From a virus: DNA of 64,000 bases. Shown piece after piece: positions 1 through 64,000 of this stretch (positions are counted from its first letter, which is position 1; each line of letters opens with the position of its first letter). Below the pieces are notes generated by a model. It had not been told where the DNA came from. It saw only the letters and a program-made list of their open reading frames with translations, and made no database searches. The translations under genes were made by a program, and so were the position numbers. The stretch is taken from positions 1 to 64,000 of IMG/VR virus record IMGVR_UViG_3300032222_000151. One strand, given 5' to 3'.

Positions 1-1
1 A

Positions 2-970
2 TTTCGTGAACCTGCTTGGCATGGATTGGGTACCGTATTTACAGAAGAAAAAACAACAAGCGAAATGCTTGCTGCTGCCAATCTAAATAATTGGAATGTT
101 CGTCTGGAAGATTTGGAAACCCCTACACATCTCACAAGCGACAAGGCGTACCAGTATGTCTTGCGTACTAACCCTACTGATAACTCTCAGACCGACATTC
201 TTGGTGTCGTTGGTGAGCGTTACCATGTAATGCAGAATGAAGATTTATTCTCATTCGGTGATAACATTCTCGATGGCGGAGGTCGTTGGGAAACTGCTGG
301 CTCAATCAAGGGTGGTCGTGTCGTATTCGGTGCGTTAGCACTAGAGCGTGAAACTGTCCTAGACCCTAATGGTGTTGCAGATAAGGTAAAAACTTATTTG
401 CTTATCAACACATCACATGACGGCTCAATCGCTATTCAAGCAAGCATTACACCTGTTCGTGTTGTGTGCGCTAACACTCTTAACCTTGCACTAAACACAA
501 CTAAGAAAAAGAATGGTGTCAAGCAATCTTTCAAGATTCGCCACACTCAGACCGCTTCTGGTAAGGTTGCCGTTGCTCGTGAGACTCTTGGCATGGCTCA
601 TAAGTACATGGATTCATTTGACCTCATGGCTAAGGCTATGATTGAGAAGGAAGTTTCTGCTAAGATGTTTAACGACATCATTCTTGCTGCATACCCAAAG
701 CCTGAAAAGGATTCTAAGGGTGCTTTCAAGAAATGGGAAAACAAGGTTGATGTTATCAATGACATCTACACAGGCGAGTTTAACGGAATGATTGCTGGTA
801 ATGCGTGGGGTGCTTTCAATGCACTAACTGAGCGCCTTGATTGGTATCGTTCTGCTCGTGGTGGTTCTAACGAATCTATCCTTGCTTCTGCAAGTGGTTT
901 TGACCCTGCTATCAATGCAGAAAAAAATCGTTTGCTAAAAATTGTACAGAATACTGTGCAACTGGTATAA
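2..970 (+). CDS. DUF932 / TIGR03299-type phage-plasmid protein, 5' end outside window
   Basis: The reading frame is open from the first bases of the window, so the true start lies upstream. The first visible residues read FREPAWHGLGTVF, the conserved N-terminal signature (PAWHGLG) of the phage/plasmid-like protein family TIGR03299/DUF932. A TTG at 26 is only an internal codon. About 322 codons are visible and the protein ends in NTVQLV. Family members occur next to phage and plasmid replication or recombination genes. Their biochemical role is not established, so none is assigned. Confidence 0.85.
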   Translation, partial: FREPAWHGLGTVFTEEKTTSEMLAAANLNNWNVRLEDLETPTHLTSDKAYQYVLRTNPTDNSQTDILGVVGERYHVMQNEDLFSFGDNILDGGGRWETAGSIKGGRVVFGALALERETVLDPNGVADKVKTYLLINTSHDGSIAIQASITPVRVVCANTLNLALNTTKKKNGVKQSFKIRHTQTASGKVAVARETLGMAHKYMDSFDLMAKAMIEKEVSAKMFNDIILAAYPKPEKDSKGAFKKWENKVDVINDIYTGEFNGMIAGNAWGAFNALTERLDWYRSARGGSNESILASASGFDPAINAEKNRLLKIVQNTVQLV

Positions 971-1008
971 TTAAATAATCCTGAGCATGATGTAAAACTG
1001 CTCCGCAA

Positions 1009-1082
1009 GGTTCCATAGATCAATTGGTTAGATCGCTACCCTGTCACGGTAGAGGCTACGGGTTCAAGTCCCGTTGGAATCG
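1009..1082 (+). tRNA. tRNA-Asp (GTC)
   Basis: A full cloverleaf can be drawn. The acceptor stem GGTTCCA pairs with TGGAATC, the anticodon stem CTACC/GGTAG carries loop CTGTCAC (anticodon GTC), and the T-arm loop is TTCAAGT. The discriminator base is G, typical for tRNA-Asp. CCA is not encoded in full. It sits 38 bp after the DUF932 gene and may be co-transcribed with it. Confidence 0.93.
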
Positions 1083-1136
1083 CAAAAAGTGCACGTGGGA
1101 CAAAAGGTACAAATCGGACATAAAAATGTCATTATA

Positions 1137-1197
1137 AAAAATCTTTACGAAGATTAATAAAAATCCCCAGAAATATCAAACCTAAAAATCTTTACGA
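1137..1197 (+). repeat. Two direct copies of a 14-mer with palindrome, operator-like
   Basis: The 14-mer AAAAATCTTTACGA occurs at 1137-1150 and again at 1184-1197, 47 bp apart. The first copy is part of a 6-bp inverted repeat, AATCTT-tacg-AAGATT (1140-1155). The second copy ends five bases before the -35 box of the consensus promoter at 1203. Placement and symmetry suggest a regulator binding site. This is inference; no cognate regulator is identified. Confidence 0.45.
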
Positions 1198-1202
1198 TAG
1201 AG

Positions 1203-1231
1203 TTGACATTTCCCCAGTCCTAGCCTATAAT
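1203..1231 (+). promoter_or_regulatory. Consensus sigma70-type promoter, leaderless start
   Basis: TTGACA at 1203-1208 and TATAAT at 1226-1231 are separated by exactly 17 bp, a full match to the consensus. Six bases follow before the ATG at 1238, so the predicted transcription start coincides with the start codon. Confidence 0.85.
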
Positions 1232-1237
1232 TAGTAT

Positions 1238-1402
1238 ATGACCCAAACAATGAGAACAATAGACGAACTAGTCAATGAGATGTACATGGACAATGAGGCA
1301 CATCTCGAATACATGGAAAATATGAACGGTGGGGATTGTGATTGTAACATCCACACTACCTTAAATACAATAGTCAAATACTGGTGGGATGAGGAGAACT
1401 AA
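1238..1402 (+). CDS. Small acidic hypothetical protein (54 aa)
   Basis: Not recognised. It is a short Met-rich, acidic, probably helical protein (MTQTMRTIDELV...) with a CDC motif followed by a His (residues about 34-39) and a C-terminal YWWDEEN. The ATG is placed by the perfect promoter six bases upstream. It opens a run of overlapping genes, and its stop overlaps the next start (TAATG). Confidence 0.65.
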   Translation: MTQTMRTIDELVNEMYMDNEAHLEYMENMNGGDCDCNIHTTLNTIVKYWWDEEN

Positions 1403-1560
1403 TGTTAGGCTATGCTACTACTGATTTAGATGAGATGGTTAGTGCTATTCAGTCTGCTCTAACTACCGTGAATTCTGATGACGACCCTTGGCTATATAAT
1501 AATCTTTGGAAGGCTCAGGAGTTTCTCCAGGGCTTATGGGCAGAAGGGTACTTTGACTAA
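1402..1560 (+). CDS. Small hypothetical protein (52 aa)
   Basis: Not recognised. It starts inside the previous stop codon (TAATG) and ends in the same way at the next gene, so it fits a translationally coupled chain. GAGGAG at 1391-1396 serves as ribosome binding site. The protein is acidic with a Trp/Leu-rich C-terminal half (LWKAQEFLQGLWAEGYFD). Confidence 0.65.
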   Translation: MLGYATTDLDEMVSAIQSALTTVNSDDDPWLYNNLWKAQEFLQGLWAEGYFD

Positions 1561-1775
1561 TGTGGACTAAGTATAACTATCTCTGTACTGACTGTGATGC
1601 AATGATTGAGATTACTACTCAGGCTTATCCTGTTATTGATCCCGCTTGTACTTGCCGTGCCTCATCTCACATAATTTTCCTGGGGGTTGAAGATGGATAT
1701 GACCCTGATGAACCTGTGACTAGTATCACATACACAGAAGTTGTAAAAATCAACACGAACCCGTATAATTTATAG
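1560..1775 (+). CDS. Small protein with Cys pairs, possible zinc ribbon (71 aa)
   Basis: The protein has a CTDC pair near residue 9 and a CTC pair near residue 30, a pattern consistent with a metal-binding ribbon. No family is recognised. It is coupled to the gene before it by a TAATG overlap. Its last codons overlap the -10 box of the next transcription unit (TATAAT at 1764-1769). Confidence 0.65.
   Translation: MWTKYNYLCTDCDAMIEITTQAYPVIDPACTCRASSHIIFLGVEDGYDPDEPVTSITYTEVVKINTNPYNL
1741..1769 (+). promoter_or_regulatory. Promoter inside the 3' end of the preceding gene
   Basis: TTGTAA (1741-1746) and TATAAT (1764-1769) are 17 bp apart. The next ATG is seven bases after the -10 box, again predicting a leaderless or nearly leaderless message. 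Confidence 0.6.
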
Positions 1776-1776
1776 T

Positions 1777-1944
1777 ATGGACCTAAATACACTTAAAGAA
1801 TATATAAACATACATAAGATATCCCTTGAACAGGATTTAGCCTATGTAGCACAGCATGAGGATAACTCTGACATCATGTGCTCATATCTTGAAGGCTCTA
1901 TTGATGTCTGTACTGACCTATTGGAGTATATCAATGAGCAGTGA
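1777..1944 (+). CDS. Small hypothetical protein (55 aa)
   Basis: Not recognised. It is an acidic, probably helical protein starting MDLNTLKEYINIHK. It has no ribosome binding site, and its start is defined by the -10 box seven bases upstream. It overlaps the next gene by 11 bases. Confidence 0.6.
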   Translation: MDLNTLKEYINIHKISLEQDLAYVAQHEDNSDIMCSYLEGSIDVCTDLLEYINEQ

Positions 1945-2233
1945 GTATCCTTTTATACCGCCACATTTGGAAAAGGGTCTAGAGGACCTGTCCATACCAC
2001 TAATAGATTTAATACATGGTCATCTTAAGGTAGCCATGCTTGACGCAGAGCAAGCGCTATCAGAGGCTAAAGAAATTGAAGAAGCCAATGACTACTCAGA
2101 CGCTATGGAATCTATGGAGCGCACCTATGCAGAGGGCTACCTAGAGGCCTTGACAGAACTGTACTGCTTGACCTATAATTTATCTATAGACCGCAAACAG
2201 ATTGAGGAGAACCATGCCAAACTGGGTGTATAA
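1934..2233 (+). CDS. Acidic helical hypothetical protein (99 aa)
   Basis: Not recognised. The ATG at 1934 (MSSEYPFIPPHLEKG) overlaps the end of the previous gene and follows TTGGAG. The open frame extends upstream, but that part lies over the neighbouring gene in another frame. The sequence is rich in Glu, Ala and Leu and is predicted to be mostly helical. The C-terminus overlaps the next gene by 20 bases. Confidence 0.65.
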   Translation: MSSEYPFIPPHLEKGLEDLSIPLIDLIHGHLKVAMLDAEQALSEAKEIEEANDYSDAMESMERTYAEGYLEALTELYCLTYNLSIDRKQIEENHAKLGV

Positions 2234-2846
2234 CTCGTTAGCCGTACAAGGCAATGCTGAACAAATCAAGAACCTAAAGACCCAACTTAATCAACCATTT
2301 TCTGTTACACATGACAGTTGGAACATTGAGACTGGTCAAATGGAAAAGAAGCCCACTACATACAACAACCCTGTCTTTGCTTTTTGGAACATCACTAAGC
2401 CTACTGATTTAGATACATACTTTGGGGAGCAACCTAAGTATGACCCTAACAAACCTATCGCTTTTGATTCAGACCACTGGTACGATTGGAATGTCCGTAA
2501 CTGGGGTACTAAGTGGGATGTAGCAAACCAAGACGGAGACTCTCCATACAATGACACATCCTTAGATGATGATGAAGAAACCTCAGTCATTTATAGTTTT
2601 AATACTGCTTGGTCAATGCCTACCCCTGCTATCAAGAATTTATCATCTCAATACCCCGAACTAATCTTTAACCTGTTTTATGAGGAAGAGACTGGCTGGG
2701 GTGGCGAGGTTGAGATAATGAATGGCAGTATTATTAGAGAAGCAGACTATGAGTCTAAGTGCCCTGAGTGTGACTCTATGGACTGCCTATCCTATGATGA
2801 TGAAAAGGGTGTTGAGGTTTGCTCTCAGTGTGACTACGAGAGTTAA
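2214..2846 (+). CDS. Api92/DUF1281-like protein with C-terminal zinc ribbon (210 aa)
   Basis: The N-terminus MPNWVYNSLAVQGN resembles the Api92-like/DUF1281 family, whose members usually begin MPNW and occur in phages and plasmids. The C-terminal 35 residues contain CPECDSMDC and CSQC, a four-cysteine ribbon. The start at 2214 was chosen over the longer frame because GAGGAG (2206-2211 region) precedes it and the family begins at MPNW. Function is unknown. The family call is moderate. Confidence 0.75.
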   Translation: MPNWVYNSLAVQGNAEQIKNLKTQLNQPFSVTHDSWNIETGQMEKKPTTYNNPVFAFWNITKPTDLDTYFGEQPKYDPNKPIAFDSDHWYDWNVRNWGTKWDVANQDGDSPYNDTSLDDDEETSVIYSFNTAWSMPTPAIKNLSSQYPELIFNLFYEEETGWGGEVEIMNGSIIREADYESKCPECDSMDCLSYDDEKGVEVCSQCDYES

Positions 2847-2849
2847 GAC

Positions 2850-2878
2850 TTGACAACCTGCCCCAAAAATGAGATAAT
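2850..2878 (+). promoter_or_regulatory. Promoter upstream of the 2910 operon
   Basis: TTGACA (2850-2855), a 17-bp spacer and GATAAT (2873-2878). The first gene starts at 2910 behind AAGGAG, so this message has a leader of about 25 nt, unlike the leaderless units elsewhere in the window. Confidence 0.7.
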
Positions 2879-2909
2879 TGTAATACAGACCTAGACCCAA
2901 GGAGATAAA

Positions 2910-3236
2910 ATGCAAGGAATAGTAATTGAAGGCTTAGAATTAGTAGGCACATTTGGAGTAGACTCAGGACAGGCTATGGTTGGCGACCCATGCTATCTTG
3001 ACCAATGGAAAACAAATGTAGGCGAGGATTGGAACCTAGAAGGCAAGGTGGGAGAATACTCCTATCAAGGCGCTAGTGCTACCACAATTGATGATGTTGC
3101 TGGCACACTAGGCGGAGGACTTGCCGTAGTGTTTAGCACAGGCTATGGCGATGGTGCCTATCCTGTTTATGCTCAGTTCAATGAGGACGGACGAGTAGCA
3201 AAGATCGTTATCGATTTCATGGGAGATGACGAATAA
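2910..3236 (+). CDS. Conserved phage protein with GDPCYL motif (108 aa)
   Basis: The protein carries VDSGQAMVGDPCYL near residues 17-30 and a Gly-rich FSTGYGDGAYPVYAQF near residues 75-90. I associate this pair of motifs with small phage and actinobacterial proteins of the DUF4241 type. That assignment is tentative and the function is unknown. AAGGAG lies 6 bases before the ATG. It ends in a TAATG overlap with the next gene. Confidence 0.65.
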   Translation: MQGIVIEGLELVGTFGVDSGQAMVGDPCYLDQWKTNVGEDWNLEGKVGEYSYQGASATTIDDVAGTLGGGLAVVFSTGYGDGAYPVYAQFNEDGRVAKIVIDFMGDDE

Positions 3237-3382
3237 TGGCAGAATTTAAAGTAGAGGTCATCTTTGAGCCCACTGGTGACTACATGACATTTAGATATGA
3301 AGCAGAGGCAGAAGATGAAGAAGCGCTGCTCAATGAAGTACTAAGTCAACTATCAATCGTATCTTTTAAGGAGCAAGAATAA
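3236..3382 (+). CDS. Small acidic hypothetical protein (48 aa)
   Basis: Not recognised. MAEFKVEVIFEPTGDYM begins inside the previous stop codon, and the gene ends in a second TAATG overlap. The alternating N-terminal strand followed by an acidic helix suggests a small alpha/beta fold. The coupling on both sides supports it as a real gene. Confidence 0.6.
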   Translation: MAEFKVEVIFEPTGDYMTFRYEAEAEDEEALLNEVLSQLSIVSFKEQE

Positions 3383-3747
3383 TGGGAGCACGGATTAACT
3401 TTGTATTTAAGGATGTTGAAGATGAGGCACATGTAGTCCTCTATAGCCACTGGGGTGAGACCGAATGGCAGCGGGACCTAGCAATGGCCATAAACCATGC
3501 TAAGCCTAGATGGAGCGATGTTGCCTATTTCACCCGCATGGTGATTAGTTATCTTACTCAGGATGATGTCCTTGGTGAGTTAGGGTTTGGTATTTATGCT
3601 ATTACTGGTACCAACTTTGAATTAGGCGAGACCACTGTGGTCATCGATATTGAAAAAGAAACTATCTATGAGGCAGGCAAGGACCTACAGGTCGACTGGC
3701 AGTTATTTATTAATGCATACCTACCAAGTTTAGTTGAGACAGTCTAG
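3382..3747 (+). CDS. Conserved phage hypothetical protein (121 aa)
   Basis: The protein starts MGARINFVFKD and contains VVLYSHWGE (about residues 19-27), a pattern I recognise from actinophage hypothetical proteins without known function. A ribosome binding site AAGGAG (3369-3374) precedes the ATG. It is the last gene before a factor-independent terminator at 3788. Confidence 0.7.
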   Translation: MGARINFVFKDVEDEAHVVLYSHWGETEWQRDLAMAINHAKPRWSDVAYFTRMVISYLTQDDVLGELGFGIYAITGTNFELGETTVVIDIEKETIYEAGKDLQVDWQLFINAYLPSLVETV

Positions 3748-3787
3748 GTATTGGGTCACCTAGATTAATAGGGTGGAAGGGGCAGGC

Positions 3788-3815
3788 GTGGGGCTTGCTC
3801 TTTCCCCCACTTTTT
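3788..3815 (+). terminator. Rho-independent terminator
   Basis: GTGGGG pairs with CCCCAC across a short loop and is followed by TTTTT. It closes the 2910-3747 operon. A weak promoter (TTGCTC 3795-3800, 17 bp, TACAAT 3818-3823) overlaps it and could start the next unit. Confidence 0.7.
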
Positions 3816-3840
3816 GATACAATAGATACAAGGGAGAACT

Positions 3841-4044
3841 ATGCGTATAAGCAAACGAAAAACTGATGAAGAAAGAGTTGCTGACAAACTTGGCAACATG
3901 GTTTCTGACCTCAGAGTTGATTTGGAATTGGTGGGGGAATACTTAGCAAACTCTCAACCTTTTGTCGTGTATAATCGCTTACAAGTAATTGCTGAGTCAG
4001 CCAAAGAAACTAAGGAAGGGACAAACTATGCCAACAAGTTTTGA
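3841..4044 (+). CDS. Basic/helical hypothetical protein (67 aa)
   Basis: Not recognised. It has a charged N-terminus (MRISKRKTDEER) followed by a long predicted amphipathic helix. AAGGGAG eight bases upstream supports the ATG. The -10 box TACAAT at 3818 would give a short leader. It overlaps the next gene by 17 bases. Confidence 0.65.
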   Translation: MRISKRKTDEERVADKLGNMVSDLRVDLELVGEYLANSQPFVVYNRLQVIAESAKETKEGTNYANKF

Positions 4045-4282
4045 TAACAAAGCATTGATCCTGGGACAACTATGGATTAACTATAAAGCCGAAGATGAGT
4101 GGATTGATTTCTTTATCTATAACGATTTAGGTTTGCCGCTTGCCTTTGCATATGCTGAGGGTATTGTAAATCATACTACAACTCTTGAGCAGTATATCAA
4201 TGAGACCTGGGATCTATTCCTTGAAGGTTTGGATGCTGTTGATGAAGGGTTTGAAAGTATTGAGGATCTCCTAGACGACTAG
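4028..4282 (+). CDS. Acidic hypothetical protein (84 aa)
   Basis: The start MPTSFDNKALILG follows AAGGAAGGGAC, which is inside the preceding gene. The longer frame upstream is not needed. The protein ends in a strongly acidic tail (ESIEDLLDD). It resembles small proteins from actinophages that begin PTSFDN and continue through an LWxxY segment; no function is known. Confidence 0.65.
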   Translation: MPTSFDNKALILGQLWINYKAEDEWIDFFIYNDLGLPLAFAYAEGIVNHTTTLEQYINETWDLFLEGLDAVDEGFESIEDLLDD

Positions 4283-4462
4283 CCTGGGCCCGAAAGGGCA
4301 CGTGCCATACTTTTATCAAATTGTCAAACCATAAAATCTTCAAACCAAGACATTACGAACCTCCAAAACCTTCCCCCTCCAGAAGATTACGATCCAAACC
4401 TTATATCCCCAAACCTTATACCATAGATATAAAGGTTTGTCAAACCATGTTATAATGATTAT
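4283..4462. other. Non-coding spacer rich in CAAACC and ATTACGA words
   Basis: No gene is seen. A small GCCC-GAAA-GGGC hairpin lies at 4288-4299. The remainder is built from repeated short words: CAAACC several times, ATTACGAAC at 4352-4360, ATTACGAT at 4386-4393. It ends in the -10 box of the next gene (TATAAT 4451-4456). A 20-base block around 4341-4362 is almost repeated at 5066-5086 beside the DnaA boxes. Confidence 0.5.
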
Positions 4463-4693
4463 ATGCCAAGAGATCACTTTGCTCAACTATCTAGACAAAC
4501 CTCACATAGACATGACCAACCTCATGATATAGTAACCTTTAATAAAGATATAAGTACTATATGTGGTATGTTGTATTCTATAGTTACTCTTAAGGCTTTC
4601 TTTCCTAAGTCCCCCGCCCCAGAAATGACTAACAATCCTGTTAAGGACGCTGCAAGCGGGGACTCAAAGTATACCCAATTACCCCTATGGTAA
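4463..4693 (+). CDS. Hypothetical protein, leaderless start (76 aa)
   Basis: Not recognised. The ATG lies six bases after TATAAT (4451-4456) with no ribosome binding site, matching the leaderless pattern of this genome. The -35 region is poor. The protein has a His/Asp-rich N-terminus and one short hydrophobic stretch near residues 33-46. An opposite-strand frame covers most of it, but it lacks a start signal. Reality is moderately likely. Confidence 0.45.
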   Translation: MPRDHFAQLSRQTSHRHDQPHDIVTFNKDISTICGMLYSIVTLKAFFPKSPAPEMTNNPVKDAASGDSKYTQLPLW

Positions 4694-4769
4694 ATAACAA
4701 ACCATTTATCCTGGTTTTCTAAATATTTCATATAAGTTTATTTAAATAACATTACGATTATCGACAATT

Positions 4770-4795
4770 TCTCCCTGGTTTTGGGAGATTTTTTT
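4770..4795 (+). terminator. Rho-independent terminator
   Basis: TCTCCC and GGGAGA form a 6-bp stem around TGGTTTT, followed by seven T. It closes the 4463 unit and insulates the origin-like region downstream. Confidence 0.75.
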
Positions 4796-4808
4796 GCATG
4801 AAATGGGC

Positions 4809-4837
4809 TTGACAAACCATACAAGATAGGCTATAAT
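4809..4837 (+). promoter_or_regulatory. Perfect promoter with no gene downstream (origin region, P1)
   Basis: TTGACA (4809-4814), 17 bp and TATAAT (4832-4837) form a full consensus promoter. The only ATG near the predicted start (4847) opens a five-codon frame ending at 4864, so the transcript appears non-coding. It points toward the DnaA boxes. Confidence 0.8.
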
Positions 4838-4860
4838 GCCCAAACCATGCATATGAAGGT

Positions 4861-4889
4861 TTGACAGATATGAAGGTTTGTGATACAAT
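4861..4889 (+). promoter_or_regulatory. Second tandem promoter (origin region, P2)
   Basis: TTGACA (4861-4866), 17 bp and TACAAT (4884-4889), 52 bp downstream of P1 and in the same direction. No ATG occurs between its predicted start and the DnaA boxes. Inverted CAAACC/GGTTTG words flank it. Confidence 0.75.
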
Positions 4890-4895
4890 CTGCGC

Positions 4896-5123
4896 TATCT
4901 GAATTTGGGGATATAAAGGTTTGAGGTTTGGTATTACGAACGCCCCTTATAAAAGCGCTCCCTACTCCACTATCCTCCACTTCACTCCACTTCTAAAGTG
5001 TCTAATAATATTATCAGTAAGATTAATCTGTGGATAAACCTGTGGATAACTCTATCAAAACCTCACAAACCAGACATTACGAACCTAACAATATATCTCC
5101 CAAACCTAACAACCTGTGGATAA
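4896..5123 (+). other. Candidate replication origin with three DnaA boxes
   Basis: TGTGGATAA, the complement of the DnaA box TTATCCACA, occurs at 5029-5037, 5041-5049 and 5115-5123, all in the same orientation. They sit in a 430-bp stretch without a convincing gene, next to an AT-rich segment (4700-4770 and around 5000), pyrimidine-rich CCACT repeats (4970-4995) and two promoters reading in. These are standard parts of an origin. Function is inferred. The third box touches the end of the methyltransferase gene on the other strand. Confidence 0.6.
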
Positions 5124-5657
5124 CTAAACCACTCTAGGGTCAATCCACCAATCCTCAAATGGATATAGTGGGGAGTTGCATGTAACATTTTCTCTAACTA
5201 ACTCATATCCCAAACCAGATAATAACTCTTTCTGCCTATTCTTGATATCAAGGTTTGACGCACAGTAGTATAAATCATGTTCAAATGTGATAACAGAAAA
5301 CCTGTATTTTTCCAGGGGTAAAGCAAGTAATGCCTTAAGTGAGTTCTCTGCTGGCTCGATGTCTACTTGAAGGTAATCTATCTGCTTAGGCATATCGAGC
5401 ATATAGAACAAGGTCTCATAGTCAAATGTTGTGGCATCTGCCGTATAGCACTTATTAAACCTATTGGCGTTAAACTCATTGGCCCTATCAGGATCTATCT
5501 CAAATGAGACTCCTGTCCAACCATACTCCTTCTCTAGCATATATGTATTACTTATGTCTTTAGAGTGGTATGCTCCTATTTCTACATATACCCCGCTATT
5601 TTTGCCTTTAAGGGTATCTATTACGAACTGATCTTGACCTGCTTGACTGTATCCCAT
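5124..5657 (-). CDS. FkbM-like SAM-dependent methyltransferase (177 aa)
   Basis: The N-terminus SQAGQDQFVIDTL, then GVYVEIGAYHS (SAM-binding motif I), SNTYMLEKEYGWTGVSFEID and a later YLQVDIEPAENS match the FkbM methyltransferase family, which O-methylates sugars or small molecules. It resembles the gene at 42752-43336 along its whole length, including the shared LPLEKYRFSVITFEHD and EDWW.DP blocks. The start follows TATACT by six bases (leaderless). It is isolated on the - strand between the origin and a divergent small gene. Confidence 0.8.
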   Translation of the reverse strand: MGYSQAGQDQFVIDTLKGKNSGVYVEIGAYHSKDISNTYMLEKEYGWTGVSFEIDPDRANEFNANRFNKCYTADATTFDYETLFYMLDMPKQIDYLQVDIEPAENSLKALLALPLEKYRFSVITFEHDLYYCASNLDIKNRQKELLSGLGYELVRENVTCNSPLYPFEDWWIDPRVV

Positions 5658-5686
5658 ATACTAAGTATACCTGATATACTTAAACC

Positions 5687-5818
5687 ATGGAGCCTTTAGG
5701 ATATACACAATCTATGTTAAATGTACTATGCTTTGACTGTGGCGCTATGTATCAAGTGCCCTATGGGACATCTACCCCTACTATGGTTTGTCCTAAATGT
5801 ATTACGAACCCTTCTTGA
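5687..5818 (+). CDS. Small zinc-ribbon protein, leaderless (43 aa)
   Basis: The ATG lies six bases after TATACT (5675-5680). The product has CFDC and CPKC pairs about 18 residues apart, a minimal four-cysteine ribbon, probably nucleic-acid or protein binding. Its stop codon is part of the TTGACA box of the next promoter. Divergent from the methyltransferase, with only five bases between the two -10 boxes. Confidence 0.6.
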   Translation: MEPLGYTQSMLNVLCFDCGAMYQVPYGTSTPTMVCPKCITNPS

Positions 5819-5843
5819 CATTCCCCGCCAAACCTGAGATAAT
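5815..5843 (+). promoter_or_regulatory. Promoter for HNH gene, overlaps previous stop codon
   Basis: TTGACA (5815-5820), 17 bp, GATAAT (5838-5843), then six bases to ATG 5850. The TGA inside TTGACA ends the upstream gene, so stop codon and -35 box share bases. Confidence 0.75.
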
Positions 5844-5849
5844 GGTTTG

Positions 5850-6296
5850 ATGTATGCTAACTGTGGAACCTATGCTGGCTATCGTAAACATCATAATCAC
5901 AAGACTAAACCATGCCTTGAGTGTTTATCTGCAGCAAGTCTATACAACAGGTTGAGATATCAGAAAAACAATCGTGCTCATATAACAGCCAAGTATCGTG
6001 CTTCAAACCTTGATAAGGTAAGAGAGCGAGAGCGATCCAAGAATAGAAGACGCAGAGCAAACATTACGAACCCTTATAATGAATCCCAGGTCATCGCCTC
6101 TTATGGTGATATATGCTACTTATGTGGATTAGGCATTGATCTTCTGGCTCCCCGAAAATGTGGGATAGATGGTTGGGAGAATGGTTTGCACATAGACCAT
6201 GTTTTGCCTATATCTAAAGGTGGGGCTGATGCTTTAGAAAATGTTAGGCCTACGCATGGTTTGTGCAATCTAAAGAAATACGCAAATGTAGGATAG
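5850..6296 (+). CDS. HNH endonuclease (148 aa)
   Basis: The C-terminal half has CYLCG, then HIDHVLPISKGG (the His-rich beta hairpin of HNH nucleases), an Asn near NVRPTHG and CNLKK, i.e. the full zinc-plus-HNH arrangement. The N-terminus has a separate metal-like pattern (CGTYAGYRKHHNH...CLEC) typical of phage proteins with a GTxxGYxxH motif. Likely a free-standing phage HNH nuclease that nicks or cuts DNA. The start follows the -10 box by six bases; a TTG three bases earlier was rejected. Confidence 0.85.
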   Translation: MYANCGTYAGYRKHHNHKTKPCLECLSAASLYNRLRYQKNNRAHITAKYRASNLDKVRERERSKNRRRRANITNPYNESQVIASYGDICYLCGLGIDLLAPRKCGIDGWENGLHIDHVLPISKGGADALENVRPTHGLCNLKKYANVG

Positions 6297-6397
6297 TAAC
6301 CACTAGTGCCCGCTTAGGGCATAGGAAGGTTTGTTAACTCTATTTTGCGCCGAACTTTAAAACAAAGAACATAACTGATGTATGATACAATAAAATT

Positions 6398-6973
6398 ATG
6401 CCGAACGAATTTGACACCATATACGAAAACAATAGATGGGGTTATAAAAGCGGACCTGGATCAGACCCAGATCAGGCAAAAGTCTGGATAGATATGGTCA
6501 ACTCATTTCTAGAAAAAGAAGATGTTAAAACAGTCATGGATATTGGTTGTGGCGACTGGAGACTAGGACAAAAGTACAAACTAGACAACAAAACCTATAC
6601 TGGAATCGATATTAGTTCTGTTATTCTAGATGAAACAATGGCCTATAGCACAGATAATGTTAAGTTTATACATGGAGACTTTGAGTTTCTTGATGTTGAT
6701 CCAGTGGACTTAATAATCATAAAGGATGTCCTTCAGCATTTACCCAACTCAAAGGTAATCAATATTGTAAATAAGATTAAAAATCATGCAAGATATGCTT
6801 TATTTTGCGATATGTATATAAAGGTTAATGATAGAGAGTTAAACAGCGATATACCTATGGGAAGAGCCAGGCCTATAGATCTTTCAGAAGATCCATTCTT
6901 TTTTGACTTTGAAAAAATAGACAGATACAATGGAAAACAAATATCTTTATACAGGGAGAAAAGTTTTGAGTGA
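6398..6973 (+). CDS. Class I SAM-dependent methyltransferase (191 aa)
   Basis: Motif I is VMDIGCGDWRLG (about residues 46-57), followed by TGIDISS (motif II) and a post-motif DVLQHLP, a pattern of Methyltransf_11/25-type enzymes. Substrate is unknown. The start is leaderless: TACAAT (6386-6391) plus six bases. The gene overlaps a glycosyltransferase gene, so the pair may act on the same glycan or small molecule. The -35 region is weak. Confidence 0.8.
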   Translation: MPNEFDTIYENNRWGYKSGPGSDPDQAKVWIDMVNSFLEKEDVKTVMDIGCGDWRLGQKYKLDNKTYTGIDISSVILDETMAYSTDNVKFIHGDFEFLDVDPVDLIIIKDVLQHLPNSKVINIVNKIKNHARYALFCDMYIKVNDRELNSDIPMGRARPIDLSEDPFFFDFEKIDRYNGKQISLYREKSFE

Positions 6974-7775
6974 AAACACAAAGATTCCTAAAATAATATG
7001 GCAAACACATAATTATGAGCATTCTGATCTTCCAGATCATTTAAAAAAAATATCACAAACATGGAAAAATCTTAATCCTGGTTGGGAATATAGATATGTT
7101 AGCCATACTGAAAGAGAAGACATAATCAAAAAATATCCTATATTGTGGAAGTACTACCCTACTCAGGATGGTGTTTGCCAAGCAGATATCTGGAGATATG
7201 TGGTTACCTATGAGCATGGTGGTGTATATGCTGACATGGACTCTGTATGTACTGAACCCATTAGTTACACATTAAGCAATCTTGAGGACCATGAAATTTT
7301 TGTCTCTACCCCAATTACATCGGATGCACCTATTCAAGAAAAAATAGACATGATGAGATCAAATAATTTTGATGAAGATCATATAAGATTTCGCATAAAA
7401 GTTCAGACAAACAGAAATGGTGTAGAGGTTTATGAATCAGAAAATGGCACAATGATTAGATCCTCAACCACAAAAAGTTCTAACTATGCTGTCAAGAAAA
7501 AATCTAAGATAATGGAGCAGGTTATAAAAGAATCTGAAGATCATTTCATAAAAAGCATCAGCAAAGATATCCCTAGAGTTATGCTATATGTTCCATTTCT
7601 CAATGTAATTCATGGATTGGACAAGGATCCCTTAGTTTCCTTTGAGTTTAATGGATTTTATCATGACGATCTATATAAAACAGGCTTTGATTCAGACTTT
7701 TTGGTTAATGATTACGGAAACATAATAAAATATACTGATTATTTAAAGAAGCACAATCTGCCAATTGCTACATAA
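6966..7775 (+). CDS. Glycosyltransferase with DXD motif (OCH1/Gly_transf_sug family)
   Basis: IPKIIWQTHNYE near the N-terminus, LNPGWEYRYV, then CQADIWRYVVTYEHGGVY and ADMDSV (the DXD metal/nucleotide-sugar site) are the sequence signs of the Gly_transf_sug family (PF04488). The enzyme moves a sugar from a nucleotide donor to an acceptor that cannot be told. I chose the TTG at 6966 (MSENTKIPK) because GGGAG lies 7 bases upstream; an ATG at 6930 in the same frame would overlap the methyltransferase more deeply. Confidence 0.83.
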   Translation: MSENTKIPKIIWQTHNYEHSDLPDHLKKISQTWKNLNPGWEYRYVSHTEREDIIKKYPILWKYYPTQDGVCQADIWRYVVTYEHGGVYADMDSVCTEPISYTLSNLEDHEIFVSTPITSDAPIQEKIDMMRSNNFDEDHIRFRIKVQTNRNGVEVYESENGTMIRSSTTKSSNYAVKKKSKIMEQVIKESEDHFIKSISKDIPRVMLYVPFLNVIHGLDKDPLVSFEFNGFYHDDLYKTGFDSDFLVNDYGNIIKYTDYLKKHNLPIAT

Positions 7776-7803
7776 TAAAGTTGAAATGTGATATAATCTA
7801 TAT

Positions 7804-7929
7804 ATGAATAAATCTAAGTGCTTTTTTTGTGATAAGGATGCAACACATTACGATGTTGTAGTTGACCATGCCGATTATGTGGTTGCCGATGTGTGCTTAG
7901 ATCATTTATCTATGGGTCTCGTCTCTTAG
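7804..7929 (+). CDS. Small zinc-binding protein, leaderless (41 aa)
   Basis: The ATG follows TATAAT (7792-7797) by six bases. The product has CFFC near the N-terminus and CLDH near residue 31, a CxxC/CxxH metal site. The family is unknown. It ends just before the promoter of the next gene. Confidence 0.6.
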   Translation: MNKSKCFFCDKDATHYDVVVDHADYVVADVCLDHLSMGLVS

Positions 7930-7933
7930 AGAC

Positions 7934-7962
7934 TTGACTTTCTGACAGCATCCTGGTATTAT
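7934..7962 (+). promoter_or_regulatory. Promoter of the 7969-12149 gene chain
   Basis: TTGACT (7934-7939), 17 bp, TATTAT (7957-7962), six bases, ATG. Genes downstream overlap almost without a break to 12149, so this may drive much of that chain. Confidence 0.65.
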
Positions 7963-7968
7963 TAATAT

Positions 7969-8175
7969 ATGATCAATATGGAAATACCTGATCCATTCCA
8001 AACCTTTGTAGCCAAGAAGTATGCTAACGCCAAGGGTTATGTTCATGACTTCTTTACTGGTGAATGGTCTTATAAGTGTTTATCTTGTAAGGAAGAATTG
8101 ATTGGTCCATCCCGCAAAATTTTGACTAAGATTAGATTGTTTCATACCCGCAATGAGTGCCTTGGAGGATACTAA
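7969..8175 (+). CDS. Small zinc-finger-like protein (68 aa)
   Basis: The C-terminal half contains CLSC and, 19 residues later, HTRNEC, giving a CxxC...HxxxxC metal site. Probably DNA or protein binding; no family is recognised. Leaderless start. It ends in a TAATG overlap with the next gene, and GGAGG in its last codons is the ribosome binding site for that gene. Confidence 0.65.
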   Translation: MINMEIPDPFQTFVAKKYANAKGYVHDFFTGEWSYKCLSCKEELIGPSRKILTKIRLFHTRNECLGGY

Positions 8176-8390
8176 TGCCTATCCATGTTCCTATCTATGT
8201 CAATGACAAGTTAATTAAAACATATCATATTGGCAGGATATCTGGTGATACCAACCCAGATTCTATTAATGCTTATTTAATTGTAGAAGATGACCAACTT
8301 TGGCATGTAGGTAAAAAGTTTACTCACAGATACGGAGATAGCATTGAGACTTGCATTACCCTGGGTCTTAGTGCTATGATGGATACATGA
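8175..8390 (+). CDS. Hypothetical protein (71 aa)
   Basis: Not recognised. MPIHVPIYVNDKLI starts behind TTGGAGGATACTA; the longer frame starting at 8157 was rejected for this reason. Predicted mostly beta-strand with a DDQLWHVGKKF segment. Overlaps the following ATG by four bases (ATGA). Confidence 0.6.
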   Translation: MPIHVPIYVNDKLIKTYHIGRISGDTNPDSINAYLIVEDDQLWHVGKKFTHRYGDSIETCITLGLSAMMDT

Positions 8391-8581
8391 AAATAGGACC
8401 ATATACACTACGCAAACCTTGGGTCAAGTATGTAGACTTAGAGTTAGACATTGAAGAGCAATTGATGAGAGCAGTAATGAACTCAATTAGATCAGATATG
8501 GTGGCAGATATTATATCTCTTGATCTTTGTGATATAGATTGTGATGTGATTCACTACCTTGAAAAAACGGCACGAGCATGA
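8387..8581 (+). CDS. Hypothetical protein (64 aa)
   Basis: Not recognised. Basic N-terminus (MKIGPYTLRKPWVKY) and an acidic helical rest. Coupled by ATGA overlaps on both sides. No ribosome binding site is clear, so translation probably depends on the upstream gene. Confidence 0.55.
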   Translation: MKIGPYTLRKPWVKYVDLELDIEEQLMRAVMNSIRSDMVADIISLDLCDIDCDVIHYLEKTARA

Positions 8582-8718
8582 GATACTATACAAAGGGCTG
8601 GTTGAAGGCAGGTGTCTGTGATGGTTGGGGCTTTGCCTTTGAGTTCTACCCAAGAGAAAAGTCATTAAGCATTACGTTTATACATTGGTATGTAATTATT
8701 GAAAGGGATTATAAATGA
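8578..8718 (+). CDS. Hypothetical protein (46 aa)
   Basis: Not recognised. An aromatic-rich short protein (MRYYTKGWLKAGVCDGWGFAF) with a C-terminal FIHWYVII strand. Small proteins with this general look are common among phages. ATGA overlaps at both ends are the main support. Confidence 0.5.
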   Translation: MRYYTKGWLKAGVCDGWGFAFEFYPREKSLSITFIHWYVIIERDYK

Positions 8719-8882
8719 GACATGATAAAGATTTAACAAGAGGGATTCTCAAAGGTGTAGCATTGACTGCTTTAGTAATACCCCTTATAGGAACTGAATA
8801 CTTAAAAGTGCTTTTTGTATTCCCGATTTGTTGGTTAATCTTTCAGGGTATTTATAACTTAGAAGGAATAGACAATGAGTAG
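8715..8882 (+). CDS. Small membrane protein (55 aa)
   Basis: After a charged N-terminus (MRHDKDLTRG) the protein is hydrophobic from about residue 13 to 47, enough for two short membrane helices with a turn at PLIGTEYLK. No family is recognised. Four-base overlap with the previous gene and eight with the next, where GAAGGAATAGACA is the ribosome binding site. Confidence 0.55.
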   Translation: MRHDKDLTRGILKGVALTALVIPLIGTEYLKVLFVFPICWLIFQGIYNLEGIDNE

Positions 8883-9063
8883 TTCAGCAACAATTTATGT
8901 ATACCAGCGAATAAATATCTGGGAGGCTGATGTGTGGCGTGGAGATGAGAAAATTGGTGGTTGTACAGCACCTACAATGGCTGGTGTATTTGATATTGCT
9001 TATGACATAATTGCAGAAGATGATCCACAGTGGGCTGACTTTAATGCGAATGAGGACTTATGA
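8875..9063 (+). CDS. Acidic hypothetical protein (62 aa)
   Basis: Not recognised. MSSSATIYVYQRINIWEADVW looks like two beta strands, followed by an acidic helical tail. GAAGGAATAGAC precedes the ATG. Overlaps the next gene by four bases. Confidence 0.6.
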   Translation: MSSSATIYVYQRINIWEADVWRGDEKIGGCTAPTMAGVFDIAYDIIAEDDPQWADFNANEDL

Positions 9064-9314
9064 CACACGATGAATTGGTAGAAGAGTTGGATAGATGGAT
9101 TAGATTTCTTCATGACAACAACAAGGGAAAGTCTTGGGTAAAGGCAATTCGTTCAGTAGTAGAATTACATAAGCCTGTTATGCAATGGAGTGGTGGGTAT
9201 GATGGAGAAGAAAATCCATTATATGCAGAACAGTGCACTGATTGTTCAGCCAATGGTTTTACACAAGAATACCCTTGCCAAACTATTCAGGCTATTGAGA
9301 AGGAACTTAATTAG
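9060..9314 (+). CDS. MTHDEL-family protein, copy 1 (84 aa)
   Basis: Begins MTHDELVEELD and ends CQTIQAIEKELN, with AIRSVVELHKPV in the middle and a CTDC pair before the end. The gene at 9780 has the same start, middle and end, and the genes at 9317 and 9499 share one end each, so a small family has been duplicated and shuffled here. Similar proteins ending PCPTIQAIEKEL are known to me from uncultured phage sequences, without known function. The final codons contain AAGGA, the ribosome binding site for what follows. Confidence 0.7.
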   Translation: MTHDELVEELDRWIRFLHDNNKGKSWVKAIRSVVELHKPVMQWSGGYDGEENPLYAEQCTDCSANGFTQEYPCQTIQAIEKELN

Positions 9315-9316
9315 TT

Positions 9317-9502
9317 GTGGGTCAGCAATGTGGTGACAAGACTGCATACAGAACTAAATATTATGCAGAAAAAGTACTTGGAATTATGTGGAAGAATGCC
9401 GTTAACACTAAAAAAAGAAGTTTACCTTGCAGGACATATAAATGTAACATTTGTAAAAGATGGCACCTTACAAGTAAGGCTATTGAAAAGGAGTTAGGAT
9501 GA
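9317..9502 (+). CDS. Zinc-ribbon protein with grafted AIEKEL end (61 aa)
   Basis: The GTG start (9317) directly follows the previous stop. The body has CGDK, then YRTKYYAEKVL, and a C-terminal YKCNICKRWHLTSK, a ribbon found in short phage proteins (CxxK...C..C..WHLTS). It then ends AIEKELG, the tail of the MTHDEL family, which suggests recombination between neighbours. This frame was chosen over the overlapping one at 9315 because of the recognisable ribbon. Confidence 0.65.
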   Translation: MGQQCGDKTAYRTKYYAEKVLGIMWKNAVNTKKRSLPCRTYKCNICKRWHLTSKAIEKELG

Positions 9503-9780
9503 AAGGCTTTATCAAAGATGAAATACCAAGTAGGTGGGATGAAAATAGGATGACCCACGATGAATTGCCACCACTTTCAACAATAGACCGCAAAGATAAA
9601 TTGATTCTTTGGTTAGCAACATATGTGCTTGAACAGGGCAAATGGAATTATGATGATTTTTATGAATTACTTGAAAGTCACTTTGCGCTTGTATCTACTT
9701 GGCGAAAATTAGAAAACAAACACGCAAAATTACCCGAAGGCTATGAGCCAACAAACACACGCACGATTGAGAGATTCTAA
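9499..9780 (+). CDS. MTHDEL-family related protein (93 aa)
   Basis: ATG 9499 lies behind AAGGAGTTAGG, which is the end of the upstream gene. A second possible ATG at 9550 would give a protein beginning MTHDELPPLS, like its neighbours. The rest differs: a helical domain (LILWLATYVLEQGKW...YELLESHF). It looks like a fusion of the shared MTHDEL start with an unrelated C-terminus. Function unknown. Confidence 0.6.
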   Translation: MKGFIKDEIPSRWDENRMTHDELPPLSTIDRKDKLILWLATYVLEQGKWNYDDFYELLESHFALVSTWRKLENKHAKLPEGYEPTNTRTIERF

Positions 9781-9989
9781 TGACACACGATGAATTACTG
9801 GCAATATGCGATAACTACTCATTCAAAGATTCTGCCGAACCTGTAAAAGCCCTTCGTGCAGTAGTGGAATTGCATAAGCCAATAACCACGCCAAATAATT
9901 TTAGTTATTGTCCAGAATGTCAGTACGGACACGCAAGAGGGGTTTACCCCTGCCCAACCATTCAGGCTATTGAGAAGGAGTTGTCGTGA
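9780..9989 (+). CDS. MTHDEL-family protein, copy 2 (69 aa)
   Basis: Begins MTHDELLAICD, contains ALRAVVELHKPI, a CPEC pair and ends YPCPTIQAIEKELS. It aligns with the 9060 gene over its full length, apart from a shorter middle. Starts in a TAATG overlap. The codons for the conserved EKEL end supply AAGGAG for the next gene. Confidence 0.7.
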   Translation: MTHDELLAICDNYSFKDSAEPVKALRAVVELHKPITTPNNFSYCPECQYGHARGVYPCPTIQAIEKELS

Positions 9990-10213
9990 TACCTCCAATT
10001 GAGTCTATTAGTTTTAATATTGGTAAGCCTAAGCGTAAGAATAGGGGTGAACTTGACTTTACCGTCAAAAAGCAGGGGGAAGAAGTTTGGTTATATTGCA
10101 ATGGATGTAAAGCAAGTTACTCTTATGAAATGTTTAAAAATGATAGAGAACATTTCTTTAAAATACATAGTTTTTATCACAGAAAAGTTGCAGAAGAAAA
10201 AGGTAAAAAATAA
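9986..10213 (+). CDS. Basic zinc-finger-like protein (75 aa)
   Basis: The GTG start overlaps the previous TGA (GTGA) and sits 6 bases after AAGGAG. CNGC near residue 38 and two His (HSFYH) near residue 61 make a C2H2-like metal site. Lys-rich at both ends, so nucleic-acid binding is possible. No family is recognised. Confidence 0.6.
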   Translation: MIPPIESISFNIGKPKRKNRGELDFTVKKQGEEVWLYCNGCKASYSYEMFKNDREHFFKIHSFYHRKVAEEKGKK

Positions 10214-10461
10214 TGCCTGGTATTGCTCCTGGAATCCCATTTGTTCATGTAAGACCTAATGATGAACCAGATGTTGCCTGTCAATTAGTTGTTCCTCAAG
10301 GATCATCATCTGAAGGTTTAGAGTGTGTCGTTCAGCATACCGTCATAACTAATGGTGGAGAACAGTTAATGTTTGGCTTGCTATGGGCTGGTTTTTTTGC
10401 TATACTTATTGGAGTATTTATCTTAAATGATAAAATAACAGAGACAAGGGGTAGAAAATGA
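10213..10461 (+). CDS. Small membrane protein (82 aa)
   Basis: The N-terminal 50 residues are polar and Pro-rich. A single hydrophobic helix follows (about residues 53-72, MFGLLWAGFFAILIGVFIL), then a short charged tail, so an N-out/C-in membrane protein is likely. No family is recognised. TAATG and ATGA overlaps link it to both neighbours. Confidence 0.6.
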   Translation: MPGIAPGIPFVHVRPNDEPDVACQLVVPQGSSSEGLECVVQHTVITNGGEQLMFGLLWAGFFAILIGVFILNDKITETRGRK

Positions 10462-10820
10462 CATACGAATGGTATTCACCACCTATGAGTTATGATGAAA
10501 TGGTTGAAACTCAAGGGGAGATTATTAAAGATTGGACCCTTGGATATTATCAGGGTGATTATGTATACCTGCTAAAAAATGGGGACAAATATGCGTTTAC
10601 TGTTATTGGATATGGATCATGCTCTGGATGTGATGCATTAGAAGGTTGTGGAGACGATGAAGAGTTTAATGAACTAAAAGAAGATATCGTAAACAGTATT
10701 GTTTGGGGAACTAAGCAAGATGTTCTTGACTATGTAACTAATCAGGAAGCAAATCGCTGGTATTTTCATGAAGAAGATTGGGTTGAAATTAGAAAAGAAA
10801 TTAAGGAGATATTAAAGTAA
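10458..10820 (+). CDS. Acidic hypothetical protein (120 aa)
   Basis: Not recognised. Aromatic-rich and acidic, with YGSCSGCDALEGC near residues 52-64; these Cys could bind metal or form a disulfide. The C-terminal 40 residues are predicted helical. GGGGTAG upstream and an ATGA overlap support the start. Confidence 0.65.
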   Translation: MTYEWYSPPMSYDEMVETQGEIIKDWTLGYYQGDYVYLLKNGDKYAFTVIGYGSCSGCDALEGCGDDEEFNELKEDIVNSIVWGTKQDVLDYVTNQEANRWYFHEEDWVEIRKEIKEILK

Positions 10821-11221
10821 TGTCAAAAGTTAATCAGGTAGCAAAAGAAAACAAAGGTAGTCACGATCACTTTAAAGTAAGTGGAGTTAATTCAGGAGTC
10901 TATAATTCTGATGGCAAACTGAATGTATTTGCTGGAGATGTTAATACATGTCCAAAATGTTTAGAGAACTATCCATATGGAAAAAATCACTGGTGCAAAG
11001 ATGGAACTGTAACAGCACCTAATAATATTACTATGGTTCAAGACTGGAGTCCACAAGGACATTCTACTGAGGCTTATTGGCGTAAGCGCATTGCTGAAGA
11101 ACAGAAGATTGATAGGATTCGTGAGTTAGCAACTAAGTTGTTAGATCAGGACTACCGTGGAAATCCACCAACAGAACTTTACATTGCTAAAAAGATTCTT
11201 GATATTTTAGATGGCAACTAA
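10820..11221 (+). CDS. Hypothetical protein with zinc-like motif (133 aa)
   Basis: Not recognised. Contains CPKC at about residue 44 and HWC about 12 residues later, a possible metal site. The C-terminal 50 residues are helical (EAYWRKRIAEEQKIDRI). AAGGAG lies 14 bases before the ATG. Starts with a TAATG overlap. Confidence 0.65.
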   Translation: MSKVNQVAKENKGSHDHFKVSGVNSGVYNSDGKLNVFAGDVNTCPKCLENYPYGKNHWCKDGTVTAPNNITMVQDWSPQGHSTEAYWRKRIAEEQKIDRIRELATKLLDQDYRGNPPTELYIAKKILDILDGN

Positions 11222-11372
11222 TTTATTTAAACACTGTTGGCACTGGTCAACCCTTTCATACAAAATGCCAGAGGCTATGGAAGAATGCTGTAACTGTGAT
11301 AAAGTTATAGAAGAATATAAAAGGTGGGACGGAACTGATAATGGAAAATGTGAGTGGGAGGTTTATGAATGA
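11211..11372 (+). CDS. Small Cys/Trp-rich protein (53 aa)
   Basis: Not recognised. Contains HCWHW near the N-terminus and CCNCD near residue 26, possibly a metal-binding site. It overlaps the preceding gene by 11 bases and the next by four. No clear ribosome binding site; support comes from the coupling and the Cys/His pattern. Confidence 0.5.
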   Translation: MATNLFKHCWHWSTLSYKMPEAMEECCNCDKVIEEYKRWDGTDNGKCEWEVYE

Positions 11373-11746
11373 CACTTGAAGAAGAAATCACGGCACTTAC
11401 TGAAAAATACTACAAGTATGTTAGTTTAGATCATCATAAGGATAGAGATTGTCATTTCTGGATTGAGAAGAAGTGGTCTTATGGCAATCCCCCAACATAT
11501 TCTGCACATCACATTGGGTATGTGGGAAGTGATCTTAATACAAAAGAGTTTGATGAAGAAGAAGATGCAATGATGTGGCTTGCTGATAACCTTAGAAATA
11601 AGATTAAACAGGCTATCAAATATCTTGAAGGTACTGATTACTGGGATAAAGATGATAAGGTTGGATTCCCTAAATATGAACTTATGGGTTTGAATAAAGA
11701 GCAGGCAGATGATATGCTTGAGTTATTGAAATCGGAGGTAAAATGA
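11369..11746 (+). CDS. Acidic hypothetical protein (125 aa)
   Basis: Not recognised. Acidic, with HHKDRDCHFWIEKKW (about residues 21-35) and a helical C-terminus. GTGGGAGG precedes the ATG. Its last codons provide GGAGG for the next gene. Confidence 0.65.
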   Translation: MTLEEEITALTEKYYKYVSLDHHKDRDCHFWIEKKWSYGNPPTYSAHHIGYVGSDLNTKEFDEEEDAMMWLADNLRNKIKQAIKYLEGTDYWDKDDKVGFPKYELMGLNKEQADDMLELLKSEVK

Positions 11747-12033
11747 AAAAGCGTAAAGAAACATATTCAGAGATTACTCCACCAACAGATCTATATCGTG
11801 TTAAGGTAGAAAAAGATTGGCGATATGGTAAGCATGCCATGTTTTGGGAAATTCAAGAATTTAACCAAGAACTATCTAATCGTTATAATGAAGTATATTA
11901 TCAAAGAGCGTGTAAGGGTGGTTTAGTTTATACTAAGTGGGGTTTAAAGTATCAGGTATGGAAAAAGATGCGTAAGATGAGACATGGGGATAGCGTTAAT
12001 TATTTTGACATTAAATTGCAGGGGCTAAAATGA
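11743..12033 (+). CDS. Basic hypothetical protein (96 aa)
   Basis: Not recognised. Strongly basic and aromatic (MKKRKETYSEI...WKKMRKMRHGD). Overlaps at both ends (ATGA) and a good ribosome binding site GGAGGT. Confidence 0.6.
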   Translation: MKKRKETYSEITPPTDLYRVKVEKDWRYGKHAMFWEIQEFNQELSNRYNEVYYQRACKGGLVYTKWGLKYQVWKKMRKMRHGDSVNYFDIKLQGLK

Positions 12034-12149
12034 ACGAAGCGCAATTTGATGAAGAATTTAACCTTGAAGACATTACGAATGCTATAGTTAATCAGGCTAA
12101 GGCTGAAGTTAAATCTAAGTTTGGTAATAAGAAACGACATAGACAGTAG
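12030..12149 (+). CDS. Small charged protein (39 aa)
   Basis: Not recognised. An acidic N-terminal half (MNEAQFDEEFNLED) and basic C-terminal half (KSKFGNKKRHRQ). Starts in an ATGA overlap behind GGGG. It is the last gene of the chain; a new promoter begins three bases after its stop. Confidence 0.55.
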   Translation: MNEAQFDEEFNLEDITNAIVNQAKAEVKSKFGNKKRHRQ

Positions 12150-12151
12150 AC

Positions 12152-12180
12152 TTGACATACCGTGTCAAATATGGGATACT
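12152..12180 (+). promoter_or_regulatory. Promoter of the 12187 unit, leaderless
   Basis: TTGACA (12152-12157), 17 bp, GATACT (12175-12180), six bases, ATG. The spacing is identical to the promoters at 1203, 5815, 7934 and 13230. Confidence 0.75.
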
Positions 12181-12186
12181 TAAGTT

Positions 12187-12480
12187 ATGAATGTTTGGAA
12201 AGTAGTTGCAACAGACTCCAACTCTGTACTTAATGCTGAAGCCATTAAGATTCTTCAAAAGTTGGAAGATCACAAAAATAGACTTGAAATAGAAGAATAC
12301 AACAAACTACTTAAAAAGTTGGCTAAAAAGTTTCCTGACTTTAGGTCTCAGATCTATTCACTTAAGATTAGAAATGATAATGATGGAAACATGGAAAAGG
12401 CTGCAAGCCTTAAGGATCTTATGAAACTTTCGCATGCAGAAAGAAAGCATCAGATAAGGCAGGAGTATCCTCGAAAATGA
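12187..12480 (+). CDS. Helical hypothetical protein (97 aa)
   Basis: Not recognised. Lys/Glu-rich and predicted almost wholly helical, with a possible coiled coil at residues 20-50. Leaderless start. Overlaps the next gene by four bases. Confidence 0.65.
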   Translation: MNVWKVVATDSNSVLNAEAIKILQKLEDHKNRLEIEEYNKLLKKLAKKFPDFRSQIYSLKIRNDNDGNMEKAASLKDLMKLSHAERKHQIRQEYPRK

Positions 12481-12704
12481 TAAAGCAGAATGTCGTTTAT
12501 TGTAAACATTGTGACACTCTAAGAGTCGGAACCCTAAATCTTGAGTGTAGCCTTTGTCATAGCAAAATGAAAGACCTTGGCTATATTGAAACAGTAGAAG
12601 ATGCTATTTGGCTTGGTCAGCAGTATAAAGGTGTTGCGGTTGAGCCAAGTCTTGAGTGGCATAGCCAAAGTTTGCTGAATCCAGATAAAGAGATCACCTG
12701 GTAG
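12477..12704 (+). CDS. Zinc-ribbon protein (75 aa)
   Basis: CKHC at residues 9-12 and CSLC at about 29-32 form a four-cysteine ribbon, followed by an acidic and aromatic tail. No specific family. GGAG upstream within the previous gene, ATGA overlap. Confidence 0.65.
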   Translation: MIKQNVVYCKHCDTLRVGTLNLECSLCHSKMKDLGYIETVEDAIWLGQQYKGVAVEPSLEWHSQSLLNPDKEITW

Positions 12705-12711
12705 TTAAGAT

Positions 12712-13233
12712 ATGACAACAGACAGATCCTTATGGCACAAAATTTCAAACATAGATAGACAGATTAAGCAGAGTCAGGATGGCAACTGTTCTATTTGTGG
12801 TCCAGTTGGAGTTGGATATGATTCCTATAATAATCAGTTTTACTGTAGAGAAAAAGCAAGTAAGGCATTGGCAAAAAGAAAGGCCGATAACCCAGATTTT
12901 AATAAGTACATACAAAAACAAAAACAAAACCATAGATGGATGTATGTCTATAAGTTAGATCAAGATCAGGTTATTTCTATGTTTCAGGATCAAAATGGTC
13001 AGTGTTGTATATGCTTTTCTTCAATATCCTTAGAGACATCTGCACAAAATGCTGCACACATAGACCATGATCATAACTGTTGTAGCAATAATGCCAGCAG
13101 TAGTTCTCCTCTGTGTGGTAACTGCAACAGAGGATTGCTCTGTAGTAGGTGCAACCTTGCTATTGGAAATTTTAATGATGATATAGACTTGATGAAAAGT
13201 GCAATAGTCTATTTAGAAAAATATATTAGTTGA
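12712..13233 (+). CDS. Recombination endonuclease VII-like nuclease (173 aa)
   Basis: The C-terminal domain has CCIC, AHIDHDHNCC, then CGNCNRGLLCSRCNLAIGNF, the order of zinc ligands and His-metal finger residues of the endonuclease VII family (PF02945). T4 endonuclease VII resolves branched DNA before packaging. The N-terminal part has an extra CSICG motif, seen in longer phage relatives. The start at 12712 has only a weak ribosome binding site. Confidence 0.85.
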   Translation: MTTDRSLWHKISNIDRQIKQSQDGNCSICGPVGVGYDSYNNQFYCREKASKALAKRKADNPDFNKYIQKQKQNHRWMYVYKLDQDQVISMFQDQNGQCCICFSSISLETSAQNAAHIDHDHNCCSNNASSSSPLCGNCNRGLLCSRCNLAIGNFNDDIDLMKSAIVYLEKYIS

Positions 13234-13258
13234 CAAACCACAGACTTGCGTGTATAAT
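13230..13258 (+). promoter_or_regulatory. Consensus promoter, leaderless
   Basis: TTGACA (13230-13235), 17 bp and TATAAT (13253-13258), six bases to ATG 13265. The TGA inside TTGACA is the stop codon of the endonuclease VII gene. Confidence 0.82.
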
Positions 13259-13264
13259 AAATAT

Positions 13265-13366
13265 ATGATCTGCAAAACCTGCGGTATGAATAAAGAAAAC
13301 ATTGACTACTGGGATAACCATCAAACTATGAGTGATTACAAGGTGTGGTGTGCCAAGAGAGCCTAA
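13265..13366 (+). CDS. Mini zinc-binding protein (33 aa)
   Basis: A 33-residue product starting MICKTCGMNKE with a later WCAKRA; CxxC plus His and Cys could bind one metal ion. The perfect promoter and exact leaderless spacing are the main support. Related short C-x2-C proteins that start M.CKTCG are frequent in actinophages. Confidence 0.55.
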   Translation: MICKTCGMNKENIDYWDNHQTMSDYKVWCAKRA

Positions 13367-13420
13367 GATTACGAAGATGGACTGGAGAGCCTTGGACCAA
13401 TGCCATGATATACTGAGATT

Positions 13421-14065
13421 ATGTTTACTGATAACCCGAATATAGAGAAAATCCACGAAGGTGTTTACATCTATAGAAACTTTTTAGATAAAAACTTTGT
13501 TGAAAAGATATCTGCAAAGATATTAGAGATAGGTGATGGGGTAGACCTAAAGCATTCTAACAACTGGTATGAGGACAAAGTTTATCAGATGGAAGAAATG
13601 GCAGAATCTTATAAAAAAGCATCTGAACTTCTACTTCCAGAATTGTATATAGTTCCATCTATTATGATACTTATAACAAAACCTGGCGATGAGATGTTTG
13701 TGCATACGGATAGTCCAGAAGAGGATCAGCATGTTGATAGCCCTGATCCATTTGAAACATGTCACATAGTTGACTATGGAATAGTCATATACTATGGTGA
13801 TTGGACTGGCGGAGATGTATTTTATCCAGACCTTGGAATATCCGTATCTCCAAGGCCAGGAGATCTATTAATTCATAAATCACGCAATCCGTATAGTCAT
13901 GGCGTTAGAAAGATAGAGTCTGGAGTTCGTGGGGCACAATCTCTTTTTGCAGTCACAGCAGAAAAAAACCCAGGAACATTTGTTGTTTATGGGTCTAAAG
14001 AGTTTAAGGATATAGAGGAGAGCAATACCCCTCTAGCATGGACAGATGCATTAATAAAAAGATAG
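13421..14065 (+). CDS. Fe(II)/2-oxoglutarate oxygenase, P4H-like (214 aa)
   Basis: The iron ligands H95-T-D97 and H150 and the 2-oxoglutarate-binding R160 can all be placed, with GGDVFYP between them, as in prolyl-4-hydroxylase-type oxygenases. It is one of eight such genes here and most like the one at 16612 (shared AEKNPGTF near the C-terminus versus TEKNPGTF). Substrate unknown. The start lies six bases after TATACT. Confidence 0.88.
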   Translation: MFTDNPNIEKIHEGVYIYRNFLDKNFVEKISAKILEIGDGVDLKHSNNWYEDKVYQMEEMAESYKKASELLLPELYIVPSIMILITKPGDEMFVHTDSPEEDQHVDSPDPFETCHIVDYGIVIYYGDWTGGDVFYPDLGISVSPRPGDLLIHKSRNPYSHGVRKIESGVRGAQSLFAVTAEKNPGTFVVYGSKEFKDIEESNTPLAWTDALIKR

Positions 14066-14108
14066 TTTAGTTGAGTGCACAAAGATGGCAAGAAAGTATG
14101 GGTAAAAG

Positions 14109-14318
14109 ATGATAACAAAACATCAAAAGACTAATATAGTTCCACTTAGAATTATTGGTAACATCTGTGGAGGCTTTGCTGGGAATCATTTATTTAAGGC
14201 TATGTGTCTTGATGAAGATGAAGACTATGGTTGGCGCTATAGGTACCACGAAAAAATGTGGGTAGTCTTAAATAAACCTTATACTCTATGGGGCACATAC
14301 TATATTTTTGAAAAGTAG
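14109..14318 (+). CDS. Hypothetical protein (69 aa)
   Basis: Not recognised. Contains NICGGFAGNHLFK (about residues 18-30) and an aromatic C-terminus (WVVLNKPYTLWGTYYIF). No ribosome binding site or -10 box at the right distance is seen, so both the start and the gene itself are less certain. It lies between an oxygenase and tRNA-Glu. Confidence 0.45.
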   Translation: MITKHQKTNIVPLRIIGNICGGFAGNHLFKAMCLDEDEDYGWRYRYHEKMWVVLNKPYTLWGTYYIFEK

Positions 14319-14323
14319 TGCTT

Positions 14324-14395
14324 GGCTCCATCGTCTATCGGTTAGGACAACGCCCTTTCACGGCGTAAAGACGGGTTCGATTCCCGTTGGGGCTA
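14324..14395 (+). tRNA. tRNA-Glu (TTC)
   Basis: Cloverleaf with acceptor GGCTCCA/TGGGGCT (with G-T pairs), anticodon stem ACGCC/GGCGT, loop CTTTCAC giving anticodon TTC, T-arm ACGGG-TTCGATT-CCCGT and discriminator A. No full CCA encoded. Confidence 0.92.
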
Positions 14396-14467
14396 CATTT
14401 TATGGAACAATGCTTGAATCATTGTTTCTTTTGTAGTATAATAGAAGACTAGAGAAAAGGATTTTAA

Positions 14468-14911
14468 ATGAACGTATATGAATATGTTTTTAGAGATAGT
14501 GAAGGAAGAGATATCCTGCTTGAAGAGTTTAAGGATAAAAATATCCTTATTGTAAATACGGCAAGCAACTGTGGTTTTACAAGACAGTATAATGACCTAC
14601 AGAGATTGACATCAAGAGAAGATCTTCAGATCATTGCCTTTCCTTGCAACCAGTTTGGAGAACAAGAGCCTGGGACAGACGAAGAAATAAAAGATTTTTG
14701 TGTATCAAATTATGGAGTTTCTTTTCCAATTGCCTTAAAGGTTGATGTTAATGGAGAAAAAGAACACCCACTTTATAGACACCTAAAAGATTCTTCTAAG
14801 AATGGTCAAGACATAGGTTGGAACTTTGAAAAGTTTTTGATAAAAACTGATGGAACTGTAATAAACTTTTTATCAGATGTTAAGCCAGACGACATACTAA
14901 ACCATATCTAA
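14468..14911 (+). CDS. Glutathione peroxidase family thiol peroxidase (147 aa)
   Basis: NTASNCGFTRQY carries the peroxidatic Cys (about residue 37, Cys instead of selenocysteine), FPCNQFGEQEPG the Gln of the catalytic tetrad, and WNFEKFL the Trp and Asn. Bacterial Cys-type members reduce hydroperoxides, usually with thioredoxin. Length matches the short bacterial members. AAAAGGA precedes the ATG, with TATAAT at about 14436. It belongs with AhpC, AhpD and thioredoxin genes in this genome; rare in phages. Confidence 0.9.
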   Translation: MNVYEYVFRDSEGRDILLEEFKDKNILIVNTASNCGFTRQYNDLQRLTSREDLQIIAFPCNQFGEQEPGTDEEIKDFCVSNYGVSFPIALKVDVNGEKEHPLYRHLKDSSKNGQDIGWNFEKFLIKTDGTVINFLSDVKPDDILNHI

Positions 14912-14918
14912 GGAATAC

Positions 14919-15365
14919 ATGAAGCCTACTGCCTATATTTTTGATGTTGATGGAACGCTTGCAAATGTTGATGAGTTTTTGCATTTTATGCGTGGTGGTA
15001 AAAAAGACTACGACTCTTTTCACAGCGCATCAATTAACGCAAAACCAAACCTAGAAGTTCTTTCCATGCTTGACAATGCTATATTAAAAGGTCATGCAAT
15101 TTTAATAGTAACGTCAAGAAAAGAAAAATGGCGTGGCTTAACATCGATGTGGCTTGCAAAAAATAATGCAAGATCTCATGCTCTTTTTATGAGAGATAAC
15201 GACGACAATCGTCCAGACTATGAAGTAAAAAAAGATATACTAAATAAGATTCAGGATTTCTGGGTTGTTGTTCATGCCGTGGATGACAATCCAAATGTTA
15301 TAAGACTGTGGGAAGAGAACAAGATTCCTACAACAAAAATAGGAACATGGGATGGAGTTAAATAA
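14919..15365 (+). CDS. HAD-family phosphatase, polynucleotide kinase 3'-phosphatase-like (148 aa)
   Basis: Motif I is FDVDGTLANV, motif II IVTSRKEKW and the acidic motif AVDDNPNVI, the set found in HAD phosphatases. The domain resembles the phosphatase half of T4 polynucleotide kinase, which removes 3' phosphates from RNA or DNA ends; no kinase domain is present. AAGGAATAC precedes the ATG. Ends in a TAATG overlap. Confidence 0.8.
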   Translation: MKPTAYIFDVDGTLANVDEFLHFMRGGKKDYDSFHSASINAKPNLEVLSMLDNAILKGHAILIVTSRKEKWRGLTSMWLAKNNARSHALFMRDNDDNRPDYEVKKDILNKIQDFWVVVHAVDDNPNVIRLWEENKIPTTKIGTWDGVK

Positions 15366-15550
15366 TGGGAAAATGTGTATGTAGATTTTCAAGCGATGCT
15401 GGAGGAAACTGTGACGGAACTCATAAAATAGTTAAGGCAGTCAGAGAGCAAATTGCAAAAGAAATTGAGCAGATAGAAATAGAAGAATCTGTAACAAATG
15501 CTTTGGGCATGCAGATGTTGGCTGCTAAGGTAGCAAGGAATCAAAAGTGA
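15365..15550 (+). CDS. CDGSH-like iron-sulfur protein, degenerate spacing (61 aa)
   Basis: Residues 4-20 read CVCRFSSDAGGNCDGTH, close to the CDGSH pattern that binds a 2Fe-2S cluster through three Cys and one His. The spacing between the Ser and the third Cys is one residue longer than usual and the Pro is missing. A helical tail follows. The gene at 17554 has the standard spacing. Probably a redox or metal-binding role. Confidence 0.65.
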   Translation: MGKCVCRFSSDAGGNCDGTHKIVKAVREQIAKEIEQIEIEESVTNALGMQMLAAKVARNQK

Positions 15551-15717
15551 AAAAGGTTAATGACAAGTCTTCTCAAATTAAGGCAAAGAGGGCCAAGAAG
15601 AAAATAAAAAGATCAAAAGAAAAGATCAAACTATCTAAACATCAAAGGCGTGAGAACAGAATAAGAGAAAAGATTCTTTCAGAATTTCTAGGATCAATTG
15701 ATGTCTCACAAAAGTAG
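15547..15717 (+). CDS. Highly basic small protein (56 aa)
   Basis: GTG start overlapping the previous TGA. Nearly a third of residues are Lys or Arg (MKKVNDKSSQIKAKRAKKK...), suggesting nucleic-acid binding. No family recognised. AAGG upstream and the GTGA overlap support translation. Overlaps the next gene by 17 bases. Confidence 0.55.
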   Translation: MKKVNDKSSQIKAKRAKKKIKRSKEKIKLSKHQRRENRIREKILSEFLGSIDVSQK

Positions 15718-16528
15718 GTTGGTCACAAGGCTTAACATTAATGGTTTTACTATTAACCCAATTGCAGATAAAAAATTTCTTTTTAATATAATAAAAGGTC
15801 TTACGGAGTATGACGATAAACATTTTTGCGACTATGGTAAAAATGTAATTCATAAAAACTATCTTGGAAATTCTGTTTTTCTTCCCGAAGTTTCTTTGAT
15901 TAACGAAAACGAAAGAACTGGCTTTGTTGGGTTCTGCAGTCTGACCAATGGCTACCTTGTTATTAGAATATTTACTGACACATATCCTGCAACAATTGAT
16001 TTTGATTTAGTGTTAGACGACAAACTTGAAGATATAGACCTAATAATAGACCACCTTTGTGCACCAGCAATTCCAAACGATGGTCTTGGAATGTTTGACT
16101 ATACCTACTCTATCAAAACAGAAAAAATGATTGATAACTCCTTATTTAAAGAAAATAGAGGTGATTCTTCTTATGACTTAAATGATCAAATAAAGTTTTT
16201 AGACGAAGGGAAAACTGAGTGGGAAGTTGTTCTTAATCAATTAAAAACTATTGAATGTTACTATTGCAAAGACAGCGGAACAAACTGGATTTTTATTGAT
16301 GATAATAGCAATGCTCATTTAGACTTTAAGAGCGTAGTTGTTTGTAAAGCCCATATGGACAGAGGAAGAATAAGGGAGTTATCATCAACTCTTGGAAATG
16401 ACGAAGGTAAAGATTTTTATAAGTCAGAAACAGACATTTCATTTTTGCCAAAACATGTAGTGGATGAAGATGGTAATATTCTGTATACAAAGAATTTTCC
16501 AGTTGAAAGAGAGGTGAAGAATGATTAG
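15701..16528 (+). CDS. Hypothetical protein with C-terminal CxxC domain (275 aa)
   Basis: Not firmly recognised. The first 150 residues, with GYLVIRIFTDTYPATIDFDL, are faintly like an S-adenosylmethionine-decarboxylase-type fold, but the catalytic residues are not evident, so I do not assign that function. A C-terminal part holds CYYCKDSGTNW and later VCKAHMD, a zinc-like domain. Start at ATG 15701; a TTG just before it was rejected. Confidence 0.7.
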   Translation: MSHKSRLVTRLNINGFTINPIADKKFLFNIIKGLTEYDDKHFCDYGKNVIHKNYLGNSVFLPEVSLINENERTGFVGFCSLTNGYLVIRIFTDTYPATIDFDLVLDDKLEDIDLIIDHLCAPAIPNDGLGMFDYTYSIKTEKMIDNSLFKENRGDSSYDLNDQIKFLDEGKTEWEVVLNQLKTIECYYCKDSGTNWIFIDDNSNAHLDFKSVVVCKAHMDRGRIRELSSTLGNDEGKDFYKSETDISFLPKHVVDEDGNILYTKNFPVEREVKND

Positions 16529-16607
16529 TGCATTTTTTTTAATTCCAGCAGTAGTCCTTGGATATGTTGTATGTTACTTTGTTATGACATACAGGGTTGA
16601 TCAGTAA
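16521..16607 (+). CDS. Single-helix membrane peptide (28 aa)
   Basis: MISAFFLIPAVVLGYVVCYF is a complete membrane helix with a short polar tail. GAGAGGTGAAG gives a good ribosome binding site inside the preceding gene. Too short to classify. Confidence 0.45.
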   Translation: MISAFFLIPAVVLGYVVCYFVMTYRVDQ

Positions 16608-16611
16608 TAGT

Positions 16612-17307
16612 TTAGTAAGGATCAACAGCGTCAGGTAAACCTGAAGTCACTGGATCGTTCCATTTTGGAGAACACCAAACTTTAGTTCTGTCTTCTTGTG
16701 TTTTAGTACATGAATAATACTCGTCTGTTTTATAATTTGGAAAAGTTCCTGGATTTTTCTCTGTTTTTAATGCAAAGTTAGAGTATGTATATCTTGTTCC
16801 AGATGTTACAATATTAACCCCATGCTCATAATCTTGCAATGCTCCATGAATAACAAGATCTCCTGGCTCAACTGCTATTTCAATTTCAAGTTTTGGGTAG
16901 TAAACTTCTCCACCAGTATAGTCTCCAAAATATACGCAAACTCCGTAATCAAGTACGCAGCATGTAGACCATGTGTCTGGCAATGTCAGATCATCATGAT
17001 GCCCTTCTCCTGGGCTATCCCAGTGTGGTTGCATACTTCCACCCTCTTTAAAATGTAGGACCTGTAGTTGTGGATGCATTACATGTGTTGGATATAAAAC
17101 ATCAGACAGTTTTTCCCAGATTGTAAACATTTCTGGAACATGGTTAATAATTCCGTGGTCAGCAACATCAAATGGATGAGCAAGAGACTCGTTTGTTTTA
17201 TCTTCAAGTATCTTATTAAACTTTTCAACCTCTTCCTGAGTAAGGAAGTTTGGCACATACCAAAGTTTTTCTGCTAACTGCTGGATTCCTGGGGTTTCGT
17301 TTATCAT
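16612..17307 (-). CDS. Fe(II)/2-oxoglutarate oxygenase, P4H-like (231 aa)
   Basis: Iron ligands H95-W-D97 and H162 and the 2OG-binding R172 are in place, with TGGEVYYP between. Closest in this window to the gene at 13421. Leaderless: TACAAT (17314-17319 on the other strand) is six bases before the ATG. Substrate unknown. Convergent with the membrane peptide gene that ends five bases away. Confidence 0.88.
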   Translation of the reverse strand: MINETPGIQQLAEKLWYVPNFLTQEEVEKFNKILEDKTNESLAHPFDVADHGIINHVPEMFTIWEKLSDVLYPTHVMHPQLQVLHFKEGGSMQPHWDSPGEGHHDDLTLPDTWSTCCVLDYGVCVYFGDYTGGEVYYPKLEIEIAVEPGDLVIHGALQDYEHGVNIVTSGTRYTYSNFALKTEKNPGTFPNYKTDEYYSCTKTQEDRTKVWCSPKWNDPVTSGLPDAVDPY

Positions 17308-17343
17308 ATAGTTATTGTATCATAGATTTACCTATGATATAAT
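17308..17343. promoter_or_regulatory. Divergent promoter pair
   Basis: The - strand -10 box TACAAT (17314-17319) and the + strand TATAAT (17338-17343) point away from each other with exactly 18 bases between. Each lies where the -35 of the other would be. The same 18-base layout is seen at 21268-21297. Confidence 0.6.
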
Positions 17344-17368
17344 TGTTATACGACAGGATTGGGTGAGT

Positions 17369-17557
17369 ATGAGAGAGTCTTATTTCTTTAAAGAATATGA
17401 AAATGACATCATTTTAACAGTAAGAACATTATCACCTGAAAAATGGTTGCTGGTAGATAGAGAAACTGGCCAAGTGTATGTAGGCAATCCTGGAGGGTAC
17501 TGGGACAAGATGGAAAAAAAGACCAAAACCATAGATAAGGATCTAGATCAAAAATGA
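17369..17557 (+). CDS. Hypothetical protein (62 aa)
   Basis: MRESYFFKEYENDIILTVRTL looks like a small beta-rich protein with a charged tail. The start (17369) follows GGATTGGG and a leader of about 19 nt from the -10 box; the longer frame from 17315 lies before the promoter and was rejected. No family recognised. Overlaps the next gene by four bases. Confidence 0.6.
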   Translation: MRESYFFKEYENDIILTVRTLSPEKWLLVDRETGQVYVGNPGGYWDKMEKKTKTIDKDLDQK

Positions 17558-17682
17558 GACAATGCACATGTGGCAGATCTAAAACATACCCTTATTGCGA
17601 CAATACACATAAGATTAAATCAAATAAAGAAACTGATACTAAAAAAACCAAAGACTCTGAAGAAAATACTAATCCTCAATAA
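17554..17682 (+). CDS. CDGSH-type iron-sulfur protein (42 aa)
   Basis: Residues 4-19 read CTCGRSKTYPYCDNTH, an exact fit to the CDGSH spacing C-x-C-x2-S-x3-P-x-C-D-x-T-H, with Asn in place of Gly. The family binds a redox-active 2Fe-2S cluster. The remainder is a charged tail. It overlaps the convergent oxygenase gene by 14 bases. Second CDGSH-like gene in the redox region. Confidence 0.75.
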   Translation: MRQCTCGRSKTYPYCDNTHKIKSNKETDTKKTKDSEENTNPQ

Positions 17683-18244
17683 GGTATTGCTTGTGTTTAC
17701 CAGAAAATTCTGGACTGAGTAGCCCTATGCTTACTGTATACCTTGGATTTCCTTTAAGCATAGTAAGAGAGTGAGGGATTGACGGAGGAAATATAAAAAT
17801 ATCTCCAGCCTCTGGTTTATAGGTTATTCCTAAATCTTTAAACTTTATTTCTGCACCAGAAAAATCATCATTTATGTGCAAGTTTACCATTATATGATTT
17901 TCATCTGGACTATCAGAGTGATATGACATAAAGTTTCCATCTCTTAGTTTAGAAACAACAAAAGCATCTTGTCTGGTAACTATTCCAAAGTTATTATAGT
18001 GCTGCATATACTCTAGGATGCTATCAAAGACTGTACTATAAAACATATTTTTTAGTTTTATAGAACTGTATGTATCTTCTTTTGTAAACACCATAGGGAC
18101 AAACATTGTTAAGTGTGGTCTTGCTATATCTGAAATGTCTTGGAAATGAAATGAGTCTTCATTTACTTTTTCAATTAGATCGATCCATTCTTGTGAATCA
18201 ATCTTAGTTTTAAACTTAACAATTCTATCGCCTAGTATTTCCAT
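17669..18244 (-). CDS. Fe(II)/2-oxoglutarate oxygenase (191 aa)
   Basis: H109-S-D111, H158 and R168 form the iron and 2OG sites; NDDFSGAEIKF stands where the others have a GG-FYP strand. The IPHSLTML segment around the distal His is typical of the double-stranded beta helix. TATACT lies seven bases before the ATG. Substrate unknown. Confidence 0.87.
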   Translation of the reverse strand: MEILGDRIVKFKTKIDSQEWIDLIEKVNEDSFHFQDISDIARPHLTMFVPMVFTKEDTYSSIKLKNMFYSTVFDSILEYMQHYNNFGIVTRQDAFVVSKLRDGNFMSYHSDSPDENHIMVNLHINDDFSGAEIKFKDLGITYKPEAGDIFIFPPSIPHSLTMLKGNPRYTVSIGLLSPEFSGKHKQYLIED

Positions 18245-18246
18245 AT

Positions 18247-18275
18247 TTGACAGTATATCACATAACCTGTATACT
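18247..18275 (+). promoter_or_regulatory. Promoter of tRNA cluster
   Basis: TTGACA (18247-18252), 17 bp, TATACT (18270-18275). The predicted start is 1-2 bases before tRNA-Met. It overlaps the divergent -10 box of the oxygenase gene (18252-18257). Confidence 0.75.
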
Positions 18276-18283
18276 TATAATAT

Positions 18284-18358
18284 GCACCAGTAGCCAAGTT
18301 GGTTAAGGCACCGAACTCATAATTCGGCTATTCGTAGGTTCAAGTCCTACCTGGTGTA
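18284..18358 (+). tRNA. tRNA with CAT anticodon (Met, or Ile2)
   Basis: Acceptor GCACCAG/CTGGTGT, anticodon stem CCGAA/TTCGG with loop CTCATAA, T-arm TAGG-TTCAAGT-CCTA. The CAT anticodon could be elongator Met, initiator Met or lysidine-modified Ile. The loop does not separate elongator Met from Ile2. Confidence 0.88.
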
Positions 18359-18362
18359 CTAC

Positions 18363-18436
18363 ACATCTGTAACTCAGTTGGTTAGAGTACCCGCCTTATA
18401 TGCGGAGAGCCGAAGGTTCAAGTCCTTCCAGATGTA
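18363..18436 (+). tRNA. tRNA-Ile (TAT)
   Basis: Acceptor ACATCTG/CAGATGT, D-stem ACTC/GAGT, anticodon loop CTTATAT (anticodon TAT, reads AUA), T-arm GAAGG-TTCAAGT-CCTTC. The first anticodon-stem pair is a C-A mismatch. Four bases after the preceding tRNA. Confidence 0.86.
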
Positions 18437-18454
18437 CGATATAATTAAATATAT

Positions 18455-18527
18455 TGGTGTGTAACTCAGATGGTAGAGTGCCGAACTGTTAATTCGGATG
18501 TCGCAGGATCGATACCTGCCACACCAG
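18455..18527 (+). tRNA. tRNA-Asn (GTT)
   Basis: Acceptor TGGTGTG/CACACCA, anticodon stem CCGAA/TTCGG with loop CTGTTAA (GTT), T-arm GCAGG-ATCGATA-CCTGC, discriminator G. Third of a run of three. Confidence 0.9.
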
Positions 18528-18541
18528 CAAGGGGAAATCCC

Positions 18542-18583
18542 TAGGGTAAGATAAGAAAGTTGGTGCAAATCCAACCTACCCTA
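18542..18583 (+). ncRNA. tRNA-like minihelix (acceptor stem plus T-arm only)
   Basis: A perfect 7-bp stem TAGGGTA/TACCCTA encloses a 10-nt linker and a 5-bp stem GTTGG/CCAAC with the 7-nt loop TGCAAAT, close to a T-loop. D-arm and anticodon arm are absent. It follows tRNA-Asn by 14 nt and ends 18 nt before the ahpC start. It could be a decayed tRNA, a processing element or an ahpC leader structure. Confidence 0.45.
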
Positions 18584-18601
18584 CTAACAGAAAGAAGAAA
18601 A

Positions 18602-19138
18602 ATGAAAACAGTTGGAGATAAATTAGGTAATTTTGCTGTTACTGGAGTAAAACCAGGAGCACTAACCTATGAAGATAGTTCTTTTGAAGTATTAAATCAA
18701 GACTCTTTCCCTGGAAAGTGGAAGATTATTGCTTTTTATCCTAAAGACTTTACGTTTGTATGCCCAACAGAAATTGTTGCATATGATGCTTTAGTTAATG
18801 ATTTTAATGATCGTGATGCAGTTTTAATGGTAGGATCAGTTGACAATGAATTCTGTAAAATTGCATGGCGTAATGCTCATGAAGACCTTAAGAAGACTAA
18901 CTCATGGTCATTTGCGGATACAGCCCATCAATTGGCTGGAGACCTTGGTGTTCACCATTCATCTGGAGTAACTTATCGTGCTACATTTATTGTTGATCCT
19001 GACAATATTATTCAGCATGTGACGGTTAATAATCTTGATGTAGGTCGTAATGCAAATGAAGCACTTAGAGTTCTTGATGCCCTGCAAACTGGAGAACTTT
19101 GTGCATGTAACAGACCTTTGGGCGGAGAAACACTTTAA
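18602..19138 (+). CDS. ahpC: Peroxiredoxin AhpC (178 aa)
   Basis: DFTFVCPTEIVAYDAL holds the peroxidatic Cys (about residue 45) with its Thr, and GELCACNRPLG near the C-terminus the resolving Cys pair (CAC), as in actinobacterial AhpC. It reduces peroxides and peroxynitrite. The next gene is AhpD, its known reductant partner in mycobacteria. The start ATG 18602 gives MKTVGDKLG; a longer TTG frame runs into the minihelix and was rejected. Co-transcription with the tRNAs is likely. Confidence 0.93.
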   Translation: MKTVGDKLGNFAVTGVKPGALTYEDSSFEVLNQDSFPGKWKIIAFYPKDFTFVCPTEIVAYDALVNDFNDRDAVLMVGSVDNEFCKIAWRNAHEDLKKTNSWSFADTAHQLAGDLGVHHSSGVTYRATFIVDPDNIIQHVTVNNLDVGRNANEALRVLDALQTGELCACNRPLGGETL

Positions 19139-19650
19139 TGTCATGGGTCGAACAATTAAAAGAAAGTCTTCCTGATTATGCTAAAGATATTAAACTAAAT
19201 CTTGATGCAGTAATCAATAGATCTACCGTTGATTCTGAGCATGCTACATATTTGGCAATTGCAGCAGCATTTGCAACTGGCAATGGCAAACTTCTTGCAT
19301 TCATTACTGCAAATGCAACAGATGAAGTTGAAAAGAACGCAGCACTAACTGCTGGTGCAATTATGGCACAAAACAATGTATGGTATCCATATCTTGAAAT
19401 GGCTGATGATCAAAATTTAAAAGGATTGCCAGCCCAATTAAGAATGAATGCTATAGCAACTCATGGTGGAACAACAAAGGCAAAGTTTGAAGCATACTCT
19501 CTTGCTTCGTCTATTGTTGGTAAGTGTCACTTTTGTGTTAAAGCACACTACGAAACATTGAAAGAAGAAGGCTATACAGTTGAACAGTTGCGTGATATCG
19601 GAAGAATTGCAGCAACAATCAATGCACTGGCAAAGATCCTTTCAGCATGA
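19138..19650 (+). CDS. ahpD: Alkylhydroperoxidase AhpD (170 aa)
   Basis: The catalytic GKCHFCVKAHYETL (CxxC plus His, about residues 126-139) and the N-terminal LKESLPDYAKDIKLNL match AhpD. In mycobacteria AhpD recycles AhpC with reducing power from a lipoylated protein. It begins in a TAATG overlap with ahpC, a tight two-gene unit. The pair was probably taken from an actinobacterial host. Confidence 0.93.
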   Translation: MSWVEQLKESLPDYAKDIKLNLDAVINRSTVDSEHATYLAIAAAFATGNGKLLAFITANATDEVEKNAALTAGAIMAQNNVWYPYLEMADDQNLKGLPAQLRMNAIATHGGTTKAKFEAYSLASSIVGKCHFCVKAHYETLKEEGYTVEQLRDIGRIAATINALAKILSA

Positions 19651-19687
19651 CCAACAGTCCTGGGTACGACCTAAAACTACCCAATAT

Positions 19688-19760
19688 ACCTCTGTAGTTC
19701 AGTGGACAGAACGTTGGACTTCTAAGCCAAGCGTCGCAGGTTCGATTCCTGCCAGGGGTA
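19688..19760 (+). tRNA. tRNA-Arg (TCT)
   Basis: Acceptor ACCTCTG/CAGGGGT, anticodon loop CTTCTAA (TCT), T-arm GCAGG-TTCGATT-CCTGC, discriminator A. The anticodon stem TTGGA/GCCAA has one A-G mismatch next to the loop. Reads AGA, a codon favoured by AT-rich phages. Confidence 0.88.
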
Positions 19761-19802
19761 CTTCTAGGTGGTATAATATATATGAGTGTTCGAGAGGAAA
19801 TT

Positions 19803-20693
19803 ATGATAAAAATAACACCAATAGATTATCCAGGGTTTGACAATGTTTTTGATAACATAGACTTTTATAAAGAAAAGTTTATAAAAGATTCTGTTATTGT
19901 GTTTAGAGGAGCAAACCTTTCTCTTGAAGATCAAAAACTATTTCATTATAAACTCGGAGATTTCTTTAAATGGCAGACAACAAAAACTGAAGACAATTAC
20001 TATAGAGAGACTCACTCTCATAACAACATGGTTAGTATTGCCAAAGAAGATGAAATCATGCTTGGCTGGCATGTAGAGCACTGTTATTACGACAACCCCA
20101 TAGTTGCTGGCACATGGAATATGTATCACCTACAGGCCCCTCCAGGGGCTGGTAAAACCTATTTTGTAGATACGTCTGCTGTATACAATCTGCTAGATAA
20201 TAAATCAAAAGATTTTTTAAAAAAATGCAGCCTCAATGCAAAAAATTTTGGCCTAGAAGAAGTGTTCCCTCCATATAAAACAGTAGTTGATCATTGGATA
20301 ACTGGAGTCCCAGTAATCAGAATGCCAATAGAGGAGCACTGGTCAGAGTTTGGACCAAATGATGAAAACTATATAAATAGCAACCATGAAAGTTATGAAG
20401 TAAATATTTTGCATTCGGTTAATGACAAGTTGCCTACAAAAGAAGAATACAAAATTTTTTCAGAGATTGCAAAAATGATAGGCAACATAGTAAAAAATAA
20501 CGAGTCTATTAGGATTGTTCATCAATGGGAGCAAGGCGATTTAGTTTTTATGGATGCATTTAAATTAGCACATGCGGTTACTGGTGGGTTTAAACCAGAA
20601 GACCGTGAGTTCTCTGGAATTTGGGGACAAAGAGATCCGCTTACAAACGATAGAGTCTTAGAGAATAAGTATACACATCAAAGCAATAGTTAA
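19803..20693 (+). CDS. TauD/TfdA-family 2-oxoglutarate oxygenase (296 aa)
   Basis: GWHVEHCYYDNP (about residues 88-99) supplies the first iron ligands as H-x-E rather than H-x-D, a variant also known from clavaminate synthase. FKLAHAVTGG near residue 250 gives the distal His, and an Arg follows in DREFSGIWGQR. It is longer and of a different subfamily from the seven P4H-like enzymes here. Start at ATG 19803 behind GAGAGGA; TATAAT at 19772-19777 gives a leader of about 19 nt. Confidence 0.82.
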   Translation: MIKITPIDYPGFDNVFDNIDFYKEKFIKDSVIVFRGANLSLEDQKLFHYKLGDFFKWQTTKTEDNYYRETHSHNNMVSIAKEDEIMLGWHVEHCYYDNPIVAGTWNMYHLQAPPGAGKTYFVDTSAVYNLLDNKSKDFLKKCSLNAKNFGLEEVFPPYKTVVDHWITGVPVIRMPIEEHWSEFGPNDENYINSNHESYEVNILHSVNDKLPTKEEYKIFSEIAKMIGNIVKNNESIRIVHQWEQGDLVFMDAFKLAHAVTGGFKPEDREFSGIWGQRDPLTNDRVLENKYTHQSNS

Positions 20694-20824
20694 TCTGTTT
20701 TCTTTGGATGCTTTGGTTCATATGGAGCAATCTTAGACTTGACTCTTCCATCTTTATATAGTCTAACAATCCATCCATCTTTAATCTGAATAGGATTAAA
20801 TGCTGCTGCTTTTTTCTTTGGCAT
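20690..20824 (-). CDS. Small basic protein (44 aa)
   Basis: MPKKKAAAFNPIQIKDGWIV is followed by a basic tail; nothing is recognised. It starts in a TAATG overlap with the upstream gene at 20824 and ends against the convergent oxygenase gene, sharing four bases with it. Coupling is the main support. Confidence 0.55.
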   Translation of the reverse strand: MPKKKAAAFNPIQIKDGWIVRLYKDGRVKSKIAPYEPKHPKKTD

Positions 20825-21261
20825 TACTTTGCCAACTTAAATGGAGAGTCAATCCAACTATCTGACTTAGCAACTGGAACGCAGTTTGGAACCATCTTGC
20901 CATCTTGTTCTTTCATACCTCTTTGAACATATCCATCCCAGCAAGGAGAAACCTTGCCAATTGATGCATCATACATGGCCATCGCAACTTCTGAATCTTC
21001 AGGCTCAACCATTAATGGTGGTATCTGAACATACATAGACATTGCACATGCAGTGTATAGTCTTGTTGCTTCCCAGAATCCGCTTTCTTCTTGTTCAAAC
21101 AACTGAATCATTACCGCAGGATTTTCTGCACTTGCTTCCATATAATATTCTGTTTCTGGATTACCAAGAGCACCTTCATACATGACATGAACTACTTGTC
21201 CTATATGGGTATCTCCTTCTCCACCGTGGGAGGTCATTGCAAAATCGCCTTCTTTTAGCAT
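20824..21261 (-). CDS. Conserved phage protein with CWDGY...VPNCVP motif (145 aa)
   Basis: The C-terminal part contains CWDGYVQRGMKEQDG and MVPNCVPV, a motif pair that recurs in phage proteins of several sizes (CxxGYxQxGMKxKxGxxVPNC) without known role. The N-terminus looks like a small beta domain (MLKEGDFAMTSHGGEGDTHI). The leaderless start at 21261 lies six bases after TATAAT; the upstream TTG was rejected. Confidence 0.75.
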   Translation of the reverse strand: MLKEGDFAMTSHGGEGDTHIGQVVHVMYEGALGNPETEYYMEASAENPAVMIQLFEQEESGFWEATRLYTACAMSMYVQIPPLMVEPEDSEVAMAMYDASIGKVSPCWDGYVQRGMKEQDGKMVPNCVPVAKSDSWIDSPFKLAK

Positions 21262-21303
21262 ACTATTATTATAGCACAACATGTTCTAGTGTATAATGAG
21301 TAT
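21262..21303. promoter_or_regulatory. Divergent leaderless promoter pair
   Basis: The - strand TATAAT (21268-21273) and + strand TATAAT (21292-21297) are back to back with 18 bases between, each six bases from its own ATG (21261 and 21304). Neither has a good -35; each -10 occupies the other's -35 position, as at 17314-17343. Confidence 0.7.
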
Positions 21304-21879
21304 ATGAACATAATTAGGCCATATAACAATGAAATAGTGGTAGTAGAAGACTTTATAAGCGAAGAAGAGGTAGGCATTATCAATGACCTCTCATCAAAAG
21401 ACCCTGGCCTATGGGAAGGATCAAATGATGGATCTGGCCTTAAGGAGTGGTACGGAAACCAACTAAGAATAGAGCCAGATAACCTAAAAAGTTCTTATTG
21501 GTACTATAGGGATTTGCTTGATTCTATACAGAAAAGATCTGAATCAATTTTTACTGAATACTATGGCATATCAGACTTTGAGTACCTTCCTATTAACTCT
21601 TTATCACGCAGAATTGGCCCTGGGCTTGGTGTTCATACCGACGAAATAGATCCAGAGCACCCTCAGTATAATCCAAATGAAAAGATAATTACTCATGGTT
21701 TTGTTGTTTACATAAATGATGATTACGATGGTGGAGAAATATTTTATCCTAATAAAAATATATCTATTAAGCCCATTGCAAGGTCTCTAGTAATGCACCC
21801 TGGGAATAAAGAATATGAACATGGTGTTAATGAAGTCAGGGGATCTACTAGGTACAGCCTTTCTTGGTGGACAAGATAA
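21304..21879 (+). CDS. Fe(II)/2-oxoglutarate oxygenase, P4H-like (191 aa)
   Basis: H111-T-D113, H173 and R183 form the active site, with DDYDGGEIFYP between. It shares its N-terminal PYNNEIVVVEDF and the core with the next gene (PFNNEIIVINNF), so the two are a tandem duplication. Leaderless start; upstream in-frame residues were rejected. Confidence 0.88.
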   Translation: MNIIRPYNNEIVVVEDFISEEEVGIINDLSSKDPGLWEGSNDGSGLKEWYGNQLRIEPDNLKSSYWYYRDLLDSIQKRSESIFTEYYGISDFEYLPINSLSRRIGPGLGVHTDEIDPEHPQYNPNEKIITHGFVVYINDDYDGGEIFYPNKNISIKPIARSLVMHPGNKEYEHGVNEVRGSTRYSLSWWTR

Positions 21880-21881
21880 AA

Positions 21882-22481
21882 ATGGAAATAAATAAACCAT
21901 TTAATAACGAGATAATAGTTATAAATAATTTTTTATCTAAAGATGAAATTCAGTCAATATTTAATTATATTGAAAAAGAAAAGCAAATGCATAAACCTGA
22001 AGGAATATCTTCTGAATATTTTAATAATAGACTTATACAACTACCAACTGAACAGAATATTGAAACAATTTCTGAAAAAGAAGGCACAAAAGATATTGCA
22101 AAGATTTATCTATTAAATAAAAACAATATAGTCAATAAAATTAACAATATTTTAAAAGCAATATCTGAAGAAAATCTTTATTTAACTGGAATTGAAAATT
22201 TAATTTATTCTGCTGATAAGGGAATGCCAACACACTTTGATAATAGCCCAGAAAATTTAGAAACAAATACTCACTATGGATTAGTTCTTTATTTAAACGA
22301 TGATTATGATGGTGGAGAACTTTACTATCCAAAATTAGAAATTGAGTATAAACCTAAATGTGGAGACCTTGTAATTCACCCAGGAACAGAAGAATATACT
22401 CATGGTGTTAGAGATATTTACAATGGAACAAGGTACGCTATTACTATTTTTGCTTTTACAAAAAATGAGAGCAGTTTATAG
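21882..22481 (+). CDS. Fe(II)/2-oxoglutarate oxygenase, tandem paralog (199 aa)
   Basis: H118-F-D120, H174 and R184 with DDYDGGELYYP between. Start MEINKPFNNEIIV two bases after the previous stop; no strong ribosome binding site, so coupling to the upstream paralog is likely. Notably Asn/Ile/Lys-rich, more AT-rich than its partner. Confidence 0.86.
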   Translation: MEINKPFNNEIIVINNFLSKDEIQSIFNYIEKEKQMHKPEGISSEYFNNRLIQLPTEQNIETISEKEGTKDIAKIYLLNKNNIVNKINNILKAISEENLYLTGIENLIYSADKGMPTHFDNSPENLETNTHYGLVLYLNDDYDGGELYYPKLEIEYKPKCGDLVIHPGTEEYTHGVRDIYNGTRYAITIFAFTKNESSL

Positions 22482-22590
22482 ACGACTGCTCAGGTCTATC
22501 AGCCACGGGTTTCAGCCTGCTGACTCTCTTTTCATCGAGTATCCGTTGTAAAACCTTTTAAAGTCTCATAGCGGAATGTTTTATATTATA
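22482..22590. other. Convergent intergenic region
   Basis: The + strand arm of the window ends here and the long - strand arm begins. TCAGC (near 22500) can pair with GCTGA about 15 bases later, but no U-tract follows, so I do not call a terminator. Nothing else is seen. Confidence 0.4.
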
Positions 22591-22995
22591 CTACTGAATT
22601 TCAATAGTCTTTGGAAGTTTGTCTTCTGGGATCTGCTTTTCAAGTCTTACATCTAAGATACCGTCCTTGAATTCAGCCCCAATAACTTCAACAAACTCAG
22701 GAAGGGTGAAGATATCTGTGAACTTACGGGCTGCGATGCCCTTATGTAGATACTCTGCTCCCTCTGGCAACTCAGTGTCCTGCTTCTCGCCCTTGATTGT
22801 AAGTTTGCGATTGTCTAGCGATACTGAGACATCATCCTTAGAAAAACCAGCCAAAGCAAATGACAGAATATACTCTGTATCATTTAGTTTGATCTGGTTA
22901 TAAGGTGGATAGTTTGTTGTTGTTGTTACCTTCTGAAAATTTGAGAAGGTGTTGAAGAATGGATCATTAAAAAGATCCAGTGCTGTTTTTACCAT
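22591..22995 (-). CDS. Small heat-shock protein Hsp20/IbpA-like (134 aa)
   Basis: YPPYNQIKLNDTEYILSFAL opens an alpha-crystallin domain, with NRKLTIKGEK, ARKFTDIFTLPEFVEV and FKDGILDVRLEK (the A/F-x-x-x-G-x-L signature) following. These ATP-independent chaperones hold unfolding proteins; they are common in cyanophages, where they are linked with virion assembly. AAAGGGGAATAAT is the ribosome binding site, about 50 nt after the promoter. Confidence 0.9.
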   Translation of the reverse strand: MVKTALDLFNDPFFNTFSNFQKVTTTTNYPPYNQIKLNDTEYILSFALAGFSKDDVSVSLDNRKLTIKGEKQDTELPEGAEYLHKGIAARKFTDIFTLPEFVEVIGAEFKDGILDVRLEKQIPEDKLPKTIEIQ

Positions 22996-23052
22996 ATTAT
23001 TCCCCTTTCAAGCGAATAAGTTAATTTACCCCCCATTTGGGCAGGTATAAAT

Positions 23053-23081
23053 ATTATAGCATAGAAAAACAGGCTAGTCAA
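23053..23081 (-). promoter_or_regulatory. Promoter for hsp20
   Basis: On the - strand TTGACT (23081-23076), 17 bp and TATAAT (23058-23053). The -35 box lies inside the loop of the terminator of the preceding gene, so termination and re-initiation share the same bases. Confidence 0.75.
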
Positions 23082-23094
23082 CTACCCTAGCCTG
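23065..23094 (-). terminator. Rho-independent terminator overlapping the hsp20 promoter
   Basis: On the - strand CAGGCTAG and CTAGCCTG form a perfect 8-bp stem around GGTAGTTGA, followed by a T-tract. It closes the gene ending at 23107. Confidence 0.85.
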
Positions 23095-23106
23095 CTAATC
23101 TAGTTA

Positions 23107-23376
23107 TTACTTCTTTGCTGCTGGCTTCTTCTTTGCAGGAGCCTTCTTTACTACCTTTGCAGACTTAACTGCTGCGTCAACCTCTTCAACTGAAGGCATC
23201 TTTCCAAACGCCTTATCATTAGGGTTGGCTGCTCTCAATGCTACGGGGATTAGTGCTCCAAGTAGTGAGTATGCTAGTGTCTGTGGGTCAGTCACTCCAG
23301 AGGCATACATTGCTGTTGCTGCTCCAAGAACTGATCTTCCGTATGACGCTAGTGCGTTTTTGATTTGTTGATTCAT
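23107..23376 (-). CDS. Membrane protein with Lys/Ala-rich tail (89 aa)
   Basis: The N-terminal two thirds have two hydrophobic stretches (about residues 10-26 and 33-48), followed by an acidic linker and a tail KKAPAKKKPAAKK. Size and layout would suit a holin or another small envelope protein, but holin-like genes also occur at 36342 and 36631. Strong ribosome binding site AGGAGG. Confidence 0.65.
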   Translation of the reverse strand: MNQQIKNALASYGRSVLGAATAMYASGVTDPQTLAYSLLGALIPVALRAANPNDKAFGKMPSVEEVDAAVKSAKVVKKAPAKKKPAAKK

Positions 23377-23386
23377 TTTATTCCTC

Positions 23387-23536
23387 CTAGGATTTTATTG
23401 CTTGACTATAATGTAAATCACACAGGTCAACAATTCTGCTTTCAGAACTTGCCCATACCTGAGTACTTTCATCCTGACACGACTCCTCTTCACATATAAA
23501 TAGGTTTAGATTCTTCGTGTTTTTAAGGACGATCAT
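23387..23536 (-). CDS. Small Cys-containing protein (49 aa)
   Basis: MIVLKNTKNLNLFICEEESC has a Cys pair (C-x4-C) and a later CDLH, a possible metal site. Similar short proteins occur in phages of Actinobacteria. It starts in a TAATG overlap with the upstream gene and ends 11 bases before the next start. Confidence 0.6.
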   Translation of the reverse strand: MIVLKNTKNLNLFICEEESCQDESTQVWASSESRIVDLCDLHYSQAIKS

Positions 23537-23940
23537 TACTCTATTCTATCATAGTCTTCTGGTAGCATTTTTTTTAGTTCTTTGTATGCCCCAGAAATTT
23601 TCTTCATCGAGTTATAGTTTGGCTCTGCAGACATAAGGTCTCCATATGTGTCAAAGTACAGTATCTCAGGCTCAATATCAGTAATAAATTTATTTAATGA
23701 TGCCTGAACCTCATCTATGTATTGATATGCCCAGTCTCTAGAATCTGAAACAAATTTTAAAAAGTCCTCGTTTGACTGCTCTTTATCTGTTTTATTCTTT
23801 TCTTGCTCTGCCTCTTGCAATATTAAAAATTGTAAAGTGTTGGCAAGAATTTCCACATTTTTCTTTTTTTGAATTGAAAAAAGAAATGCAAGTGTTGTTG
23901 TTGATACAGAAAGAATAACAAGAAGTATTGACTGAATCAT
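23536..23940 (-). CDS. Membrane-anchored coiled-coil protein (134 aa)
   Basis: One N-terminal membrane helix (about residues 3-22, ILLVILSVSTTTLAFLF) is followed by a charged, helical region likely to form a coiled coil and a domain with SDSRDWAYQYIDEVQ. Function unknown; related one-helix proteins are found beside similar small genes in phages. Overlaps both neighbours. Confidence 0.65.
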   Translation of the reverse strand: MIQSILLVILSVSTTTLAFLFSIQKKKNVEILANTLQFLILQEAEQEKNKTDKEQSNEDFLKFVSDSRDWAYQYIDEVQASLNKFITDIEPEILYFDTYGDLMSAEPNYNSMKKISGAYKELKKMLPEDYDRIE

Positions 23941-24176
23941 AGTTCTTTGCCTCCTTCTCTTACCAATAATACAATTGCACCATTATCCTCTAATGCTTTC
24001 TTGACACGAATCATATATTCTATTGCTTGTCTTTTAAGTTCTACTGTTTCTAACGACATAAAGTCTTTTTCTTTTGCTTTTACTGTTATAAAATGTTCAT
24101 TGTCTATGATCTGTAAAGAAAAATTCTTAGGACATTCAAGAGATCTAAAGGCTCTTTTCATTGAATCTGTATACAT
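23937..24176 (-). CDS. Hypothetical protein (79 aa)
   Basis: Not recognised. A small alpha/beta protein (SLQIIDNEHFITVKA, then a helix and VIVLLVREG-like final strand). GGAG precedes the start by four bases. Sits directly after the WhiB-like gene. Confidence 0.6.
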   Translation of the reverse strand: MYTDSMKRAFRSLECPKNFSLQIIDNEHFITVKAKEKDFMSLETVELKRQAIEYMIRVKKALEDNGAIVLLVREGGKEL

Positions 24177-24177
24177 A

Positions 24178-24459
24178 TTACTCCATTGTTAATGATTGCC
24201 ATGTCATTCCCCAGTCATCCTTACTCTTGTGGCTTGAAAACTCTTTAGATATTTCTCCATTTTCTAAGTATACTCCGCCCCAAACTCCCCACTCTTTTCC
24301 TGATATGCCAACAGAAAAACAGTCTTTTCTAACTGAGCATCCAGAACAAAGTGCATCTATTGCTGGCCTGAGAAGTTCATCTTCTTCGTACTTGTCAAAG
24401 AATAAGTTTGTGTCATAGTCTAAGCAGACTGCATCGTCTTTCCATTTATGCTTATTCAC
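24178..24459 (-). CDS. WhiB-like iron-sulfur transcription factor (93 aa)
   Basis: Four Cys in the WhiB pattern are visible: one in AVCLDYD and three in LCSGCSVRKDCF (C-x2-C-x5-C), followed by the turn EWGVWGGVYL. The family binds a 4Fe-4S cluster and works with the primary sigma factor; it is confined to Actinobacteria and their phages. Phage WhiB proteins can alter host gene expression. The usual basic C-terminus is weak here. Confidence 0.92.
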   Translation of the reverse strand: MNKHKWKDDAVCLDYDTNLFFDKYEEDELLRPAIDALCSGCSVRKDCFSVGISGKEWGVWGGVYLENGEISKEFSSHKSKDDWGMTWQSLTME

Positions 24460-24672
24460 TTAGATCACATACTTATCTGGAATTTCCCATCCTTGACTAG
24501 AAGGAATAAACTCTTTCTTCATCTGCCACTTATTATTTTTATAAACTCCAAACTTAGAGTAGTAGGCTTTCTCTGATGGAAAAGTCTCAACTACAGTCCA
24601 TCCATTCCAGGATAGTTGTCTATGGTTCTTTACTATAGATTCCATAGTCTCTAAAGAATTAACTATTTTCAT
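24460..24672 (-). CDS. Hypothetical protein (70 aa)
   Basis: Not recognised. MKIVNSLETMESIVKNHRQL leads into a Trp/Lys-rich beta region (NGWTVVETF...FGVYKNNKWQMK). ATG 24672 follows CGGAAC. An alternative GTG at 24702 stands six bases after TATATC and would be leaderless, adding ten residues; I cannot decide with certainty. Confidence 0.6.
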   Translation of the reverse strand: MKIVNSLETMESIVKNHRQLSWNGWTVVETFPSEKAYYSKFGVYKNNKWQMKKEFIPSSQGWEIPDKYVI

Positions 24673-24722
24673 TATGTTCCGTTCTGTTTGTGTGCTTTGC
24701 ACAGTTTAGATATACATAAAAA

Positions 24723-25073
24723 TTAAAATGTATATACGTTTGTATTTATATTATTTAGTTTTGATGAGTGAACAACCTTTGATACTGGCTCTTTTGGGTT
24801 AGACAAAAACGCCAAATGATCTAGTTCTGCAACATTTTCTTCTAGCCACTGAGGAGTAACCTTAAATAGTTTTATAGATTTTCCTCTTGACTTCATTCCT
24901 CTTTCAGAAAGATTAGAAAATTCCATTGCCATCATATTAATATTGTTTGGCCCAGCAGAGTATATCAAAAACTCTTTATCGTCTTCTCTTAACTCAGAAA
25001 GGGCAACAGCCATTGATCTAAGGAATATGTTGTAGTTATCAAAACCACTAGTTCCCTGAACCCCTACTATCAT
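24723..25073 (-). CDS. SLOG/DUF2493-like Rossmann protein (116 aa)
   Basis: VGVQGTSGFDNYNIFLRSM, FLIYSAGPNNINMMA and EFSNLSERGMKSRG resemble small phage and actinobacterial proteins with a nucleotide-binding Rossmann-like fold of the YspA/SLOG type. The exact ligand is unknown. Call based on pattern memory; moderate confidence. Confidence 0.65.
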   Translation of the reverse strand: MIVGVQGTSGFDNYNIFLRSMAVALSELREDDKEFLIYSAGPNNINMMAMEFSNLSERGMKSRGKSIKLFKVTPQWLEENVAELDHLAFLSNPKEPVSKVVHSSKLNNINTNVYTF

Positions 25074-25461
25074 CGTTAATCCCTTCTCGTAGTTTATCCA
25101 TTATAAAAAGCATCTTATCTAATTGTACCCTATCCATGTGTATGGTGTCAACTTGCTCTGCAGAGTCTTTATCAATAATTTCATTAACAATTGGTGCCCT
25201 GTAAAAGATATTATCCTTAATCCAGTATGCCTGGCTATCAAAAATGATAACCTTTATGTTGGTTTTATCATAATGCACCTTAGACTGAGTTCTTGTATTT
25301 AATTTTCTTGAGTTTTTCTTCCTCGTGCTATACCTATATTGCAGCATAGACTGGCTGATGATTTGAGTTGGCTCATTACTTTTTTTATTTATTCTTAAGT
25401 AAATAATTAAAAGGACAAAGAGGGATGCTGTTGCAGTTGCTGCACCGTAAACACTATTCAT
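25048..25461 (-). CDS. Single-pass membrane protein (137 aa)
   Basis: An N-terminal helix (about residues 5-24) followed by a basic segment rich in Arg/Lys and Ser, then an alpha/beta region with IIFDSQAYWIKDNIFYRAP. Not recognised. GGTGGGGGTGCAG lies before the ATG, and TACAAT about 25 bases upstream. Overlaps the next gene by 26 bases. Confidence 0.6.
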   Translation of the reverse strand: MNSVYGAATATASLFVLLIIYLRINKKSNEPTQIISQSMLQYRYSTRKKNSRKLNTRTQSKVHYDKTNIKVIIFDSQAYWIKDNIFYRAPIVNEIIDKDSAEQVDTIHMDRVQLDKMLFIMDKLREGINDDSRGSGN

Positions 25462-25485
25462 TCTGCACCCCCACCCATAATTGTA

Positions 25486-25815
25486 TCACTTTTTACCAGA
25501 TAAAACTCTGACAATCTCTTCCATAATTACTCTTTCGTCTTTCTCTAAACCTTTTATTTCTTTAGCATCAAAAGATTTTGGCCCTAACTTAACCATTGGA
25601 TCGGCATCTGTCACATCCATGTCTATAAACCCCTTTTCCCATAACTTTAAAGTTGTAGATGAAAAATAGTTTTGTATCTCAGTGCTTAGTTTTGGATCAA
25701 TATCTTTTAATGAATCTGTAGGTCTGTATAGAGCCTCTCCAGTTTCACGATCTACACCAGCAAACTCAAGACCGCCATTTAATATAAGGTTGTCTACTGC
25801 ATCAAATTCATTCAT
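25486..25815 (-). CDS. Conserved phage protein, ETGEALYRPT type (109 aa)
   Basis: MNEFDAVDNLILNGGLEFAG begins a short domain with VDRETGEALYR, shared with the gene at 27912 (MILDGSVEFAAVDIESGDILYR), so the two are paralogs. The rest is helical and acidic. Function unknown. Start in a TAATG overlap; residues upstream of it in the same frame were rejected. Confidence 0.65.
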   Translation of the reverse strand: MNEFDAVDNLILNGGLEFAGVDRETGEALYRPTDSLKDIDPKLSTEIQNYFSSTTLKLWEKGFIDMDVTDADPMVKLGPKSFDAKEIKGLEKDERVIMEEIVRVLSGKK

Positions 25816-26018
25816 TACTTTCTGCCCCACTGAATATTGTTCCAGCCTCGCTCATGTGCATAGTAGATAAATACTTTAACTACCGTTTCCCAAAATGCAA
25901 TTGCACCTGATAAAGTTGCATCTCCTGTCAAGACATAAGCAACAACAAATGACGACAATGTACCCCATATGCGATAACTCAGTGCCTTAACAAACGACCT
26001 AGCCTTTGTTACTGTCAT
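25815..26018 (-). CDS. DUF2061 membrane protein, copy 1 (67 aa)
   Basis: KALSYRIWGTLSSFVVAYVL, TGDATLSGAIAF and YYAHERGWNNIQWG match DUF2061 (PF09834): two membrane helices ending in a HERxWN-W motif. No biochemical role is established. Adjacent to copy 2; two more copies lie at 30674 and 30874. Confidence 0.88.
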   Translation of the reverse strand: MTVTKARSFVKALSYRIWGTLSSFVVAYVLTGDATLSGAIAFWETVVKVFIYYAHERGWNNIQWGRK

Positions 26019-26218
26019 TCTTTACCCCAGGAGACAGAATTCCAAACTCTTTCATGGTAGTAATAAGCAACAAAGTTAACACCATTAGTTATAACTGTTG
26101 CAAGCGTTGCCATGTTAATATCTTTACTTAGTGCGTACAATGTTATGAACGTTGTCAACAAAGCAACAACTCTCCATGTCAAAGACTTGACAAGAGATCT
26201 ACTTTTCTTTACGCTCAT
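26015..26218 (-). CDS. DUF2061 membrane protein, copy 2 (67 aa)
   Basis: KSLTWRVVALLTTFITLYAL and YYYHERVWNSVSWG show the same two-helix DUF2061 design. Start MSVKKSRS behind GGAGATAAAG. Ends in a four-base overlap with copy 1. Confidence 0.88.
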   Translation of the reverse strand: MSVKKSRSLVKSLTWRVVALLTTFITLYALSKDINMATLATVITNGVNFVAYYYHERVWNSVSWGKE

Positions 26219-26327
26219 CTTTATCTCCAAACATTAGTCGCTCTTCTGCTTCGTTCATTAGGCGACCAGACTCTTCTAAGTAATTAAATACCCATTTGCT
26301 TGCGTTTTTCAGTAGCCGAAATAGCAT
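26199..26327 (-). CDS. Small amphipathic helical protein (42 aa)
   Basis: MLFRLLKNASKWVFNYLEES is followed by a charged helix ending GDKDERKEK. It overlaps the kinase gene by 44 bases and the DUF2061 gene by 20, and fills the only gap in this packed stretch. No clear ribosome binding site, so confidence is limited. The amphipathic N-terminus may sit on the membrane. Confidence 0.45.
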   Translation of the reverse strand: MLFRLLKNASKWVFNYLEESGRLMNEAEERLMFGDKDERKEK

Positions 26328-27045
26328 GAATGTCTGCCCCCAAGTCTACTTGCTCAATCTTGTATCCAACATCACGACCATAAACAATGTTAGTAATGTT
26401 AGGAAGTCTAAGTACTAATGCACCATCCATGAAGTCATCCTTGGCGATATAACCTTTTACCTGATCAAAAGTAAGTGGGTCCTTCTCGCTTGTATTATAG
26501 GTATTACGGACTCCAAGTAGGACTTGCTCTGTTCTCTTCCCCGCTTCTTTATACAGAGCGTGGTGGCCTTCATGCCAGGGCTGGTACCTACCTAGCATAA
26601 GAGTTGTAGGTGCAGACCAATCATGAAGACTAAACTTATCAATGATGTGAGATGCCTTTGCTTCTGCATCTAAGTTATGACTAATAAATGATACATCTGC
26701 ATTATCTGGTCGTTCAAACATCTTGTTTGTATCTTCAAATCTACCCTCAGCAATTGTATCCATAAATACCAATATGTCTGGCTTGCCAAATGCTGCACGA
26801 GTAATATCTGTTGGACATACAAAGTCAACAATTACTGGAGCAACACCCTGCTTAGAAATAAGTCTTGCCATCTCTCCCATGCGTCGTGCTTGCTCAATTC
26901 TATCTTCAGGTGTAAACCCCAAGTCTGAATTCACTGTTGCACGAACTTCGTCAGCGTTTAGATGAATAGCATTAATACGTTCTTTTAGAGCCTTTGCTAA
27001 CTCTGTTTTTCCTGATCCTGGAAGACCAATAATTTGAATAATCAT
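26284..27045 (-). CDS. APS-kinase-like / nucleotidyltransferase fusion (253 aa)
   Basis: The N-terminal domain has a Walker A loop GLPGSGKTELA and the APS-kinase signature HLNADEVRATVNSDLGF...RIEQARRMGEMA. The C-terminal domain begins MLGRYQPWHEGHHALY, the HxGH motif of cytidylyl/NMN adenylyltransferases. Such fusions are known but their substrates are not settled; it could act in PAPS, NAD or sugar-nucleotide metabolism. The start is ATG 27045; the long upstream frame overlaps the next gene and was rejected. Confidence 0.8.
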   Translation of the reverse strand: MIIQIIGLPGSGKTELAKALKERINAIHLNADEVRATVNSDLGFTPEDRIEQARRMGEMARLISKQGVAPVIVDFVCPTDITRAAFGKPDILVFMDTIAEGRFEDTNKMFERPDNADVSFISHNLDAEAKASHIIDKFSLHDWSAPTTLMLGRYQPWHEGHHALYKEAGKRTEQVLLGVRNTYNTSEKDPLTFDQVKGYIAKDDFMDGALVLRLPNITNIVYGRDVGYKIEQVDLGADIHAISATEKRKQMGI

Positions 27046-27260
27046 ACTTCTTCTCTTCTCCAATGTATAAATGATTTTATATAAACTGCTGCATATGCAA
27101 TTGCTGAAAATATAAAACCGTACTGATCTGTAATAATAGCATACGCTATCCACAAGCATTCATTAACACACAAAACAAGCCATCCCCATATAGTCTTACG
27201 ACCAACGAAGTATATGCCTGCAACTCCTATTACTGCTAAAACCCATGACCACATAAGCAT
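27042..27260 (-). CDS. Small membrane protein, PnuC-like segment (72 aa)
   Basis: Three hydrophobic stretches (WSWVLAVIGVAGIYFVG, TIWGWLVLCVNECLWIAYA, FIFSAIAYAAVYI) give a small three-helix protein that resembles part of a PnuC-type nicotinamide riboside transporter. It overlaps the kinase/nucleotidyltransferase gene by four bases, so the two are expressed together. Start ATG 27260 is 2 bases after the predicted transcription start; ATG 27254 is an alternative. Confidence 0.7.
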   Translation of the reverse strand: MLMWSWVLAVIGVAGIYFVGRKTIWGWLVLCVNECLWIAYAIITDQYGFIFSAIAYAAVYIKSFIHWRREEV

Positions 27261-27295
27261 TCCTAACTATTATATATATAAGTATACCAGGAACA

Positions 27296-27919
27296 CTACT
27301 GGTTTGCAACTAGGTTTTGATAATGAACTCTATTTTCCCAAAATCCTGGAGTCATATATTTTTCTCCACTAAGTACTGGCATGGACTCATGAAAGTATGG
27401 TGATCTTGATGGGAACACTGCAATACTTCCTGCAGAAGGCTTGATCTTAATATTCTGATTCTGAAAGTTTAATTCTCCGCCAGTATAGTCATCATTTAAA
27501 TACAGAACAACAGATATTGTTTTACCCTTGTCATCATCGTGGCAGTCAACATGAGGGCCCATCATGCTTCCAACAAAGTATTTACTTATTGACATTGGGC
27601 ATAGCATTCCAATATCAAGACCTGGGTGCATAGACTCATAGTCTTTTGATACAGAGTAGATTGCATTATAAAGAACTTTATATACCTTTTCAGACTCAAC
27701 GTCAATGCTGTTAGTAAGATCAAACAGTTCTTCCCTGATCATCTTTTGTTTACCAAAGGCATAATCTGACTGATAGGCAGTCCAGTCTGCCCACTTAGAC
27801 AGACCACTTTTTTCTGTTAAATGCTCATCAAGATCTTCTATTTTTTTAATTAAAGATTTTGTGTCTTCTATTACATTTTCATAATAGTAAATGTTTTCTT
27901 CAAGTATGTTTCTATTCAT
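27296..27919 (-). CDS. Fe(II)/2-oxoglutarate oxygenase with P4H-type Lys (207 aa)
   Basis: H123-V-D125 and H177 are the iron ligands; at the 2OG-binding position, ten residues after the distal His, it has K187 instead of Arg, as in true prolyl 4-hydroxylases. NDDYTGGELNF precedes the distal His. Start MNRNILEEN behind GAGGATAAG. Substrate unknown. Confidence 0.87.
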   Translation of the reverse strand: MNRNILEENIYYYENVIEDTKSLIKKIEDLDEHLTEKSGLSKWADWTAYQSDYAFGKQKMIREELFDLTNSIDVESEKVYKVLYNAIYSVSKDYESMHPGLDIGMLCPMSISKYFVGSMMGPHVDCHDDDKGKTISVVLYLNDDYTGGELNFQNQNIKIKPSAGSIAVFPSRSPYFHESMPVLSGEKYMTPGFWENRVHYQNLVANQ

Positions 27920-28103
27920 TCTTATCCTCGGATTCAGTAATCTTATTTCCAAAAAATTCTTTTAGTTGATCATAAAAAAAATAATCTTCTTTGCTGGTTT
28001 CTGTATTTTCAGAAAGCCTATAAAGAATATCTCCAGACTCAATGTCAACTGCTGCAAACTCAACAGAGCCGTCAAGTATCATGTCTGGTATATCTTTATT
28101 CAT
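27912..28103 (-). CDS. Small protein, paralog of the 25486 gene (63 aa)
   Basis: MNKDIPDMILDGSVEFAAVD followed by ESGDILYR aligns with the start of the gene at 25486; the helical C-terminus is shorter. Function unknown. Overlaps the thioredoxin gene by 8 and the oxygenase gene by 8 bases. Confidence 0.6.
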   Translation of the reverse strand: MNKDIPDMILDGSVEFAAVDIESGDILYRLSENTETSKEDYFFYDQLKEFFGNKITESEDKNE

Positions 28104-28344
28104 GAATAAACCTGTAAAGTTGATCTCTTGTTTGTGCGCCAATAATTCTTTTTATTTCTTTGTTTTCTGAAAGCAAAACAAAAGTTGGAACGCTTTGTAT
28201 TGAAAAACTTTTTGCAAGTTCTATTTCTGAATCAGAGTCTATGATCTGTATTGATTCACCTTCTGATATCAATTCTTCAACTATTGGCCTTACCCTTTTA
28301 CATGGGCCACACCAGTCTGCGGTAAAATAAAGAACATGTTTCAC
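28096..28344 (-). CDS. Thioredoxin-like protein (82 aa)
   Basis: YFTADWCGPCKRVRP has the thioredoxin active site WCGPCK (about residues 11-16), and SIQSVPTFVLL the cis-Pro. It is shorter than typical thioredoxin (about 105 aa), a phage-type mini version. Likely a dithiol reductant; it could serve the peroxidases encoded in this genome. Confidence 0.9.
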   Translation of the reverse strand: MKHVLYFTADWCGPCKRVRPIVEELISEGESIQIIDSDSEIELAKSFSIQSVPTFVLLSENKEIKRIIGAQTRDQLYRFIHE

Positions 28345-28748
28345 TTGCCAGACTTCTTTCTAGCCTTTGCTAGTGCATCAAAGTCCTTTACCTTTGTATC
28401 ACCTAGGTATCCCCAAGCATATCCATCATTGATCATCATATCGTTAAGGGATACTGTGTTGCCATCTACGTATACCCAGCCTAAAATGCGACCATACTTT
28501 TCAGATGAGTCCATCTTCTCAGTCTTAATCACAACAGACTTAGCATCCTTAAGAGACTTCTTTAGATACTCCTTGGCTTCTAGACCTAGAGCCTTTTCAG
28601 CAAGGTCTTTAGTGCGAGACTCAGGGGTATCAATACCAGCCAATCTAACACGAGATGCAAACAGGATATCAAAACCCAAGTCAATAAGAACGTCAATGGT
28701 ATCTCCATCTACAACATTCTCTACTTTTCTTACATAGTATTCATACAT
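28341..28748 (-). CDS. Staphylococcal-nuclease-like thermonuclease (135 aa)
   Basis: VVDGDTIDVLIDLGF, RVRLAGIDTPES, KYGRILGWVYVDG and NDMMINDGYAW are the SNase core, with the catalytic Asp, Arg and Glu region intact. No signal peptide, so it would act inside the cell, perhaps on host DNA or RNA. Overlaps its neighbours by four and eight bases. Confidence 0.9.
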   Translation of the reverse strand: MYEYYVRKVENVVDGDTIDVLIDLGFDILFASRVRLAGIDTPESRTKDLAEKALGLEAKEYLKKSLKDAKSVVIKTEKMDSSEKYGRILGWVYVDGNTVSLNDMMINDGYAWGYLGDTKVKDFDALAKARKKSGK

Positions 28749-29583
28749 TATTTTCTCCTTTTGTTATTTCTTGTATTAGTCCATTAACTAGTATATCATT
28801 TTTTTTACTAAGTTCATGAGGCTGACCCAAAAACTCCCACCTATGAGTATTTATTAGAACATCTGTAATTCCTTCTGACTCTAGTTCTAGTAACTGCTTT
28901 TTAACATCATCTCTAGTACCGACTATGGACATTTCTAAAAATCTTTGCCCCTGCGTTGGTAGAAATTCTACATATTCTTTTACATCTTTTTGTGTTTCTA
29001 GGATAATTGGAGAAACTGAAACCATCCTATTTGTAATTCCTTCAAACCTGACCTTATTATTTCTGTAGTCGTCTATCATTGACAAAGATGTACCACCAAA
29101 CATTTTTGTTGTTTCCAGTGTATACTCAGAGTATCCACTAAAAACCATTTCTGGTCTTTTACTTACAAAATCCATAGAGTTATAATCTTGAATAAACTTT
29201 CGTAAAAATGTTGTTTTTTTTATTATACTATCTAAAGTATCGGTATTGCCATAAACATCCACTTGTGGCTTTTCTTCTGGCCTGTTATGTGAATCTCCAG
29301 CAATCCAGTTAAAAATTAACCTGTTTGGGTCAATCTGATTAAATCCTTCAGTGATCATGGCACAATACTGTGGGCTCATGTGGTATGGACGCAAAGCAAT
29401 CATATACTTTAGTTTGTTTCCTGGTACTAAAGCAGCAGCAGACTTTATTAAATAGTCTGGGCTTTCTGAATGAAAGGTAAGCAGCAAAGATTCATATCCG
29501 ACACCTTCTAAATAATTAGAAATAACTGTTAACTCTGTTGCACTTAGAGGGTGCCCCCTCCACATATGGTGAAACCTTAACAT
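28741..29583 (-). CDS. Luciferase-like (LLM class) flavin monooxygenase (280 aa)
   Basis: LKYMIALRPYHMSPQYCAM and the following RLIFNWIAGDSH match the SsuD/bacterial luciferase-like family, TIM-barrel enzymes that use FMNH2 and oxygen; SFHSESPDY near residue 40 fits its flavin/substrate loop. Relatives desulfonate alkanesulfonates or oxidise other small molecules. No flavin reductase is seen in the window. Very unusual in a phage. Confidence 0.85.
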   Translation of the reverse strand: MLRFHHMWRGHPLSATELTVISNYLEGVGYESLLLTFHSESPDYLIKSAAALVPGNKLKYMIALRPYHMSPQYCAMITEGFNQIDPNRLIFNWIAGDSHNRPEEKPQVDVYGNTDTLDSIIKKTTFLRKFIQDYNSMDFVSKRPEMVFSGYSEYTLETTKMFGGTSLSMIDDYRNNKVRFEGITNRMVSVSPIILETQKDVKEYVEFLPTQGQRFLEMSIVGTRDDVKKQLLELESEGITDVLINTHRWEFLGQPHELSKKNDILVNGLIQEITKGENNV

Positions 29584-29799
29584 TTAAATTAACTTTGATC
29601 GTTCGTCAGTAATAGTTATAGCAAACTTCATCATTTTTTCATATCCTACTACATTTTCCATGATCTTGTTATAGTGATGACCGCAGAACAACAAGTCTCC
29701 GTTTATCCCAGTTACTTGAACTAATGCTTCTGCTGTGCACCTATCACATCTATCCTTTGGTGTAAGAGTCCATTCAATCTTCTCTTCTACTTTAGTCAT
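29584..29799 (-). CDS. DUF7455-like zinc protein (71 aa)
   Basis: TPKDRCDRCTAEALVQV and LLFCGHHYNKI, a CxxC plus CxHH metal site, match a small protein widespread in Actinobacteria (DUF7455). This supports an actinobacterial host. Start uncertain: ATG 29799 lies 9 bases after TATAAT (29809-29814), ATG 29808 directly behind it. Confidence 0.8.
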   Translation of the reverse strand: MTKVEEKIEWTLTPKDRCDRCTAEALVQVTGINGDLLFCGHHYNKIMENVVGYEKMMKFAITITDERSKLI

Positions 29800-29809
29800 T
29801 GTAATCATA

Positions 29810-29995
29810 TTATACCCTTCGATTGTCGGTGGAATAAAATCCAGAGCCATTGAAAACAGCCCCTACATTAGAGTATACACGAGTTAGGTCTGTATTGCAA
29901 GTCTCACATTTATATCCTGGATCTTCTGCAGTTATAGACCTTTGCTTAATAAAATTTTCACTGCACTTAGCGCAGTTGTATTCATATATTGCCAT
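29810..29995 (-). CDS. FmdB-family zinc ribbon protein (61 aa)
   Basis: MAIYEYNCAKCSENF, then YKCETCNTDLTRVYS and FNGSGFYSTD, are the FmdB/CxxC_CxxC_SSSS-type ribbon (PF09723). Putative regulatory or metal-binding protein, common in Actinobacteria and their phages. The upstream frame extension was rejected because the family starts at MAIYEY or similar. Confidence 0.88.
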   Translation of the reverse strand: MAIYEYNCAKCSENFIKQRSITAEDPGYKCETCNTDLTRVYSNVGAVFNGSGFYSTDNRRV

Positions 29996-30102
29996 TACTT
30001 CTTTTTCTTTTCTTTTACAGTCCAGTATGGCAAGTTTAGTTTGTCTCCGCCCCACTCATATCCAAGCAACTTTACTACTGCTTTAATTATTTTGATTCTC
30101 AT
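29995..30102 (-). CDS. Small basic protein (35 aa)
   Basis: MRIKIIKAVVKLLGYEWGGD with a poly-Lys end. Good ribosome binding site GGAGATAA, TAATG overlap with the FmdB-like gene and ATGA-type overlap upstream. Not recognised. Confidence 0.55.
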   Translation of the reverse strand: MRIKIIKAVVKLLGYEWGGDKLNLPYWTVKEKKKK

Positions 30103-30674
30103 TTATCTCTCCTTTCATTTAAAAAGCATATAATGTTTACTCTATTTCCTGAAATAACTTCTTGAACCTCATGCTCAAGATCTTCATTTCCTATAAATGT
30201 CAACATTGTTCCAGGCTCTGGCCTTAAACTAGTTTCTAGTTTTGGAAAGTGAATCAGACCACCTTCGTAAGAGTCTGAAAGATACAGTATTGCAGAGTAG
30301 TCCTGTGAGTAATCTTCTGAATAGTTATCAACATGCAAGGAATTTTTACCACCCTCTGTCATATGACTATAAAAGTATGACCTAAGAACTAGATCTTTTT
30401 TAAAAACAGAAGATACAGTTTTTTCTATATTTGTACATATAGATGTAAAAAGATCTATAGAAATGTTTTCTGAGGTGTCTTCAGTTTTACCTGATATCTT
30501 GTGAAGGCCAGAGGTTTTCCATGCATCTCTCTTTTCATCTCCACCAGGCCCACCAGCAATTCCTGGCTTACCAATATTTTTTAAGTTTTTAGAAAATCCA
30601 TCTATTAGGAATTGACATGTTTCTGGAAAGATAAACTCTTCCAAAATAAATAACTTATTGCCTATGTCTTTCAT
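30099..30674 (-). CDS. Fe(II)/2-oxoglutarate oxygenase, P4H-like (191 aa)
   Basis: H114-V-D116, H168 and R178, with SDSYEGGLIHFP between, define the active site. Gly-rich GKPGIAGGPGGDEK near residue 40 is unlike the other copies. Last of the eight oxygenase genes. Substrate unknown. Confidence 0.88.
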   Translation of the reverse strand: MKDIGNKLFILEEFIFPETCQFLIDGFSKNLKNIGKPGIAGGPGGDEKRDAWKTSGLHKISGKTEDTSENISIDLFTSICTNIEKTVSSVFKKDLVLRSYFYSHMTEGGKNSLHVDNYSEDYSQDYSAILYLSDSYEGGLIHFPKLETSLRPEPGTMLTFIGNEDLEHEVQEVISGNRVNIICFLNERRDK

Positions 30675-30874
30675 TAGTTAAAGTCCTTTCCAAAAGTAGC
30701 CCAGCCTCTTTCATATATATAGTATACAACAGTTTCTAGTAAAGTTTGCAGCAATGACATAGTTATTGCAATTACTATGCTACCAGTAAGAAGGTATGCT
30801 ATAAAAGCAACCATAAGTATGTTTATAGCATACCAACCAACTGACTTAACTATACTTCTTTTTATAGACTCCAT
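30674..30874 (-). CDS. DUF2061 membrane protein, copy 3 (66 aa)
   Basis: KRSIVKSVGWYAINILMVAF and YYIYERGWATFG follow the DUF2061 layout, with Tyr replacing the His of HER. Start MESIKRSIV overlaps the stop of copy 4 (TAATG). Confidence 0.8.
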   Translation of the reverse strand: MESIKRSIVKSVGWYAINILMVAFIAYLLTGSIVIAITMSLLQTLLETVVYYIYERGWATFGKDFN

Positions 30875-31074
30875 TAGGAAATCTTTGTACCAAACCTTGC
30901 CCAAACTCTTTCATGTAAAAAGTAGCCAAGTGCTTCCCATCCAATGTATAGTAGTGCACCAAGAGATGCGTACTCCCACTCACCAGTGAAAAGATAGATT
31001 ACTCCAGCAACACCAACAAGGTGAAATGTTTCCCAACTTGCTGTCTTTAGCAATGTTCTTTTTGTTGAGTCCAT
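30874..31074 (-). CDS. DUF2061 membrane protein, copy 4 (66 aa)
   Basis: KRTLLKTASWETFHLVGVAG and FLHERVWARFG show the same two-helix design. It follows directly on the endolysin gene, with no gap, so this pair is co-expressed with lysis. Confidence 0.83.
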   Translation of the reverse strand: MDSTKRTLLKTASWETFHLVGVAGVIYLFTGEWEYASLGALLYIGWEALGYFLHERVWARFGTKIS

Positions 31075-31695
31075 TTACTTTGCCTTCTTTACAACAGGCT
31101 TAGCAGCCTTTGGAGCGTCCTTCTTTGGTGCAGGGGTTGATGTTGTTGCTGATGCTACTACCTTGTTTAGTAGTGGAGCATTCTCTTCTCCAGCATACAC
31201 TGGACGACCCCAACCAACAACTGCATTAACTAACTTCTTCTTATTATTCTTTACATATGCACGAGTCTTTTCTACGCACATTCCTCCGTTGCGCTGGTCT
31301 CCCTTTGCAGTTCCTGAAGTATTTCCTTCAATAACTTGGATTGTTCCATCGCCATTGTTCTTAATGCAAAGACCAACATGTGAAATACGATTTACACCAT
31401 CATCTGGGAAATCAAAATAAATCCAGTCTCCTGCCTGTGGATCATCATTACGAGCATCAGACCAACGCTCAGCCTTCTTAAACCAATCTGCTGCTGCAAC
31501 TGTTGATGCAGACTTAGGGAATGACTTTACTCCCGCAGTAAATGCACACCAAGAAACGAATGATTGGCACCATGGTTGGAAGTTTACCTTGATCCATGCA
31601 CCATACTTTGTTTCGTTATCCTTTGGGCCTTCAATTGTGCCCACTTCTTTCTTTGCAACCTCAATGATTGCCTCTAAACTACCTTTTGCTGCCAT
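31075..31695 (-). CDS. Endolysin, CHAP-domain peptidoglycan hydrolase (206 aa)
   Basis: QPWCQSFVSWCAF holds the catalytic Cys, RISHVGLC the His, and VIEGNTS the third residue of a CHAP amidase/endopeptidase. After about residue 165 comes a Pro/Ala/Lys-rich tail (APKKDAPKAAKPVVKKAK) instead of a recognisable wall-binding domain. No signal peptide, so release would need a holin. Strong ribosome binding site AAGGAGG and a promoter of its own. Confidence 0.88.
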   Translation of the reverse strand: MAAKGSLEAIIEVAKKEVGTIEGPKDNETKYGAWIKVNFQPWCQSFVSWCAFTAGVKSFPKSASTVAAADWFKKAERWSDARNDDPQAGDWIYFDFPDDGVNRISHVGLCIKNNGDGTIQVIEGNTSGTAKGDQRNGGMCVEKTRAYVKNNKKKLVNAVVGWGRPVYAGEENAPLLNKVVASATTSTPAPKKDAPKAAKPVVKKAK

Positions 31696-31720
31696 GTCTG
31701 GCCTCCTTTGTCTCTTATAT

Positions 31721-31749
31721 ATTATAGCACCTTACCTGAATATTGTAAA
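31721..31749 (-). promoter_or_regulatory. Promoter for the endolysin
   Basis: On the - strand TTTACA (31749-31744), 17 bp, TATAAT (31726-31721), with about 20 nt to the ribosome binding site and start. It lies partly inside the end of the carbamoyltransferase gene and may give late lysis expression of its own. Confidence 0.7.
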
Positions 31750-33165
31750 GTTATATTCTTTTTCCCACTTAATAATGTCAGTCTCATCATTAAGAAGTGG
31801 CTGACCTTTTATATTAAGGCTAGTGTTGAGCAATACTGGAACACCAGTCTCAAGATAAAACCTATTTATAACTCTGTATAAACCACGATGTTGATTTCTA
31901 TTTACTGTTTGAACCCTTGATGTTCCGTCAGCATGAACAACTGATGGTATCTTGTCTGGCTGAAGGCACTTAACTGTATACTGCATATAAGGGCTTGCAA
32001 AGTCCATGTCAAACCATTTAGAGGCGCACTCTTCAAGAACTACTGGAGCAAAAGGTCTAAACAACTCTCTTTGTTTAATTAAATTAACTTTGTCTTTTAT
32101 TAATGGATCTCTTGGGTCAGCCAGTATACTTCTATTTCCAAGGGCTCTTGGACCATACTCTGCTCTGCCTGATGCCACTGCTACTATTCCATTTTTTAAT
32201 ATACCGTCCACAATTTGCTGAACAGGATACTCTCCTCCAAGATCATAACCAAGATATGGAGTCTTCCAGTCAAGATGCTTTCCGTATAGGGCTGCTGCAG
32301 CACCCAAAGAACTACCAGCATCTCCAGGGTTAGGCATGATCCATATCATATCAAATATATTCCATAGCAATGTGTTTGCTGATGAGTTAAGTGCACAACC
32401 ACCCATAAATACTAAATTCTTTTTACCAGTAATAGAATAGGCCATATGCATAAAATCATTTAGTCTTTGCTGATATACAACTTGAACTGCTGCAGCAATA
32501 TCAAACCTATCTTGCTCAGTTATAGGAATACCCCAGTCATTAATTCCTTTATGAAAGTTATATTTTTGTTTTGAATGGGATGGGAAATACTCATCAACCT
32601 CTTTGTAATATCTTTTCCAGTCTCCATAAGCAGCCATACCCATCATAATATACTCTTCTTGGTTCGGCATTAGTCCAATCAGTTGGGTAAAAGCAGAATA
32701 GAATAAGCCAAAACTAACTGGATAGTTTTGCTTATACTTAAGCCTAATTTTTTCACCCTCTCCAACCCAAATTGTTGAGGTATTAAATTCACCAATTGCA
32801 TCTAATACTACAATACATGCATCATTAAATGCGCTAGTATAGTAACCAGCAGATGCATGCGAGTAGTGGTGCCCAAAGTTTTTTCTTGGCAAGTCTCCAA
32901 GTTCTGTAGACTCAAACCATGGTCTATCTCCTCCAAATCCACCACGAGTTTTTACTCTAAGTTTCTTAAGTAAAGGTTTTTCGTAGTAAGCAATCTGATC
33001 TGGATATCCATATTGCAGGGCATCTTTAATCAGTCCTTTGTTTGTGAACCAGTCATTTTTTTGCTTACTATATCTTTCTGCATGCCCAGCAAAAAGTATC
33101 TCTCCATCTTTAATTAAAGATACTGATGCGTCATGTGTGGTTTCATTAACTCCAAGGATTAACAA
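31732..33165 (-). CDS. Carbamoyltransferase, NodU/CmcH (TobZ) family (477 aa)
   Basis: N-terminal LGVNETTHDASVSLI, the metal/nucleotide-site FGHHYSHASAGYY and the C-terminal SGRAEYGPRALGNRSILADP are family signatures. It transfers a carbamoyl group from carbamoyl phosphate via ATP to a sugar or antibiotic hydroxyl. Phage copies are known, mostly in cyanophages. Slightly shorter than TobZ. Its neighbour is an SGNH hydrolase, so glycan or cell-surface modification is the likely theme. Confidence 0.9.
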   Translation of the reverse strand: MLILGVNETTHDASVSLIKDGEILFAGHAERYSKQKNDWFTNKGLIKDALQYGYPDQIAYYEKPLLKKLRVKTRGGFGGDRPWFESTELGDLPRKNFGHHYSHASAGYYTSAFNDACIVVLDAIGEFNTSTIWVGEGEKIRLKYKQNYPVSFGLFYSAFTQLIGLMPNQEEYIMMGMAAYGDWKRYYKEVDEYFPSHSKQKYNFHKGINDWGIPITEQDRFDIAAAVQVVYQQRLNDFMHMAYSITGKKNLVFMGGCALNSSANTLLWNIFDMIWIMPNPGDAGSSLGAAAALYGKHLDWKTPYLGYDLGGEYPVQQIVDGILKNGIVAVASGRAEYGPRALGNRSILADPRDPLIKDKVNLIKQRELFRPFAPVVLEECASKWFDMDFASPYMQYTVKCLQPDKIPSVVHADGTSRVQTVNRNQHRGLYRVINRFYLETGVPVLLNTSLNIKGQPLLNDETDIIKWEKEYNFTIFR

Positions 33166-33992
33166 TTTTCTTCCAATTCTGAAACATTTATACCTGCATA
33201 ATTATCAAGATATGTTTTATATGCATGGCAAGACCAGTAGTCGTGGTAGGCTGATCCAAGATGTTTTCCATCTCTTGCAATAAGAGATTCTGACTTATTA
33301 TTTTTTTGATCGTTAACAAAATCTGAAACATTATTTATTTTGGTGTTGCTAAAAGTTTTAAAATTTTCTAAGATATGCACATCGTGACCTAAATACCAAG
33401 TAAAAGATATCAGCAATATATTATTAGAAAGACAGTACTGCTCTAGCATATAGTAGTACTGGTATGCAAGCAACTCTAAAACTTTATTGTCTGAAATGTT
33501 TGATCGATAAAAATTTTTATCTTCTTTGCTATAAGCATAAAACCTTGTAATGTCTTGAACATTAAAAAATATCACATCTGGATTTCCAAAAGTTTTAAAG
33601 TATTTGAATGCATTAGTTATTGATGAATATATAGAGTCCCCTGGAACTGCAAGATTAAAAAATCCAGAAACATCTCTGACTTCTTTTATTTTGTTATATG
33701 TTTTTTTTGACCAAACTTCATCAAGAAATAGCCCAGTGCCCCATGTATAAGAACATCCCAAAAACAAAACATGCAGCCCGTCATGATCTTTTTTAAATTC
33801 TTCAGACCTAAAGCCATATCTATTAATTTCTGTCTTAAGTGTTTGAGCATGATTTTTTTTAAATGTGTCTGACCAAATTTCTGGATTAGGAGATACACTT
33901 GATATTGGCATTTCAAAAAATATACTTTTTTCTAATAAAGCGCTCTGCCCAACACTGTCTGGCTTTATATAAAAGTTTTTTAGTTTATGCAT
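33159..33992 (-). CDS. SGNH/GDSL-type hydrolase (277 aa)
   Basis: NRYGFRSEEF followed by VLFLGCSYTWGTGL is the block I pattern of SGNH esterases with Ser in GCSYT; a C-terminal DGKHLGSAYH supplies the Asp-x-x-His pair. Members deacetylate sugars or hydrolyse esters. Overlaps the carbamoyltransferase by seven bases. ATG 33992 chosen over a TTG just before. Confidence 0.75.
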   Translation of the reverse strand: MHKLKNFYIKPDSVGQSALLEKSIFFEMPISSVSPNPEIWSDTFKKNHAQTLKTEINRYGFRSEEFKKDHDGLHVLFLGCSYTWGTGLFLDEVWSKKTYNKIKEVRDVSGFFNLAVPGDSIYSSITNAFKYFKTFGNPDVIFFNVQDITRFYAYSKEDKNFYRSNISDNKVLELLAYQYYYMLEQYCLSNNILLISFTWYLGHDVHILENFKTFSNTKINNVSDFVNDQKNNKSESLIARDGKHLGSAYHDYWSCHAYKTYLDNYAGINVSELEENC

Positions 33993-34087
33993 CAATATAT
34001 AAACTTCTTCTTCTTAATAATTTTTTTTATTTTTCTTATTATAAAATAATTTTTTATTGATGTATAAATCTTTTTAAATATTCTCAT
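33992..34087 (-). CDS. Very basic membrane-active-looking peptide (31 aa)
   Basis: MRIFKKIYTSIKNYFIIRKI plus a poly-Lys stretch: amphipathic, about 40% Lys/Arg, alternating with Ile/Phe. AGCAGGGT precedes the ATG and its TGA overlaps the next start, so it is coupled to the SGNH gene. Could act on the membrane. No homolog recognised. Confidence 0.5.
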   Translation of the reverse strand: MRIFKKIYTSIKNYFIIRKIKKIIKKKKFIY

Positions 34088-34093
34088 ACCCTG

Positions 34094-35539
34094 CTACCTT
34101 CCATTTATAGCATTGATAATATGATCAGCAAAGTCTTCATAAAACTTTGAACTATTTATGGACAAAAACTTGTTCAGTGATTGATCAAAATTTCCAGAAA
34201 CTGAGTAGTCAATAATAAACTTATCAACCTTTTCTGCATCATGATTTAAGAATAAAGACTCTACAGCCATCATACCCAAAGAATATCCAGCCTGATTTTT
34301 AAAACAAAAGTCTTCATCCTTTTCTATTCTTTTTAATGTATCTACCCACTGTGTTTTTGATAGGTCTCTGTACCCTGGAACAAACTTTGTTAACTGAAGC
34401 ATTTGGCCATTTCGATATGTTAGCATGTTAGAGTATCTGGATGCCATAGCAAATCCAATAAGGTTTGCTTGCCCTTCAACTATCCAGCAATTTGGGTAGC
34501 CATTTTTAAATGTCAAAACTTGATACATGTGAACGGCCTCATGCTCTGCAATCATGTCGTGTTCTTGTGTCCACTGTGATTTTGAGCCAACCATTGTGTA
34601 AAAAATTGGATTCTTTGTGTTAGAGTTTCCATATGAGCATAGAGAAGTAGAAGATATAAAGCACTTTCCACTATCCCACCAAGATGTCCAGTCGTAATCG
34701 TCAATCTCTAAAGACTTTTTGACATACCAAGGCTTTTCATTCTCATTCATAAATACCCATCTGATCTTTTTGCCTGAATCAAAAGAGTAAGAGTTGATTG
34801 CTTTTTCATACTTATTAATAATATATTCAACCTTAGATGAATCCACATCTGGACTCTTAATAACTGTTATAGAAAAATTATTTTTATGGTTATAGTGGTT
34901 TGTTATTTTGCTATAAATTTTTTCTAATGTAGTTGGCTCTTGAACCTTTGTGGTTACTGGAGCAGGAATTGTTGCAATGGTGGTAGGTGTTGGGCTTGGC
35001 TTTCTAAAACTTAAATTAAAGTTTTGATGCCAAACTAAAACGTTGTCCTTATACATGCACAATAATTCGCCCTGAGAGTTTTCTATTCTATCCAAATAAG
35101 AAGGGCATGGCTGCATACTTCTTGGATCTAAGGCTATTCTAAGTTCAGTTGCCTCTTCTAAAGTCATAGGCTTTTTATTTGATGACTCGTCAGGTGTAGG
35201 TGTTGGTGTTGGCACAACTGGCGCAGGTGATGGTGTTGGTGTTGGCGTAGGAACCACTGGCGCAGGTGTAGGTGTAGGTGTTTCTACAGCAGTTGTTTCT
35301 TTTGTTGGAATAGGGCAGCACAAAGGACACTGACAAGACCCAAGAGTTCCTTTTGGCTTAACTGAGTTATCTTTTGTCCAAACAAGTTTACCATTTTTCT
35401 TGTGGCACACATACTGTACACCACTCACCTTTTTTGTTTTGCTATGTGTAAAGCACTTTGATCCCTCAACCTTTGTAGCCCCATAGGATGACGCTGGGAA
35501 AAGCAAAGAAACAAAAACAATAAAAACAACCTTCTTCAT
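34094..35539 (-). CDS. Secreted HExxH metalloprotease-like protein (481 aa)
   Basis: A signal peptide (MKKVVFIVFVSLLFPASSYG) is followed by a Cys domain (CFTHSKTKK...YVCHKKNGKLVW), a CQCPLCCP cluster, Pro-Thr repeats, a second C..C..LVWHQ domain, and from about residue 215 a catalytic-looking domain with AEHEAVHMYQ (HExxH zinc site) and WIVEGQAN (third ligand Glu). So a zinc peptidase exported by the host Sec system is likely. The C...KLVW module is of the actinobacterial type. Confidence 0.75.
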   Translation of the reverse strand: MKKVVFIVFVSLLFPASSYGATKVEGSKCFTHSKTKKVSGVQYVCHKKNGKLVWTKDNSVKPKGTLGSCQCPLCCPIPTKETTAVETPTPTPAPVVPTPTPTPSPAPVVPTPTPTPDESSNKKPMTLEEATELRIALDPRSMQPCPSYLDRIENSQGELLCMYKDNVLVWHQNFNLSFRKPSPTPTTIATIPAPVTTKVQEPTTLEKIYSKITNHYNHKNNFSITVIKSPDVDSSKVEYIINKYEKAINSYSFDSGKKIRWVFMNENEKPWYVKKSLEIDDYDWTSWWDSGKCFISSTSLCSYGNSNTKNPIFYTMVGSKSQWTQEHDMIAEHEAVHMYQVLTFKNGYPNCWIVEGQANLIGFAMASRYSNMLTYRNGQMLQLTKFVPGYRDLSKTQWVDTLKRIEKDEDFCFKNQAGYSLGMMAVESLFLNHDAEKVDKFIIDYSVSGNFDQSLNKFLSINSSKFYEDFADHIINAINGR

Positions 35540-35724
35540 TAGAACTCCTTTATTTTAAATACTACCTGGCAAGGATCTCCGCCAGACTCCCACTCTTCTT
35601 GCTCTTCATCGCTCATGTATGGATCTCCATCATGTGTATTACAGAATGGCTCTGTAATCCATCCACGATCAATACCATTATTTATCCATATCTCAAACTC
35701 TAAAGAATCATCGTCGCTTATCAT
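35539..35724 (-). CDS. Small acidic conserved protein (61 aa)
   Basis: GWITEPFCNTHDGDPYMSDE with a later GGDPC is a motif I associate with small actinobacterial and actinophage proteins. One or two metal-binding sites are possible (Cys, His, Asp). Function unknown. Perfect leaderless promoter. Overlaps the protease start by one base. Confidence 0.75.
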   Translation of the reverse strand: MISDDDSLEFEIWINNGIDRGWITEPFCNTHDGDPYMSDEEQEEWESGGDPCQVVFKIKEF

Positions 35725-35730
35725 ATAATA

Positions 35731-35759
35731 ATTATACCTTTAAGCACTGATGATGTCAA
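35731..35759 (-). promoter_or_regulatory. Perfect promoter on the - strand, leaderless
   Basis: TTGACA (35759-35754), 17 bp, TATAAT (35736-35731), six bases, ATG 35724. Both boxes match consensus. The -35 lies in the end of the Ntn-hydrolase gene. It should drive the small acidic gene, the protease and those that follow. Confidence 0.85.
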
Positions 35760-36264
35760 CTGGACCCATGCAGGATGGGTTAAATTTTATTGCAGCATTT
35801 ACTGCTTGGTTAACTCTGTTTCTTGCATTTTTTTGTTTATCTGTTGCATATAGCACACCATAGGCATACTCTGCTCCAGAACCTATTGCAAGATACGGAA
35901 GCATATATTTTGATAGTGACATGTCACCAGTTGAATGTTCGTAGATCTCACCACGAACAGCAATAATTAGCCCTAAGTCTCCATCTTTAGATGTATCAAC
36001 CCAGAACTCATTATAAAATTCTTTAAGTTCTTTAATAAACCTTGTCTGCATAAACTTATCTGTATCTTTAATATTAGGTGGTGTTGGTTTAAAGTTATAA
36101 CGGATTCTTTCTCCGTCCATTGATCCAGCATACCCAATTAAGTATGGGCCAATCTTCCAAACCTTTGGAGCAGTAAGTGCTAGAATAGTCCCATCATCTG
36201 ATGCTCCACGATCTCCAGCCATATAAATCTTATCTTCATGGCGTAAAGCAACAATACAGGTCAT
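35740..36264 (-). CDS. Proteasome beta/HslV-like Ntn hydrolase (174 aa)
   Basis: MTCIVALRHEDKIYMAGDRG presents Thr2 as the N-terminal nucleophile after Met removal, followed by the Asp of GDR and the Lys of APKVWKIG, in the order and spacing of HslV and proteasome beta subunits; YAIG..SGAEYAYGVLYA near residue 130 matches the conserved SGxxxA helix. Phage relatives exist but their substrates are unknown. It might process virion or host proteins. No partner ATPase is seen. Confidence 0.8.
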   Translation of the reverse strand: MTCIVALRHEDKIYMAGDRGASDDGTILALTAPKVWKIGPYLIGYAGSMDGERIRYNFKPTPPNIKDTDKFMQTRFIKELKEFYNEFWVDTSKDGDLGLIIAVRGEIYEHSTGDMSLSKYMLPYLAIGSGAEYAYGVLYATDKQKNARNRVNQAVNAAIKFNPSCMGPVDIISA

Positions 36265-36269
36265 GACAA

Positions 36270-36325
36270 AGCCCTCTCCAGATAGGTGATACTCAAGTAT
36301 ACCATTACCCAGAGAGGGCTGTCAA
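36270..36325 (-). promoter_or_regulatory. Promoter spanned by a 9-bp inverted repeat
   Basis: AGCCCTCTC (36270-36278) and GAGAGGGCT (36312-36320) are perfect inverted copies 33 bases apart. On the - strand TTGACA (36325-36320) and TATACT (36301-36296), 18 bp apart, lie around one arm, and the other arm holds the GGAGAGG ribosome binding site of the Ntn-hydrolase gene. It may be an operator, or in read-through mRNA a stem that hides the site. Confidence 0.55.
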
Positions 36326-36341
36326 CTACCGTCAATAATGA

Positions 36342-36629
36342 CTAATTAGCCTTTTTGTCTACCGTCTTAAACGCATCATTGATCTCTGCCAATGTGAGTT
36401 TTCCATCGTCCAAAAAAGCCCTTGCCAGTCTTTCAATGACTGTTGCTACTCCTAATAGTCCTGCTAAGAATACTGCCTGTATTGTGTCAATTCCAACCAC
36501 TGCTCCAGCACCAAGTACTGATAGACCAGATGCTGCGAAGACTGCTACGATTCTCATCAAGATATTTGTTATTGCTTTCTGTGGGTGCTCTTTCTTTGGA
36601 GCCTCTACTACCTTTTTTCTAGTCGCCAT
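36342..36629 (-). CDS. Holin-like membrane protein (95 aa)
   Basis: A basic N-terminus (MATRKKVVEAPKKEHPQ) is followed by two hydrophobic stretches (about residues 25-48 and 50-68) and a charged C-terminus. Size and design suit a class II holin. It lies in tandem with a second such gene. The family is not recognised. Confidence 0.6.
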   Translation of the reverse strand: MATRKKVVEAPKKEHPQKAITNILMRIVAVFAASGLSVLGAGAVVGIDTIQAVFLAGLLGVATVIERLARAFLDDGKLTLAEINDAFKTVDKKAN

Positions 36630-36630
36630 T

Positions 36631-36837
36631 TTAGTCCTCCTTTCTTAGTGGGATTGTAATTAGCCAGACTACTGTGGTTGCAAGTACTGCAATACCAACA
36701 ATGTCTCTTGCTGATCCCGTCAAAGTTAGCCATGCGATGAAGAAGCCAAGGAGAGTAAAGGCTTGTGCAATCACTTCCACCCCTGCATCTTTAAGCCATG
36801 TGAAGAATCCCTTCACAACCTTTTTGATTATTTTCAT
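36631..36837 (-). CDS. Holin-like membrane protein (68 aa)
   Basis: MKIIKKVVKGFFTWLKDAG, then two membrane helices (about residues 20-40 and 44-62) and a charged end. One base from the neighbouring gene of similar design; the pair could be holin and antiholin. Ribosome binding site GAGGTAAAA. Confidence 0.6.
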   Translation of the reverse strand: MKIIKKVVKGFFTWLKDAGVEVIAQAFTLLGFFIAWLTLTGSARDIVGIAVLATTVVWLITIPLRKED

Positions 36838-36839
36838 TT

Positions 36840-38927
36840 TTACCTCCTCATCCCAATCATTACATTTGCAATCTGTGAAACAATGATTACTGGGATAATG
36901 ACTTCTTGGGCTTTTTCTCTCTGATCGTCTGTCATGTCCATACCCAACTCAGAAAAATTGGATAGGAGTTCTGTAACATCTACACTGAATACTGCACCCA
37001 GTGGATCTGCTAAGAATGCTTCTGTTTGTACTTCTGTTACTGCATCTGCTAATGTAAATGGCATTGGAGTTTCTCCTGCATCCCCTGCTCTATCTGCGAA
37101 TTCAACAAACGCTTCTGCAAGTGCAGGGTTGTCCTTCATCTGCTCAGCAATCTGTGCAACTTCTGATGCTTTAATACCAAGGTCTCCAGCAATTTCTGCC
37201 TTTGCTTCTTGTGTCAAAGACTTTAGGGTTTGGCTAACTGCTGCTATTTGCTCTGGAGAAAGTGTAACTAACTTATTATCCTTGCTTGTAAGGTTAGCAA
37301 TAACTCCAGATAGATCTTCTGCTGTTCCTGTACCCTTTTCAGGAATGAGTGCAGAAAGTTCTTCATCCTTTATTTCAGGATTCTTCGTTGGCTCTGGTAT
37401 TGGTTCTGGCAATGGTTCTGGAGAAGGCTCAACTGTAGGCTCTGTTTCAGGAGCAGGGGTTGGTTGTGGTTCTGGTGTAGGTTCTGGATCCACTGTTGGC
37501 TCTGGCTTAGACTCTTCTGTAGGTGGTGCTTCTGGAGTAGGTTCTGGGCTTGGAGCAGGGGTAGGTGGTGTCTCTGCTGTAGGCTCAGGTGAAGGTGCTG
37601 GACTTGGTGCTACTGAAGGCTCTGGAGTAGGCTGTGGCTGTGGCATATTTGCAAGGGCAGTAGCAATAGCAGCATTAATTCTTTGCTTCTCTTCAAAATC
37701 CCATTGAGAAATATACTCTTCTTCTGCAGCAGTAATAGCATCATTCATATCCTCAATTGCGTTGTTGTAGTTTTCAATAGCACTATCTTTTGCTGCTAAT
37801 GTTAAAGCAGTGTTCAGTTGTGCAATTTCATATGTCGTTTCTGCTTGATCTTTTTCGTCTTGTGCTAATTCTAAATCATCTTGTAACTCATTTAGTGTTG
37901 CAACCTCTTGGTTATAAACAGATAACTTATCGTTATAAACTGCCAGAGCAGATGTTCTTGCTGCAAGTGCTTCGTTGTAATCATCTATTTGTGACTGAGT
38001 TGCACCTGGTCCTGATGAAAATGTTCCAAGATTACAACTAAACCCTACTCCCCATCCACCAGTGTAGTCGCATCCTGCTCCAGTCCAACCTCCAGGTATT
38101 GCCCATCCAAGATGATATGATCCTGGGCCTCCACCGTTGTACCACCAAATTTCTACATCCAATGTTTTATCTTGGCTTACATCATATACTGGTGAATAGT
38201 TGCTCCATCTTACCCCTTGTTCTACCCAGTTGTTGATTGCAAGTTGTCCGTCAATGAACATTCTAAAACCATCATCTGTGTACCCTGCAAAATAGGTTGA
38301 TGTCCAGTGGTCTGGGACTGTTATCTTTCCAGTAAACTTAACAATAATGTTTTCATATCTACCACATACTGGAAGGTTCATAGAGTTTGAGTTCCAAGTA
38401 CCAGTACATATAACAGAGCCAGGCACTGCCTGACTGCCATTTCTTAAAAGATTGTACACAGTATATTCTAATCCTGGACCTCCAGCAGCCTGCATATTAG
38501 ACTGTGTTGTTTGAAGATTAAGGTTGGCTATGGATAAGACTTCTTGGGCATCATCTTTGTTTGTTAAGGATAAAGCAACTGTGGCTGTTTGTCCATCTAC
38601 TGAGGACTGGGCTAAGGAAAGGTTTGATATTTTTGTGTTGAGGGTTGATAGGGATTCTGCTTCTGTCTCTACTGCTTCATCATATGACTCTTCTGCTGAG
38701 ATTTTGTTATCCCTGGCAGTTACGGCATCATCATACTTCCCCTGTGCCACATCAATAAGGGACACCAACTCAGCACTATCATTAAGGTCTGAGACCTTTT
38801 CATTAAGGGCTTCTATCCTCTGGGCACCTACTGTTATAGGGTCGTCAGAATGAGCCTCTGTAGGGGCTATTAGGAGCCATCCAAAGGCTAATACTGTGGC
38901 TGTTACTATTCTTAATAATTGCTTTAT
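36840..38927 (-). CDS. Secreted PA14-domain coiled-coil protein, probable ATA start (695 aa)
   Basis: The frame continues upstream of all ATG/GTG/TTG codons to an ATA at 38927, placed four bases behind GGGGGAAGG; from there it reads (M)KQLLRIVTATVLAFGWLLIA-PTEAHS, a clean signal peptide. Next come coiled coil, a PA14 domain (TGKITVPDHWTSTYFAGYTD, FIDGQLAINNWV), more coiled coil, Pro-Glu-Thr repeats and a helical C-terminus ending in a hydrophobic stretch. PA14 binds carbohydrates, so surface attachment is likely. Without the ATA start the signal peptide would be lost. Confidence 0.7.
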   Translation of the reverse strand: MKQLLRIVTATVLAFGWLLIAPTEAHSDDPITVGAQRIEALNEKVSDLNDSAELVSLIDVAQGKYDDAVTARDNKISAEESYDEAVETEAESLSTLNTKISNLSLAQSSVDGQTATVALSLTNKDDAQEVLSIANLNLQTTQSNMQAAGGPGLEYTVYNLLRNGSQAVPGSVICTGTWNSNSMNLPVCGRYENIIVKFTGKITVPDHWTSTYFAGYTDDGFRMFIDGQLAINNWVEQGVRWSNYSPVYDVSQDKTLDVEIWWYNGGGPGSYHLGWAIPGGWTGAGCDYTGGWGVGFSCNLGTFSSGPGATQSQIDDYNEALAARTSALAVYNDKLSVYNQEVATLNELQDDLELAQDEKDQAETTYEIAQLNTALTLAAKDSAIENYNNAIEDMNDAITAAEEEYISQWDFEEKQRINAAIATALANMPQPQPTPEPSVAPSPAPSPEPTAETPPTPAPSPEPTPEAPPTEESKPEPTVDPEPTPEPQPTPAPETEPTVEPSPEPLPEPIPEPTKNPEIKDEELSALIPEKGTGTAEDLSGVIANLTSKDNKLVTLSPEQIAAVSQTLKSLTQEAKAEIAGDLGIKASEVAQIAEQMKDNPALAEAFVEFADRAGDAGETPMPFTLADAVTEVQTEAFLADPLGAVFSVDVTELLSNFSELGMDMTDDQREKAQEVIIPVIIVSQIANVMIGMRR

Positions 38928-38985
38928 TTGCCTTCCCCCTCGCAGACCTGATGTCTGATAGGATGATTATACCATTTTATTGCAC

Positions 38986-39016
38986 AAAAAAGGGGCTACC
39001 ACAATTGGCAACCCCT
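38986..39016 (-). terminator. Rho-independent terminator
   Basis: On the - strand AGGGGTTGCC and GGTAGCCCCT pair (two G-T pairs) around AATTGT, followed by six T. It ends the gene at 39032; a TATAAT (38971-38966) for the PA14 gene lies just beyond it. Confidence 0.85.
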
Positions 39017-39031
39017 TTAGTGTTGGATTAA

Positions 39032-40159
39032 TTACTTAAGCAAAGAAACCTTTGCCTTTGGATTCTTCTTGTTCCACTGAAGAGCCAACTTATTGAATGC
39101 AGCCTTCATTGACTTAAGTGCTGCAGCATTGTCTGCAGCCAACTTAGCAATCTGTGCATCCTTAACAGCAAGTGCTGCATCTGAAGCAACCTTTGCATCT
39201 GCTAGTGCCTTTGCTGAAGCAGCCTTTTCTGCTGCAAGTGCAGCATCTGAAACAACCTTAGCAGCAGCAGCATCCGCTGCAGCCTTAACTACTGCAGCAT
39301 CTGCAACAGCCTTAGCAGCAAGTGCTGCATCCTTTGCAGCCTTTTCAGCAGCAAGTTCTGATACTAGATCACGAACTGCAATCTCTGCAAATGGTGCTAG
39401 TGTTGGAGCAGTCAAACCTACTACTGCACCTGCAACTGCATCTGATGATGTTGTTGGAGCAAATGTAATAAGTGATCGTGTTCCTGTTGTTGGAAGAGTT
39501 GCCTTAAAGGTTGCTGTTCCAAAGTCTGAAAGTGTAGCACCAGTTGTTACTGTTGCTGTGTCTAGTACTGCTGTTGCAGCAAATACTGTTGCTGTAATTG
39601 ACTTACCAGATACCTTGTTACCAAATGCATCTGTTGCAGTTACAACGATGTCCTGCTTAGTTCCTGCTGCACCTGCTGAAGGTGCTGAAACTGTTAGGTT
39701 GTTGATCTTACCAGCAGTACCCTGTACATAGTATGTAAGAGTTGTTCCGCCATTGTTGATTACAACGGTACCAATTGCTGTTGTCTTTGTGTATACAAAG
39801 AATGTTGCAGTTGTTCCAGTGCCTGTTGCAATTGTCAAAGATGATGATCCTGACGATGCTCCGACTGGTGCTGCTGATGTGTGTAGTGCAGATACGATTG
39901 TTGCATTAGTTGCTACTGCAGAAACTGATGTTCCTGCTGCTACTGTTGCTACAAAACGCAATGCATCTCCTGCATCAATTGTGTTGTCTGCTGGGACTGG
40001 TAGTGTAGCAGGAGTAGCAATTACACCATTAGTTGTATTTGCTGTTCCATCTAGTGTTACTGCTACCGTCATTACTGTAGCATTTGCAGGTGCTACTGCG
40101 ACCATGCCCAAAGTCATGGCTGCAACCATGGCTAGTGCGATTTTCTTAAATGAGTTCAT
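39032..40159 (-). CDS. Secreted Ala/Thr-rich protein with Ig-like and coiled-coil parts (375 aa)
   Basis: Signal peptide MNSFKKIALAMVAAMTLGMV with cleavage after APANA. Beta-rich domains follow, including VTATDAFGNKVSGKSITATV, an invasin-type Ig-like motif, then a roughly 100-residue Ala-rich coiled coil (AADAA, KAAKDAALAAK) and a basic end (KKNPKAKVSLLK). This looks like a surface or cell-wall protein taken from the host. AAAGGAAT precedes the ATG. Role for the phage unknown. Confidence 0.75.
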   Translation of the reverse strand: MNSFKKIALAMVAAMTLGMVAVAPANATVMTVAVTLDGTANTTNGVIATPATLPVPADNTIDAGDALRFVATVAAGTSVSAVATNATIVSALHTSAAPVGASSGSSSLTIATGTGTTATFFVYTKTTAIGTVVINNGGTTLTYYVQGTAGKINNLTVSAPSAGAAGTKQDIVVTATDAFGNKVSGKSITATVFAATAVLDTATVTTGATLSDFGTATFKATLPTTGTRSLITFAPTTSSDAVAGAVVGLTAPTLAPFAEIAVRDLVSELAAEKAAKDAALAAKAVADAAVVKAAADAAAAKVVSDAALAAEKAASAKALADAKVASDAALAVKDAQIAKLAADNAAALKSMKAAFNKLALQWNKKNPKAKVSLLK

Positions 40160-40179
40160 TTAATGTATTCCTTTTCTGT

Positions 40180-41967
40180 TTATAGTGTTTTTAGTCCGTC
40201 CAAATAGTCTTTTATGTCTTCTATTTGGCTAGGTTTATATTGTATCACATTGCGACTTTCCAAGTCAAATTGCTCTTCTGGAGTCTTTGGTCTGTCCTTA
40301 AAAGTGTGAACCTCTACTTCAGTGTCTACATTTTTTGGAGTATGTGATATTGCTCCAAATATTGCCCCACACACCGCATCTGCTAAGTCCTTAGATTTTT
40401 TGCGGGGGTGGTCAACTCTATCATTTTTCATAATCTTTAATTGTGTTAGTTCATCAAATAATAAATCAATTGCAGGCATAGCAAGTCTTTCCTCATACAC
40501 GAGCATAGCCATATCCTCGTAGTGCTTTTTAGCAACAGAAACAGTATCAGTTTTCATTCCTACCTGCTTCAACTCATTTTGAATATCAAATGACTGCCAA
40601 CGGTCAAAAGAAACCATGCCAATATCAAACCCAAGTCTTCTAAGGTTCTGGATCCACTGCTTTACTTCAGATAGATTAACTGGACCTTCAATCTTTGGTT
40701 CCCACCATGCTACTGCATCCACTACAACTATAGGTGCTACCTGTTCGTAATTGTTAATTACTTGAATATTTACCCATTTTTCTACATGTGCAATTGCTAC
40801 CGCACACTTATCGTGCTTCTGTGCAAGGTCAGCATGAACATAATATTTTTTAGTTGGGTCTGGCTTAAATGCTTCATCAAACCTTTTAAAATTATCTACT
40901 GGGTTTCTTAGTGTCATGCATGCTCTTACTTTTTCTGCTTGTTTAAAGAATGCATCTGATGCAAATGTTGGGACACAAGCAAAACGCATCATAGCATCTC
41001 CAAGGTCTGTTAAAAATGCAATCATAAAATCATCAATCTTGCGTGTTGGGTTTACTTCCCATGTAGGTCTTTTTAGTGCAAACACTCCTGGATATTTGTA
41101 TGATGTGATTTGATCTTCATCCCAGGAAATTTCAAAGGTGTTGTCTGGGCTATTTTCTGGAAGTAGTGGATTGATAATAAACTTGTGTGTTCTTTCTATG
41201 ATCTCTTTTTCAGCAATAACATCTTCGTATCTTTCTGAAATAAAGTCACCTGGGTATCGTGGAAATGAAAGCAAAACAACCTTACCAAGGTCTGGAAAAC
41301 GAGAGTCTACTGATCCACGGAAAGCCTTGTATATGTTGTCAGCAGTCTTACCCTGCTCGTTACCTGTTCCAACCTCAGATGCAAAACCAGAAATCTCGTC
41401 AAGAACTGCAAGCAAAAGGTTTAAACCCTCATGTGATTCACGCTCTGAGTGACCAGAGTACACTGTAATAGATTTATCAAACTCAACTGAGTCTGCTTTA
41501 GCATTGTACTTTCCTGCAAACCAAGGGGATCTTTCAATCTTAGACTTAAAGCCTTTAAAGAAAACATTCTTAGCCTGTTGAGCGTTAATAGCCACATTGA
41601 TAAGGTCGATAGCATCTCCAGATGGCTTGCCGAAATACTTTGCTGGATCTTTAAGGCATAAAAGTTTGTATACGATATATGAGCAGGCTACGGTTGATGT
41701 AAAGTCTTTTCCAGATCCCTTGCCAAGTTGCAAAATGATTTCATTCTTTGTGTACTTATTGTAGTACTTAGATCCTTCTTCTTCCCCCATAATGTTTATC
41801 AGGTCTTCTTTACGATAGATCTGACTCATGGCTTCTACAATGTCGTATTGAATGTCAGAAAGTGGTGGCTGTCCAAGGTATGCTTCACCTTCGACAAATG
41901 TTCTTGCATCTACGGGAGTCTCTTCAAAGTGATCGTCTTGAAGTGCTTCAAGAAACTCATTGAACAT
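40180..41967 (-). CDS. terL: Terminase large subunit (595 aa)
   Basis: The ATPase half has LGKGSGKDFTS (Walker A) and LLLAVLDEISG (Walker B plus catalytic Glu). The nuclease half has YYVHADLAQKHDKCAVAI, VSFDRWQS and a final DLADAVCGAIFGAI, the Asp residues of the RNase-H-like fold. It cuts and pumps DNA into the prohead. Start ATG 41967 chosen over the upstream TTG. Overlaps the small subunit gene by 11 bases. Confidence 0.92.
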   Translation of the reverse strand: MFNEFLEALQDDHFEETPVDARTFVEGEAYLGQPPLSDIQYDIVEAMSQIYRKEDLINIMGEEEGSKYYNKYTKNEIILQLGKGSGKDFTSTVACSYIVYKLLCLKDPAKYFGKPSGDAIDLINVAINAQQAKNVFFKGFKSKIERSPWFAGKYNAKADSVEFDKSITVYSGHSERESHEGLNLLLAVLDEISGFASEVGTGNEQGKTADNIYKAFRGSVDSRFPDLGKVVLLSFPRYPGDFISERYEDVIAEKEIIERTHKFIINPLLPENSPDNTFEISWDEDQITSYKYPGVFALKRPTWEVNPTRKIDDFMIAFLTDLGDAMMRFACVPTFASDAFFKQAEKVRACMTLRNPVDNFKRFDEAFKPDPTKKYYVHADLAQKHDKCAVAIAHVEKWVNIQVINNYEQVAPIVVVDAVAWWEPKIEGPVNLSEVKQWIQNLRRLGFDIGMVSFDRWQSFDIQNELKQVGMKTDTVSVAKKHYEDMAMLVYEERLAMPAIDLLFDELTQLKIMKNDRVDHPRKKSKDLADAVCGAIFGAISHTPKNVDTEVEVHTFKDRPKTPEEQFDLESRNVIQYKPSQIEDIKDYLDGLKTL

Positions 41968-42493
41968 CGTGGACAACTGTAATCACCTCGTTGTCTTTTG
42001 CAAATGAAGAAAGTCTACGCATAATTTCATCACGAACCTGTGGGTACTCTGAGGCAATATCTTTTAGAATAAGAACAAGAATTTCTTGACGCTTTTCAAT
42101 TTCCATCATCTCTTCTGCAAGTTCCTTGTTTTCAAGAAGGCCAGCCTTTTGCAGCATATCAATACGCTTAGACTCGATATCCATTACAAGTTTAATGGCT
42201 GCAGTCTTTGCGCTAAGATTGTTAGTCATAGATGCTTCATCAATAACTTCGTATGTACGAGACACTAACTTGCTGTAGTGTGTGTCTGCTGCTGCTAATG
42301 CTTCTTTGGCACGAGCACGGATTGCATCATTAGCAGATGCCATAACCTTCCACTCATTAATAAGTGTTACAACCTTTTGTCTTGGTATGGCGAGTTGCTT
42401 TGAAATTACTGTTGGATCATTGCCCTTTAAGTATTCTTCTACAACTTGATTAACCTGATCAAGGTGTTTGACTAAATCATCTTCAGTCGACAT
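41957..42493 (-). CDS. terS: Putative terminase small subunit (178 aa)
   Basis: The N-terminal DPTVISKQLAIPRQKVVTLI segment is a helix-turn-helix, followed by a long helical region (about residues 60-165), the usual small terminase design. Its position directly before and overlapping terL supports the call. No sequence signature is specific, so this is partly inferred from context. Confidence 0.75.
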   Translation of the reverse strand: MSTEDDLVKHLDQVNQVVEEYLKGNDPTVISKQLAIPRQKVVTLINEWKVMASANDAIRARAKEALAAADTHYSKLVSRTYEVIDEASMTNNLSAKTAAIKLVMDIESKRIDMLQKAGLLENKELAEEMMEIEKRQEILVLILKDIASEYPQVRDEIMRRLSSFAKDNEVITVVHDVQ

Positions 42494-42755
42494 GATTTAA
42501 CTCCCTTGCAATCTTTAAAAGGATTAAGTATCCTATTAGATCATCAATATCGTTATCACCAATAAAGGATCCTCCACGAGTGATGCGAGACAACTTGTCA
42601 TCTATTCTTACATGAAGTTGTTCTACACTATCAGATGTAGAAAAAATTCTAACTGGATTCAAAGCAGAATCTCCGTATGATTTATTTTTTGCAATAAGCA
42701 TTGCCTTTATCTCATCACAAACTTGACCTATGGTAAATTGTGTTTCAGTGCTCAT
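42483..42755 (-). CDS. DUF1599 / nucleotide modification associated domain 1 protein (90 aa)
   Basis: KNKSYGDSALNPVRIFS and HVRIDDKLSRI are the conserved blocks of DUF1599, named for its association with phage nucleotide-modification genes. The exact reaction is unknown. It overlaps terS by 11 bases and the FkbM-like gene by four. Confidence 0.82.
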   Translation of the reverse strand: MSTETQFTIGQVCDEIKAMLIAKNKSYGDSALNPVRIFSTSDSVEQLHVRIDDKLSRITRGGSFIGDNDIDDLIGYLILLKIARELNHVD

Positions 42756-43336
42756 GCTGCCACCATATTAAAATAATTCTTATATTTTTGATAAGGAATA
42801 ACATTTGGATCAACCCACCAGTCTTCGTGTGGAAGTCTAACAACTAAAGAATATCCCAAAGCATTTAAGATTTCTCTTTGTGCATCTCTCATCGCTTCAT
42901 TCTTATATTCAATTAGCGTATCATGCTCGAAAGATATTACAGAGAATCTGTAAGTGTTAAGTGGAATTGCTAAAAGCCCAAGAAGCGACAAGGAAGGATT
43001 TCCAACTGCACGGCCTAGGTTATCGTATCCAGCATCTATGTCTACCTGAAGAAAATCTATTTGATTTGGAAAATTGTTTTCTTCAAAGTACTTTATATAA
43101 TTAAACTTTGTTGCATCTCCAAGCATACATGGGTTCTTTCTGTTTGCAGTGATCTCTTTGTGAAATTCATCTATGATCTCAAAGGAAACGCCTTTCCAGT
43201 CAAACTCTGTTTCAAATTTGTATGTAGTGCTTCCCTGTGTTGAGTGAAAGGCACCAAGTTCTACATAGTGTCCTTCTCTCTTGTTGTCTAAAACCTCTAG
43301 AACAAAATCTTCAACCTTATCAATATGATTCATCAT
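42752..43336 (-). CDS. FkbM-like SAM-dependent methyltransferase, second copy (194 aa)
   Basis: GHYVELGAFHSTQGSTTYKF, EFDWKGVSFEI, DFLQVDIDAGYDN and TYRFSVISFEHD align with the 5124-5657 protein, including a final EDWWVDP. The N-terminal SQxGQD block is replaced by KVEDFVLEVL. A duplication placed 37 kb from its partner. Substrate unknown. AGAGGAAA precedes two adjacent ATG codons. Confidence 0.8.
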   Translation of the reverse strand: MMNHIDKVEDFVLEVLDNKREGHYVELGAFHSTQGSTTYKFETEFDWKGVSFEIIDEFHKEITANRKNPCMLGDATKFNYIKYFEENNFPNQIDFLQVDIDAGYDNLGRAVGNPSLSLLGLLAIPLNTYRFSVISFEHDTLIEYKNEAMRDAQREILNALGYSLVVRLPHEDWWVDPNVIPYQKYKNYFNMVAA

Positions 43337-43460
43337 TTTCCTCTTCTTCTAGATCCCATGAAAGCGTGTCTGGAATATTTTTTAACATTACAATAAAGTA
43401 TGTAATTCCTGCTGCAGACATTAGTGTAAACAAAAACATTAGTCTCTTTAGTTTCTTCAT
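43320..43460 (-). CDS. Small single-pass membrane protein (46 aa)
   Basis: MKKLKRLMFLFTLMSAAGIT begins a membrane helix, ending with a strongly acidic tail (WDLEEEENDESY). Overlaps the methyltransferase start by 17 bases and the HTH gene by four. Not recognised. Confidence 0.55.
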   Translation of the reverse strand: MKKLKRLMFLFTLMSAAGITYFIVMLKNIPDTLSWDLEEEENDESY

Positions 43461-43612
43461 CGCTTAGACTTCCTTAATCCAAATTTAGCAAGGTAGACAT
43501 AGATGGTTTCTAGACTCACTCCACACTCCTTTGCGATTTCCTCTGGTGACCTTTTATCCATAAGGTATCTCTTACGCATATAGACTTCACTTGTATATAG
43601 TTTAGCAGCCAT
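43457..43612 (-). CDS. Small helix-turn-helix protein (51 aa)
   Basis: RSPEEIAKECGVSLETIYVY is a standard helix-turn-helix (homeodomain-like, as in recombinase and sigma-factor-type HTH), followed by LAKFGLRKSKR. Likely DNA-binding, perhaps a regulator. It lies between the RuvC-like gene and the packaging genes. Confidence 0.7.
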   Translation of the reverse strand: MAAKLYTSEVYMRKRYLMDKRSPEEIAKECGVSLETIYVYLAKFGLRKSKR

Positions 43613-43616
43613 GATA

Positions 43617-44207
43617 CTAGTTGTCAACTCCAATTGCCTTACCCCAATTCTTTAGTGCCCAGTGACCAATACCGCAGGCATCGGCAACATCGTTGTCTGT
43701 AATAGTTCTATCATAGATTGTATTAATAAACTTTATTGTTCTTTCCTTGCGTAAATTTCTTTCATAAGACTTATACCAAGATACTGACTTGCCTGGATTT
43801 TGTGATCGTATATAAAGTTGCTCGTCTTTTGATATTTTTTTATTCCCAATATAGTTTTGCCATGTTATTGGAGAAACCTTGCCTATAATCTTGGTTCCAG
43901 TCTGTCCTGCTGATCCAAGTATTGCTCCTTGAACTAGTGCAAGGTCTGCTGCTGTCTTTGGGCTATTCATGAATACTGTGTGTTCAATAACAATTGCCTC
44001 AAAGCCACCATATATATCAAAGAATGCTTTTACTTTTTTGCCAGCATCCATGACCTTTTCATAAACATCATTTCCTTCAAAGTTTATCTTACCAATAGAC
44101 TCTAGACTATCTCCATCAAATAGGGCAAATGCAAGACTGTTGGTACTTGCGTCAATAGAGCAAATTCTGTTAGGCTTAACCTCTAGGCCCCACTTATTTT
44201 TTACCAT
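43617..44207 (-). CDS. RuvC-like Holliday junction resolvase (196 aa)
   Basis: ICSIDASTNSLAFALFD carries the first catalytic Asp, VIEHTVFM the Glu, and DNDVADACGIGHWA the C-terminal Asp pair of RuvC-type RNase-H-fold resolvases. It probably trims branched DNA before packaging, alongside the endonuclease VII-like enzyme. Overlaps the zinc-ribbon gene upstream by 14 bases. Confidence 0.88.
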   Translation of the reverse strand: MVKNKWGLEVKPNRICSIDASTNSLAFALFDGDSLESIGKINFEGNDVYEKVMDAGKKVKAFFDIYGGFEAIVIEHTVFMNSPKTAADLALVQGAILGSAGQTGTKIIGKVSPITWQNYIGNKKISKDEQLYIRSQNPGKSVSWYKSYERNLRKERTIKFINTIYDRTITDNDVADACGIGHWALKNWGKAIGVDN

Positions 44208-44478
44208 TTATTCGTCCCTTTATTTCTTTTATAGCCTTACTTACTGCGTCTGGATTAACACTGCAGGATGAGCAAACTGGATCATCGTTATAGATAGACA
44301 GAGGAAGGGAACAAGACTTGCAAAGCCTTGTCTTGCCCTTTCTCTTTTGCCTTTTTGATTGCAAATATCTAGTTGCAATTTTTTCTTTTGTTGCTATATC
44401 CCTACAACTTGGAGAGCAATATATCTGATATGATACAGATGGCTCAAACTGATTGTCGCAGCATTTACAATTGTTCAC
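44194..44478 (-). CDS. Double zinc-ribbon protein (94 aa)
   Basis: CKCCDNQF with CSPSCRD forms one ribbon, and CKSCSLPL with CSSCSV a second; a Lys/Arg-rich linker (KSKRQKRKGKTR-like) lies between. Likely nucleic-acid binding and functionally tied to the flanking nucleases. No specific family. Confidence 0.72.
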   Translation of the reverse strand: MNNCKCCDNQFEPSVSYQIYCSPSCRDIATKEKIATRYLQSKRQKRKGKTRLCKSCSLPLSIYNDDPVCSSCSVNPDAVSKAIKEIKGRINGKK

Positions 44479-45280
44479 CGAGAATCTCCAGAGGCGCTAT
44501 TTTTAATACGCCTGTACCTGCAGACTCACATGCTTTTTTAATTGGGCATGACTTGCATATCTTGGAGTTTGATCGATAGTTTTTGGTTGGCAGGGTTTTA
44601 TCTTCCCATGCCTTGCGAACTGATCTCATCCAATCAAATGCCTGGTCTACCCACCGACGGTAATGATCGTTTACATCTACTGGGATCAAAAGGAGTTCGT
44701 GATTATTTTTATTTTCATAAATCATTACACCCTTCGGTCTCTTTAGAATCTTCATGTATATAAGTAATTGCATTAGGTGGCCATTCTTTGCCTTTCCTGA
44801 TGCCTTTCTGTACTCAAAGCCCTCATTCATCATTGTCTTAATTTCACCAATGAGTTCTTCTCCTTGCCAATCAAGCATAACGTCGCCGTATCCAAAGATA
44901 GGAGGATCATCATGTTTAATCTTAAACTCTGTAGTTGCCTCATTATCTTCATCACGATATATCTTTGCCACACCAGAGTTCATCATTGCTGCTTGAATTC
45001 TTGCATGGGATAAAGTTCCAGCAGTCATGTTTGCTGCTGAATATGCATCTGCATTGTCTTCAAAAATCTGACCATCAAATGCAAGGTACCAATATCTTGC
45101 ACACTCTCCATGACCATAAGCAATGGTAGATGGCGCAAAAGTCTTTTTTGTTGTATGCTTGTCTACACGATTAATCGTATATCCTTCTTTAATCTTTGCC
45201 TCAAGTGCTGCTATATCCATGGAGTGGACTGGCTTTTCTTCTGGCTTTATCATCACTGTATGTAGTAAGTTTTTCGTCAT
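44465..45280 (-). CDS. Cas4/RecB-like PD-(D/E)XK exonuclease with Cys cluster (271 aa)
   Basis: GYGDVMLDWQGEELIGEIKT is the GxD...E-x-K nuclease core; a Gln-rich helix (HLMQLLIYMKIL) follows as in RecB nucleases. One Cys (ECARYW) before the core and three near the end (ICKSCPIKKAC) make the iron-sulfur cluster seen in Cas4 and AddB-type nucleases. Not CRISPR-linked here; it sits in the recombination region. Confidence 0.88.
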   Translation of the reverse strand: MTKNLLHTVMIKPEEKPVHSMDIAALEAKIKEGYTINRVDKHTTKKTFAPSTIAYGHGECARYWYLAFDGQIFEDNADAYSAANMTAGTLSHARIQAAMMNSGVAKIYRDEDNEATTEFKIKHDDPPIFGYGDVMLDWQGEELIGEIKTMMNEGFEYRKASGKAKNGHLMQLLIYMKILKRPKGVMIYENKNNHELLLIPVDVNDHYRRWVDQAFDWMRSVRKAWEDKTLPTKNYRSNSKICKSCPIKKACESAGTGVLKIAPLEILGEQL

Positions 45281-45315
45281 CGTTTCTCGTTTCTATTAGT
45301 TATAATTATAGCAGA

Positions 45316-45621
45316 TTAGCGGGTGATGTACTTGAGTGCAGAGACAAGATTGTTGATTGATTCTGCTGCTGTGTAATAAAGATTTTTCTTTCCACGATCT
45401 GACTTATCTACATTGGCCATCCATGTAGCCTTAAAAGCCATCTTTGCTGCAATTGCCTGTAGTCTTACAATCTCTACAGTCGCCACATTTAGAGGAATGT
45501 CTGGCTTAATAATTATCTTGGCAATAAAAGTAAGTGCTGTTGTTAGTTCTTCGTCCTGCATGTAGTCAGCAATCTCTGCCAAACCATTTACCATATCTAT
45601 CGTTGTTTGTTGTTGTTCCAT
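45316..45621 (-). CDS. Helical conserved phage protein (101 aa)
   Basis: Predicted all-helical, with ELTTALTFIAKIIIKPDIPL and KKNLYYTAAESINNLVSALK. I know similar proteins in actinophage replication regions but no role. GGAGGAATA precedes the ATG. Confidence 0.7.
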   Translation of the reverse strand: MEQQQTTIDMVNGLAEIADYMQDEELTTALTFIAKIIIKPDIPLNVATVEIVRLQAIAAKMAFKATWMANVDKSDRGKKNLYYTAAESINNLVSALKYITR

Positions 45622-45902
45622 TATTCCTCCACTAGATCTTCTAATATACTCATCTCAATTATAGCAAGTCTGACCTTTGCGTTACCCTCGCCCATAACCA
45701 CAACTATGGCTGGATCCTTGCCATTCTTCATAGCATCTGTAGTAGCCTTAGCCCAAACCTCTTTATTTAATGTAAAAGATTTTCCAACCTCTTTAAAGTC
45801 TACGACAAAGTTTTTCCAGGAAGCATCACCCTTTTGTGTGTTGCGTCCAGAGTTCTTGTGTTGTTTAGCACCAATTCTCTTTGACTCACTCTTCTCCGTC
45901 AT
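45621..45902 (-). CDS. Putative PD-(D/E)XK endonuclease (93 aa)
   Basis: SKRIGAKQHKNSGRNTQKGD, then FVVDFKEVGKSFTLN and NGKDPAIVVVMG fit the common phage PDDEXK endonuclease pattern (SG...KGD...D/E-x-K...KSF...GK-PA). D-F-K is the metal site. Start MTEKSESKR; the longer frame was rejected. Possibly a resolvase or packaging-related nuclease. Confidence 0.7.
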   Translation of the reverse strand: MTEKSESKRIGAKQHKNSGRNTQKGDASWKNFVVDFKEVGKSFTLNKEVWAKATTDAMKNGKDPAIVVVMGEGNAKVRLAIIEMSILEDLVEE

Positions 45903-46062
45903 TGCCCTTCCATTTCTGCTTACCAAACTTAACGGTACTTAAATGCTTTTCTTTGCACATCCAAGTTGCTGTTTTTGTTTCTGCATAAAGTCTAAGAGTT
46001 CTAACTTCTGTTTTACATGTATGACAAACAAATTTTCCATTATAAACAGTAAAGTTACCCAT
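45886..46062 (-). CDS. Small zinc-binding protein (58 aa)
   Basis: FVCHTCKTEV and a later MCKEKH provide CxxC and C-x3-H ligands. A basic end (KFGKQKWKG) follows. Overlaps the RecA-like and PD-(D/E)XK genes on either side, filling the gap between them. Confidence 0.65.
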   Translation of the reverse strand: MGNFTVYNGKFVCHTCKTEVRTLRLYAETKTATWMCKEKHLSTVKFGKQKWKGNDGEE

Positions 46063-47065
46063 TTAGTTTTGCCTTGATTGATTCTTGCAAGTCAAGATCC
46101 TCTCTTACACGATTGACGAATGCTTCCTTACCTTGAACCTTTGAACCATCAGGAAGTATGTACCATGCTCCTGTTCGCTCCACAATACCATTTAATTCAG
46201 CAGTAGTAACAAGATCACCGATGGTGTCAAGACCAATATCGTCACCTCTAAAATAAAAATCATACTCGCCAGATTGAAACCCTGGGGAGGTTTTTGAGAA
46301 CTGTAGTTCCCACTTAATAGTTCTGCCAATTTTTTCTTCAATTAATTTATCTCCTACCTTGATCTTGCCCTTAATCGCTTGATTGTCTGACTCTGAAGAA
46401 AAGAGTTTAATAATACATGAGGAATAAAACTTAGTAGCCTGACCACCAGAAGGCTGCTGGCTAGTATACATAGCATTGATATTGTTACGAGACTGAGAAA
46501 TAAGAACAAGCAGAGTTGGCTTAACTTTATTGTTTGCATAGTTAAGCATTTTCCATGCGTTACTAAAGTCACGAGATTCGGCTCCAATCTGTTTAGTGTT
46601 TTCTAATGCCTTCATTTCATCTGTATCTTTTTCAAAATAGATTGCAGGAAGCATTGATGTAATAGAGTCTACCACAATTAGATCAACTCCCGCATTCATT
46701 AATCCGACACCTACATCTACCATGTCACTAATAGTTCTTGCTTGTGAGTAGATTAGTTTTTCTGGATCTACACCTAAAGTTCTGGCCCAGTCTTCTGAGT
46801 ATGACATCTCTGAGTCAATCCACGCACACAACTTGCCCTCTGCCTGAGCAAGAGCAATCATCTGAAGGCACATAGAAGACTTTGCAGAGGACTTTGATCC
46901 CCAAATAAGAACCTGTCTGCCGTAAGGAAGACCACCACCAAGAGCACGGTTCAATCCAAAACTAGGAGTAGGTTGATACTCATAATTGACTCCTACGCCA
47001 CTGCCCAATCTCTTTCTTAACTTGGGATCTAACTGTGCTAACGCTTCTTCGATACTAACTGACAT
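46055..47065 (-). CDS. RecA-family recombinase (336 aa)
   Basis: The ATP-binding loop is IWGSKSSAKSSMCLQMIALA (a variant P-loop with Ala for Gly), followed by LIVVDSITSMLP (Walker B) and VLISQSRNNINAMYTSQQ with GGQATKFY (DNA-binding loop region). It pairs homologous DNA strands. The ATG at 47065 lies 6 bases after GGAGG; the one at 47071 directly on top of it was rejected. Confidence 0.9.
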   Translation of the reverse strand: MSVSIEEALAQLDPKLRKRLGSGVGVNYEYQPTPSFGLNRALGGGLPYGRQVLIWGSKSSAKSSMCLQMIALAQAEGKLCAWIDSEMSYSEDWARTLGVDPEKLIYSQARTISDMVDVGVGLMNAGVDLIVVDSITSMLPAIYFEKDTDEMKALENTKQIGAESRDFSNAWKMLNYANNKVKPTLLVLISQSRNNINAMYTSQQPSGGQATKFYSSCIIKLFSSESDNQAIKGKIKVGDKLIEEKIGRTIKWELQFSKTSPGFQSGEYDFYFRGDDIGLDTIGDLVTTAELNGIVERTGAWYILPDGSKVQGKEAFVNRVREDLDLQESIKAKLNG

Positions 47066-50000
47066 GTACATCCTCCAATGTTACGGTTCCGTCTTTAGTC
47101 TTGCCAAAATCAAACTTGTACGATTTTCCTTCTTCAATATGCATGTATGCTTTTGCAAACGCCGTAGGAAAAACTGTAATAGAATGTAGGTCTCTGCTTG
47201 TATCTGCAAGCGTAAGAGATGCCATTTTCTTTCCAGTCTTTGTAATTCTTGGTTTAAAAGAAACTACAAACATTTCATCATCCTTGTATGGAAGTTGCTT
47301 ATAACTTAAGAACTTCACAAGAGCATGAGATGATTCTTTTATCTCATCTGAAGGTATGAAAGATACAATCCTGTTATCATTACAAAGAACCAGATAAGAG
47401 CGACCCGTTTCAATAGTTGTATTTTCATCATCAAATATACCGACACTGCCAGTCTTGTCCAAAATTTCAACTCGTGACCATCCTGTTCCTCGCTTAATTG
47501 ATTTTACCATACCCATAAAAATGTATGAACCCTTTTCTTCAAAATCTACAATGTCCTGAATAAAGGCATAGTAGTGTGAAGGTATTGTGATGTTAAACTC
47601 TGGAAGGTTTAAGTATTCATATAGGTTTTCTTTTATTTGCTGATCATCTCTAGGATTATCATTGAAAGTCGCTGCACCAATTGCATTTAGTGCTTGAAGT
47701 GCACGACTGTTTACTCCATTTCCTTTTGTAAATGTGAATTCTTCAAGTTCTTTAAACGAACGGAATGGTCGTGCTGAAATGTATCGTTCACCAATCTTGT
47801 CAGATATGTACTTGATAGCACTGAGTCCAAACCGAATGCCTTTACCCTCAATTTTAAAATCGATATCCGAATCATTAATATGAGGCAGTTTAATGCTAAT
47901 GCCCATTCTCTTTGCTTCAATAAGGTATTCAGTTCTTGCATCCTTGTCCTTTTCATTCTTTAGCACTGAGTACATAAACTCAAGTGGGTAATAATACTTT
48001 AGCCATGCTGTCCAGTAAGATAGCGTTGAGTATGCTACTGCGTGAGACTTGTTAAACGAGTACCCTGCGTGAGCCTCAAAGTCATGCCACAAATCAAGGG
48101 CAAGGTTTGGAGAGATAAACTTTGATGCACCCTCTACGAACTTTTCCTTAAACTGATCAAATTCTTTAGCATCTTTTTTCTTTCCAATGATCTTTCTAAC
48201 TTTATCTGCTTCCGACATGGACATGCCGCCAAGGTGTACGCATGCTTGCATAACTTGTTCCTGGTAAAGAATACAGCCATAGGTGTCCTCCGTAAATTGT
48301 TTTAGTACTTGGTGGGTGTATGAAATACCCTGCCTACCATGCTTTCTATCAACATAGTCTTTTCCAATAGTGTTCATCGCTCCTGGACGAACAAGAGCGT
48401 TTGATGCTGCAAGTTCGTTTAGGTTCTTAACACCCATCTTAACAAGAAGGTTGGTGTATGGTGCTGCTTCACACTGAAACACACCCTTAGTATATCCATC
48501 AGACAGCATTTGATAAACATTTGCATCATCCATCTTGATTTTAAGAAGATCAATCTTCTTTCCATCTCGCTCTTTAATTATATCAATAGTGTTCTTGAGA
48601 ACTGATAGTGTCTTAAGACCAAGTGCATCAATCTTAATCAAACCAATTCTTTCAGCCTCTTCCATGTCAACACCAACAACAGGAATTCTTTCATCTGACC
48701 CTGTAGAAGATCTTGTTTCTAGTGGTGCGTATCTAAAGATTGGTTCTTTTGCAGTCACAACACCAGCAGCATGGATTCCTGTTCCACGAATGCGACCACG
48801 AAGTTGTTCTCCATAAATCTCTACTTCTGGATACTTTTCACGAAACTCGTATGTTGATTTTGATGTGCAGAAGTCATCCCATGAGTCTACAGTCTTTAGA
48901 ACCTTGTTTACATCTGATAGTGGGATGTTCAATACTCGTGCAACATCTCTAACAATTCCTTTACCAGTAAACTCAAGGAAAGTGGCAATAGATGCAACAT
49001 GTCGATACTGTCTAACTAGATAGTCTTTAACTTCTTCACGACGAGTATCTTGAATATCTGTATCGATATCTGGAAAGTCATTACGCTCTGGATTAATAAA
49101 ACGGAAGAACAAAAGATTATGCTCAATAGGATCAATGTCTGTAATCTTTAATGCATAACAAACAAGAGAGCCAGCAGAGGAACCACGACCTGGCCCAACC
49201 ATAATCTCTTCCTTCTTTGCCCAGTTGATCATGTTACTTACAACAAGGAAGTATGGAGCAAACTTCTTATCCTTAATAATTTGTAGTTCTTCTTCAAGTC
49301 TGTCAAGGTACTCTTGGTTTTCTGACAGACCACGCTCTGCCAAACCTTCTAGCGCAACCTTAGCAAGTTCCTTGTCTGGACTCTTGTACTGTACTGGTAG
49401 AAGGTTTAGTCCTTCTTGAATGCCATAGTCTCCTACTGTCTCTGCTAATAGGAGTGTGTTTGAGTAGATGTCTGGTCGATCAATACCCTGCGATTCCATC
49501 GCTGCCTTAATCTCTTCATAAGAAAGCAGATGAATATCAAACTTATTGAATGTAATCTGACGGTCTTCGCCATAAAGATAATCAAGGCGCTCCATCATGC
49601 TGCCTTTTTTCTTTGACTTCTCATATGTTGCATCTTTTACAAACTTGCCGTGTGTGTTCATAAGTAACTTAAACTCTTGAACTTCTTTTTGTGATGGATC
49701 AACATGGTGGCAGTCTGGTGTAACAATAACCTTAATACCAAACTCGTCTGCAAGTTCTATCAAATACTTATTAATGTGTGCTTCGTTGTGAGGCATAACC
49801 TCAATGTAGTAGTCATCAGCAAAGCGTTCTTTAAACCAAGAGATGTATTTCTTGGCAAGAGCAAACTCTTCTTCCTCAAGCGCTTTAACTAAAACGCTAC
49901 TTGGACAAGCAGAAGAAACAATAATTCCTTCTTTATATTTTTCCAATATAGTAAAATCAAATCTTGGCTTTTTAAAGTATCCATCTGTCCAAGATAGTTC

Positions 50001-50330
50001 ACTAATCTTGTTTAGGTTTTCTAAACCAATTTGATTCTTGGCTAGAAGGATAATGTGGTTATAGACAAGATCTTGCTGACCTTCTCTTTCAGACTTATCT
50101 CTTTTATCAGATATGTCTGCACACATGTATCCTTCTAGACCTAGAATTGGCTTAATGCCCTTTGCTTTTGCAATACGGTGCAGTTCCCTATGCCCAGATA
50201 AAGTACCGTGGTCAGTGATGGCTATTGCAGGCATCCCTAACTCAACTGCACGGTTCACGTATTCTTCTGGAGTAGCAATCCCATCAAATAAACTAAAATG
50301 GGTGTGGACATGTAAGCCGACGTAGTTCAT
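47055..50330 (-). CDS. dnaE: DNA polymerase III alpha subunit, DnaE-like (1091 aa)
   Basis: The N-terminal PHP domain starts GLHVHTHFSLFDG with ITDHGTLSG and VTPDCHHVD. The polymerase core has GPGRGSSAGSLVCYAL, FPDIDTDIQDTRRE (two catalytic Asp) and LIKIDALGLKTL (third Asp), then a CILYQEQVM finger/thumb region, and a C-terminal OB-fold (YIFMGMVKSIKRGTGWSRVE). This is a C-family replicase of nearly full cellular length, so the phage probably replicates with its own core polymerase. Confidence 0.93.
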   Translation of the reverse strand: MNYVGLHVHTHFSLFDGIATPEEYVNRAVELGMPAIAITDHGTLSGHRELHRIAKAKGIKPILGLEGYMCADISDKRDKSEREGQQDLVYNHIILLAKNQIGLENLNKISELSWTDGYFKKPRFDFTILEKYKEGIIVSSACPSSVLVKALEEEEFALAKKYISWFKERFADDYYIEVMPHNEAHINKYLIELADEFGIKVIVTPDCHHVDPSQKEVQEFKLLMNTHGKFVKDATYEKSKKKGSMMERLDYLYGEDRQITFNKFDIHLLSYEEIKAAMESQGIDRPDIYSNTLLLAETVGDYGIQEGLNLLPVQYKSPDKELAKVALEGLAERGLSENQEYLDRLEEELQIIKDKKFAPYFLVVSNMINWAKKEEIMVGPGRGSSAGSLVCYALKITDIDPIEHNLLFFRFINPERNDFPDIDTDIQDTRREEVKDYLVRQYRHVASIATFLEFTGKGIVRDVARVLNIPLSDVNKVLKTVDSWDDFCTSKSTYEFREKYPEVEIYGEQLRGRIRGTGIHAAGVVTAKEPIFRYAPLETRSSTGSDERIPVVGVDMEEAERIGLIKIDALGLKTLSVLKNTIDIIKERDGKKIDLLKIKMDDANVYQMLSDGYTKGVFQCEAAPYTNLLVKMGVKNLNELAASNALVRPGAMNTIGKDYVDRKHGRQGISYTHQVLKQFTEDTYGCILYQEQVMQACVHLGGMSMSEADKVRKIIGKKKDAKEFDQFKEKFVEGASKFISPNLALDLWHDFEAHAGYSFNKSHAVAYSTLSYWTAWLKYYYPLEFMYSVLKNEKDKDARTEYLIEAKRMGISIKLPHINDSDIDFKIEGKGIRFGLSAIKYISDKIGERYISARPFRSFKELEEFTFTKGNGVNSRALQALNAIGAATFNDNPRDDQQIKENLYEYLNLPEFNITIPSHYYAFIQDIVDFEEKGSYIFMGMVKSIKRGTGWSRVEILDKTGSVGIFDDENTTIETGRSYLVLCNDNRIVSFIPSDEIKESSHALVKFLSYKQLPYKDDEMFVVSFKPRITKTGKKMASLTLADTSRDLHSITVFPTAFAKAYMHIEEGKSYKFDFGKTKDGTVTLEDVHVS

Positions 50331-50331
50331 A

Positions 50332-50988
50332 TTACCAATCTGCGTTGGTAGATGAAGTTACAGATGGGCCATCAAAGCCCAAATAGTATGCTTCTTGCTC
50401 GGCATAAGGAATCTTCTTAAGTGCTGACTCAAGAGGATAAGGCTCAATGTCCTTCCAATCAAATGGTTCCTTGTCTGGTGCTGATGGAATAAGTGTGTAA
50501 TTAGTTTCAGTTCCCTGACCATTACGCTTTAACTTCCATAGTACGTTTGAGATGCTACCTGTTTCTAGTGCATACTCACGAATTGTATTGAATGATGACT
50601 GCTTGCTGATACCCATTGACCAGATTGCAACATATGGTGCTTCAATTCCATCGTCAACTAATACGTTGCAATAGAAGCGAAGACGGCCACGCCATCCAGC
50701 CTTTGGATCCTTGCGGTGCATTTCTTCTGCCCAGTCACGGCCTTCTGATTCCATTGTATCTACAGCCTTGCGCTTATAGTCCTTTGGATTTACGTGCTCC
50801 TTAACAACAAGTGCTAGTCCACGCTTTTCGTTATAGTTTGCAGAATCTTCATCGAGTTCTTCAATGAATCGAATCTTTACAGACTGACCATCTGCAAGTT
50901 TTAGCCACTTTACCTTTGGCCCGTCGTTTTCATACTTTGGCTTGTCGAGCAGGGCATTAATGTTCTTGAGTCCCTTTACTACGCTCAT
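50332..50988 (-). CDS. ssDNA-binding protein, gp32-like (218 aa)
   Basis: KWLKLADGQSVKIRFIEELD opens an OB-like domain; RLRFYCNVLVDDG, YVAIWSMGISKQSSFNTIRE and LWKLKRNGQGTETNYTLIP are the pattern of phage ssDNA-binding proteins. The C-terminus is less acidic than in T4 gp32. Adjacent to polymerase and primase genes. GGAG ribosome binding site. Confidence 0.78.
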   Translation of the reverse strand: MSVVKGLKNINALLDKPKYENDGPKVKWLKLADGQSVKIRFIEELDEDSANYNEKRGLALVVKEHVNPKDYKRKAVDTMESEGRDWAEEMHRKDPKAGWRGRLRFYCNVLVDDGIEAPYVAIWSMGISKQSSFNTIREYALETGSISNVLWKLKRNGQGTETNYTLIPSAPDKEPFDWKDIEPYPLESALKKIPYAEQEAYYLGFDGPSVTSSTNADW

Positions 50989-51011
50989 ATTATTCTCCTT
51001 TGTTTGTTATA

Positions 51012-51956
51012 TTAGTTTAGCATAACTGATATGGATTTGTCAAACTGAAACTCCAAACCTGCAAGTTCATCATCTGGCATATCTCCAATATCTTTATACT
51101 GATTGTTTAGTTTAATAACAGAAACACGGCTAGAAAGTTTTTCAACTATCCTATCCTTCATGTTTCCTCCCGCCTCATCGTTATCAGCAATAACAATTAT
51201 GTTATTGAAATACTTCTGAAGCAATTCTATTTGTGTGCTTGAAACATTAGCGCCAAGAGTTGCTACTGCTGGCAAACCAACCTGATCAAGCCTGATGGCA
51301 TCAAATGAAGACTCCACTACATATACTCTATCAGATTTCTTAACACGATGCAAGTTAAAAAGTGTTTTACTTTTTGGAAGTCCTGGAGTATTTTTAAAAT
51401 CTTTTCCTTCAATAGATCTTCCAACAAACCCTAGTGGTATTCCGTCTGGGCTATGAACTGGAACGGTAACCATGTCTTGTTTTTCTGAATACCCTAATGC
51501 AAACTTAATACATGAAGACTTTTCAATTTTTCTATATGTAAAATAATTTTTTGCTCTTTCAGAAGCAACTAGATTATTATGCAATCTTTTAATGATTAAC
51601 TCATCAAATGTTTTGTACTGCTCTTCTTTTACAAGAACCTTATCAATTTCTGTAGTAATATTGGTTAACTTTTCTTTGCTTTTGATAAATCTTGCAGACT
51701 CAAAGTATGTTCTTCCAGATGTGTGCATGACTAATTCTATAAGGTCTGCAGATTTTTGACAAGAAAAACAGAAAAACATTCCGCTATCTTTTTGTACTTC
51801 TCCTGCTGGTGTTCTGTGATTATTATGAAATGGACAAAAGATCATGTAGTCTGCATCAAGTTCAGACTCTACTGTTATACCCGATCCTGTAAGGACTCTT
51901 TTGACTTGCTCTGCTGTGTATAGATTGGCTTGATTCCGTCTACCCCTGCTATCCAT
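51012..51956 (-). CDS. dnaG: DNA primase, DnaG-like (314 aa)
   Basis: An N-terminal zinc motif (FCPFHNNHRTP with MFFCFSCQKSADLIELV) and a TOPRIM region (VYVVESSFDAI, VIADNDEAGG) are both in order, but the protein is about half the length of cellular DnaG and lacks the C-terminal helicase-binding domain. It makes RNA primers for the phage replisome. Overlaps the next gene by 82 bases, so the true start may be a little downstream. Confidence 0.9.
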   Translation of the reverse strand: MDSRGRRNQANLYTAEQVKRVLTGSGITVESELDADYMIFCPFHNNHRTPAGEVQKDSGMFFCFSCQKSADLIELVMHTSGRTYFESARFIKSKEKLTNITTEIDKVLVKEEQYKTFDELIIKRLHNNLVASERAKNYFTYRKIEKSSCIKFALGYSEKQDMVTVPVHSPDGIPLGFVGRSIEGKDFKNTPGLPKSKTLFNLHRVKKSDRVYVVESSFDAIRLDQVGLPAVATLGANVSSTQIELLQKYFNNIIVIADNDEAGGNMKDRIVEKLSSRVSVIKLNNQYKDIGDMPDDELAGLEFQFDKSISVMLN

Positions 51957-52228
51957 TCACTATTCCTTTTCCCTGCGTAAACTGCATGTATTGATAATTC
52001 AAACTCAAAAACTTTCTTCTTATCATTATATCCTATTGTGAAGTCTGGGTCAAGGTCAAGCCTTGGAACATATCCACTTAGCCTCATTTCTGATACTAAT
52101 AGTCTTATGTATTCTAATTTTAGTCTGCCAATTGCTGCTTCATCGTGAATAACCCCATCAAGATAGAACTTCTTGATAGCCTTATGGTGATAGAAGGTTG
52201 GAGAGTTAATCTCTTTGCTTTTGGACAT
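51875..52228 (-). CDS. Hypothetical protein in replication operon (117 aa)
   Basis: Not recognised. A basic, helical N-terminus (MSKSKEINSPTFYHHKAIKK) and a beta-rich middle (GYVPRLDLDPDFTIGYNDKK). Located between helicase and primase, so a role in replication is plausible. The start lies five bases after TATAAT, close to leaderless. Confidence 0.65.
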   Translation of the reverse strand: MSKSKEINSPTFYHHKAIKKFYLDGVIHDEAAIGRLKLEYIRLLVSEMRLSGYVPRLDLDPDFTIGYNDKKKVFEFELSIHAVYAGKRNSEWIAGVDGIKPIYTQQSKSKESLQDRV

Positions 52229-52240
52229 ACCATATTATAA

Positions 52241-53461
52241 CTACTTATCTTCAAAATCTTTGTACCTATAGTATCCCTTGTCGAAGTCACACTGGACCAA
52301 AAAGTCTCCCATAAATCCGTTACGGTTCTTCCTAAATGCACATTCGATAATGTCGCTGTTTGCTCCACGGCCTAGGGCAAGAACCCAGTCAGCATCATAG
52401 GCAATCTGTCTAGACCATGCCGTTTGACCCAGTGTAGGGACTGTGGAGAGGTCGTTAACATCATCTGGTGTTGCAGATGAGATAGCAATAATTGGAACTT
52501 CTTCACCAATAGCCATTAATTTAAGTTCTCTTGAAAGGTTCTTCATTCGTACCGTTTCATTATCTGACTTCTGATTAGGAGCCATCAACTGAAGGTAGTC
52601 AACGATTACAAAGTCTGGCTTGTACTGATCAATCTTTCCACGAAGAACAGAAGGGTTGATTTCTCCACCACTATCATTTGAGATAATGTGAAACTCTGGC
52701 TTGCCAGCAAGGTTATTTGCATGCCAATCTTTTAACATGTCAATCTCAATCTCGCCGTTACTAATCTTTCTGTGTGACCACCTGCCTTCGCCCATAATTG
52801 TAAACACACGATTACGAACTTCTGTCTCAGACATTTCAAGAGAGATTACCATTGGAGACTTGCCCTGCTTCCATGCTTGAACAGCAAAGTAAAGTGCAAG
52901 CCATGACTTTCCAATACCTGGGTATGCAAGGAACACACCAAGTTGTCCTGGCATAATTCCAGAGGGTAGGTAGTTATCAAAACCTGGAAGACCTGTCTTA
53001 ATTCCAGAAAGTCCTAGTGCTTGCTGCTTCTTAACATTTTCAAAGTAAGCAATTGCAGACTCAAGATCTGTTACATCGATATCACGAATTGCAGCAGTAT
53101 TCTTTTTTAGTTCTGATGTCTTTGTGATTAGTTCGTTAAGCGCACCAGTTCCATTATTGTTCTGAATCTCTGATGCTGCTGATCTAATAATATCTTTAAG
53201 GCTGTCTGTCAGGTACTCTCCCTGAAGTTCTTCAAGGTGATGCTTTGTCGCACCTACACCTGCTACTGGCTCAAAGTCTCTAAACTTCTCTGTAACAAGT
53301 TCTGCTGGTGGAAGCACTGAGTTGTTCTCAAAATATAGTCTTACAAAGTTCCAAATGTCTCCGTGAGTTCTTAGAAGATTGTCAACATTTGCCTGAAGAA
53401 GAACATGGATCTGTTTGTCTTTCAGAACAGCCGTAAGTAGTTTTGCCTCTGTGTTATTCAC
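52241..53461 (-). CDS. dnaB: DnaB-like replicative helicase (406 aa)
   Basis: FLAYPGIGKSWLALYF is the Walker A loop, VISLEMSETEVRNRV the H1a/catalytic Glu segment, FVIVDYLQLMAP Walker B, and AYDADWVLALGRG and RKNRNGFMGDF the C-terminal motifs of DnaB. The N-terminal part is reduced. Hexameric 5'-3' helicase; works with the primase next door. Confidence 0.92.
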   Translation of the reverse strand: MNNTEAKLLTAVLKDKQIHVLLQANVDNLLRTHGDIWNFVRLYFENNSVLPPAELVTEKFRDFEPVAGVGATKHHLEELQGEYLTDSLKDIIRSAASEIQNNNGTGALNELITKTSELKKNTAAIRDIDVTDLESAIAYFENVKKQQALGLSGIKTGLPGFDNYLPSGIMPGQLGVFLAYPGIGKSWLALYFAVQAWKQGKSPMVISLEMSETEVRNRVFTIMGEGRWSHRKISNGEIEIDMLKDWHANNLAGKPEFHIISNDSGGEINPSVLRGKIDQYKPDFVIVDYLQLMAPNQKSDNETVRMKNLSRELKLMAIGEEVPIIAISSATPDDVNDLSTVPTLGQTAWSRQIAYDADWVLALGRGANSDIIECAFRKNRNGFMGDFLVQCDFDKGYYRYKDFEDK

Positions 53462-53762
53462 TTAACCACTCCTTTGCCATTCGTCTGCGTTCTGCTCTTT
53501 CTTCACTGTCTTTAACTTTGTCTTTTTGTGCCTGCAATATTTTTTCTGCATTATATGCAAAGTAATTCCACGATGGATTCTCTGCAACTGAAAAGTAATA
53601 CTCAAGTATATCGTAGCATCCTGGTAATGTATATGACTCAACAAGGGCATCTGATGCCCATTGCTCTACATTAAGGTTTAGGGATGGCTTTGATTCGTAC
53701 CTTGCGGTATGATACTTGCTGTATCTTGAAAGCAAAGCCATGCGGTCTTTGCGTTCTGCCAT
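53454..53762 (-). CDS. Helical protein before the helicase, possible loader (102 aa)
   Basis: Predicted all-helical and charged (DSEERAERRRMAKEWLSE at the end), with an aromatic middle (YDILEYYFSVAENPSWNYFAY). Overlaps the helicase start by eight bases. Position and size would suit a helicase loader or accessory protein; this is inference only. Confidence 0.65.
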   Translation of the reverse strand: MAERKDRMALLSRYSKYHTARYESKPSLNLNVEQWASDALVESYTLPGCYDILEYYFSVAENPSWNYFAYNAEKILQAQKDKVKDSEERAERRRMAKEWLSE

Positions 53763-53971
53763 TATCCTTCAGCAGCCTCCGATTGGGCTTCAAGAATCTT
53801 TGCAGTTAGTTTATCTTCAACAAACTTGTAGACTCGCTCAAAAGCCTGATCAGTGTTTTCTCCATCACGCTTTGAATCTACAACTCCAAGATCTAGTCTT
53901 AGTGATTGAAAGTTTCCTAGGTTAAGTGTGTACCCAAGTGTTACAGATACCTTTGTTGATTCGTTTTCCAT
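53762..53971 (-). CDS. Conserved small phage protein (69 aa)
   Basis: MENESTKVSVTLGYTLNLGN, then SLRLDLGVVDSKRDGENTDQ and a C-terminal helix (ERVYKFVEDKL). I recognise the pattern from actinophage replication regions; role unknown. Start behind GAAGGG. The longer upstream frame overlaps the MerR-like gene and was rejected. Confidence 0.7.
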   Translation of the reverse strand: MENESTKVSVTLGYTLNLGNFQSLRLDLGVVDSKRDGENTDQAFERVYKFVEDKLTAKILEAQSEAAEG

Positions 53972-53984
53972 TTTATACCCTTCG

Positions 53985-54527
53985 TTAAATAGATTCGTTC
54001 CAAATTGGAATAAACCGTCCATCTTCTGTTCTCGTATATGTAAGTATACCATCGCCCATTCTGCGTGTCAACTCTTGTTTGCTAGGCGTAATATCATTTG
54101 TAATTAACTTATCTTTTCTTGGTCTGCCCATATGATAAGAAGCAAGTATATCACGAATCTCTCTTACTTGGGATTCTGAGTAATACGACCTTACCTGAAA
54201 TCCTCTTGCACCACCCTTTTGAGAACCCGTTGGGAAAGGAATAACTCCTCGCTTCATTAAATCTGGTAGATATTTTTTATGACGATTAACTAAATCAGCA
54301 GTCTGACCTACTGTATATGCTCGTTCTCTTTTATTTTTAAACTCATTAATTAGACAACTCTCAATCTGATCTTTGGTAATATTATAAACAGACATAATTC
54401 CATTAGACTTATTGAGATGATGTATTCTAACAAGGTCTCCGTTAAGAAACCAAACCTTTTTGTTACCTGGTATTACAGGTGACTCATTGTATTTTTCGCT
54501 CTCAATTGTTCCCTTTTTAGTAACCAT
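53985..54527 (-). CDS. MerR-like helix-turn-helix protein (180 aa)
   Basis: RAYTVGQTADLVNRHKKYLP, followed by LMKRGVIPFPTG and YYSESQVREIRDILA, is a winged MerR-type DNA-binding domain in the middle of the protein. The N-terminus may be a small beta domain (VWFLNGDLVRIHHL), the C-terminus resembles a second binding region (GRPRKDKLI). Probably a regulator of early or replication genes. Confidence 0.78.
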   Translation of the reverse strand: MVTKKGTIESEKYNESPVIPGNKKVWFLNGDLVRIHHLNKSNGIMSVYNITKDQIESCLINEFKNKRERAYTVGQTADLVNRHKKYLPDLMKRGVIPFPTGSQKGGARGFQVRSYYSESQVREIRDILASYHMGRPRKDKLITNDITPSKQELTRRMGDGILTYTRTEDGRFIPIWNESI

Positions 54528-54664
54528 TGTCCCTCCAATGTGTGGCTAGGTGGGTGGAAGAAAAATCTCATTCCGCAAAGCATACAATAAATCTCTATAT
54601 GATTAATCTCTGTATACTGCCTATCTACAAACATTCTTCCTTTGCATTTTTTACATGAAATCAT
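54473..54664 (-). CDS. Small zinc-ribbon protein (63 aa)
   Basis: MISCKKCKGRMFVDR with a later YCMLCGMRFFF gives a classic CxxC...CxxC ribbon. Overlaps the MerR-like gene by 55 bases and touches the tail gene upstream. The ribbon supports it as real despite the overlap. Confidence 0.65.
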   Translation of the reverse strand: MISCKKCKGRMFVDRQYTEINHIEIYCMLCGMRFFFHPPSHTLEGQWLLKREQLRAKNTMSHL

Positions 54665-55107
54665 TAATTAGGTATTCCAACTACTATTAGGTTAATTCCA
54701 ATACTAGTATCTCCACCAGTATTAAACTTAACAGTTCCTTCTACCTTAGATGTTGATACGCTTTTTAGCGTTACCGTGACATCTTTACCAGCATCTGTAT
54801 TTCCTATATTAATTGGTGTTGCAGTTACCACAGGTGCGAATTTAAAGTCCGTTGGGAAGTCATAGGAGAATGACTGAGAGGATCCAGCGGTCTGGGTTGT
54901 ACTTGTAGTTACCTGAACGTATCCACCGATTATACGGGCCTCTGAAGCCTTTACACTCTGCTTTCCAGAAGTAGGGGTGTCAACAGTTACATACTTATAT
55001 GTTGAAGGTGATACCTGAACAGACAGATCATTAATAGCCTTAACAATCTGGTAGATGTATGTAACATCTAAGGGCTGTCCTCTTTCTGGTACGGGTAGAA
55101 TTGCCAT
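54664..55107 (-). CDS. Putative tail-associated/receptor-binding protein (147 aa)
   Basis: After a short helix (DVTYIYQIVKAINDLSVQVS) the protein is beta-rich with many Thr/Ser, ending VGIPN, like the head domain of a tail fibre or a small virion protein. It is the last of the tail genes. Start six bases after TATAAT (55119-55114), so it may have its own promoter. Function inferred from position. Confidence 0.65.
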   Translation of the reverse strand: MAILPVPERGQPLDVTYIYQIVKAINDLSVQVSPSTYKYVTVDTPTSGKQSVKASEARIIGGYVQVTTSTTQTAGSSQSFSYDFPTDFKFAPVVTATPINIGNTDAGKDVTVTLKSVSTSKVEGTVKFNTGGDTSIGINLIVVGIPN

Positions 55108-55114
55108 ATTATAA

Positions 55115-55546
55115 TTATACCAGAGACCTTACTCCAGAATCATAAACCTTAATTGATGAGTTTATTTCTGGCTTAATCGAAGATATCTGTACAACAACTC
55201 TTACTGAGGCTGTACCATTTTTTAAAAATGAATAACTTGAGGTGTTCGATGTTCCAACATACGATGGGGCTGCACCATCAAATCCAGCAAAAACATCATA
55301 CTGAACTTGGATTGCGACATCTGAACCATTTGACCAGTTTACAAGAATTGTATTTCCAATAACATTTAAATCTCCTGGCAAGACCAATACGGGCTGAGAT
55401 CCAACTAAAAATATTTGAGACCACGCAGACTTTCTGTTTTTATCTTCTGCAACAAGTCTAAATCTTGCCACTCTACCATTTTCAGATGTTACTTTTCCTA
55501 AGAACTCTTTCTTTACGATAACATTCTTTATTCCTGGATCAGCCAT
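55115..55546 (-). CDS. Tail protein with fibronectin-III-like fold (143 aa)
   Basis: KSAWSQIFLVGSQPVLVLPG and NTILVNWSNGSDVAIQVQYD look like an FN3-type beta sandwich (W...Y..Y pattern), as often found in phage tail-tip proteins. Coupled by overlap with the tail gene upstream. Function inferred. Confidence 0.65.
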   Translation of the reverse strand: MADPGIKNVIVKKEFLGKVTSENGRVARFRLVAEDKNRKSAWSQIFLVGSQPVLVLPGDLNVIGNTILVNWSNGSDVAIQVQYDVFAGFDGAAPSYVGTSNTSSYSFLKNGTASVRVVVQISSIKPEINSSIKVYDSGVRSLV

Positions 55547-56895
55547 TATAGAACATCCAAAGAGAATCTAAACTCTATATAGTTTGTTGTGTTTGCTGAC
55601 TTAATGATTGTTTTTGCATCTGCATTTTTAATTACAGAGTATCCAGTTAATCCGTAGACAGAGTTTGTTGATGTAACATTTTCTAGTCTAACCGCATCTA
55701 AACATACATAGAAATCTGATGTAGGCTCTTCGTCCTTAATTACGCATGCATATATTCTTACAGTATTGATTTCTGACCAAGAGAAGTCTGTGCTCTTGTA
55801 CAAATCCTGAAGTTCTTTTGATACAACAAAATATCTATTTTCAGAAAAATCATTGTCTTCTCCAGAAACAACTGCCTCAAACCTAGCCCATTTTCCAGTT
55901 CCAAATGTTCCAGTTGATGAAAACTCTATCATGATTCGAACCTCATCTGGAATTGTTACTGCTTCTCCATTTTTATTTATAACAGAAAAAGCAAGCCGTA
56001 GTTCATCTGTTGGAGAGTTTTTGCTAAAGTCAATTGTTGTGTCGCTGAGTTGAATAAAGTTTGATCCAGTCTCTGCTATCAAATGATTTTCAGAGTTTAT
56101 GGTTATGTCAGAATTGTTTCCTGATATTGCAAAAATATTATTTAAAAATCTACATCTTTCATATCGTGCAACTCTATCAGAGTTAGTAAAAACTTTATTG
56201 TCTGCATTGGTTTGAAAAACTGGATATATTTGATTTATTATGTTTGTTTCAACATCATTAATTAAATAGCCAGCAGACACAAAAGTACCAGTAACTGATG
56301 ACGGGGCAGTTGATATAGTAAACGTAGTTGGCGTTGGCACTGTTGCAATGTTTTTGTTTGATAAATTAAATACAACTGGAGATATCTCAGATATTGAAAT
56401 CTCAGTTCCTACAGATAGTCCGTGTGCTGCGTCAGTTGTGTATGTTATTGTTGTTCCAGATGCTACGGCATTTATTATTCTTACAACTCTATCATCTAGT
56501 GGCTCATAAATAGAAGGAATTTCTGTTCCCTGTGATGAGTATTTCCATCCTTCTGAATCAGAAAATGAATAAACATTCTTGCTATCAAACGATCCAGCAG
56601 CAGGATTTGAGGCTGCAGAAAATATTCCTACCTCTGTTATCTCATATCTTTCCTGAGTTGGTAACTCTGCTGTAAGAACAACCTTTGATACCCCGCCCTC
56701 ATTGACGAATCCACGAGATATGATTGGCACACGAAACATTTCAAAGTCAAGTGATTTCTTGTCTGAGTAATCTCCTAGTGTTCCGTCTAGCGGTATAGGA
56801 GATGGTCCACAGCCGACTGCAATATGGGAGGCATAAGATGGTGTTTGACCTACAAGGTACTTTGCTAGGATATTCTTACCTGTATTAGTTATCAT
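55546..56895 (-). CDS. Minor tail / baseplate protein (449 aa)
   Basis: MITNTGKNILAKYLVGQTPS starts like tail proteins that begin with an assembly helix, followed by a jelly-roll or beta-rich part. A repeat-like segment TYTTDAAHGLSVGTEISISE is typical of phage tail fibres (AHGL-VGxxVxI). The last 200 residues resemble a carbohydrate-binding module. Host recognition is a likely role. Confidence 0.68.
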   Translation of the reverse strand: MITNTGKNILAKYLVGQTPSYASHIAVGCGPSPIPLDGTLGDYSDKKSLDFEMFRVPIISRGFVNEGGVSKVVLTAELPTQERYEITEVGIFSAASNPAAGSFDSKNVYSFSDSEGWKYSSQGTEIPSIYEPLDDRVVRIINAVASGTTITYTTDAAHGLSVGTEISISEISPVVFNLSNKNIATVPTPTTFTISTAPSSVTGTFVSAGYLINDVETNIINQIYPVFQTNADNKVFTNSDRVARYERCRFLNNIFAISGNNSDITINSENHLIAETGSNFIQLSDTTIDFSKNSPTDELRLAFSVINKNGEAVTIPDEVRIMIEFSSTGTFGTGKWARFEAVVSGEDNDFSENRYFVVSKELQDLYKSTDFSWSEINTVRIYACVIKDEEPTSDFYVCLDAVRLENVTSTNSVYGLTGYSVIKNADAKTIIKSANTTNYIEFRFSLDVL

Positions 56896-57411
56896 TTAAT
56901 TTCCTCCACTATATATTGTACCATCATAGACATCTCCACTTGTCAACACCTGAACCTCTGCCTGCTCGCCATCTTTTATATTTATAAGGTTAATTATTAA
57001 GTCTCCACTTATTGGATCTATATATACAGACTTGCAATTTGGAACCTTCACACCGTCGACCAAATCATAACCATTTCCACATTCTGGCAAGTGATCTAAT
57101 ATAGAAAGAGATAAAGACTTAAAGAATGAGTCTGAAGACTGAAGCCTCAGAACATTGTTAGGATTATATTGCAAGTATAAATCTGTTAAGTTTTTGATTG
57201 GTGTGTATATAATCTTTTGACCATTAACCAAGTCGTGTCTAGAGATTGTTGCTAGTTCGTGTCCACCAATATCTTCAAATATTAGGTCTGTCATTATATC
57301 GATAGACATAACATCTTGATCTTGAAGAATTAAATCAGGAGTAGCAATTTTTACTGAATCATCATCTTCTGATGCTTTTGGATCTGGAAGATCTGCTGTT
57401 GCATTAACCAT
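56896..57411 (-). CDS. Tail-associated protein (171 aa)
   Basis: Acidic protein with IMTDLIFEDIGGHELATISR and DLYLQYNPNNVLRLQSSDSF; it ends in a beta region (IDPISGDLIINLINIKDGEQ). Similar IGGxEL segments occur in phage tail-tip operons. No defined family. Three-base gap to the large minor tail gene. Confidence 0.6.
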   Translation of the reverse strand: MVNATADLPDPKASEDDDSVKIATPDLILQDQDVMSIDIMTDLIFEDIGGHELATISRHDLVNGQKIIYTPIKNLTDLYLQYNPNNVLRLQSSDSFFKSLSLSILDHLPECGNGYDLVDGVKVPNCKSVYIDPISGDLIINLINIKDGEQAEVQVLTSGDVYDGTIYSGGN

Positions 57412-57413
57412 TA

Positions 57414-60400
57414 CTATACCACCTCACTTAAGAACAATGTCATGTCTGGCCCATCTGGACCTTTTGTATAATCTATATTATATACTACAAACCTACTTGA
57501 TGGTGATGACACCATGCTTACACCCTTTTCTTCATAGTCAAGTGTAACGATATCTCCAAGTTGTATTGTTGGTATTGCAAAAATCTTAACTCCTACAGAC
57601 CTTCTAGGCTTGGTTATTTTTTCAACAAGCCACTTCATCAAGGTGTTTGCTTCATCATAAGACTGAATATATGGTGTGTCTAAAGCAAAATCCATTTTAC
57701 CGTATGTCATTCTGCTTAACTTTATGTCCTGATAGTCTTGTTTAAATTTATATGGATTAGATATTAATTTTTCTGCAGCAAACTCAGGATTTGACAACAT
57801 ACTATTTCTATTAAAATATTCATCAAGAGTTATCTTGTTTTCAGACTCCTGAGTAAATGTAACGCCCTGAACTCTAAGATAGTTTCCAGTTGTCTCATCT
57901 AGACTTATGGCTGTGTCTGTTGCATTAAATATTATGAACTCTGCGCCGTATGAGCCAGCCCTGAATCCTGATACAACATACCCCTTTATTTTATTAAAGG
58001 TTGGAGATATTTTTGCTGTTAAGGCTGGGAAGGCTTTGTCATACTTAAAGTTAAATGTTGCTGCTTCTCTCATTATGCTTCCAAACTCTTCAAAATATAT
58101 TTTATACTTTGGTGCTTCGGAAGTTCCAATTCCAGATAGATATGTGTTTTGAATTAGTCCGCTAAGAGCATACTTTCTGAAAGATTCATTGACATCAATA
58201 TCTGAGTCTCCAAAAACTGAGTTGACTGGCGCACCAAGAGAGAATGTGGTGTTCTGTGAATAGTTGTTGCACAGAGCATAGACATTTTCAAACATAGCCC
58301 TTGATGATCCTCGTGAGAACAAAGCAATGTTTGAGTATACTGGCAGTGGCTCAAGGTCATCTACAGTCTTAATTAGTCTGCCATTCATGTATAGGTAGAA
58401 TCTTCTTGTTCTCCCTATGTCTTCATATTCTACTGCTAAATCGTATACCGTTGGATTTTCCTCAGCAACAATTCTTGACTGTCCTGTAAATCTTCCATCG
58501 TCAACAGTGATCTGACCAAGACCATCCCACAACTTTACTGGGATTGCCTTTCCGTTTTCTGATTTAATCTTATAAAAGAAAACATTGCTTACAGTTTCTC
58601 TTTCTTCTTCAGAAAGATTTCCAACTCCTAGAGCAGCAATTTCAAAGTAGTATCCTACGTTTGTTGTTGGATTTAGCATGAAAGCAAGACCACCAGAACC
58701 TCCAGATATATTAATGTTTTTATCTGGTGTGCTACCCTTTACAACATAATATGTAGAAGATCCATTTGATGTTTGTCCTCTGTCAGCATTGTTTTCTATC
58801 TTGCCAACTAGTCTCATTCTTGTTCCAAAATGCTTGTATTTGTTTTCCTCTAACGATCTATGAACGTAAGAGATAAAGTCTCTTGGCTTTTCTTTAGTGG
58901 TAAAGTTTGGTCCAGTAAGAGAGAGCGCTGAAGACTGAAGTGTTCCACTTTGAACCTGGGTAGAAGTGTTAACCTCTTCTATAAAAGATGTTGACATAAA
59001 GTTTTTAATAATTCCGCTTCTAGAAGAAGTTCGTGCTAGAGCATCTGAAGAAACTCCAGCCCCAGTTGTTTTACCTGCTGCAGAAATTGTTGTTGTTGGA
59101 ATTGTCAAATCTTTTTCAAATAGATATTCTGATGCCATAGAGCATCCCTTAACGTTATCGTCTGACTTCCAGTAATCTGCTATTCCAGCAGAGTGTGCAA
59201 CAATCTGAGTTCCAAACTGACCACGACCATGCTTTTGAACATCTCCATTTTGTAAGGCGATGACTCCATCCTTCTCAAAATACTTTGGCTCAGAATATAT
59301 TCTTACTAGGCCAGTTGGATATATCTTTCCATTAAATGGCAACTTTGCAAAATAGTTTTGATAATCTTCTGTAGATGTTATCCACACATTGCCAAACCCA
59401 GAAACATTATATTGCACTGCATCATACTTTATAATTTCTCCTTGAGAGTAAAAGTATCCATTGTATCGTGTAATCCAGTAGGCTGCTTCTCCAAGACTAA
59501 GAGTATTGTTTATAACAATATTGTTTTTAACAACTGGAACATCTGCTGAAAGATCTGAGTTTAAAGGAATTGCACTTAGAACATATGCTGATTGAGTTCC
59601 TACTTCATTATTGATAGACTTTGTATTTTGACTTCCAGAAACTTCCCATAGCAGTGATGGCTTATATGTGTAGTATCTTTCATTATCTACAAGGCTTGCT
59701 TGTCTTAAAGATCCAATAGATCTTTGAATATGTCTTACCTTATAATTTATTACTCCGTCATTATATACAGAGTTGGCTTGTGTTGATACAGAAATTATGT
59801 TAGCCAACTTTGTCTTTGTTGTTTTGTTTTTAAGTTCTCGATCTTCTATAAAATCTTGTGTTCCCTGGAGTGCAAAGGTGGCTGGTCTTTGTGCTGCAGT
59901 TGGCATAATGTAGTCTTTACTCATCATTACAAAGTTGTTGTATTCGTCAAAAAACATTGCTGTCTGAGTTGATATAGCCAAATCCTGAAGAACCTGTGCA
60001 ACACTTTTATCTGGAGCAACAAAAAAATATGGAATAATTATTTCTTTTTCGTTCGCCACTCTTTTAAATGTATAGTTTGAAAATCCTATATGGTCTAAAA
60101 GCAAAGATACTGCAGAACTTACTGACACTTCTGTCATTAAAATTTCTGGAGCAGTTAATGACTCAAGGTACCAATACATATCTCTAAGAGACATTGACAC
60201 ACGCTTTGACATTAGATCTTGCTTTGGAAATGAGTCTGAGTATAGCGTCTTTATTGGAACATAATAATCCCAACCATCCACATCAACAATTACCTCATAA
60301 AACTTAAACTGAGCATGCCTGTTAATATACTTTGAAATAATGCTAGTTGTATTATTAGAGTTAAAGGCTTGATCATAATCAAATAAAGTTATCTGTCCAT

Positions 60401-61703
60401 TTGAAGCAATCAACTGTCCTACTGGCAAACCAGATAGTCCAAGGTCTGATGCACTTTTGTTTATTGAGTAGTCAAGTGTTTTGTCAGAAACATTTAGAAC
60501 AAGTCTAGGGGAGATCTCAATAAGATCAAAAGTGGAGTCCTTTACGTTCATAGTATCTACAACAATTCTTACGCCACTGATATATTCAAACTCTCTATAC
60601 TGTGGCTTTGAATCTATCATTCTAATAAACATATTTGGAGATGTTGCATCTGTTACAAAGTTAGTTAATCTATCTACAGTCTCATCTTGTATATACCATC
60701 CATACTTTGGCACCTTCACTACATACTCTGTACCGTCCCAAATATGGTACTCACCGATATCATTTTCATTTTCTTTAATCAAATAAGCATATCCAACTAC
60801 TGACTGCTCTGGAAGAAGTGCTGCGCTTGTGTAGGTTTCTGCTATAACAAAGTTAAGTCTCCAGTCTTCTGGGACAACTAGGCCATATGCAATTTCTACA
60901 TACCCATCGCTTTTTATTATTGAAGAACCATCTCTTCTTCTTATCGCTGGATCAAAAGATATAACAGTCTCCCAATTTCCGTCTTTAAGAAATTGAATTT
61001 TCCATTTACTAGGAGTTTTTTGATTTAATTCGCCAAAGAATGGATCTGCATAAGCGCCTGACGGTGATGAGAACGGACCAAGGTTTTCTGTACCAGTATG
61101 CGTCTGCATTTTAACCACAACTCTGTTTGTTGGTATTTTTTCTTTATACACAACAAAAGGACAGGCATCCTCAATTGAGTACTGGGATCCACGAACCTTT
61201 GATGCAATGCCATACTCCTGACCTGACTCTGTTCTGTATGAGGTCCAATATTTAAACTTGTCATTTCTGTCTGGCATATAGTATCTTGGTCTGTCTGCCA
61301 TTACAAGATTTGGATGATGAACTTTTCCATTTTCAAAAAATACTGCCTTGTTGATTCCAGATCTTGGTCTAAACTGGCCAAAGCAATCCTCTAAAGAATA
61401 TAGACTTTTTAATTTTTCTTTCTTTGTTAGAAGAGTTGTTGGAATTCCTTCGTCATCAATCGTTCCATCAACAAGCACATCTGCATCTGTTGCTCCTGTA
61501 TAAAAGTTTCCAGCATCATTAATATCAAAACTTGTAGGTAGTGATGAGTATATTGAACCAGACTGCGTTGGCCTATATCTATAATTTCCTATCTGCTTAA
61601 TGTTTGTTGGAATGTTCATGTTCCACTCAGCAGTTATGATTGACTTATTTCTTATTACCGATGAAGTTTCTAAGAAGTTTTGTAAATCTTTATCTTCAAA
61701 CAT
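57414..61703 (-). CDS. Large minor tail protein (1429 aa)
   Basis: The second gene after the tape measure, where the tail-tip or central baseplate protein is expected. About residues 400-800 carry a gp27-like/hub-type region (MSLRDMYWYLESLTAPEIL, VAQVLQDLAISTQTAMFFDE). Around residues 1000-1180 there is a concanavalin-like jelly roll (GGLAFMLNPTTNVGYYFEIA, RRFYLYMNGRLIK). The end (IQLGDIVTLDYEEKGVSMV) resembles the C-terminal oligonucleotide-fold of tail proteins. Probably host-contacting. Confidence 0.75.
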   Translation of the reverse strand: MFEDKDLQNFLETSSVIRNKSIITAEWNMNIPTNIKQIGNYRYRPTQSGSIYSSLPTSFDINDAGNFYTGATDADVLVDGTIDDEGIPTTLLTKKEKLKSLYSLEDCFGQFRPRSGINKAVFFENGKVHHPNLVMADRPRYYMPDRNDKFKYWTSYRTESGQEYGIASKVRGSQYSIEDACPFVVYKEKIPTNRVVVKMQTHTGTENLGPFSSPSGAYADPFFGELNQKTPSKWKIQFLKDGNWETVISFDPAIRRRDGSSIIKSDGYVEIAYGLVVPEDWRLNFVIAETYTSAALLPEQSVVGYAYLIKENENDIGEYHIWDGTEYVVKVPKYGWYIQDETVDRLTNFVTDATSPNMFIRMIDSKPQYREFEYISGVRIVVDTMNVKDSTFDLIEISPRLVLNVSDKTLDYSINKSASDLGLSGLPVGQLIASNGQITLFDYDQAFNSNNTTSIISKYINRHAQFKFYEVIVDVDGWDYYVPIKTLYSDSFPKQDLMSKRVSMSLRDMYWYLESLTAPEILMTEVSVSSAVSLLLDHIGFSNYTFKRVANEKEIIIPYFFVAPDKSVAQVLQDLAISTQTAMFFDEYNNFVMMSKDYIMPTAAQRPATFALQGTQDFIEDRELKNKTTKTKLANIISVSTQANSVYNDGVINYKVRHIQRSIGSLRQASLVDNERYYTYKPSLLWEVSGSQNTKSINNEVGTQSAYVLSAIPLNSDLSADVPVVKNNIVINNTLSLGEAAYWITRYNGYFYSQGEIIKYDAVQYNVSGFGNVWITSTEDYQNYFAKLPFNGKIYPTGLVRIYSEPKYFEKDGVIALQNGDVQKHGRGQFGTQIVAHSAGIADYWKSDDNVKGCSMASEYLFEKDLTIPTTTISAAGKTTGAGVSSDALARTSSRSGIIKNFMSTSFIEEVNTSTQVQSGTLQSSALSLTGPNFTTKEKPRDFISYVHRSLEENKYKHFGTRMRLVGKIENNADRGQTSNGSSTYYVVKGSTPDKNINISGGSGGLAFMLNPTTNVGYYFEIAALGVGNLSEEERETVSNVFFYKIKSENGKAIPVKLWDGLGQITVDDGRFTGQSRIVAEENPTVYDLAVEYEDIGRTRRFYLYMNGRLIKTVDDLEPLPVYSNIALFSRGSSRAMFENVYALCNNYSQNTTFSLGAPVNSVFGDSDIDVNESFRKYALSGLIQNTYLSGIGTSEAPKYKIYFEEFGSIMREAATFNFKYDKAFPALTAKISPTFNKIKGYVVSGFRAGSYGAEFIIFNATDTAISLDETTGNYLRVQGVTFTQESENKITLDEYFNRNSMLSNPEFAAEKLISNPYKFKQDYQDIKLSRMTYGKMDFALDTPYIQSYDEANTLMKWLVEKITKPRRSVGVKIFAIPTIQLGDIVTLDYEEKGVSMVSSPSSRFVVYNIDYTKGPDGPDMTLFLSEVV

Positions 61704-62341
61704 TATACTTCTTCCAAGGTAACTGAGACATTCCAGTAATCAAACTTGGTGCCTCTCTTTTCAACAGAGTATGAAAACTCTGATATAAACATCTCTACTA
61801 GTTGATTGTATTGTGAAAGGTGGTCGTACGGTGCTTCTGTGCCCTTAAAAATACCCTTCCTGTCATATGCAAGGAATACCCAGAAAGAACCTTTGTGACC
61901 GTCGTACCATTCAAGCATGTCTGCTCCGCCTGCGCCTCCATCAGTTGTGTAGGCTTTGTATGGGGAAAGTCCAGTCTCCTGATTAAAACTAGGGATGTTT
62001 GCATGTGACCTTGATGGAATCATATCCCAACTAGTACTGATCTTCATCTTGTCTGCAATATGATAAGATCTCATACGACCATTTATCATTCTCTCCCGCT
62101 TTTCAATACGCTCATCTGAAAACTCAAGAGGAGATCTATTGTCGTCTGTAAGCATTAAGAATTGCTCTATTAGCGCTGGATCTGTTATATCTACAGGATC
62201 TGCGCCTACCTCAAGACCGTAAGGTATATATAAACCATTAATCAGGGTGCCAGAGTTTTCAGACCAAAGCATTCCGCTTGGTCTATGATATTTCTTACGA
62301 CTTTGCATGTATGTATACCTTGGATCAACTTCATCTGCCAT
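61703..62341 (-). CDS. Distal tail-like protein (212 aa)
   Basis: Lies between tape measure and the large minor tail gene, the usual place of the distal tail protein. Contains RYTYMQSRKKYHRPSG, DMIPSRSHANIPSF and a beta-rich C-terminus (FDYWNVSVTLEEV). No direct signature, so the call rests on position. Overlaps both neighbours. Confidence 0.65.
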   Translation of the reverse strand: MADEVDPRYTYMQSRKKYHRPSGMLWSENSGTLINGLYIPYGLEVGADPVDITDPALIEQFLMLTDDNRSPLEFSDERIEKRERMINGRMRSYHIADKMKISTSWDMIPSRSHANIPSFNQETGLSPYKAYTTDGGAGGADMLEWYDGHKGSFWVFLAYDRKGIFKGTEAPYDHLSQYNQLVEMFISEFSYSVEKRGTKFDYWNVSVTLEEV

Positions 62342-64000
62342 TTATGTTTACCCCCCTAATTCTTCTATCATCTACCTGCTTGATTGTTGACATTACTGCC
62401 TGTGCAATTTCATTTGGATTAGCATTTGTCTTGGCATTAACAGTTAATGTATATGTATTATTATACACTGAACCGCCAATGGAATCGCCCTTATTAATCT
62501 TTCTCATGGTGTCTACTCCATAAGAGTCTACTGCGTACTTGCTCATTATGAATTCTCCAGGAGTTAACATTGCTGGAACTGTATCAGTCCCCTTGGCAAA
62601 ACCACCGAATGAGAAGTACTTAGGAATTAGTCCTCCAGTTGACCAGTTTCCAAATGCATTTGCTGCTGCTGCATTACCGCCAAACTTCTTTAATATTTCT
62701 TCTTGCTTTCTCTTTGCATCCTTTGCTGCTGCTGCTGCACGAGCAGAATCTGCTGAAGCATTTTCTTTTGCTTTTTTGGCTGCTGCTGCATCTCTTGCTG
62801 CTGCATCTCTTACTGCTTTTTCTTGTGCAAGCATTCCAGGAGTTGGCTTCATAGCATTTTGTATTGCTGCAGCATTTTGTTGATCATACAAACTCTTCAA
62901 GTGAAGTCCTGGAGTTGTTCCAGCATTTTTCATTACGTCTGCAACATTCATATTTTGTTCAAATAGCATTAAGTTCTTTTTTGCATCCAGTGCCATTCTG
63001 TCTAGATCTTCTCTATGCAAAAGTGAACTGTTGTAGAATGGATCAGATGTGTTATTGTTCTTTGCTGGAGTTGTACCACTATTATTTTTTGAGCCCCCAG
63101 TAGATCCATCTGGTGTGCTTCCAGCATTTCCTCTAAACTCTGGATTAGTTCCTGTAGAACCATTACTGCCTGGGTTTATTTTAGGATCATCATCTCCGCC
63201 TGTATCGGTTCCTGTAGCAGTTCCTGTACCAGTTACAGTAGGAGTTCCTGTAGTAGTTCCTGTAGGGTTTATTGGATCAGTATTAACCTTTTGATTTTCA
63301 TATGCTGTTATTAGTTTTGGATATATATCTAATGCATCCTGCATTGCTTTAACAAACTGAGCGCTCTTAATTCTTGCAAGATCTACAAGGTTTTTAATTC
63401 CTTCCCATTCTGCTCTTGTCTTTCCAAGAACAGTTATGCCATCAATCTCTTTCTTTAACTGAATCTCTCTTAGTCTTATTAATTCTTGTGCTGGCTCTAA
63501 CTTTTTTTCTTCTATGTCAAAGATCTCATCTTGAAGTTTTTTAATTTCTGCTTCAAGTTGCTTTCTTGTTTTTCCATCTTTTGTCTTAACTCCTGAGAGT
63601 TCAAACTCTCTTGACTTCTCTAAAGCGTCCTTTTGCTTTGTGGCAGCATCTGCAGCCTCTTTAGCCCTCATGTCTTGAGCAGCCCTTGCTGCTGCTGCGA
63701 TATCTCCAGAGGTCAGGGCTTCCGCTAGTGTTAACTGACCCTTTTGCTGTTCAGAAATTGCTGCATTTGCTTTTTCTACCTGATCTAGGGCAGCAATTCT
63801 TTCATCATATTTTTCATTAATCTTCTTTTCTTGCTCTTCTATCTGCTTTAGGCCTGCCTCTTTGTCATCTATGTCAAACTGTTTTTTTGCAATTTCATTT
63901 TGAGCGGCTTCAATGTCTTTGTTTGCCTGTTTTGTATCAATATCAAACTTTAGTTGGTATTTTTTTTCTTCAACATCAAAAGCCTCTGTTGCCTTATTGA
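62331..64000 (-). CDS. Tail tape measure protein, 3' part (5' end outside window)
   Basis: The frame is open to the window edge without a stop, so the start lies beyond 64000. The visible part is coiled coil (KKYQLKFDIDTKQANKDIEA, later KELEPAQEL-type helices), then a Gly/Thr/Asn-rich linker and Ala-rich helices. The C-terminus has GGLIPKYFSFGGFAKGTDTV followed by PAMLTPGEFIMSKYAV, the well-known VPAMLTPGEF motif of tape measure proteins. It sets tail length and is ejected first. Confidence 0.88.
   Translation of the reverse strand, partial: NKATEAFDVEEKKYQLKFDIDTKQANKDIEAAQNEIAKKQFDIDDKEAGLKQIEEQEKKINEKYDERIAALDQVEKANAAISEQQKGQLTLAEALTSGDIAAAARAAQDMRAKEAADAATKQKDALEKSREFELSGVKTKDGKTRKQLEAEIKKLQDEIFDIEEKKLEPAQELIRLREIQLKKEIDGITVLGKTRAEWEGIKNLVDLARIKSAQFVKAMQDALDIYPKLITAYENQKVNTDPINPTGTTTGTPTVTGTGTATGTDTGGDDDPKINPGSNGSTGTNPEFRGNAGSTPDGSTGGSKNNSGTTPAKNNNTSDPFYNSSLLHREDLDRMALDAKKNLMLFEQNMNVADVMKNAGTTPGLHLKSLYDQQNAAAIQNAMKPTPGMLAQEKAVRDAAARDAAAAKKAKENASADSARAAAAAKDAKRKQEEILKKFGGNAAAANAFGNWSTGGLIPKYFSFGGFAKGTDTVPAMLTPGEFIMSKYAVDSYGVDTMRKINKGDSIGGSVYNNTYTLTVNAKTNANPNEIAQAVMSTIKQVDDRRIRGVNINGR

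Follow-up and report, generated by a model that had tools for sequence, protein, structure and literature searches.

Rows of P4H-like oxygenase genes behind genes for Phe-Phe-Pro-Pro repeats suggest that a group of phages modifies its own probable tail proteins. The source record (IMGVR_UViG_3300032222_000151) is a lake virus of 118,809 bp in full, of which the first 64,000 nucleotides (herein the window) hold seven P4H-like 2-oxoglutarate (2OG)/Fe(II) oxygenase genes and one TauD-type gene. A family profile run on the record recovers all seven and six further P4H-like genes at 86.8 to 92.7 kb, just downstream of a gene whose product has an FN3 domain and a C-terminal (FFPP)n repeat, for a total of 13 P4H-like genes plus the TauD gene. 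We give somewhat better than even chances to a prolyl-hydroxylase-like protein-modification system whose core array acts on the adjacent (FFPP)n protein. The array most likely hydroxylates proline/aromatic repeats of virion proteins, and some of the window genes probably do so as well; we infer that the repeat is the substrate and proline the modified residue.

All eight oxygenase reading frames named in the sequence-only reading are present. In 7/7 P4H-like genes the HxD...H motif has a basic residue exactly ten positions after the distal His (Arg in six; Lys as the 2OG anchor in 27296), as had been described. The eighth gene (19803 to 20693, plus strand; ORF from 19782) is likewise TauD-type with HxE (PF02668, E = 2.7e-20), HVE occupying the usual HxD position; its relatives (47 to 82%) take the equivalent place in loci L345, L346, and L359. 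PF13640 scores above its gathering cut-off for 21289 (gene 21304), 21864 (gene 21882), 27296, and 30099, whereas 16612 and 17669 fall short of it (E = 0.004 and 0.007, respectively); 13421 has no Pfam match. Gene 13421 (13421 to 14065, plus strand; HTD...H(10)R) is a paralog of 16612 (16612 to 17307, minus strand), and the two form the closest pair in the window at 39% identity. The divergent 17669 (17669 to 18244, minus strand) has an ortholog of 89% identity in L346. Genes 21304 (21304 to 21879; HTD...HGVNEVRGSTR) and 21882 (21882 to 22481; HFD...HGVRDIYNGTR), both on the plus strand, had been taken for a tandem duplicate; they are an adjacent P4H-like pair, but their identity is only ∼30%. 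Orthologs of 21304 reach 60 to 94%, 21289 (gene 21304) is 72% identical to a gene of another phage, and 21882 has a 98% ortholog in L325. Gene 27296 (27296 to 27919, minus strand) has syntenic orthologs (49 to 82%), and its start was set by orthologs; 30099 (30099 to 30674) also lies on the minus strand. The full iron-ligand and 2OG-anchor motif recurs in 333/371 array-type genes elsewhere.

The double-stranded β-helix fold is present in both genes modeled with AlphaFold, 27296 (pLDDT 88.6, pTM 0.85) and 13421 (model m9e3244a5d3ad; pLDDT 78.8, pTM 0.80). Foldseek searches of the PDB matched both models to hydroxylases at E ∼1e-8, chiefly prolyl hydroxylases, and solved prolyl hydroxylases are the best or near-best match of each: PKHD hydroxylase, PBCV-1 P4H, human C-P4H-II, and PHD2 for 27296, with B. 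anthracis P4H and PBCV-1 P4H at the top for 13421. A PDB profile search with the 13 paralogs ranked prolyl hydroxylases first (P3H1, Bacillus P4H) and also matched Chlamydomonas P4H, PBCV-1 P4H, and PHD2. Prolyl hydroxylation by the window and array enzymes is predicted from these structural and profile neighbors. A TET/JBP-like modification of phage DNA bases would fit the weak Tet_JBP Pfam scores and the presence of NgTET1 among the lower-ranked matches, but prolyl hydroxylases outrank NgTET1 in both the profile and structure searches, and an unsystematic look near the array noticed no hypermodification gene set; we regard this reading as highly improbable.

Purifying selection is evident in five of the seven P4H-like genes, those other than 13421 and 17669 (dN/dS 0.07 to 0.28), including 21304 (0.08 to 0.11), 21882 (0.07), and 30099 (0.09 to 0.13). 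The window copies tested are thus not decaying, a fate that the sequence-only reading had named as fatal to its proposal. Counts of TAA/TAG/TGA were dismissed as pseudogene evidence, the matches overrunning the ORF ends. A 677-residue ORF at 84680 was also set aside as an extra oxygenase; it reads as a ribonucleotide reductase (RNR) with a chance HxD match. The proposal that window genes often have their own leaderless promoters found no support in a simple scan, which gave 78 promoter-like matches, near the shuffled expectation (66 ± 8).

The contig comes from an actinophage with a WhiB gene and is probably related to the Stanwilliamsviridae, as judged from its marker genes. A WhiB-family regulator, a marker of actinobacterial hosts, lies at 24178 to 24459 (minus strand; PF02467, E = 3.8e-10), the terminase is ∼55% identical to those of the four Streptomyces phages of the family tested, and the DnaE-type polymerase resembles that of phage Faust. 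These three genes rule out a cyanophage origin, and the cyanophage frame of the earlier reading is therefore wrong. They also bear on the possibility that the enzymes alter 2OG levels, nitrogen signaling, or DNA repair, a role proposed for the 2OG genes of cyanophages (PMC3037559): the host here is an actinobacterium, and a bulk metabolic effect does not require many fixed-order paralogs behind one structural-type gene, making such a role extremely unlikely. Among named bacterial genomes the same enzyme has a single close match, on a 5.3-kb contig of a Chitinophagaceae MAG that is possibly a misbinned virus fragment.

Outside the window, the FN3-domain protein with its C-terminal (FFPP)n lies at 94004 to 94972 and the fixed-order core of P4H-like genes at 91295, 90578, 88430, 87589, and 86808 (record coordinates). 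Orthogroups hold a fixed order within arrays across loci. DUF6065 genes are also present in the oxygenase array. The FN3-(FFPP)n protein is probably a tail-associated virion component, judging virion membership from gene position only. Two other types of proline-rich repeat protein are encoded together with P4H-like genes in this one record: PT/PVAP repeat proteins (104020 to 105597 and 106237 to 106944) and two collagen-like Gly-X-Y repeat proteins (106928 and 107677; all record coordinates). Within the window, a protein at 36840 to 38768 (minus strand) combines a PTPEPSP-type proline-rich segment with a weak match to PA14 that narrowly misses the Pfam cut-off; its relatives occur in other large records of the group, and it is a possible substrate of the window oxygenases.

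To relate tail type to enzyme number, we surveyed 95 dereplicated loci with FN3 orthologs and at least 4 kb of downstream sequence, counting same-strand P4H-like genes within 8 kb. The 62 loci with diproline tails have 1 to 8 such genes each (333 in total), and 58 of them have at least three. The 32 single-proline loci have 38, and the one locus with a proline-free tail has none; counts in both classes range from 0 to 2 apart from L160, the only single-proline locus with at least three genes, whose tail resembles a frameshifted FFPP repeat. The one or two downstream 2OG genes that single-proline tails commonly have come from other families. Genes are overwhelmingly on the downstream side (168 versus 6 upstream in 45 loci with at least 4 kb on either side). 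When FFPP proteins were chosen by DNA pattern alone, again with at least 4 kb downstream, a 2OG gene followed in 25/28 and at least three in 23/28.

These locus counts are not independent, and row-level P values overstate the case, because tail type switches only ∼4 to 5 times on the FN3 tree; with 2 to 3 supported independent pairs, none opposed, a phylogenetically independent test is underpowered. The small number of supported independent changes is what one would expect if the association merely reflected shared descent of one lineage without a functional link. Several observations argue otherwise. Tail and array change together within surroundings whose RNR is 98% identical; L130, whose proline-free tail falls inside a diproline clade, is without 2OG genes, and L176 and L182, with diproline tails inside a single-proline clade, have five each. 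Among non-FN3 proteins, a set that includes some FN3-protein fragments, at least three nearby 2OG genes occur with only 20/37 diproline proteins versus 0/12 single-proline ones. We therefore consider shared descent alone very unlikely.

The closest comparison is among genomes G000, G003, and G006 (RNR 98% and DnaE ∼98% identical). The interval from FN3 to RNR holds six 2OG genes in G000, which has an FFPP tail, and none in G003 and G006, which have GAF-type tails. The latter two, with no diproline tail, still hold 8 and 5 other 2OG genes; therefore, window-type genes serve something else too. An alternative general reading is that the enzymes help the phage take over the cell by hydroxylating host proteins, for example ribosomal proteins or EF-Tu: the structural matches include bacterial P4Hs that modify EF-Tu (5v7y, 4iw3), and the window genes lie on both strands, away from the tail region. 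Yet this would leave unexplained both the diproline linkage and the 2OG-free interval of these close relatives, and we think it distinctly unlikely.

Homologs of three window genes are found inside the arrays of other phages. The 27296 family recurs at ranks 5 to 6 of diproline-linked arrays, 30099 groups (at least 38% identity) with genes at ranks 5 to 7 of 22 such arrays, and homologs of 16612 (53 to 54%) end the FFPP-linked array in L347 and L350 through L352. A 276-residue protein encoded at 15698 to 16528 (plus strand), of unassigned family and with no Pfam or PHROG match, has a homolog (34%) within the FFPP-linked array of L350 through L352; in L351 and L352 one array adjoining the FFPP gene holds homologs of 16612, 15698, and 27296. 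Because the families of 27296, 30099, and 16612 sit inside arrays elsewhere, the set appears here to be split between two places, the window and the array. The window cluster is half the story, the array beside the diproline-repeat gene being the more informative part.

Under the favored protein-modification model, the many paralogs would constitute one system with the fixed-order array as its core. During infection the enzymes would consume host 2OG, Fe(II), and O2 and hydroxylate repeat residues, prolines likeliest, before or during virion assembly; multiple enzymes may modify separate positions or sequence variants in the FN3-(FFPP)n protein, and other proline-rich or collagen-like phage proteins may be further targets. 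A more specific version, in which 5 to 8 specialized prolyl hydroxylases in set order act on the diproline/aromatic repeat ending a tail-associated protein to yield a hydroxyproline-rich, extensin-like phage fiber, and repeat and enzymes are swapped between phages as one cassette, is tentative, with a little less than an even chance. The oxygenases might instead act on lipids, wall polymers, or surface glycans belonging to the host or the virion, with the repeat protein a mere neighbor. Potential partner genes are a glycosyltransferase (6930), an FkbM-like methyltransferase (5124), a carbamoyltransferase (31732), an APS kinase (26284), and, weakly, a Sulfotransfer_1 match below cut-off (93242), and the array region contains tail-fiber genes. 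As far as examined, however, array size follows adjacent diproline content and not these potential partner genes, and the best structural relatives are protein hydroxylases; we judge this alternative fairly unlikely. Among the targets first offered for a diversified modification function, virion proteins are thus favored, and the wall and DNA bases disfavored.

2OG oxygenases are common in aquatic phages, and according to a 2022 paper viral use of prolyl 4-hydroxylase "remains cryptic" (PMC9301287). The present loci offer a concrete, cheaply testable substrate, a few-residue repeat encoded beside the enzymes. If correct, the model would show that phage structural proteins are hydroxylated on proline after translation, account for the retention of so many paralogs, provide a compact P4H-like enzyme set for producing hydroxylated repeat proteins, and predict that oxygen is needed to make modified virions.

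Viral P4Hs with repeat substrates (PBCV-1) and phages with many 2OG genes are already known; our literature search turned up no prior description of fixed-order arrays linked to the kind of repeat. The Stanwilliamsviridae compared (Streptomyces phages Karimac, Faust, Kenrey, Naboo, and Coruscant) resemble the present phage in genome size and terminase (∼55% identity in the four tested), with a DnaE-like polymerase in Faust and Karimac and WhiB in Karimac; they differ in that these five soil phages are without any 2OG gene, and a search of them for FFPP/YFPP-type DNA (CCNCCNTWYTTYCCNCC) gave zero matches. No relatives of the FN3 protein were found in cultured phages.

Gene count alone is not new, because cyanophage S-SCSM1 is reported to have 24 2OG-Fe(II) oxygenase genes (PMC9602691), with groups of four and three near annotated tail-fiber and virion-protein genes. 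S-SCSM1 and the T4-like cyanophages (PMC3037559) resemble our phage in carrying many divergent PF13640-type genes, but they have cyanobacterial hosts and genomes mostly 1.5 to 2 times larger. By our family profile the cyanophage genomes examined have 1 to 6 members, and three searched for FFPP/YFPP-type DNA gave no match.

Mimivirus collagen lysyl hydroxylase and the cellular collagen P4H/P3H/LH sets are a parallel in that more than one 2OG hydroxylase acts on structural proteins with repeats; they differ in that no glycosyltransferase fusion was seen here, and the array-linked repeat is (FFPP)n and not Gly-X-Y, although two collagen-like proteins are encoded. A close parallel is PBCV-1 P4H, also a viral enzyme of this fold with a repetitive proline-rich viral protein as its proposed substrate; its structure (5c5t) ranks among the leading Foldseek matches of both models. 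Its activity on peptides rich in proline (Eriksson et al. 1999 J Biol Chem 274:22131) is cited in PMC9301287; counting against our favored explanation, a statement in PMC7019647 (ref. 162) quotes an unpublished analysis with no hydroxyproline in PBCV-1 virions. PBCV-1 is a eukaryotic algal virus with a single enzyme, whereas the present system belongs to a bacteriophage with 13 paralogs, a fixed-order array (up to 8 genes in relatives), and diproline/aromatic repeats.

All eight oxygenase genes reported for the window by the sequence-only reading are present as it described them. The eighth (19803) is assigned to TauD by Pfam, and HxD...H is present in all seven prolyl-4-hydroxylase-like (P4H-like) ORFs, each of which has an Arg or Lys at exactly the tenth position past the distal His. 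PF13640 scores above the Pfam cut-off for four of these and below it for two, with no match for 13421; a family profile (A1) built from the oxygenases of the studied genome itself detects 13 members in the 118,809-bp record, of which six lie outside the window, at 86.8-92.7 kb, and the other seven within it. With this profile alone, P3H1 and Bacillus P4H rank highest. The structure-prediction check proposed earlier, applied to 27296 and 13421 (AlphaFold pLDDT 88.6 and 78.8), gave models that both match PDB hydroxylases, mostly prolyl hydroxylases (Shewanella PKHD-type hydroxylase, PBCV-1 P4H, human C-P4H-II, PHD2 and Bacillus P4H). Five window genes were compared with their relatives for dN/dS; values of 0.07-0.28 show that these genes are not decaying. 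Glutathione peroxidase, AhpC-type peroxiredoxin and AhpD-like genes (14468-14911, 18560-19138 and 19138-19650) are interleaved with the oxygenases and make up a set for peroxide defence that may suit oxygenase activity.

The cyanophage frame of that reading was not borne out, and we reject a cyanophage origin: the terminase is ~55% identical to that of Stanwilliamsviridae Streptomyces phages, the polymerase resembles that of phage Faust and a WhiB gene is present. No P4H-like oxygenase was found in five cultured Streptomyces members of Stanwilliamsviridae; environmental relatives usually have several, with 4-8 in larger records with close terminases and the maximum, 14, in a 113-kb record that encodes a diproline protein. 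A NodU/TobZ-type carbamoyltransferase (31732-33165) is found in many close relatives examined.

The six oxygenases outside the window lie behind a minus-strand gene (record 94004-94972) that, by domain and sequence, encodes an FN3-domain protein with C-terminal FFPPFFPPFFPPAFPFFPP repeats and adjoins an Mtd_N/tail-fibre-like gene (record 95004). Downstream come a weakly sulfotransferase-like gene (record 93242-93973), a gene without assigned family, an oxygenase on the plus strand (record 92053), those at 91295 and 90578, two genes of one PHROG family, one of them a DUF6065 gene (record 89135-89869 and 89869-90633), oxygenases at 88430, 87589 and 86808, and ribonucleotide reductase (RNR). Relatives recur in other oxygenase arrays, and genes resembling the pair also stand beside GAF-type tails. 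An APS kinase-like protein (26284-27159) and the sulfotransferase-like gene raise the possibility that the phage carries out a sulfation. At E<1e-5, no cultured phage yielded a relative of the FN3 repeat protein; relatives are common in IMG/VR.

Repeat type predicts the oxygenase array. FN3 relatives were gathered by protein and repeat proteins by DNA pattern (FFPPFFPP, FGFSPFG, PPYFPPYF); in the 95 dereplicated FN3 loci with at least 4 kb downstream, we counted same-strand P4H-like genes within 8 kb of the FN3 gene. Diproline tails (62 loci) are followed by 333 such genes, with at least three in 58 loci; single-proline tails (32 loci) by 38, with at least three in one locus, L160; and the proline-free tail of L130 by none. 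In the L160 tail, PPFFPPSFPFFP is followed by PTELLSVLPTELLSVLP, as would be expected if an FFPP repeat had been frameshifted. The L130 orthologue (L130:7923-8729) ends in a YNFYNF repeat, and no 2OG genes matched anywhere in its 72.9-kb record. Across the 45 loci long enough on both sides, oxygenase genes number 168 downstream versus 6 upstream. The first begins <100 bp from the repeat gene in many diproline loci, and orthogroup rank is kept: 91295-like first, 90578-like second and 88430-like third, followed by 87589- and 86808-like members, with 30099- and 27296-like ones after them. Two other oxygenase families occur at single-proline loci. Some single-proline FN3 proteins (G003:95819-97372, G006:102492-104270, and those of L136 and L165) carry, by reading, a Hint/autoprocessing-like C-terminal domain, perhaps an alternative maturation route, that diproline FN3 proteins seemingly lack.

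Under the INDEPENDENCE caveat, tail type changes just four or five times on FN3-domain trees, and supported independent pairs are few, with none in the opposite direction; for this reason we treat the Fisher and rank tests as descriptive, and the strongest independent evidence comes from a local comparison. The studied record (G000) and two large related records, G003 and G006, are 98% identical in RNR, ~98% in DnaE and 92-94% in terminase; yet the FN3-RNR interval holds six oxygenases in G000, whose tail is of the FFPP type, and G003 and G006, whose tails are GAF-type, have none there. Among non-FN3 proteins, at least three oxygenases lie nearby in 20 of 37 diproline loci (some of the 37 being FN3 fragments at contig ends) versus 0 of 12 single-proline loci.

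In two environmental loci (L351/L352) the array beside the FFPP gene also holds homologues of 15698, 27296 and 16612, and the arrays of 22 diproline loci include 30099-like genes (grouped at ≥38% identity). Of the seven window genes that are P4H-like, at least three therefore belong to array families, and the oxygenase set of G000 seems split between two places. The 276-residue product of 15698-16528, with a homologue inside L350-type arrays, has no Pfam or PHROG match and a faint resemblance, by eye, to S-adenosylmethionine decarboxylase. Conserved synteny with relatives shows that 27296, 30099, 21289 and 21864 have long been in the places where they now stand. Genes 13421, 17669, 21304, 21882 and TauD are without a comparable array link, the sole exception being 13421, a 39% paralogue of 16612. 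Because G003 and G006 keep eight and five oxygenases with no diproline tail, part of the window set likely serves another role.

The analysis establishes the genes, their fold and active-site residues, the selection on them, their order and their linkage to repeat type. We infer that the array enzymes would hydroxylate the FFPP-type repeat, with proline the probable target, and that the repeat protein would be part of the virion. Alternatively, the oxygenases could modify glycans or the wall, hydroxylate host proteins or modify DNA. Under repeat hydroxylation, possible further substrates are proline-rich proteins in the window (36840-38768) and outside it (record 104020 and 106237), and collagen-like Gly-X-Y repeat proteins (record 106928-107656 and 107677-108687).

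Among the open-access papers searched, we found none that ties phage oxygenase arrays to repeat proteins. Phages with many 2OG genes are already known, cyanophage S-SCSM1 having 24 reported (PMC9602691), and the roles proposed so far for cyanophage 2OG genes are 2OG/nitrogen control or DNA repair (PMC3037559). The nearest functional precedent for the enzymes studied here is PBCV-1 P4H, with the caveat that hydroxyproline was reportedly not detected in PBCV-1 virions, in an unpublished analysis cited in PMC7019647. In S-SCSM1 (L674, 210680-219702), annotated tail-fibre genes likewise have 2OG genes among them, in one group of four and one of three.
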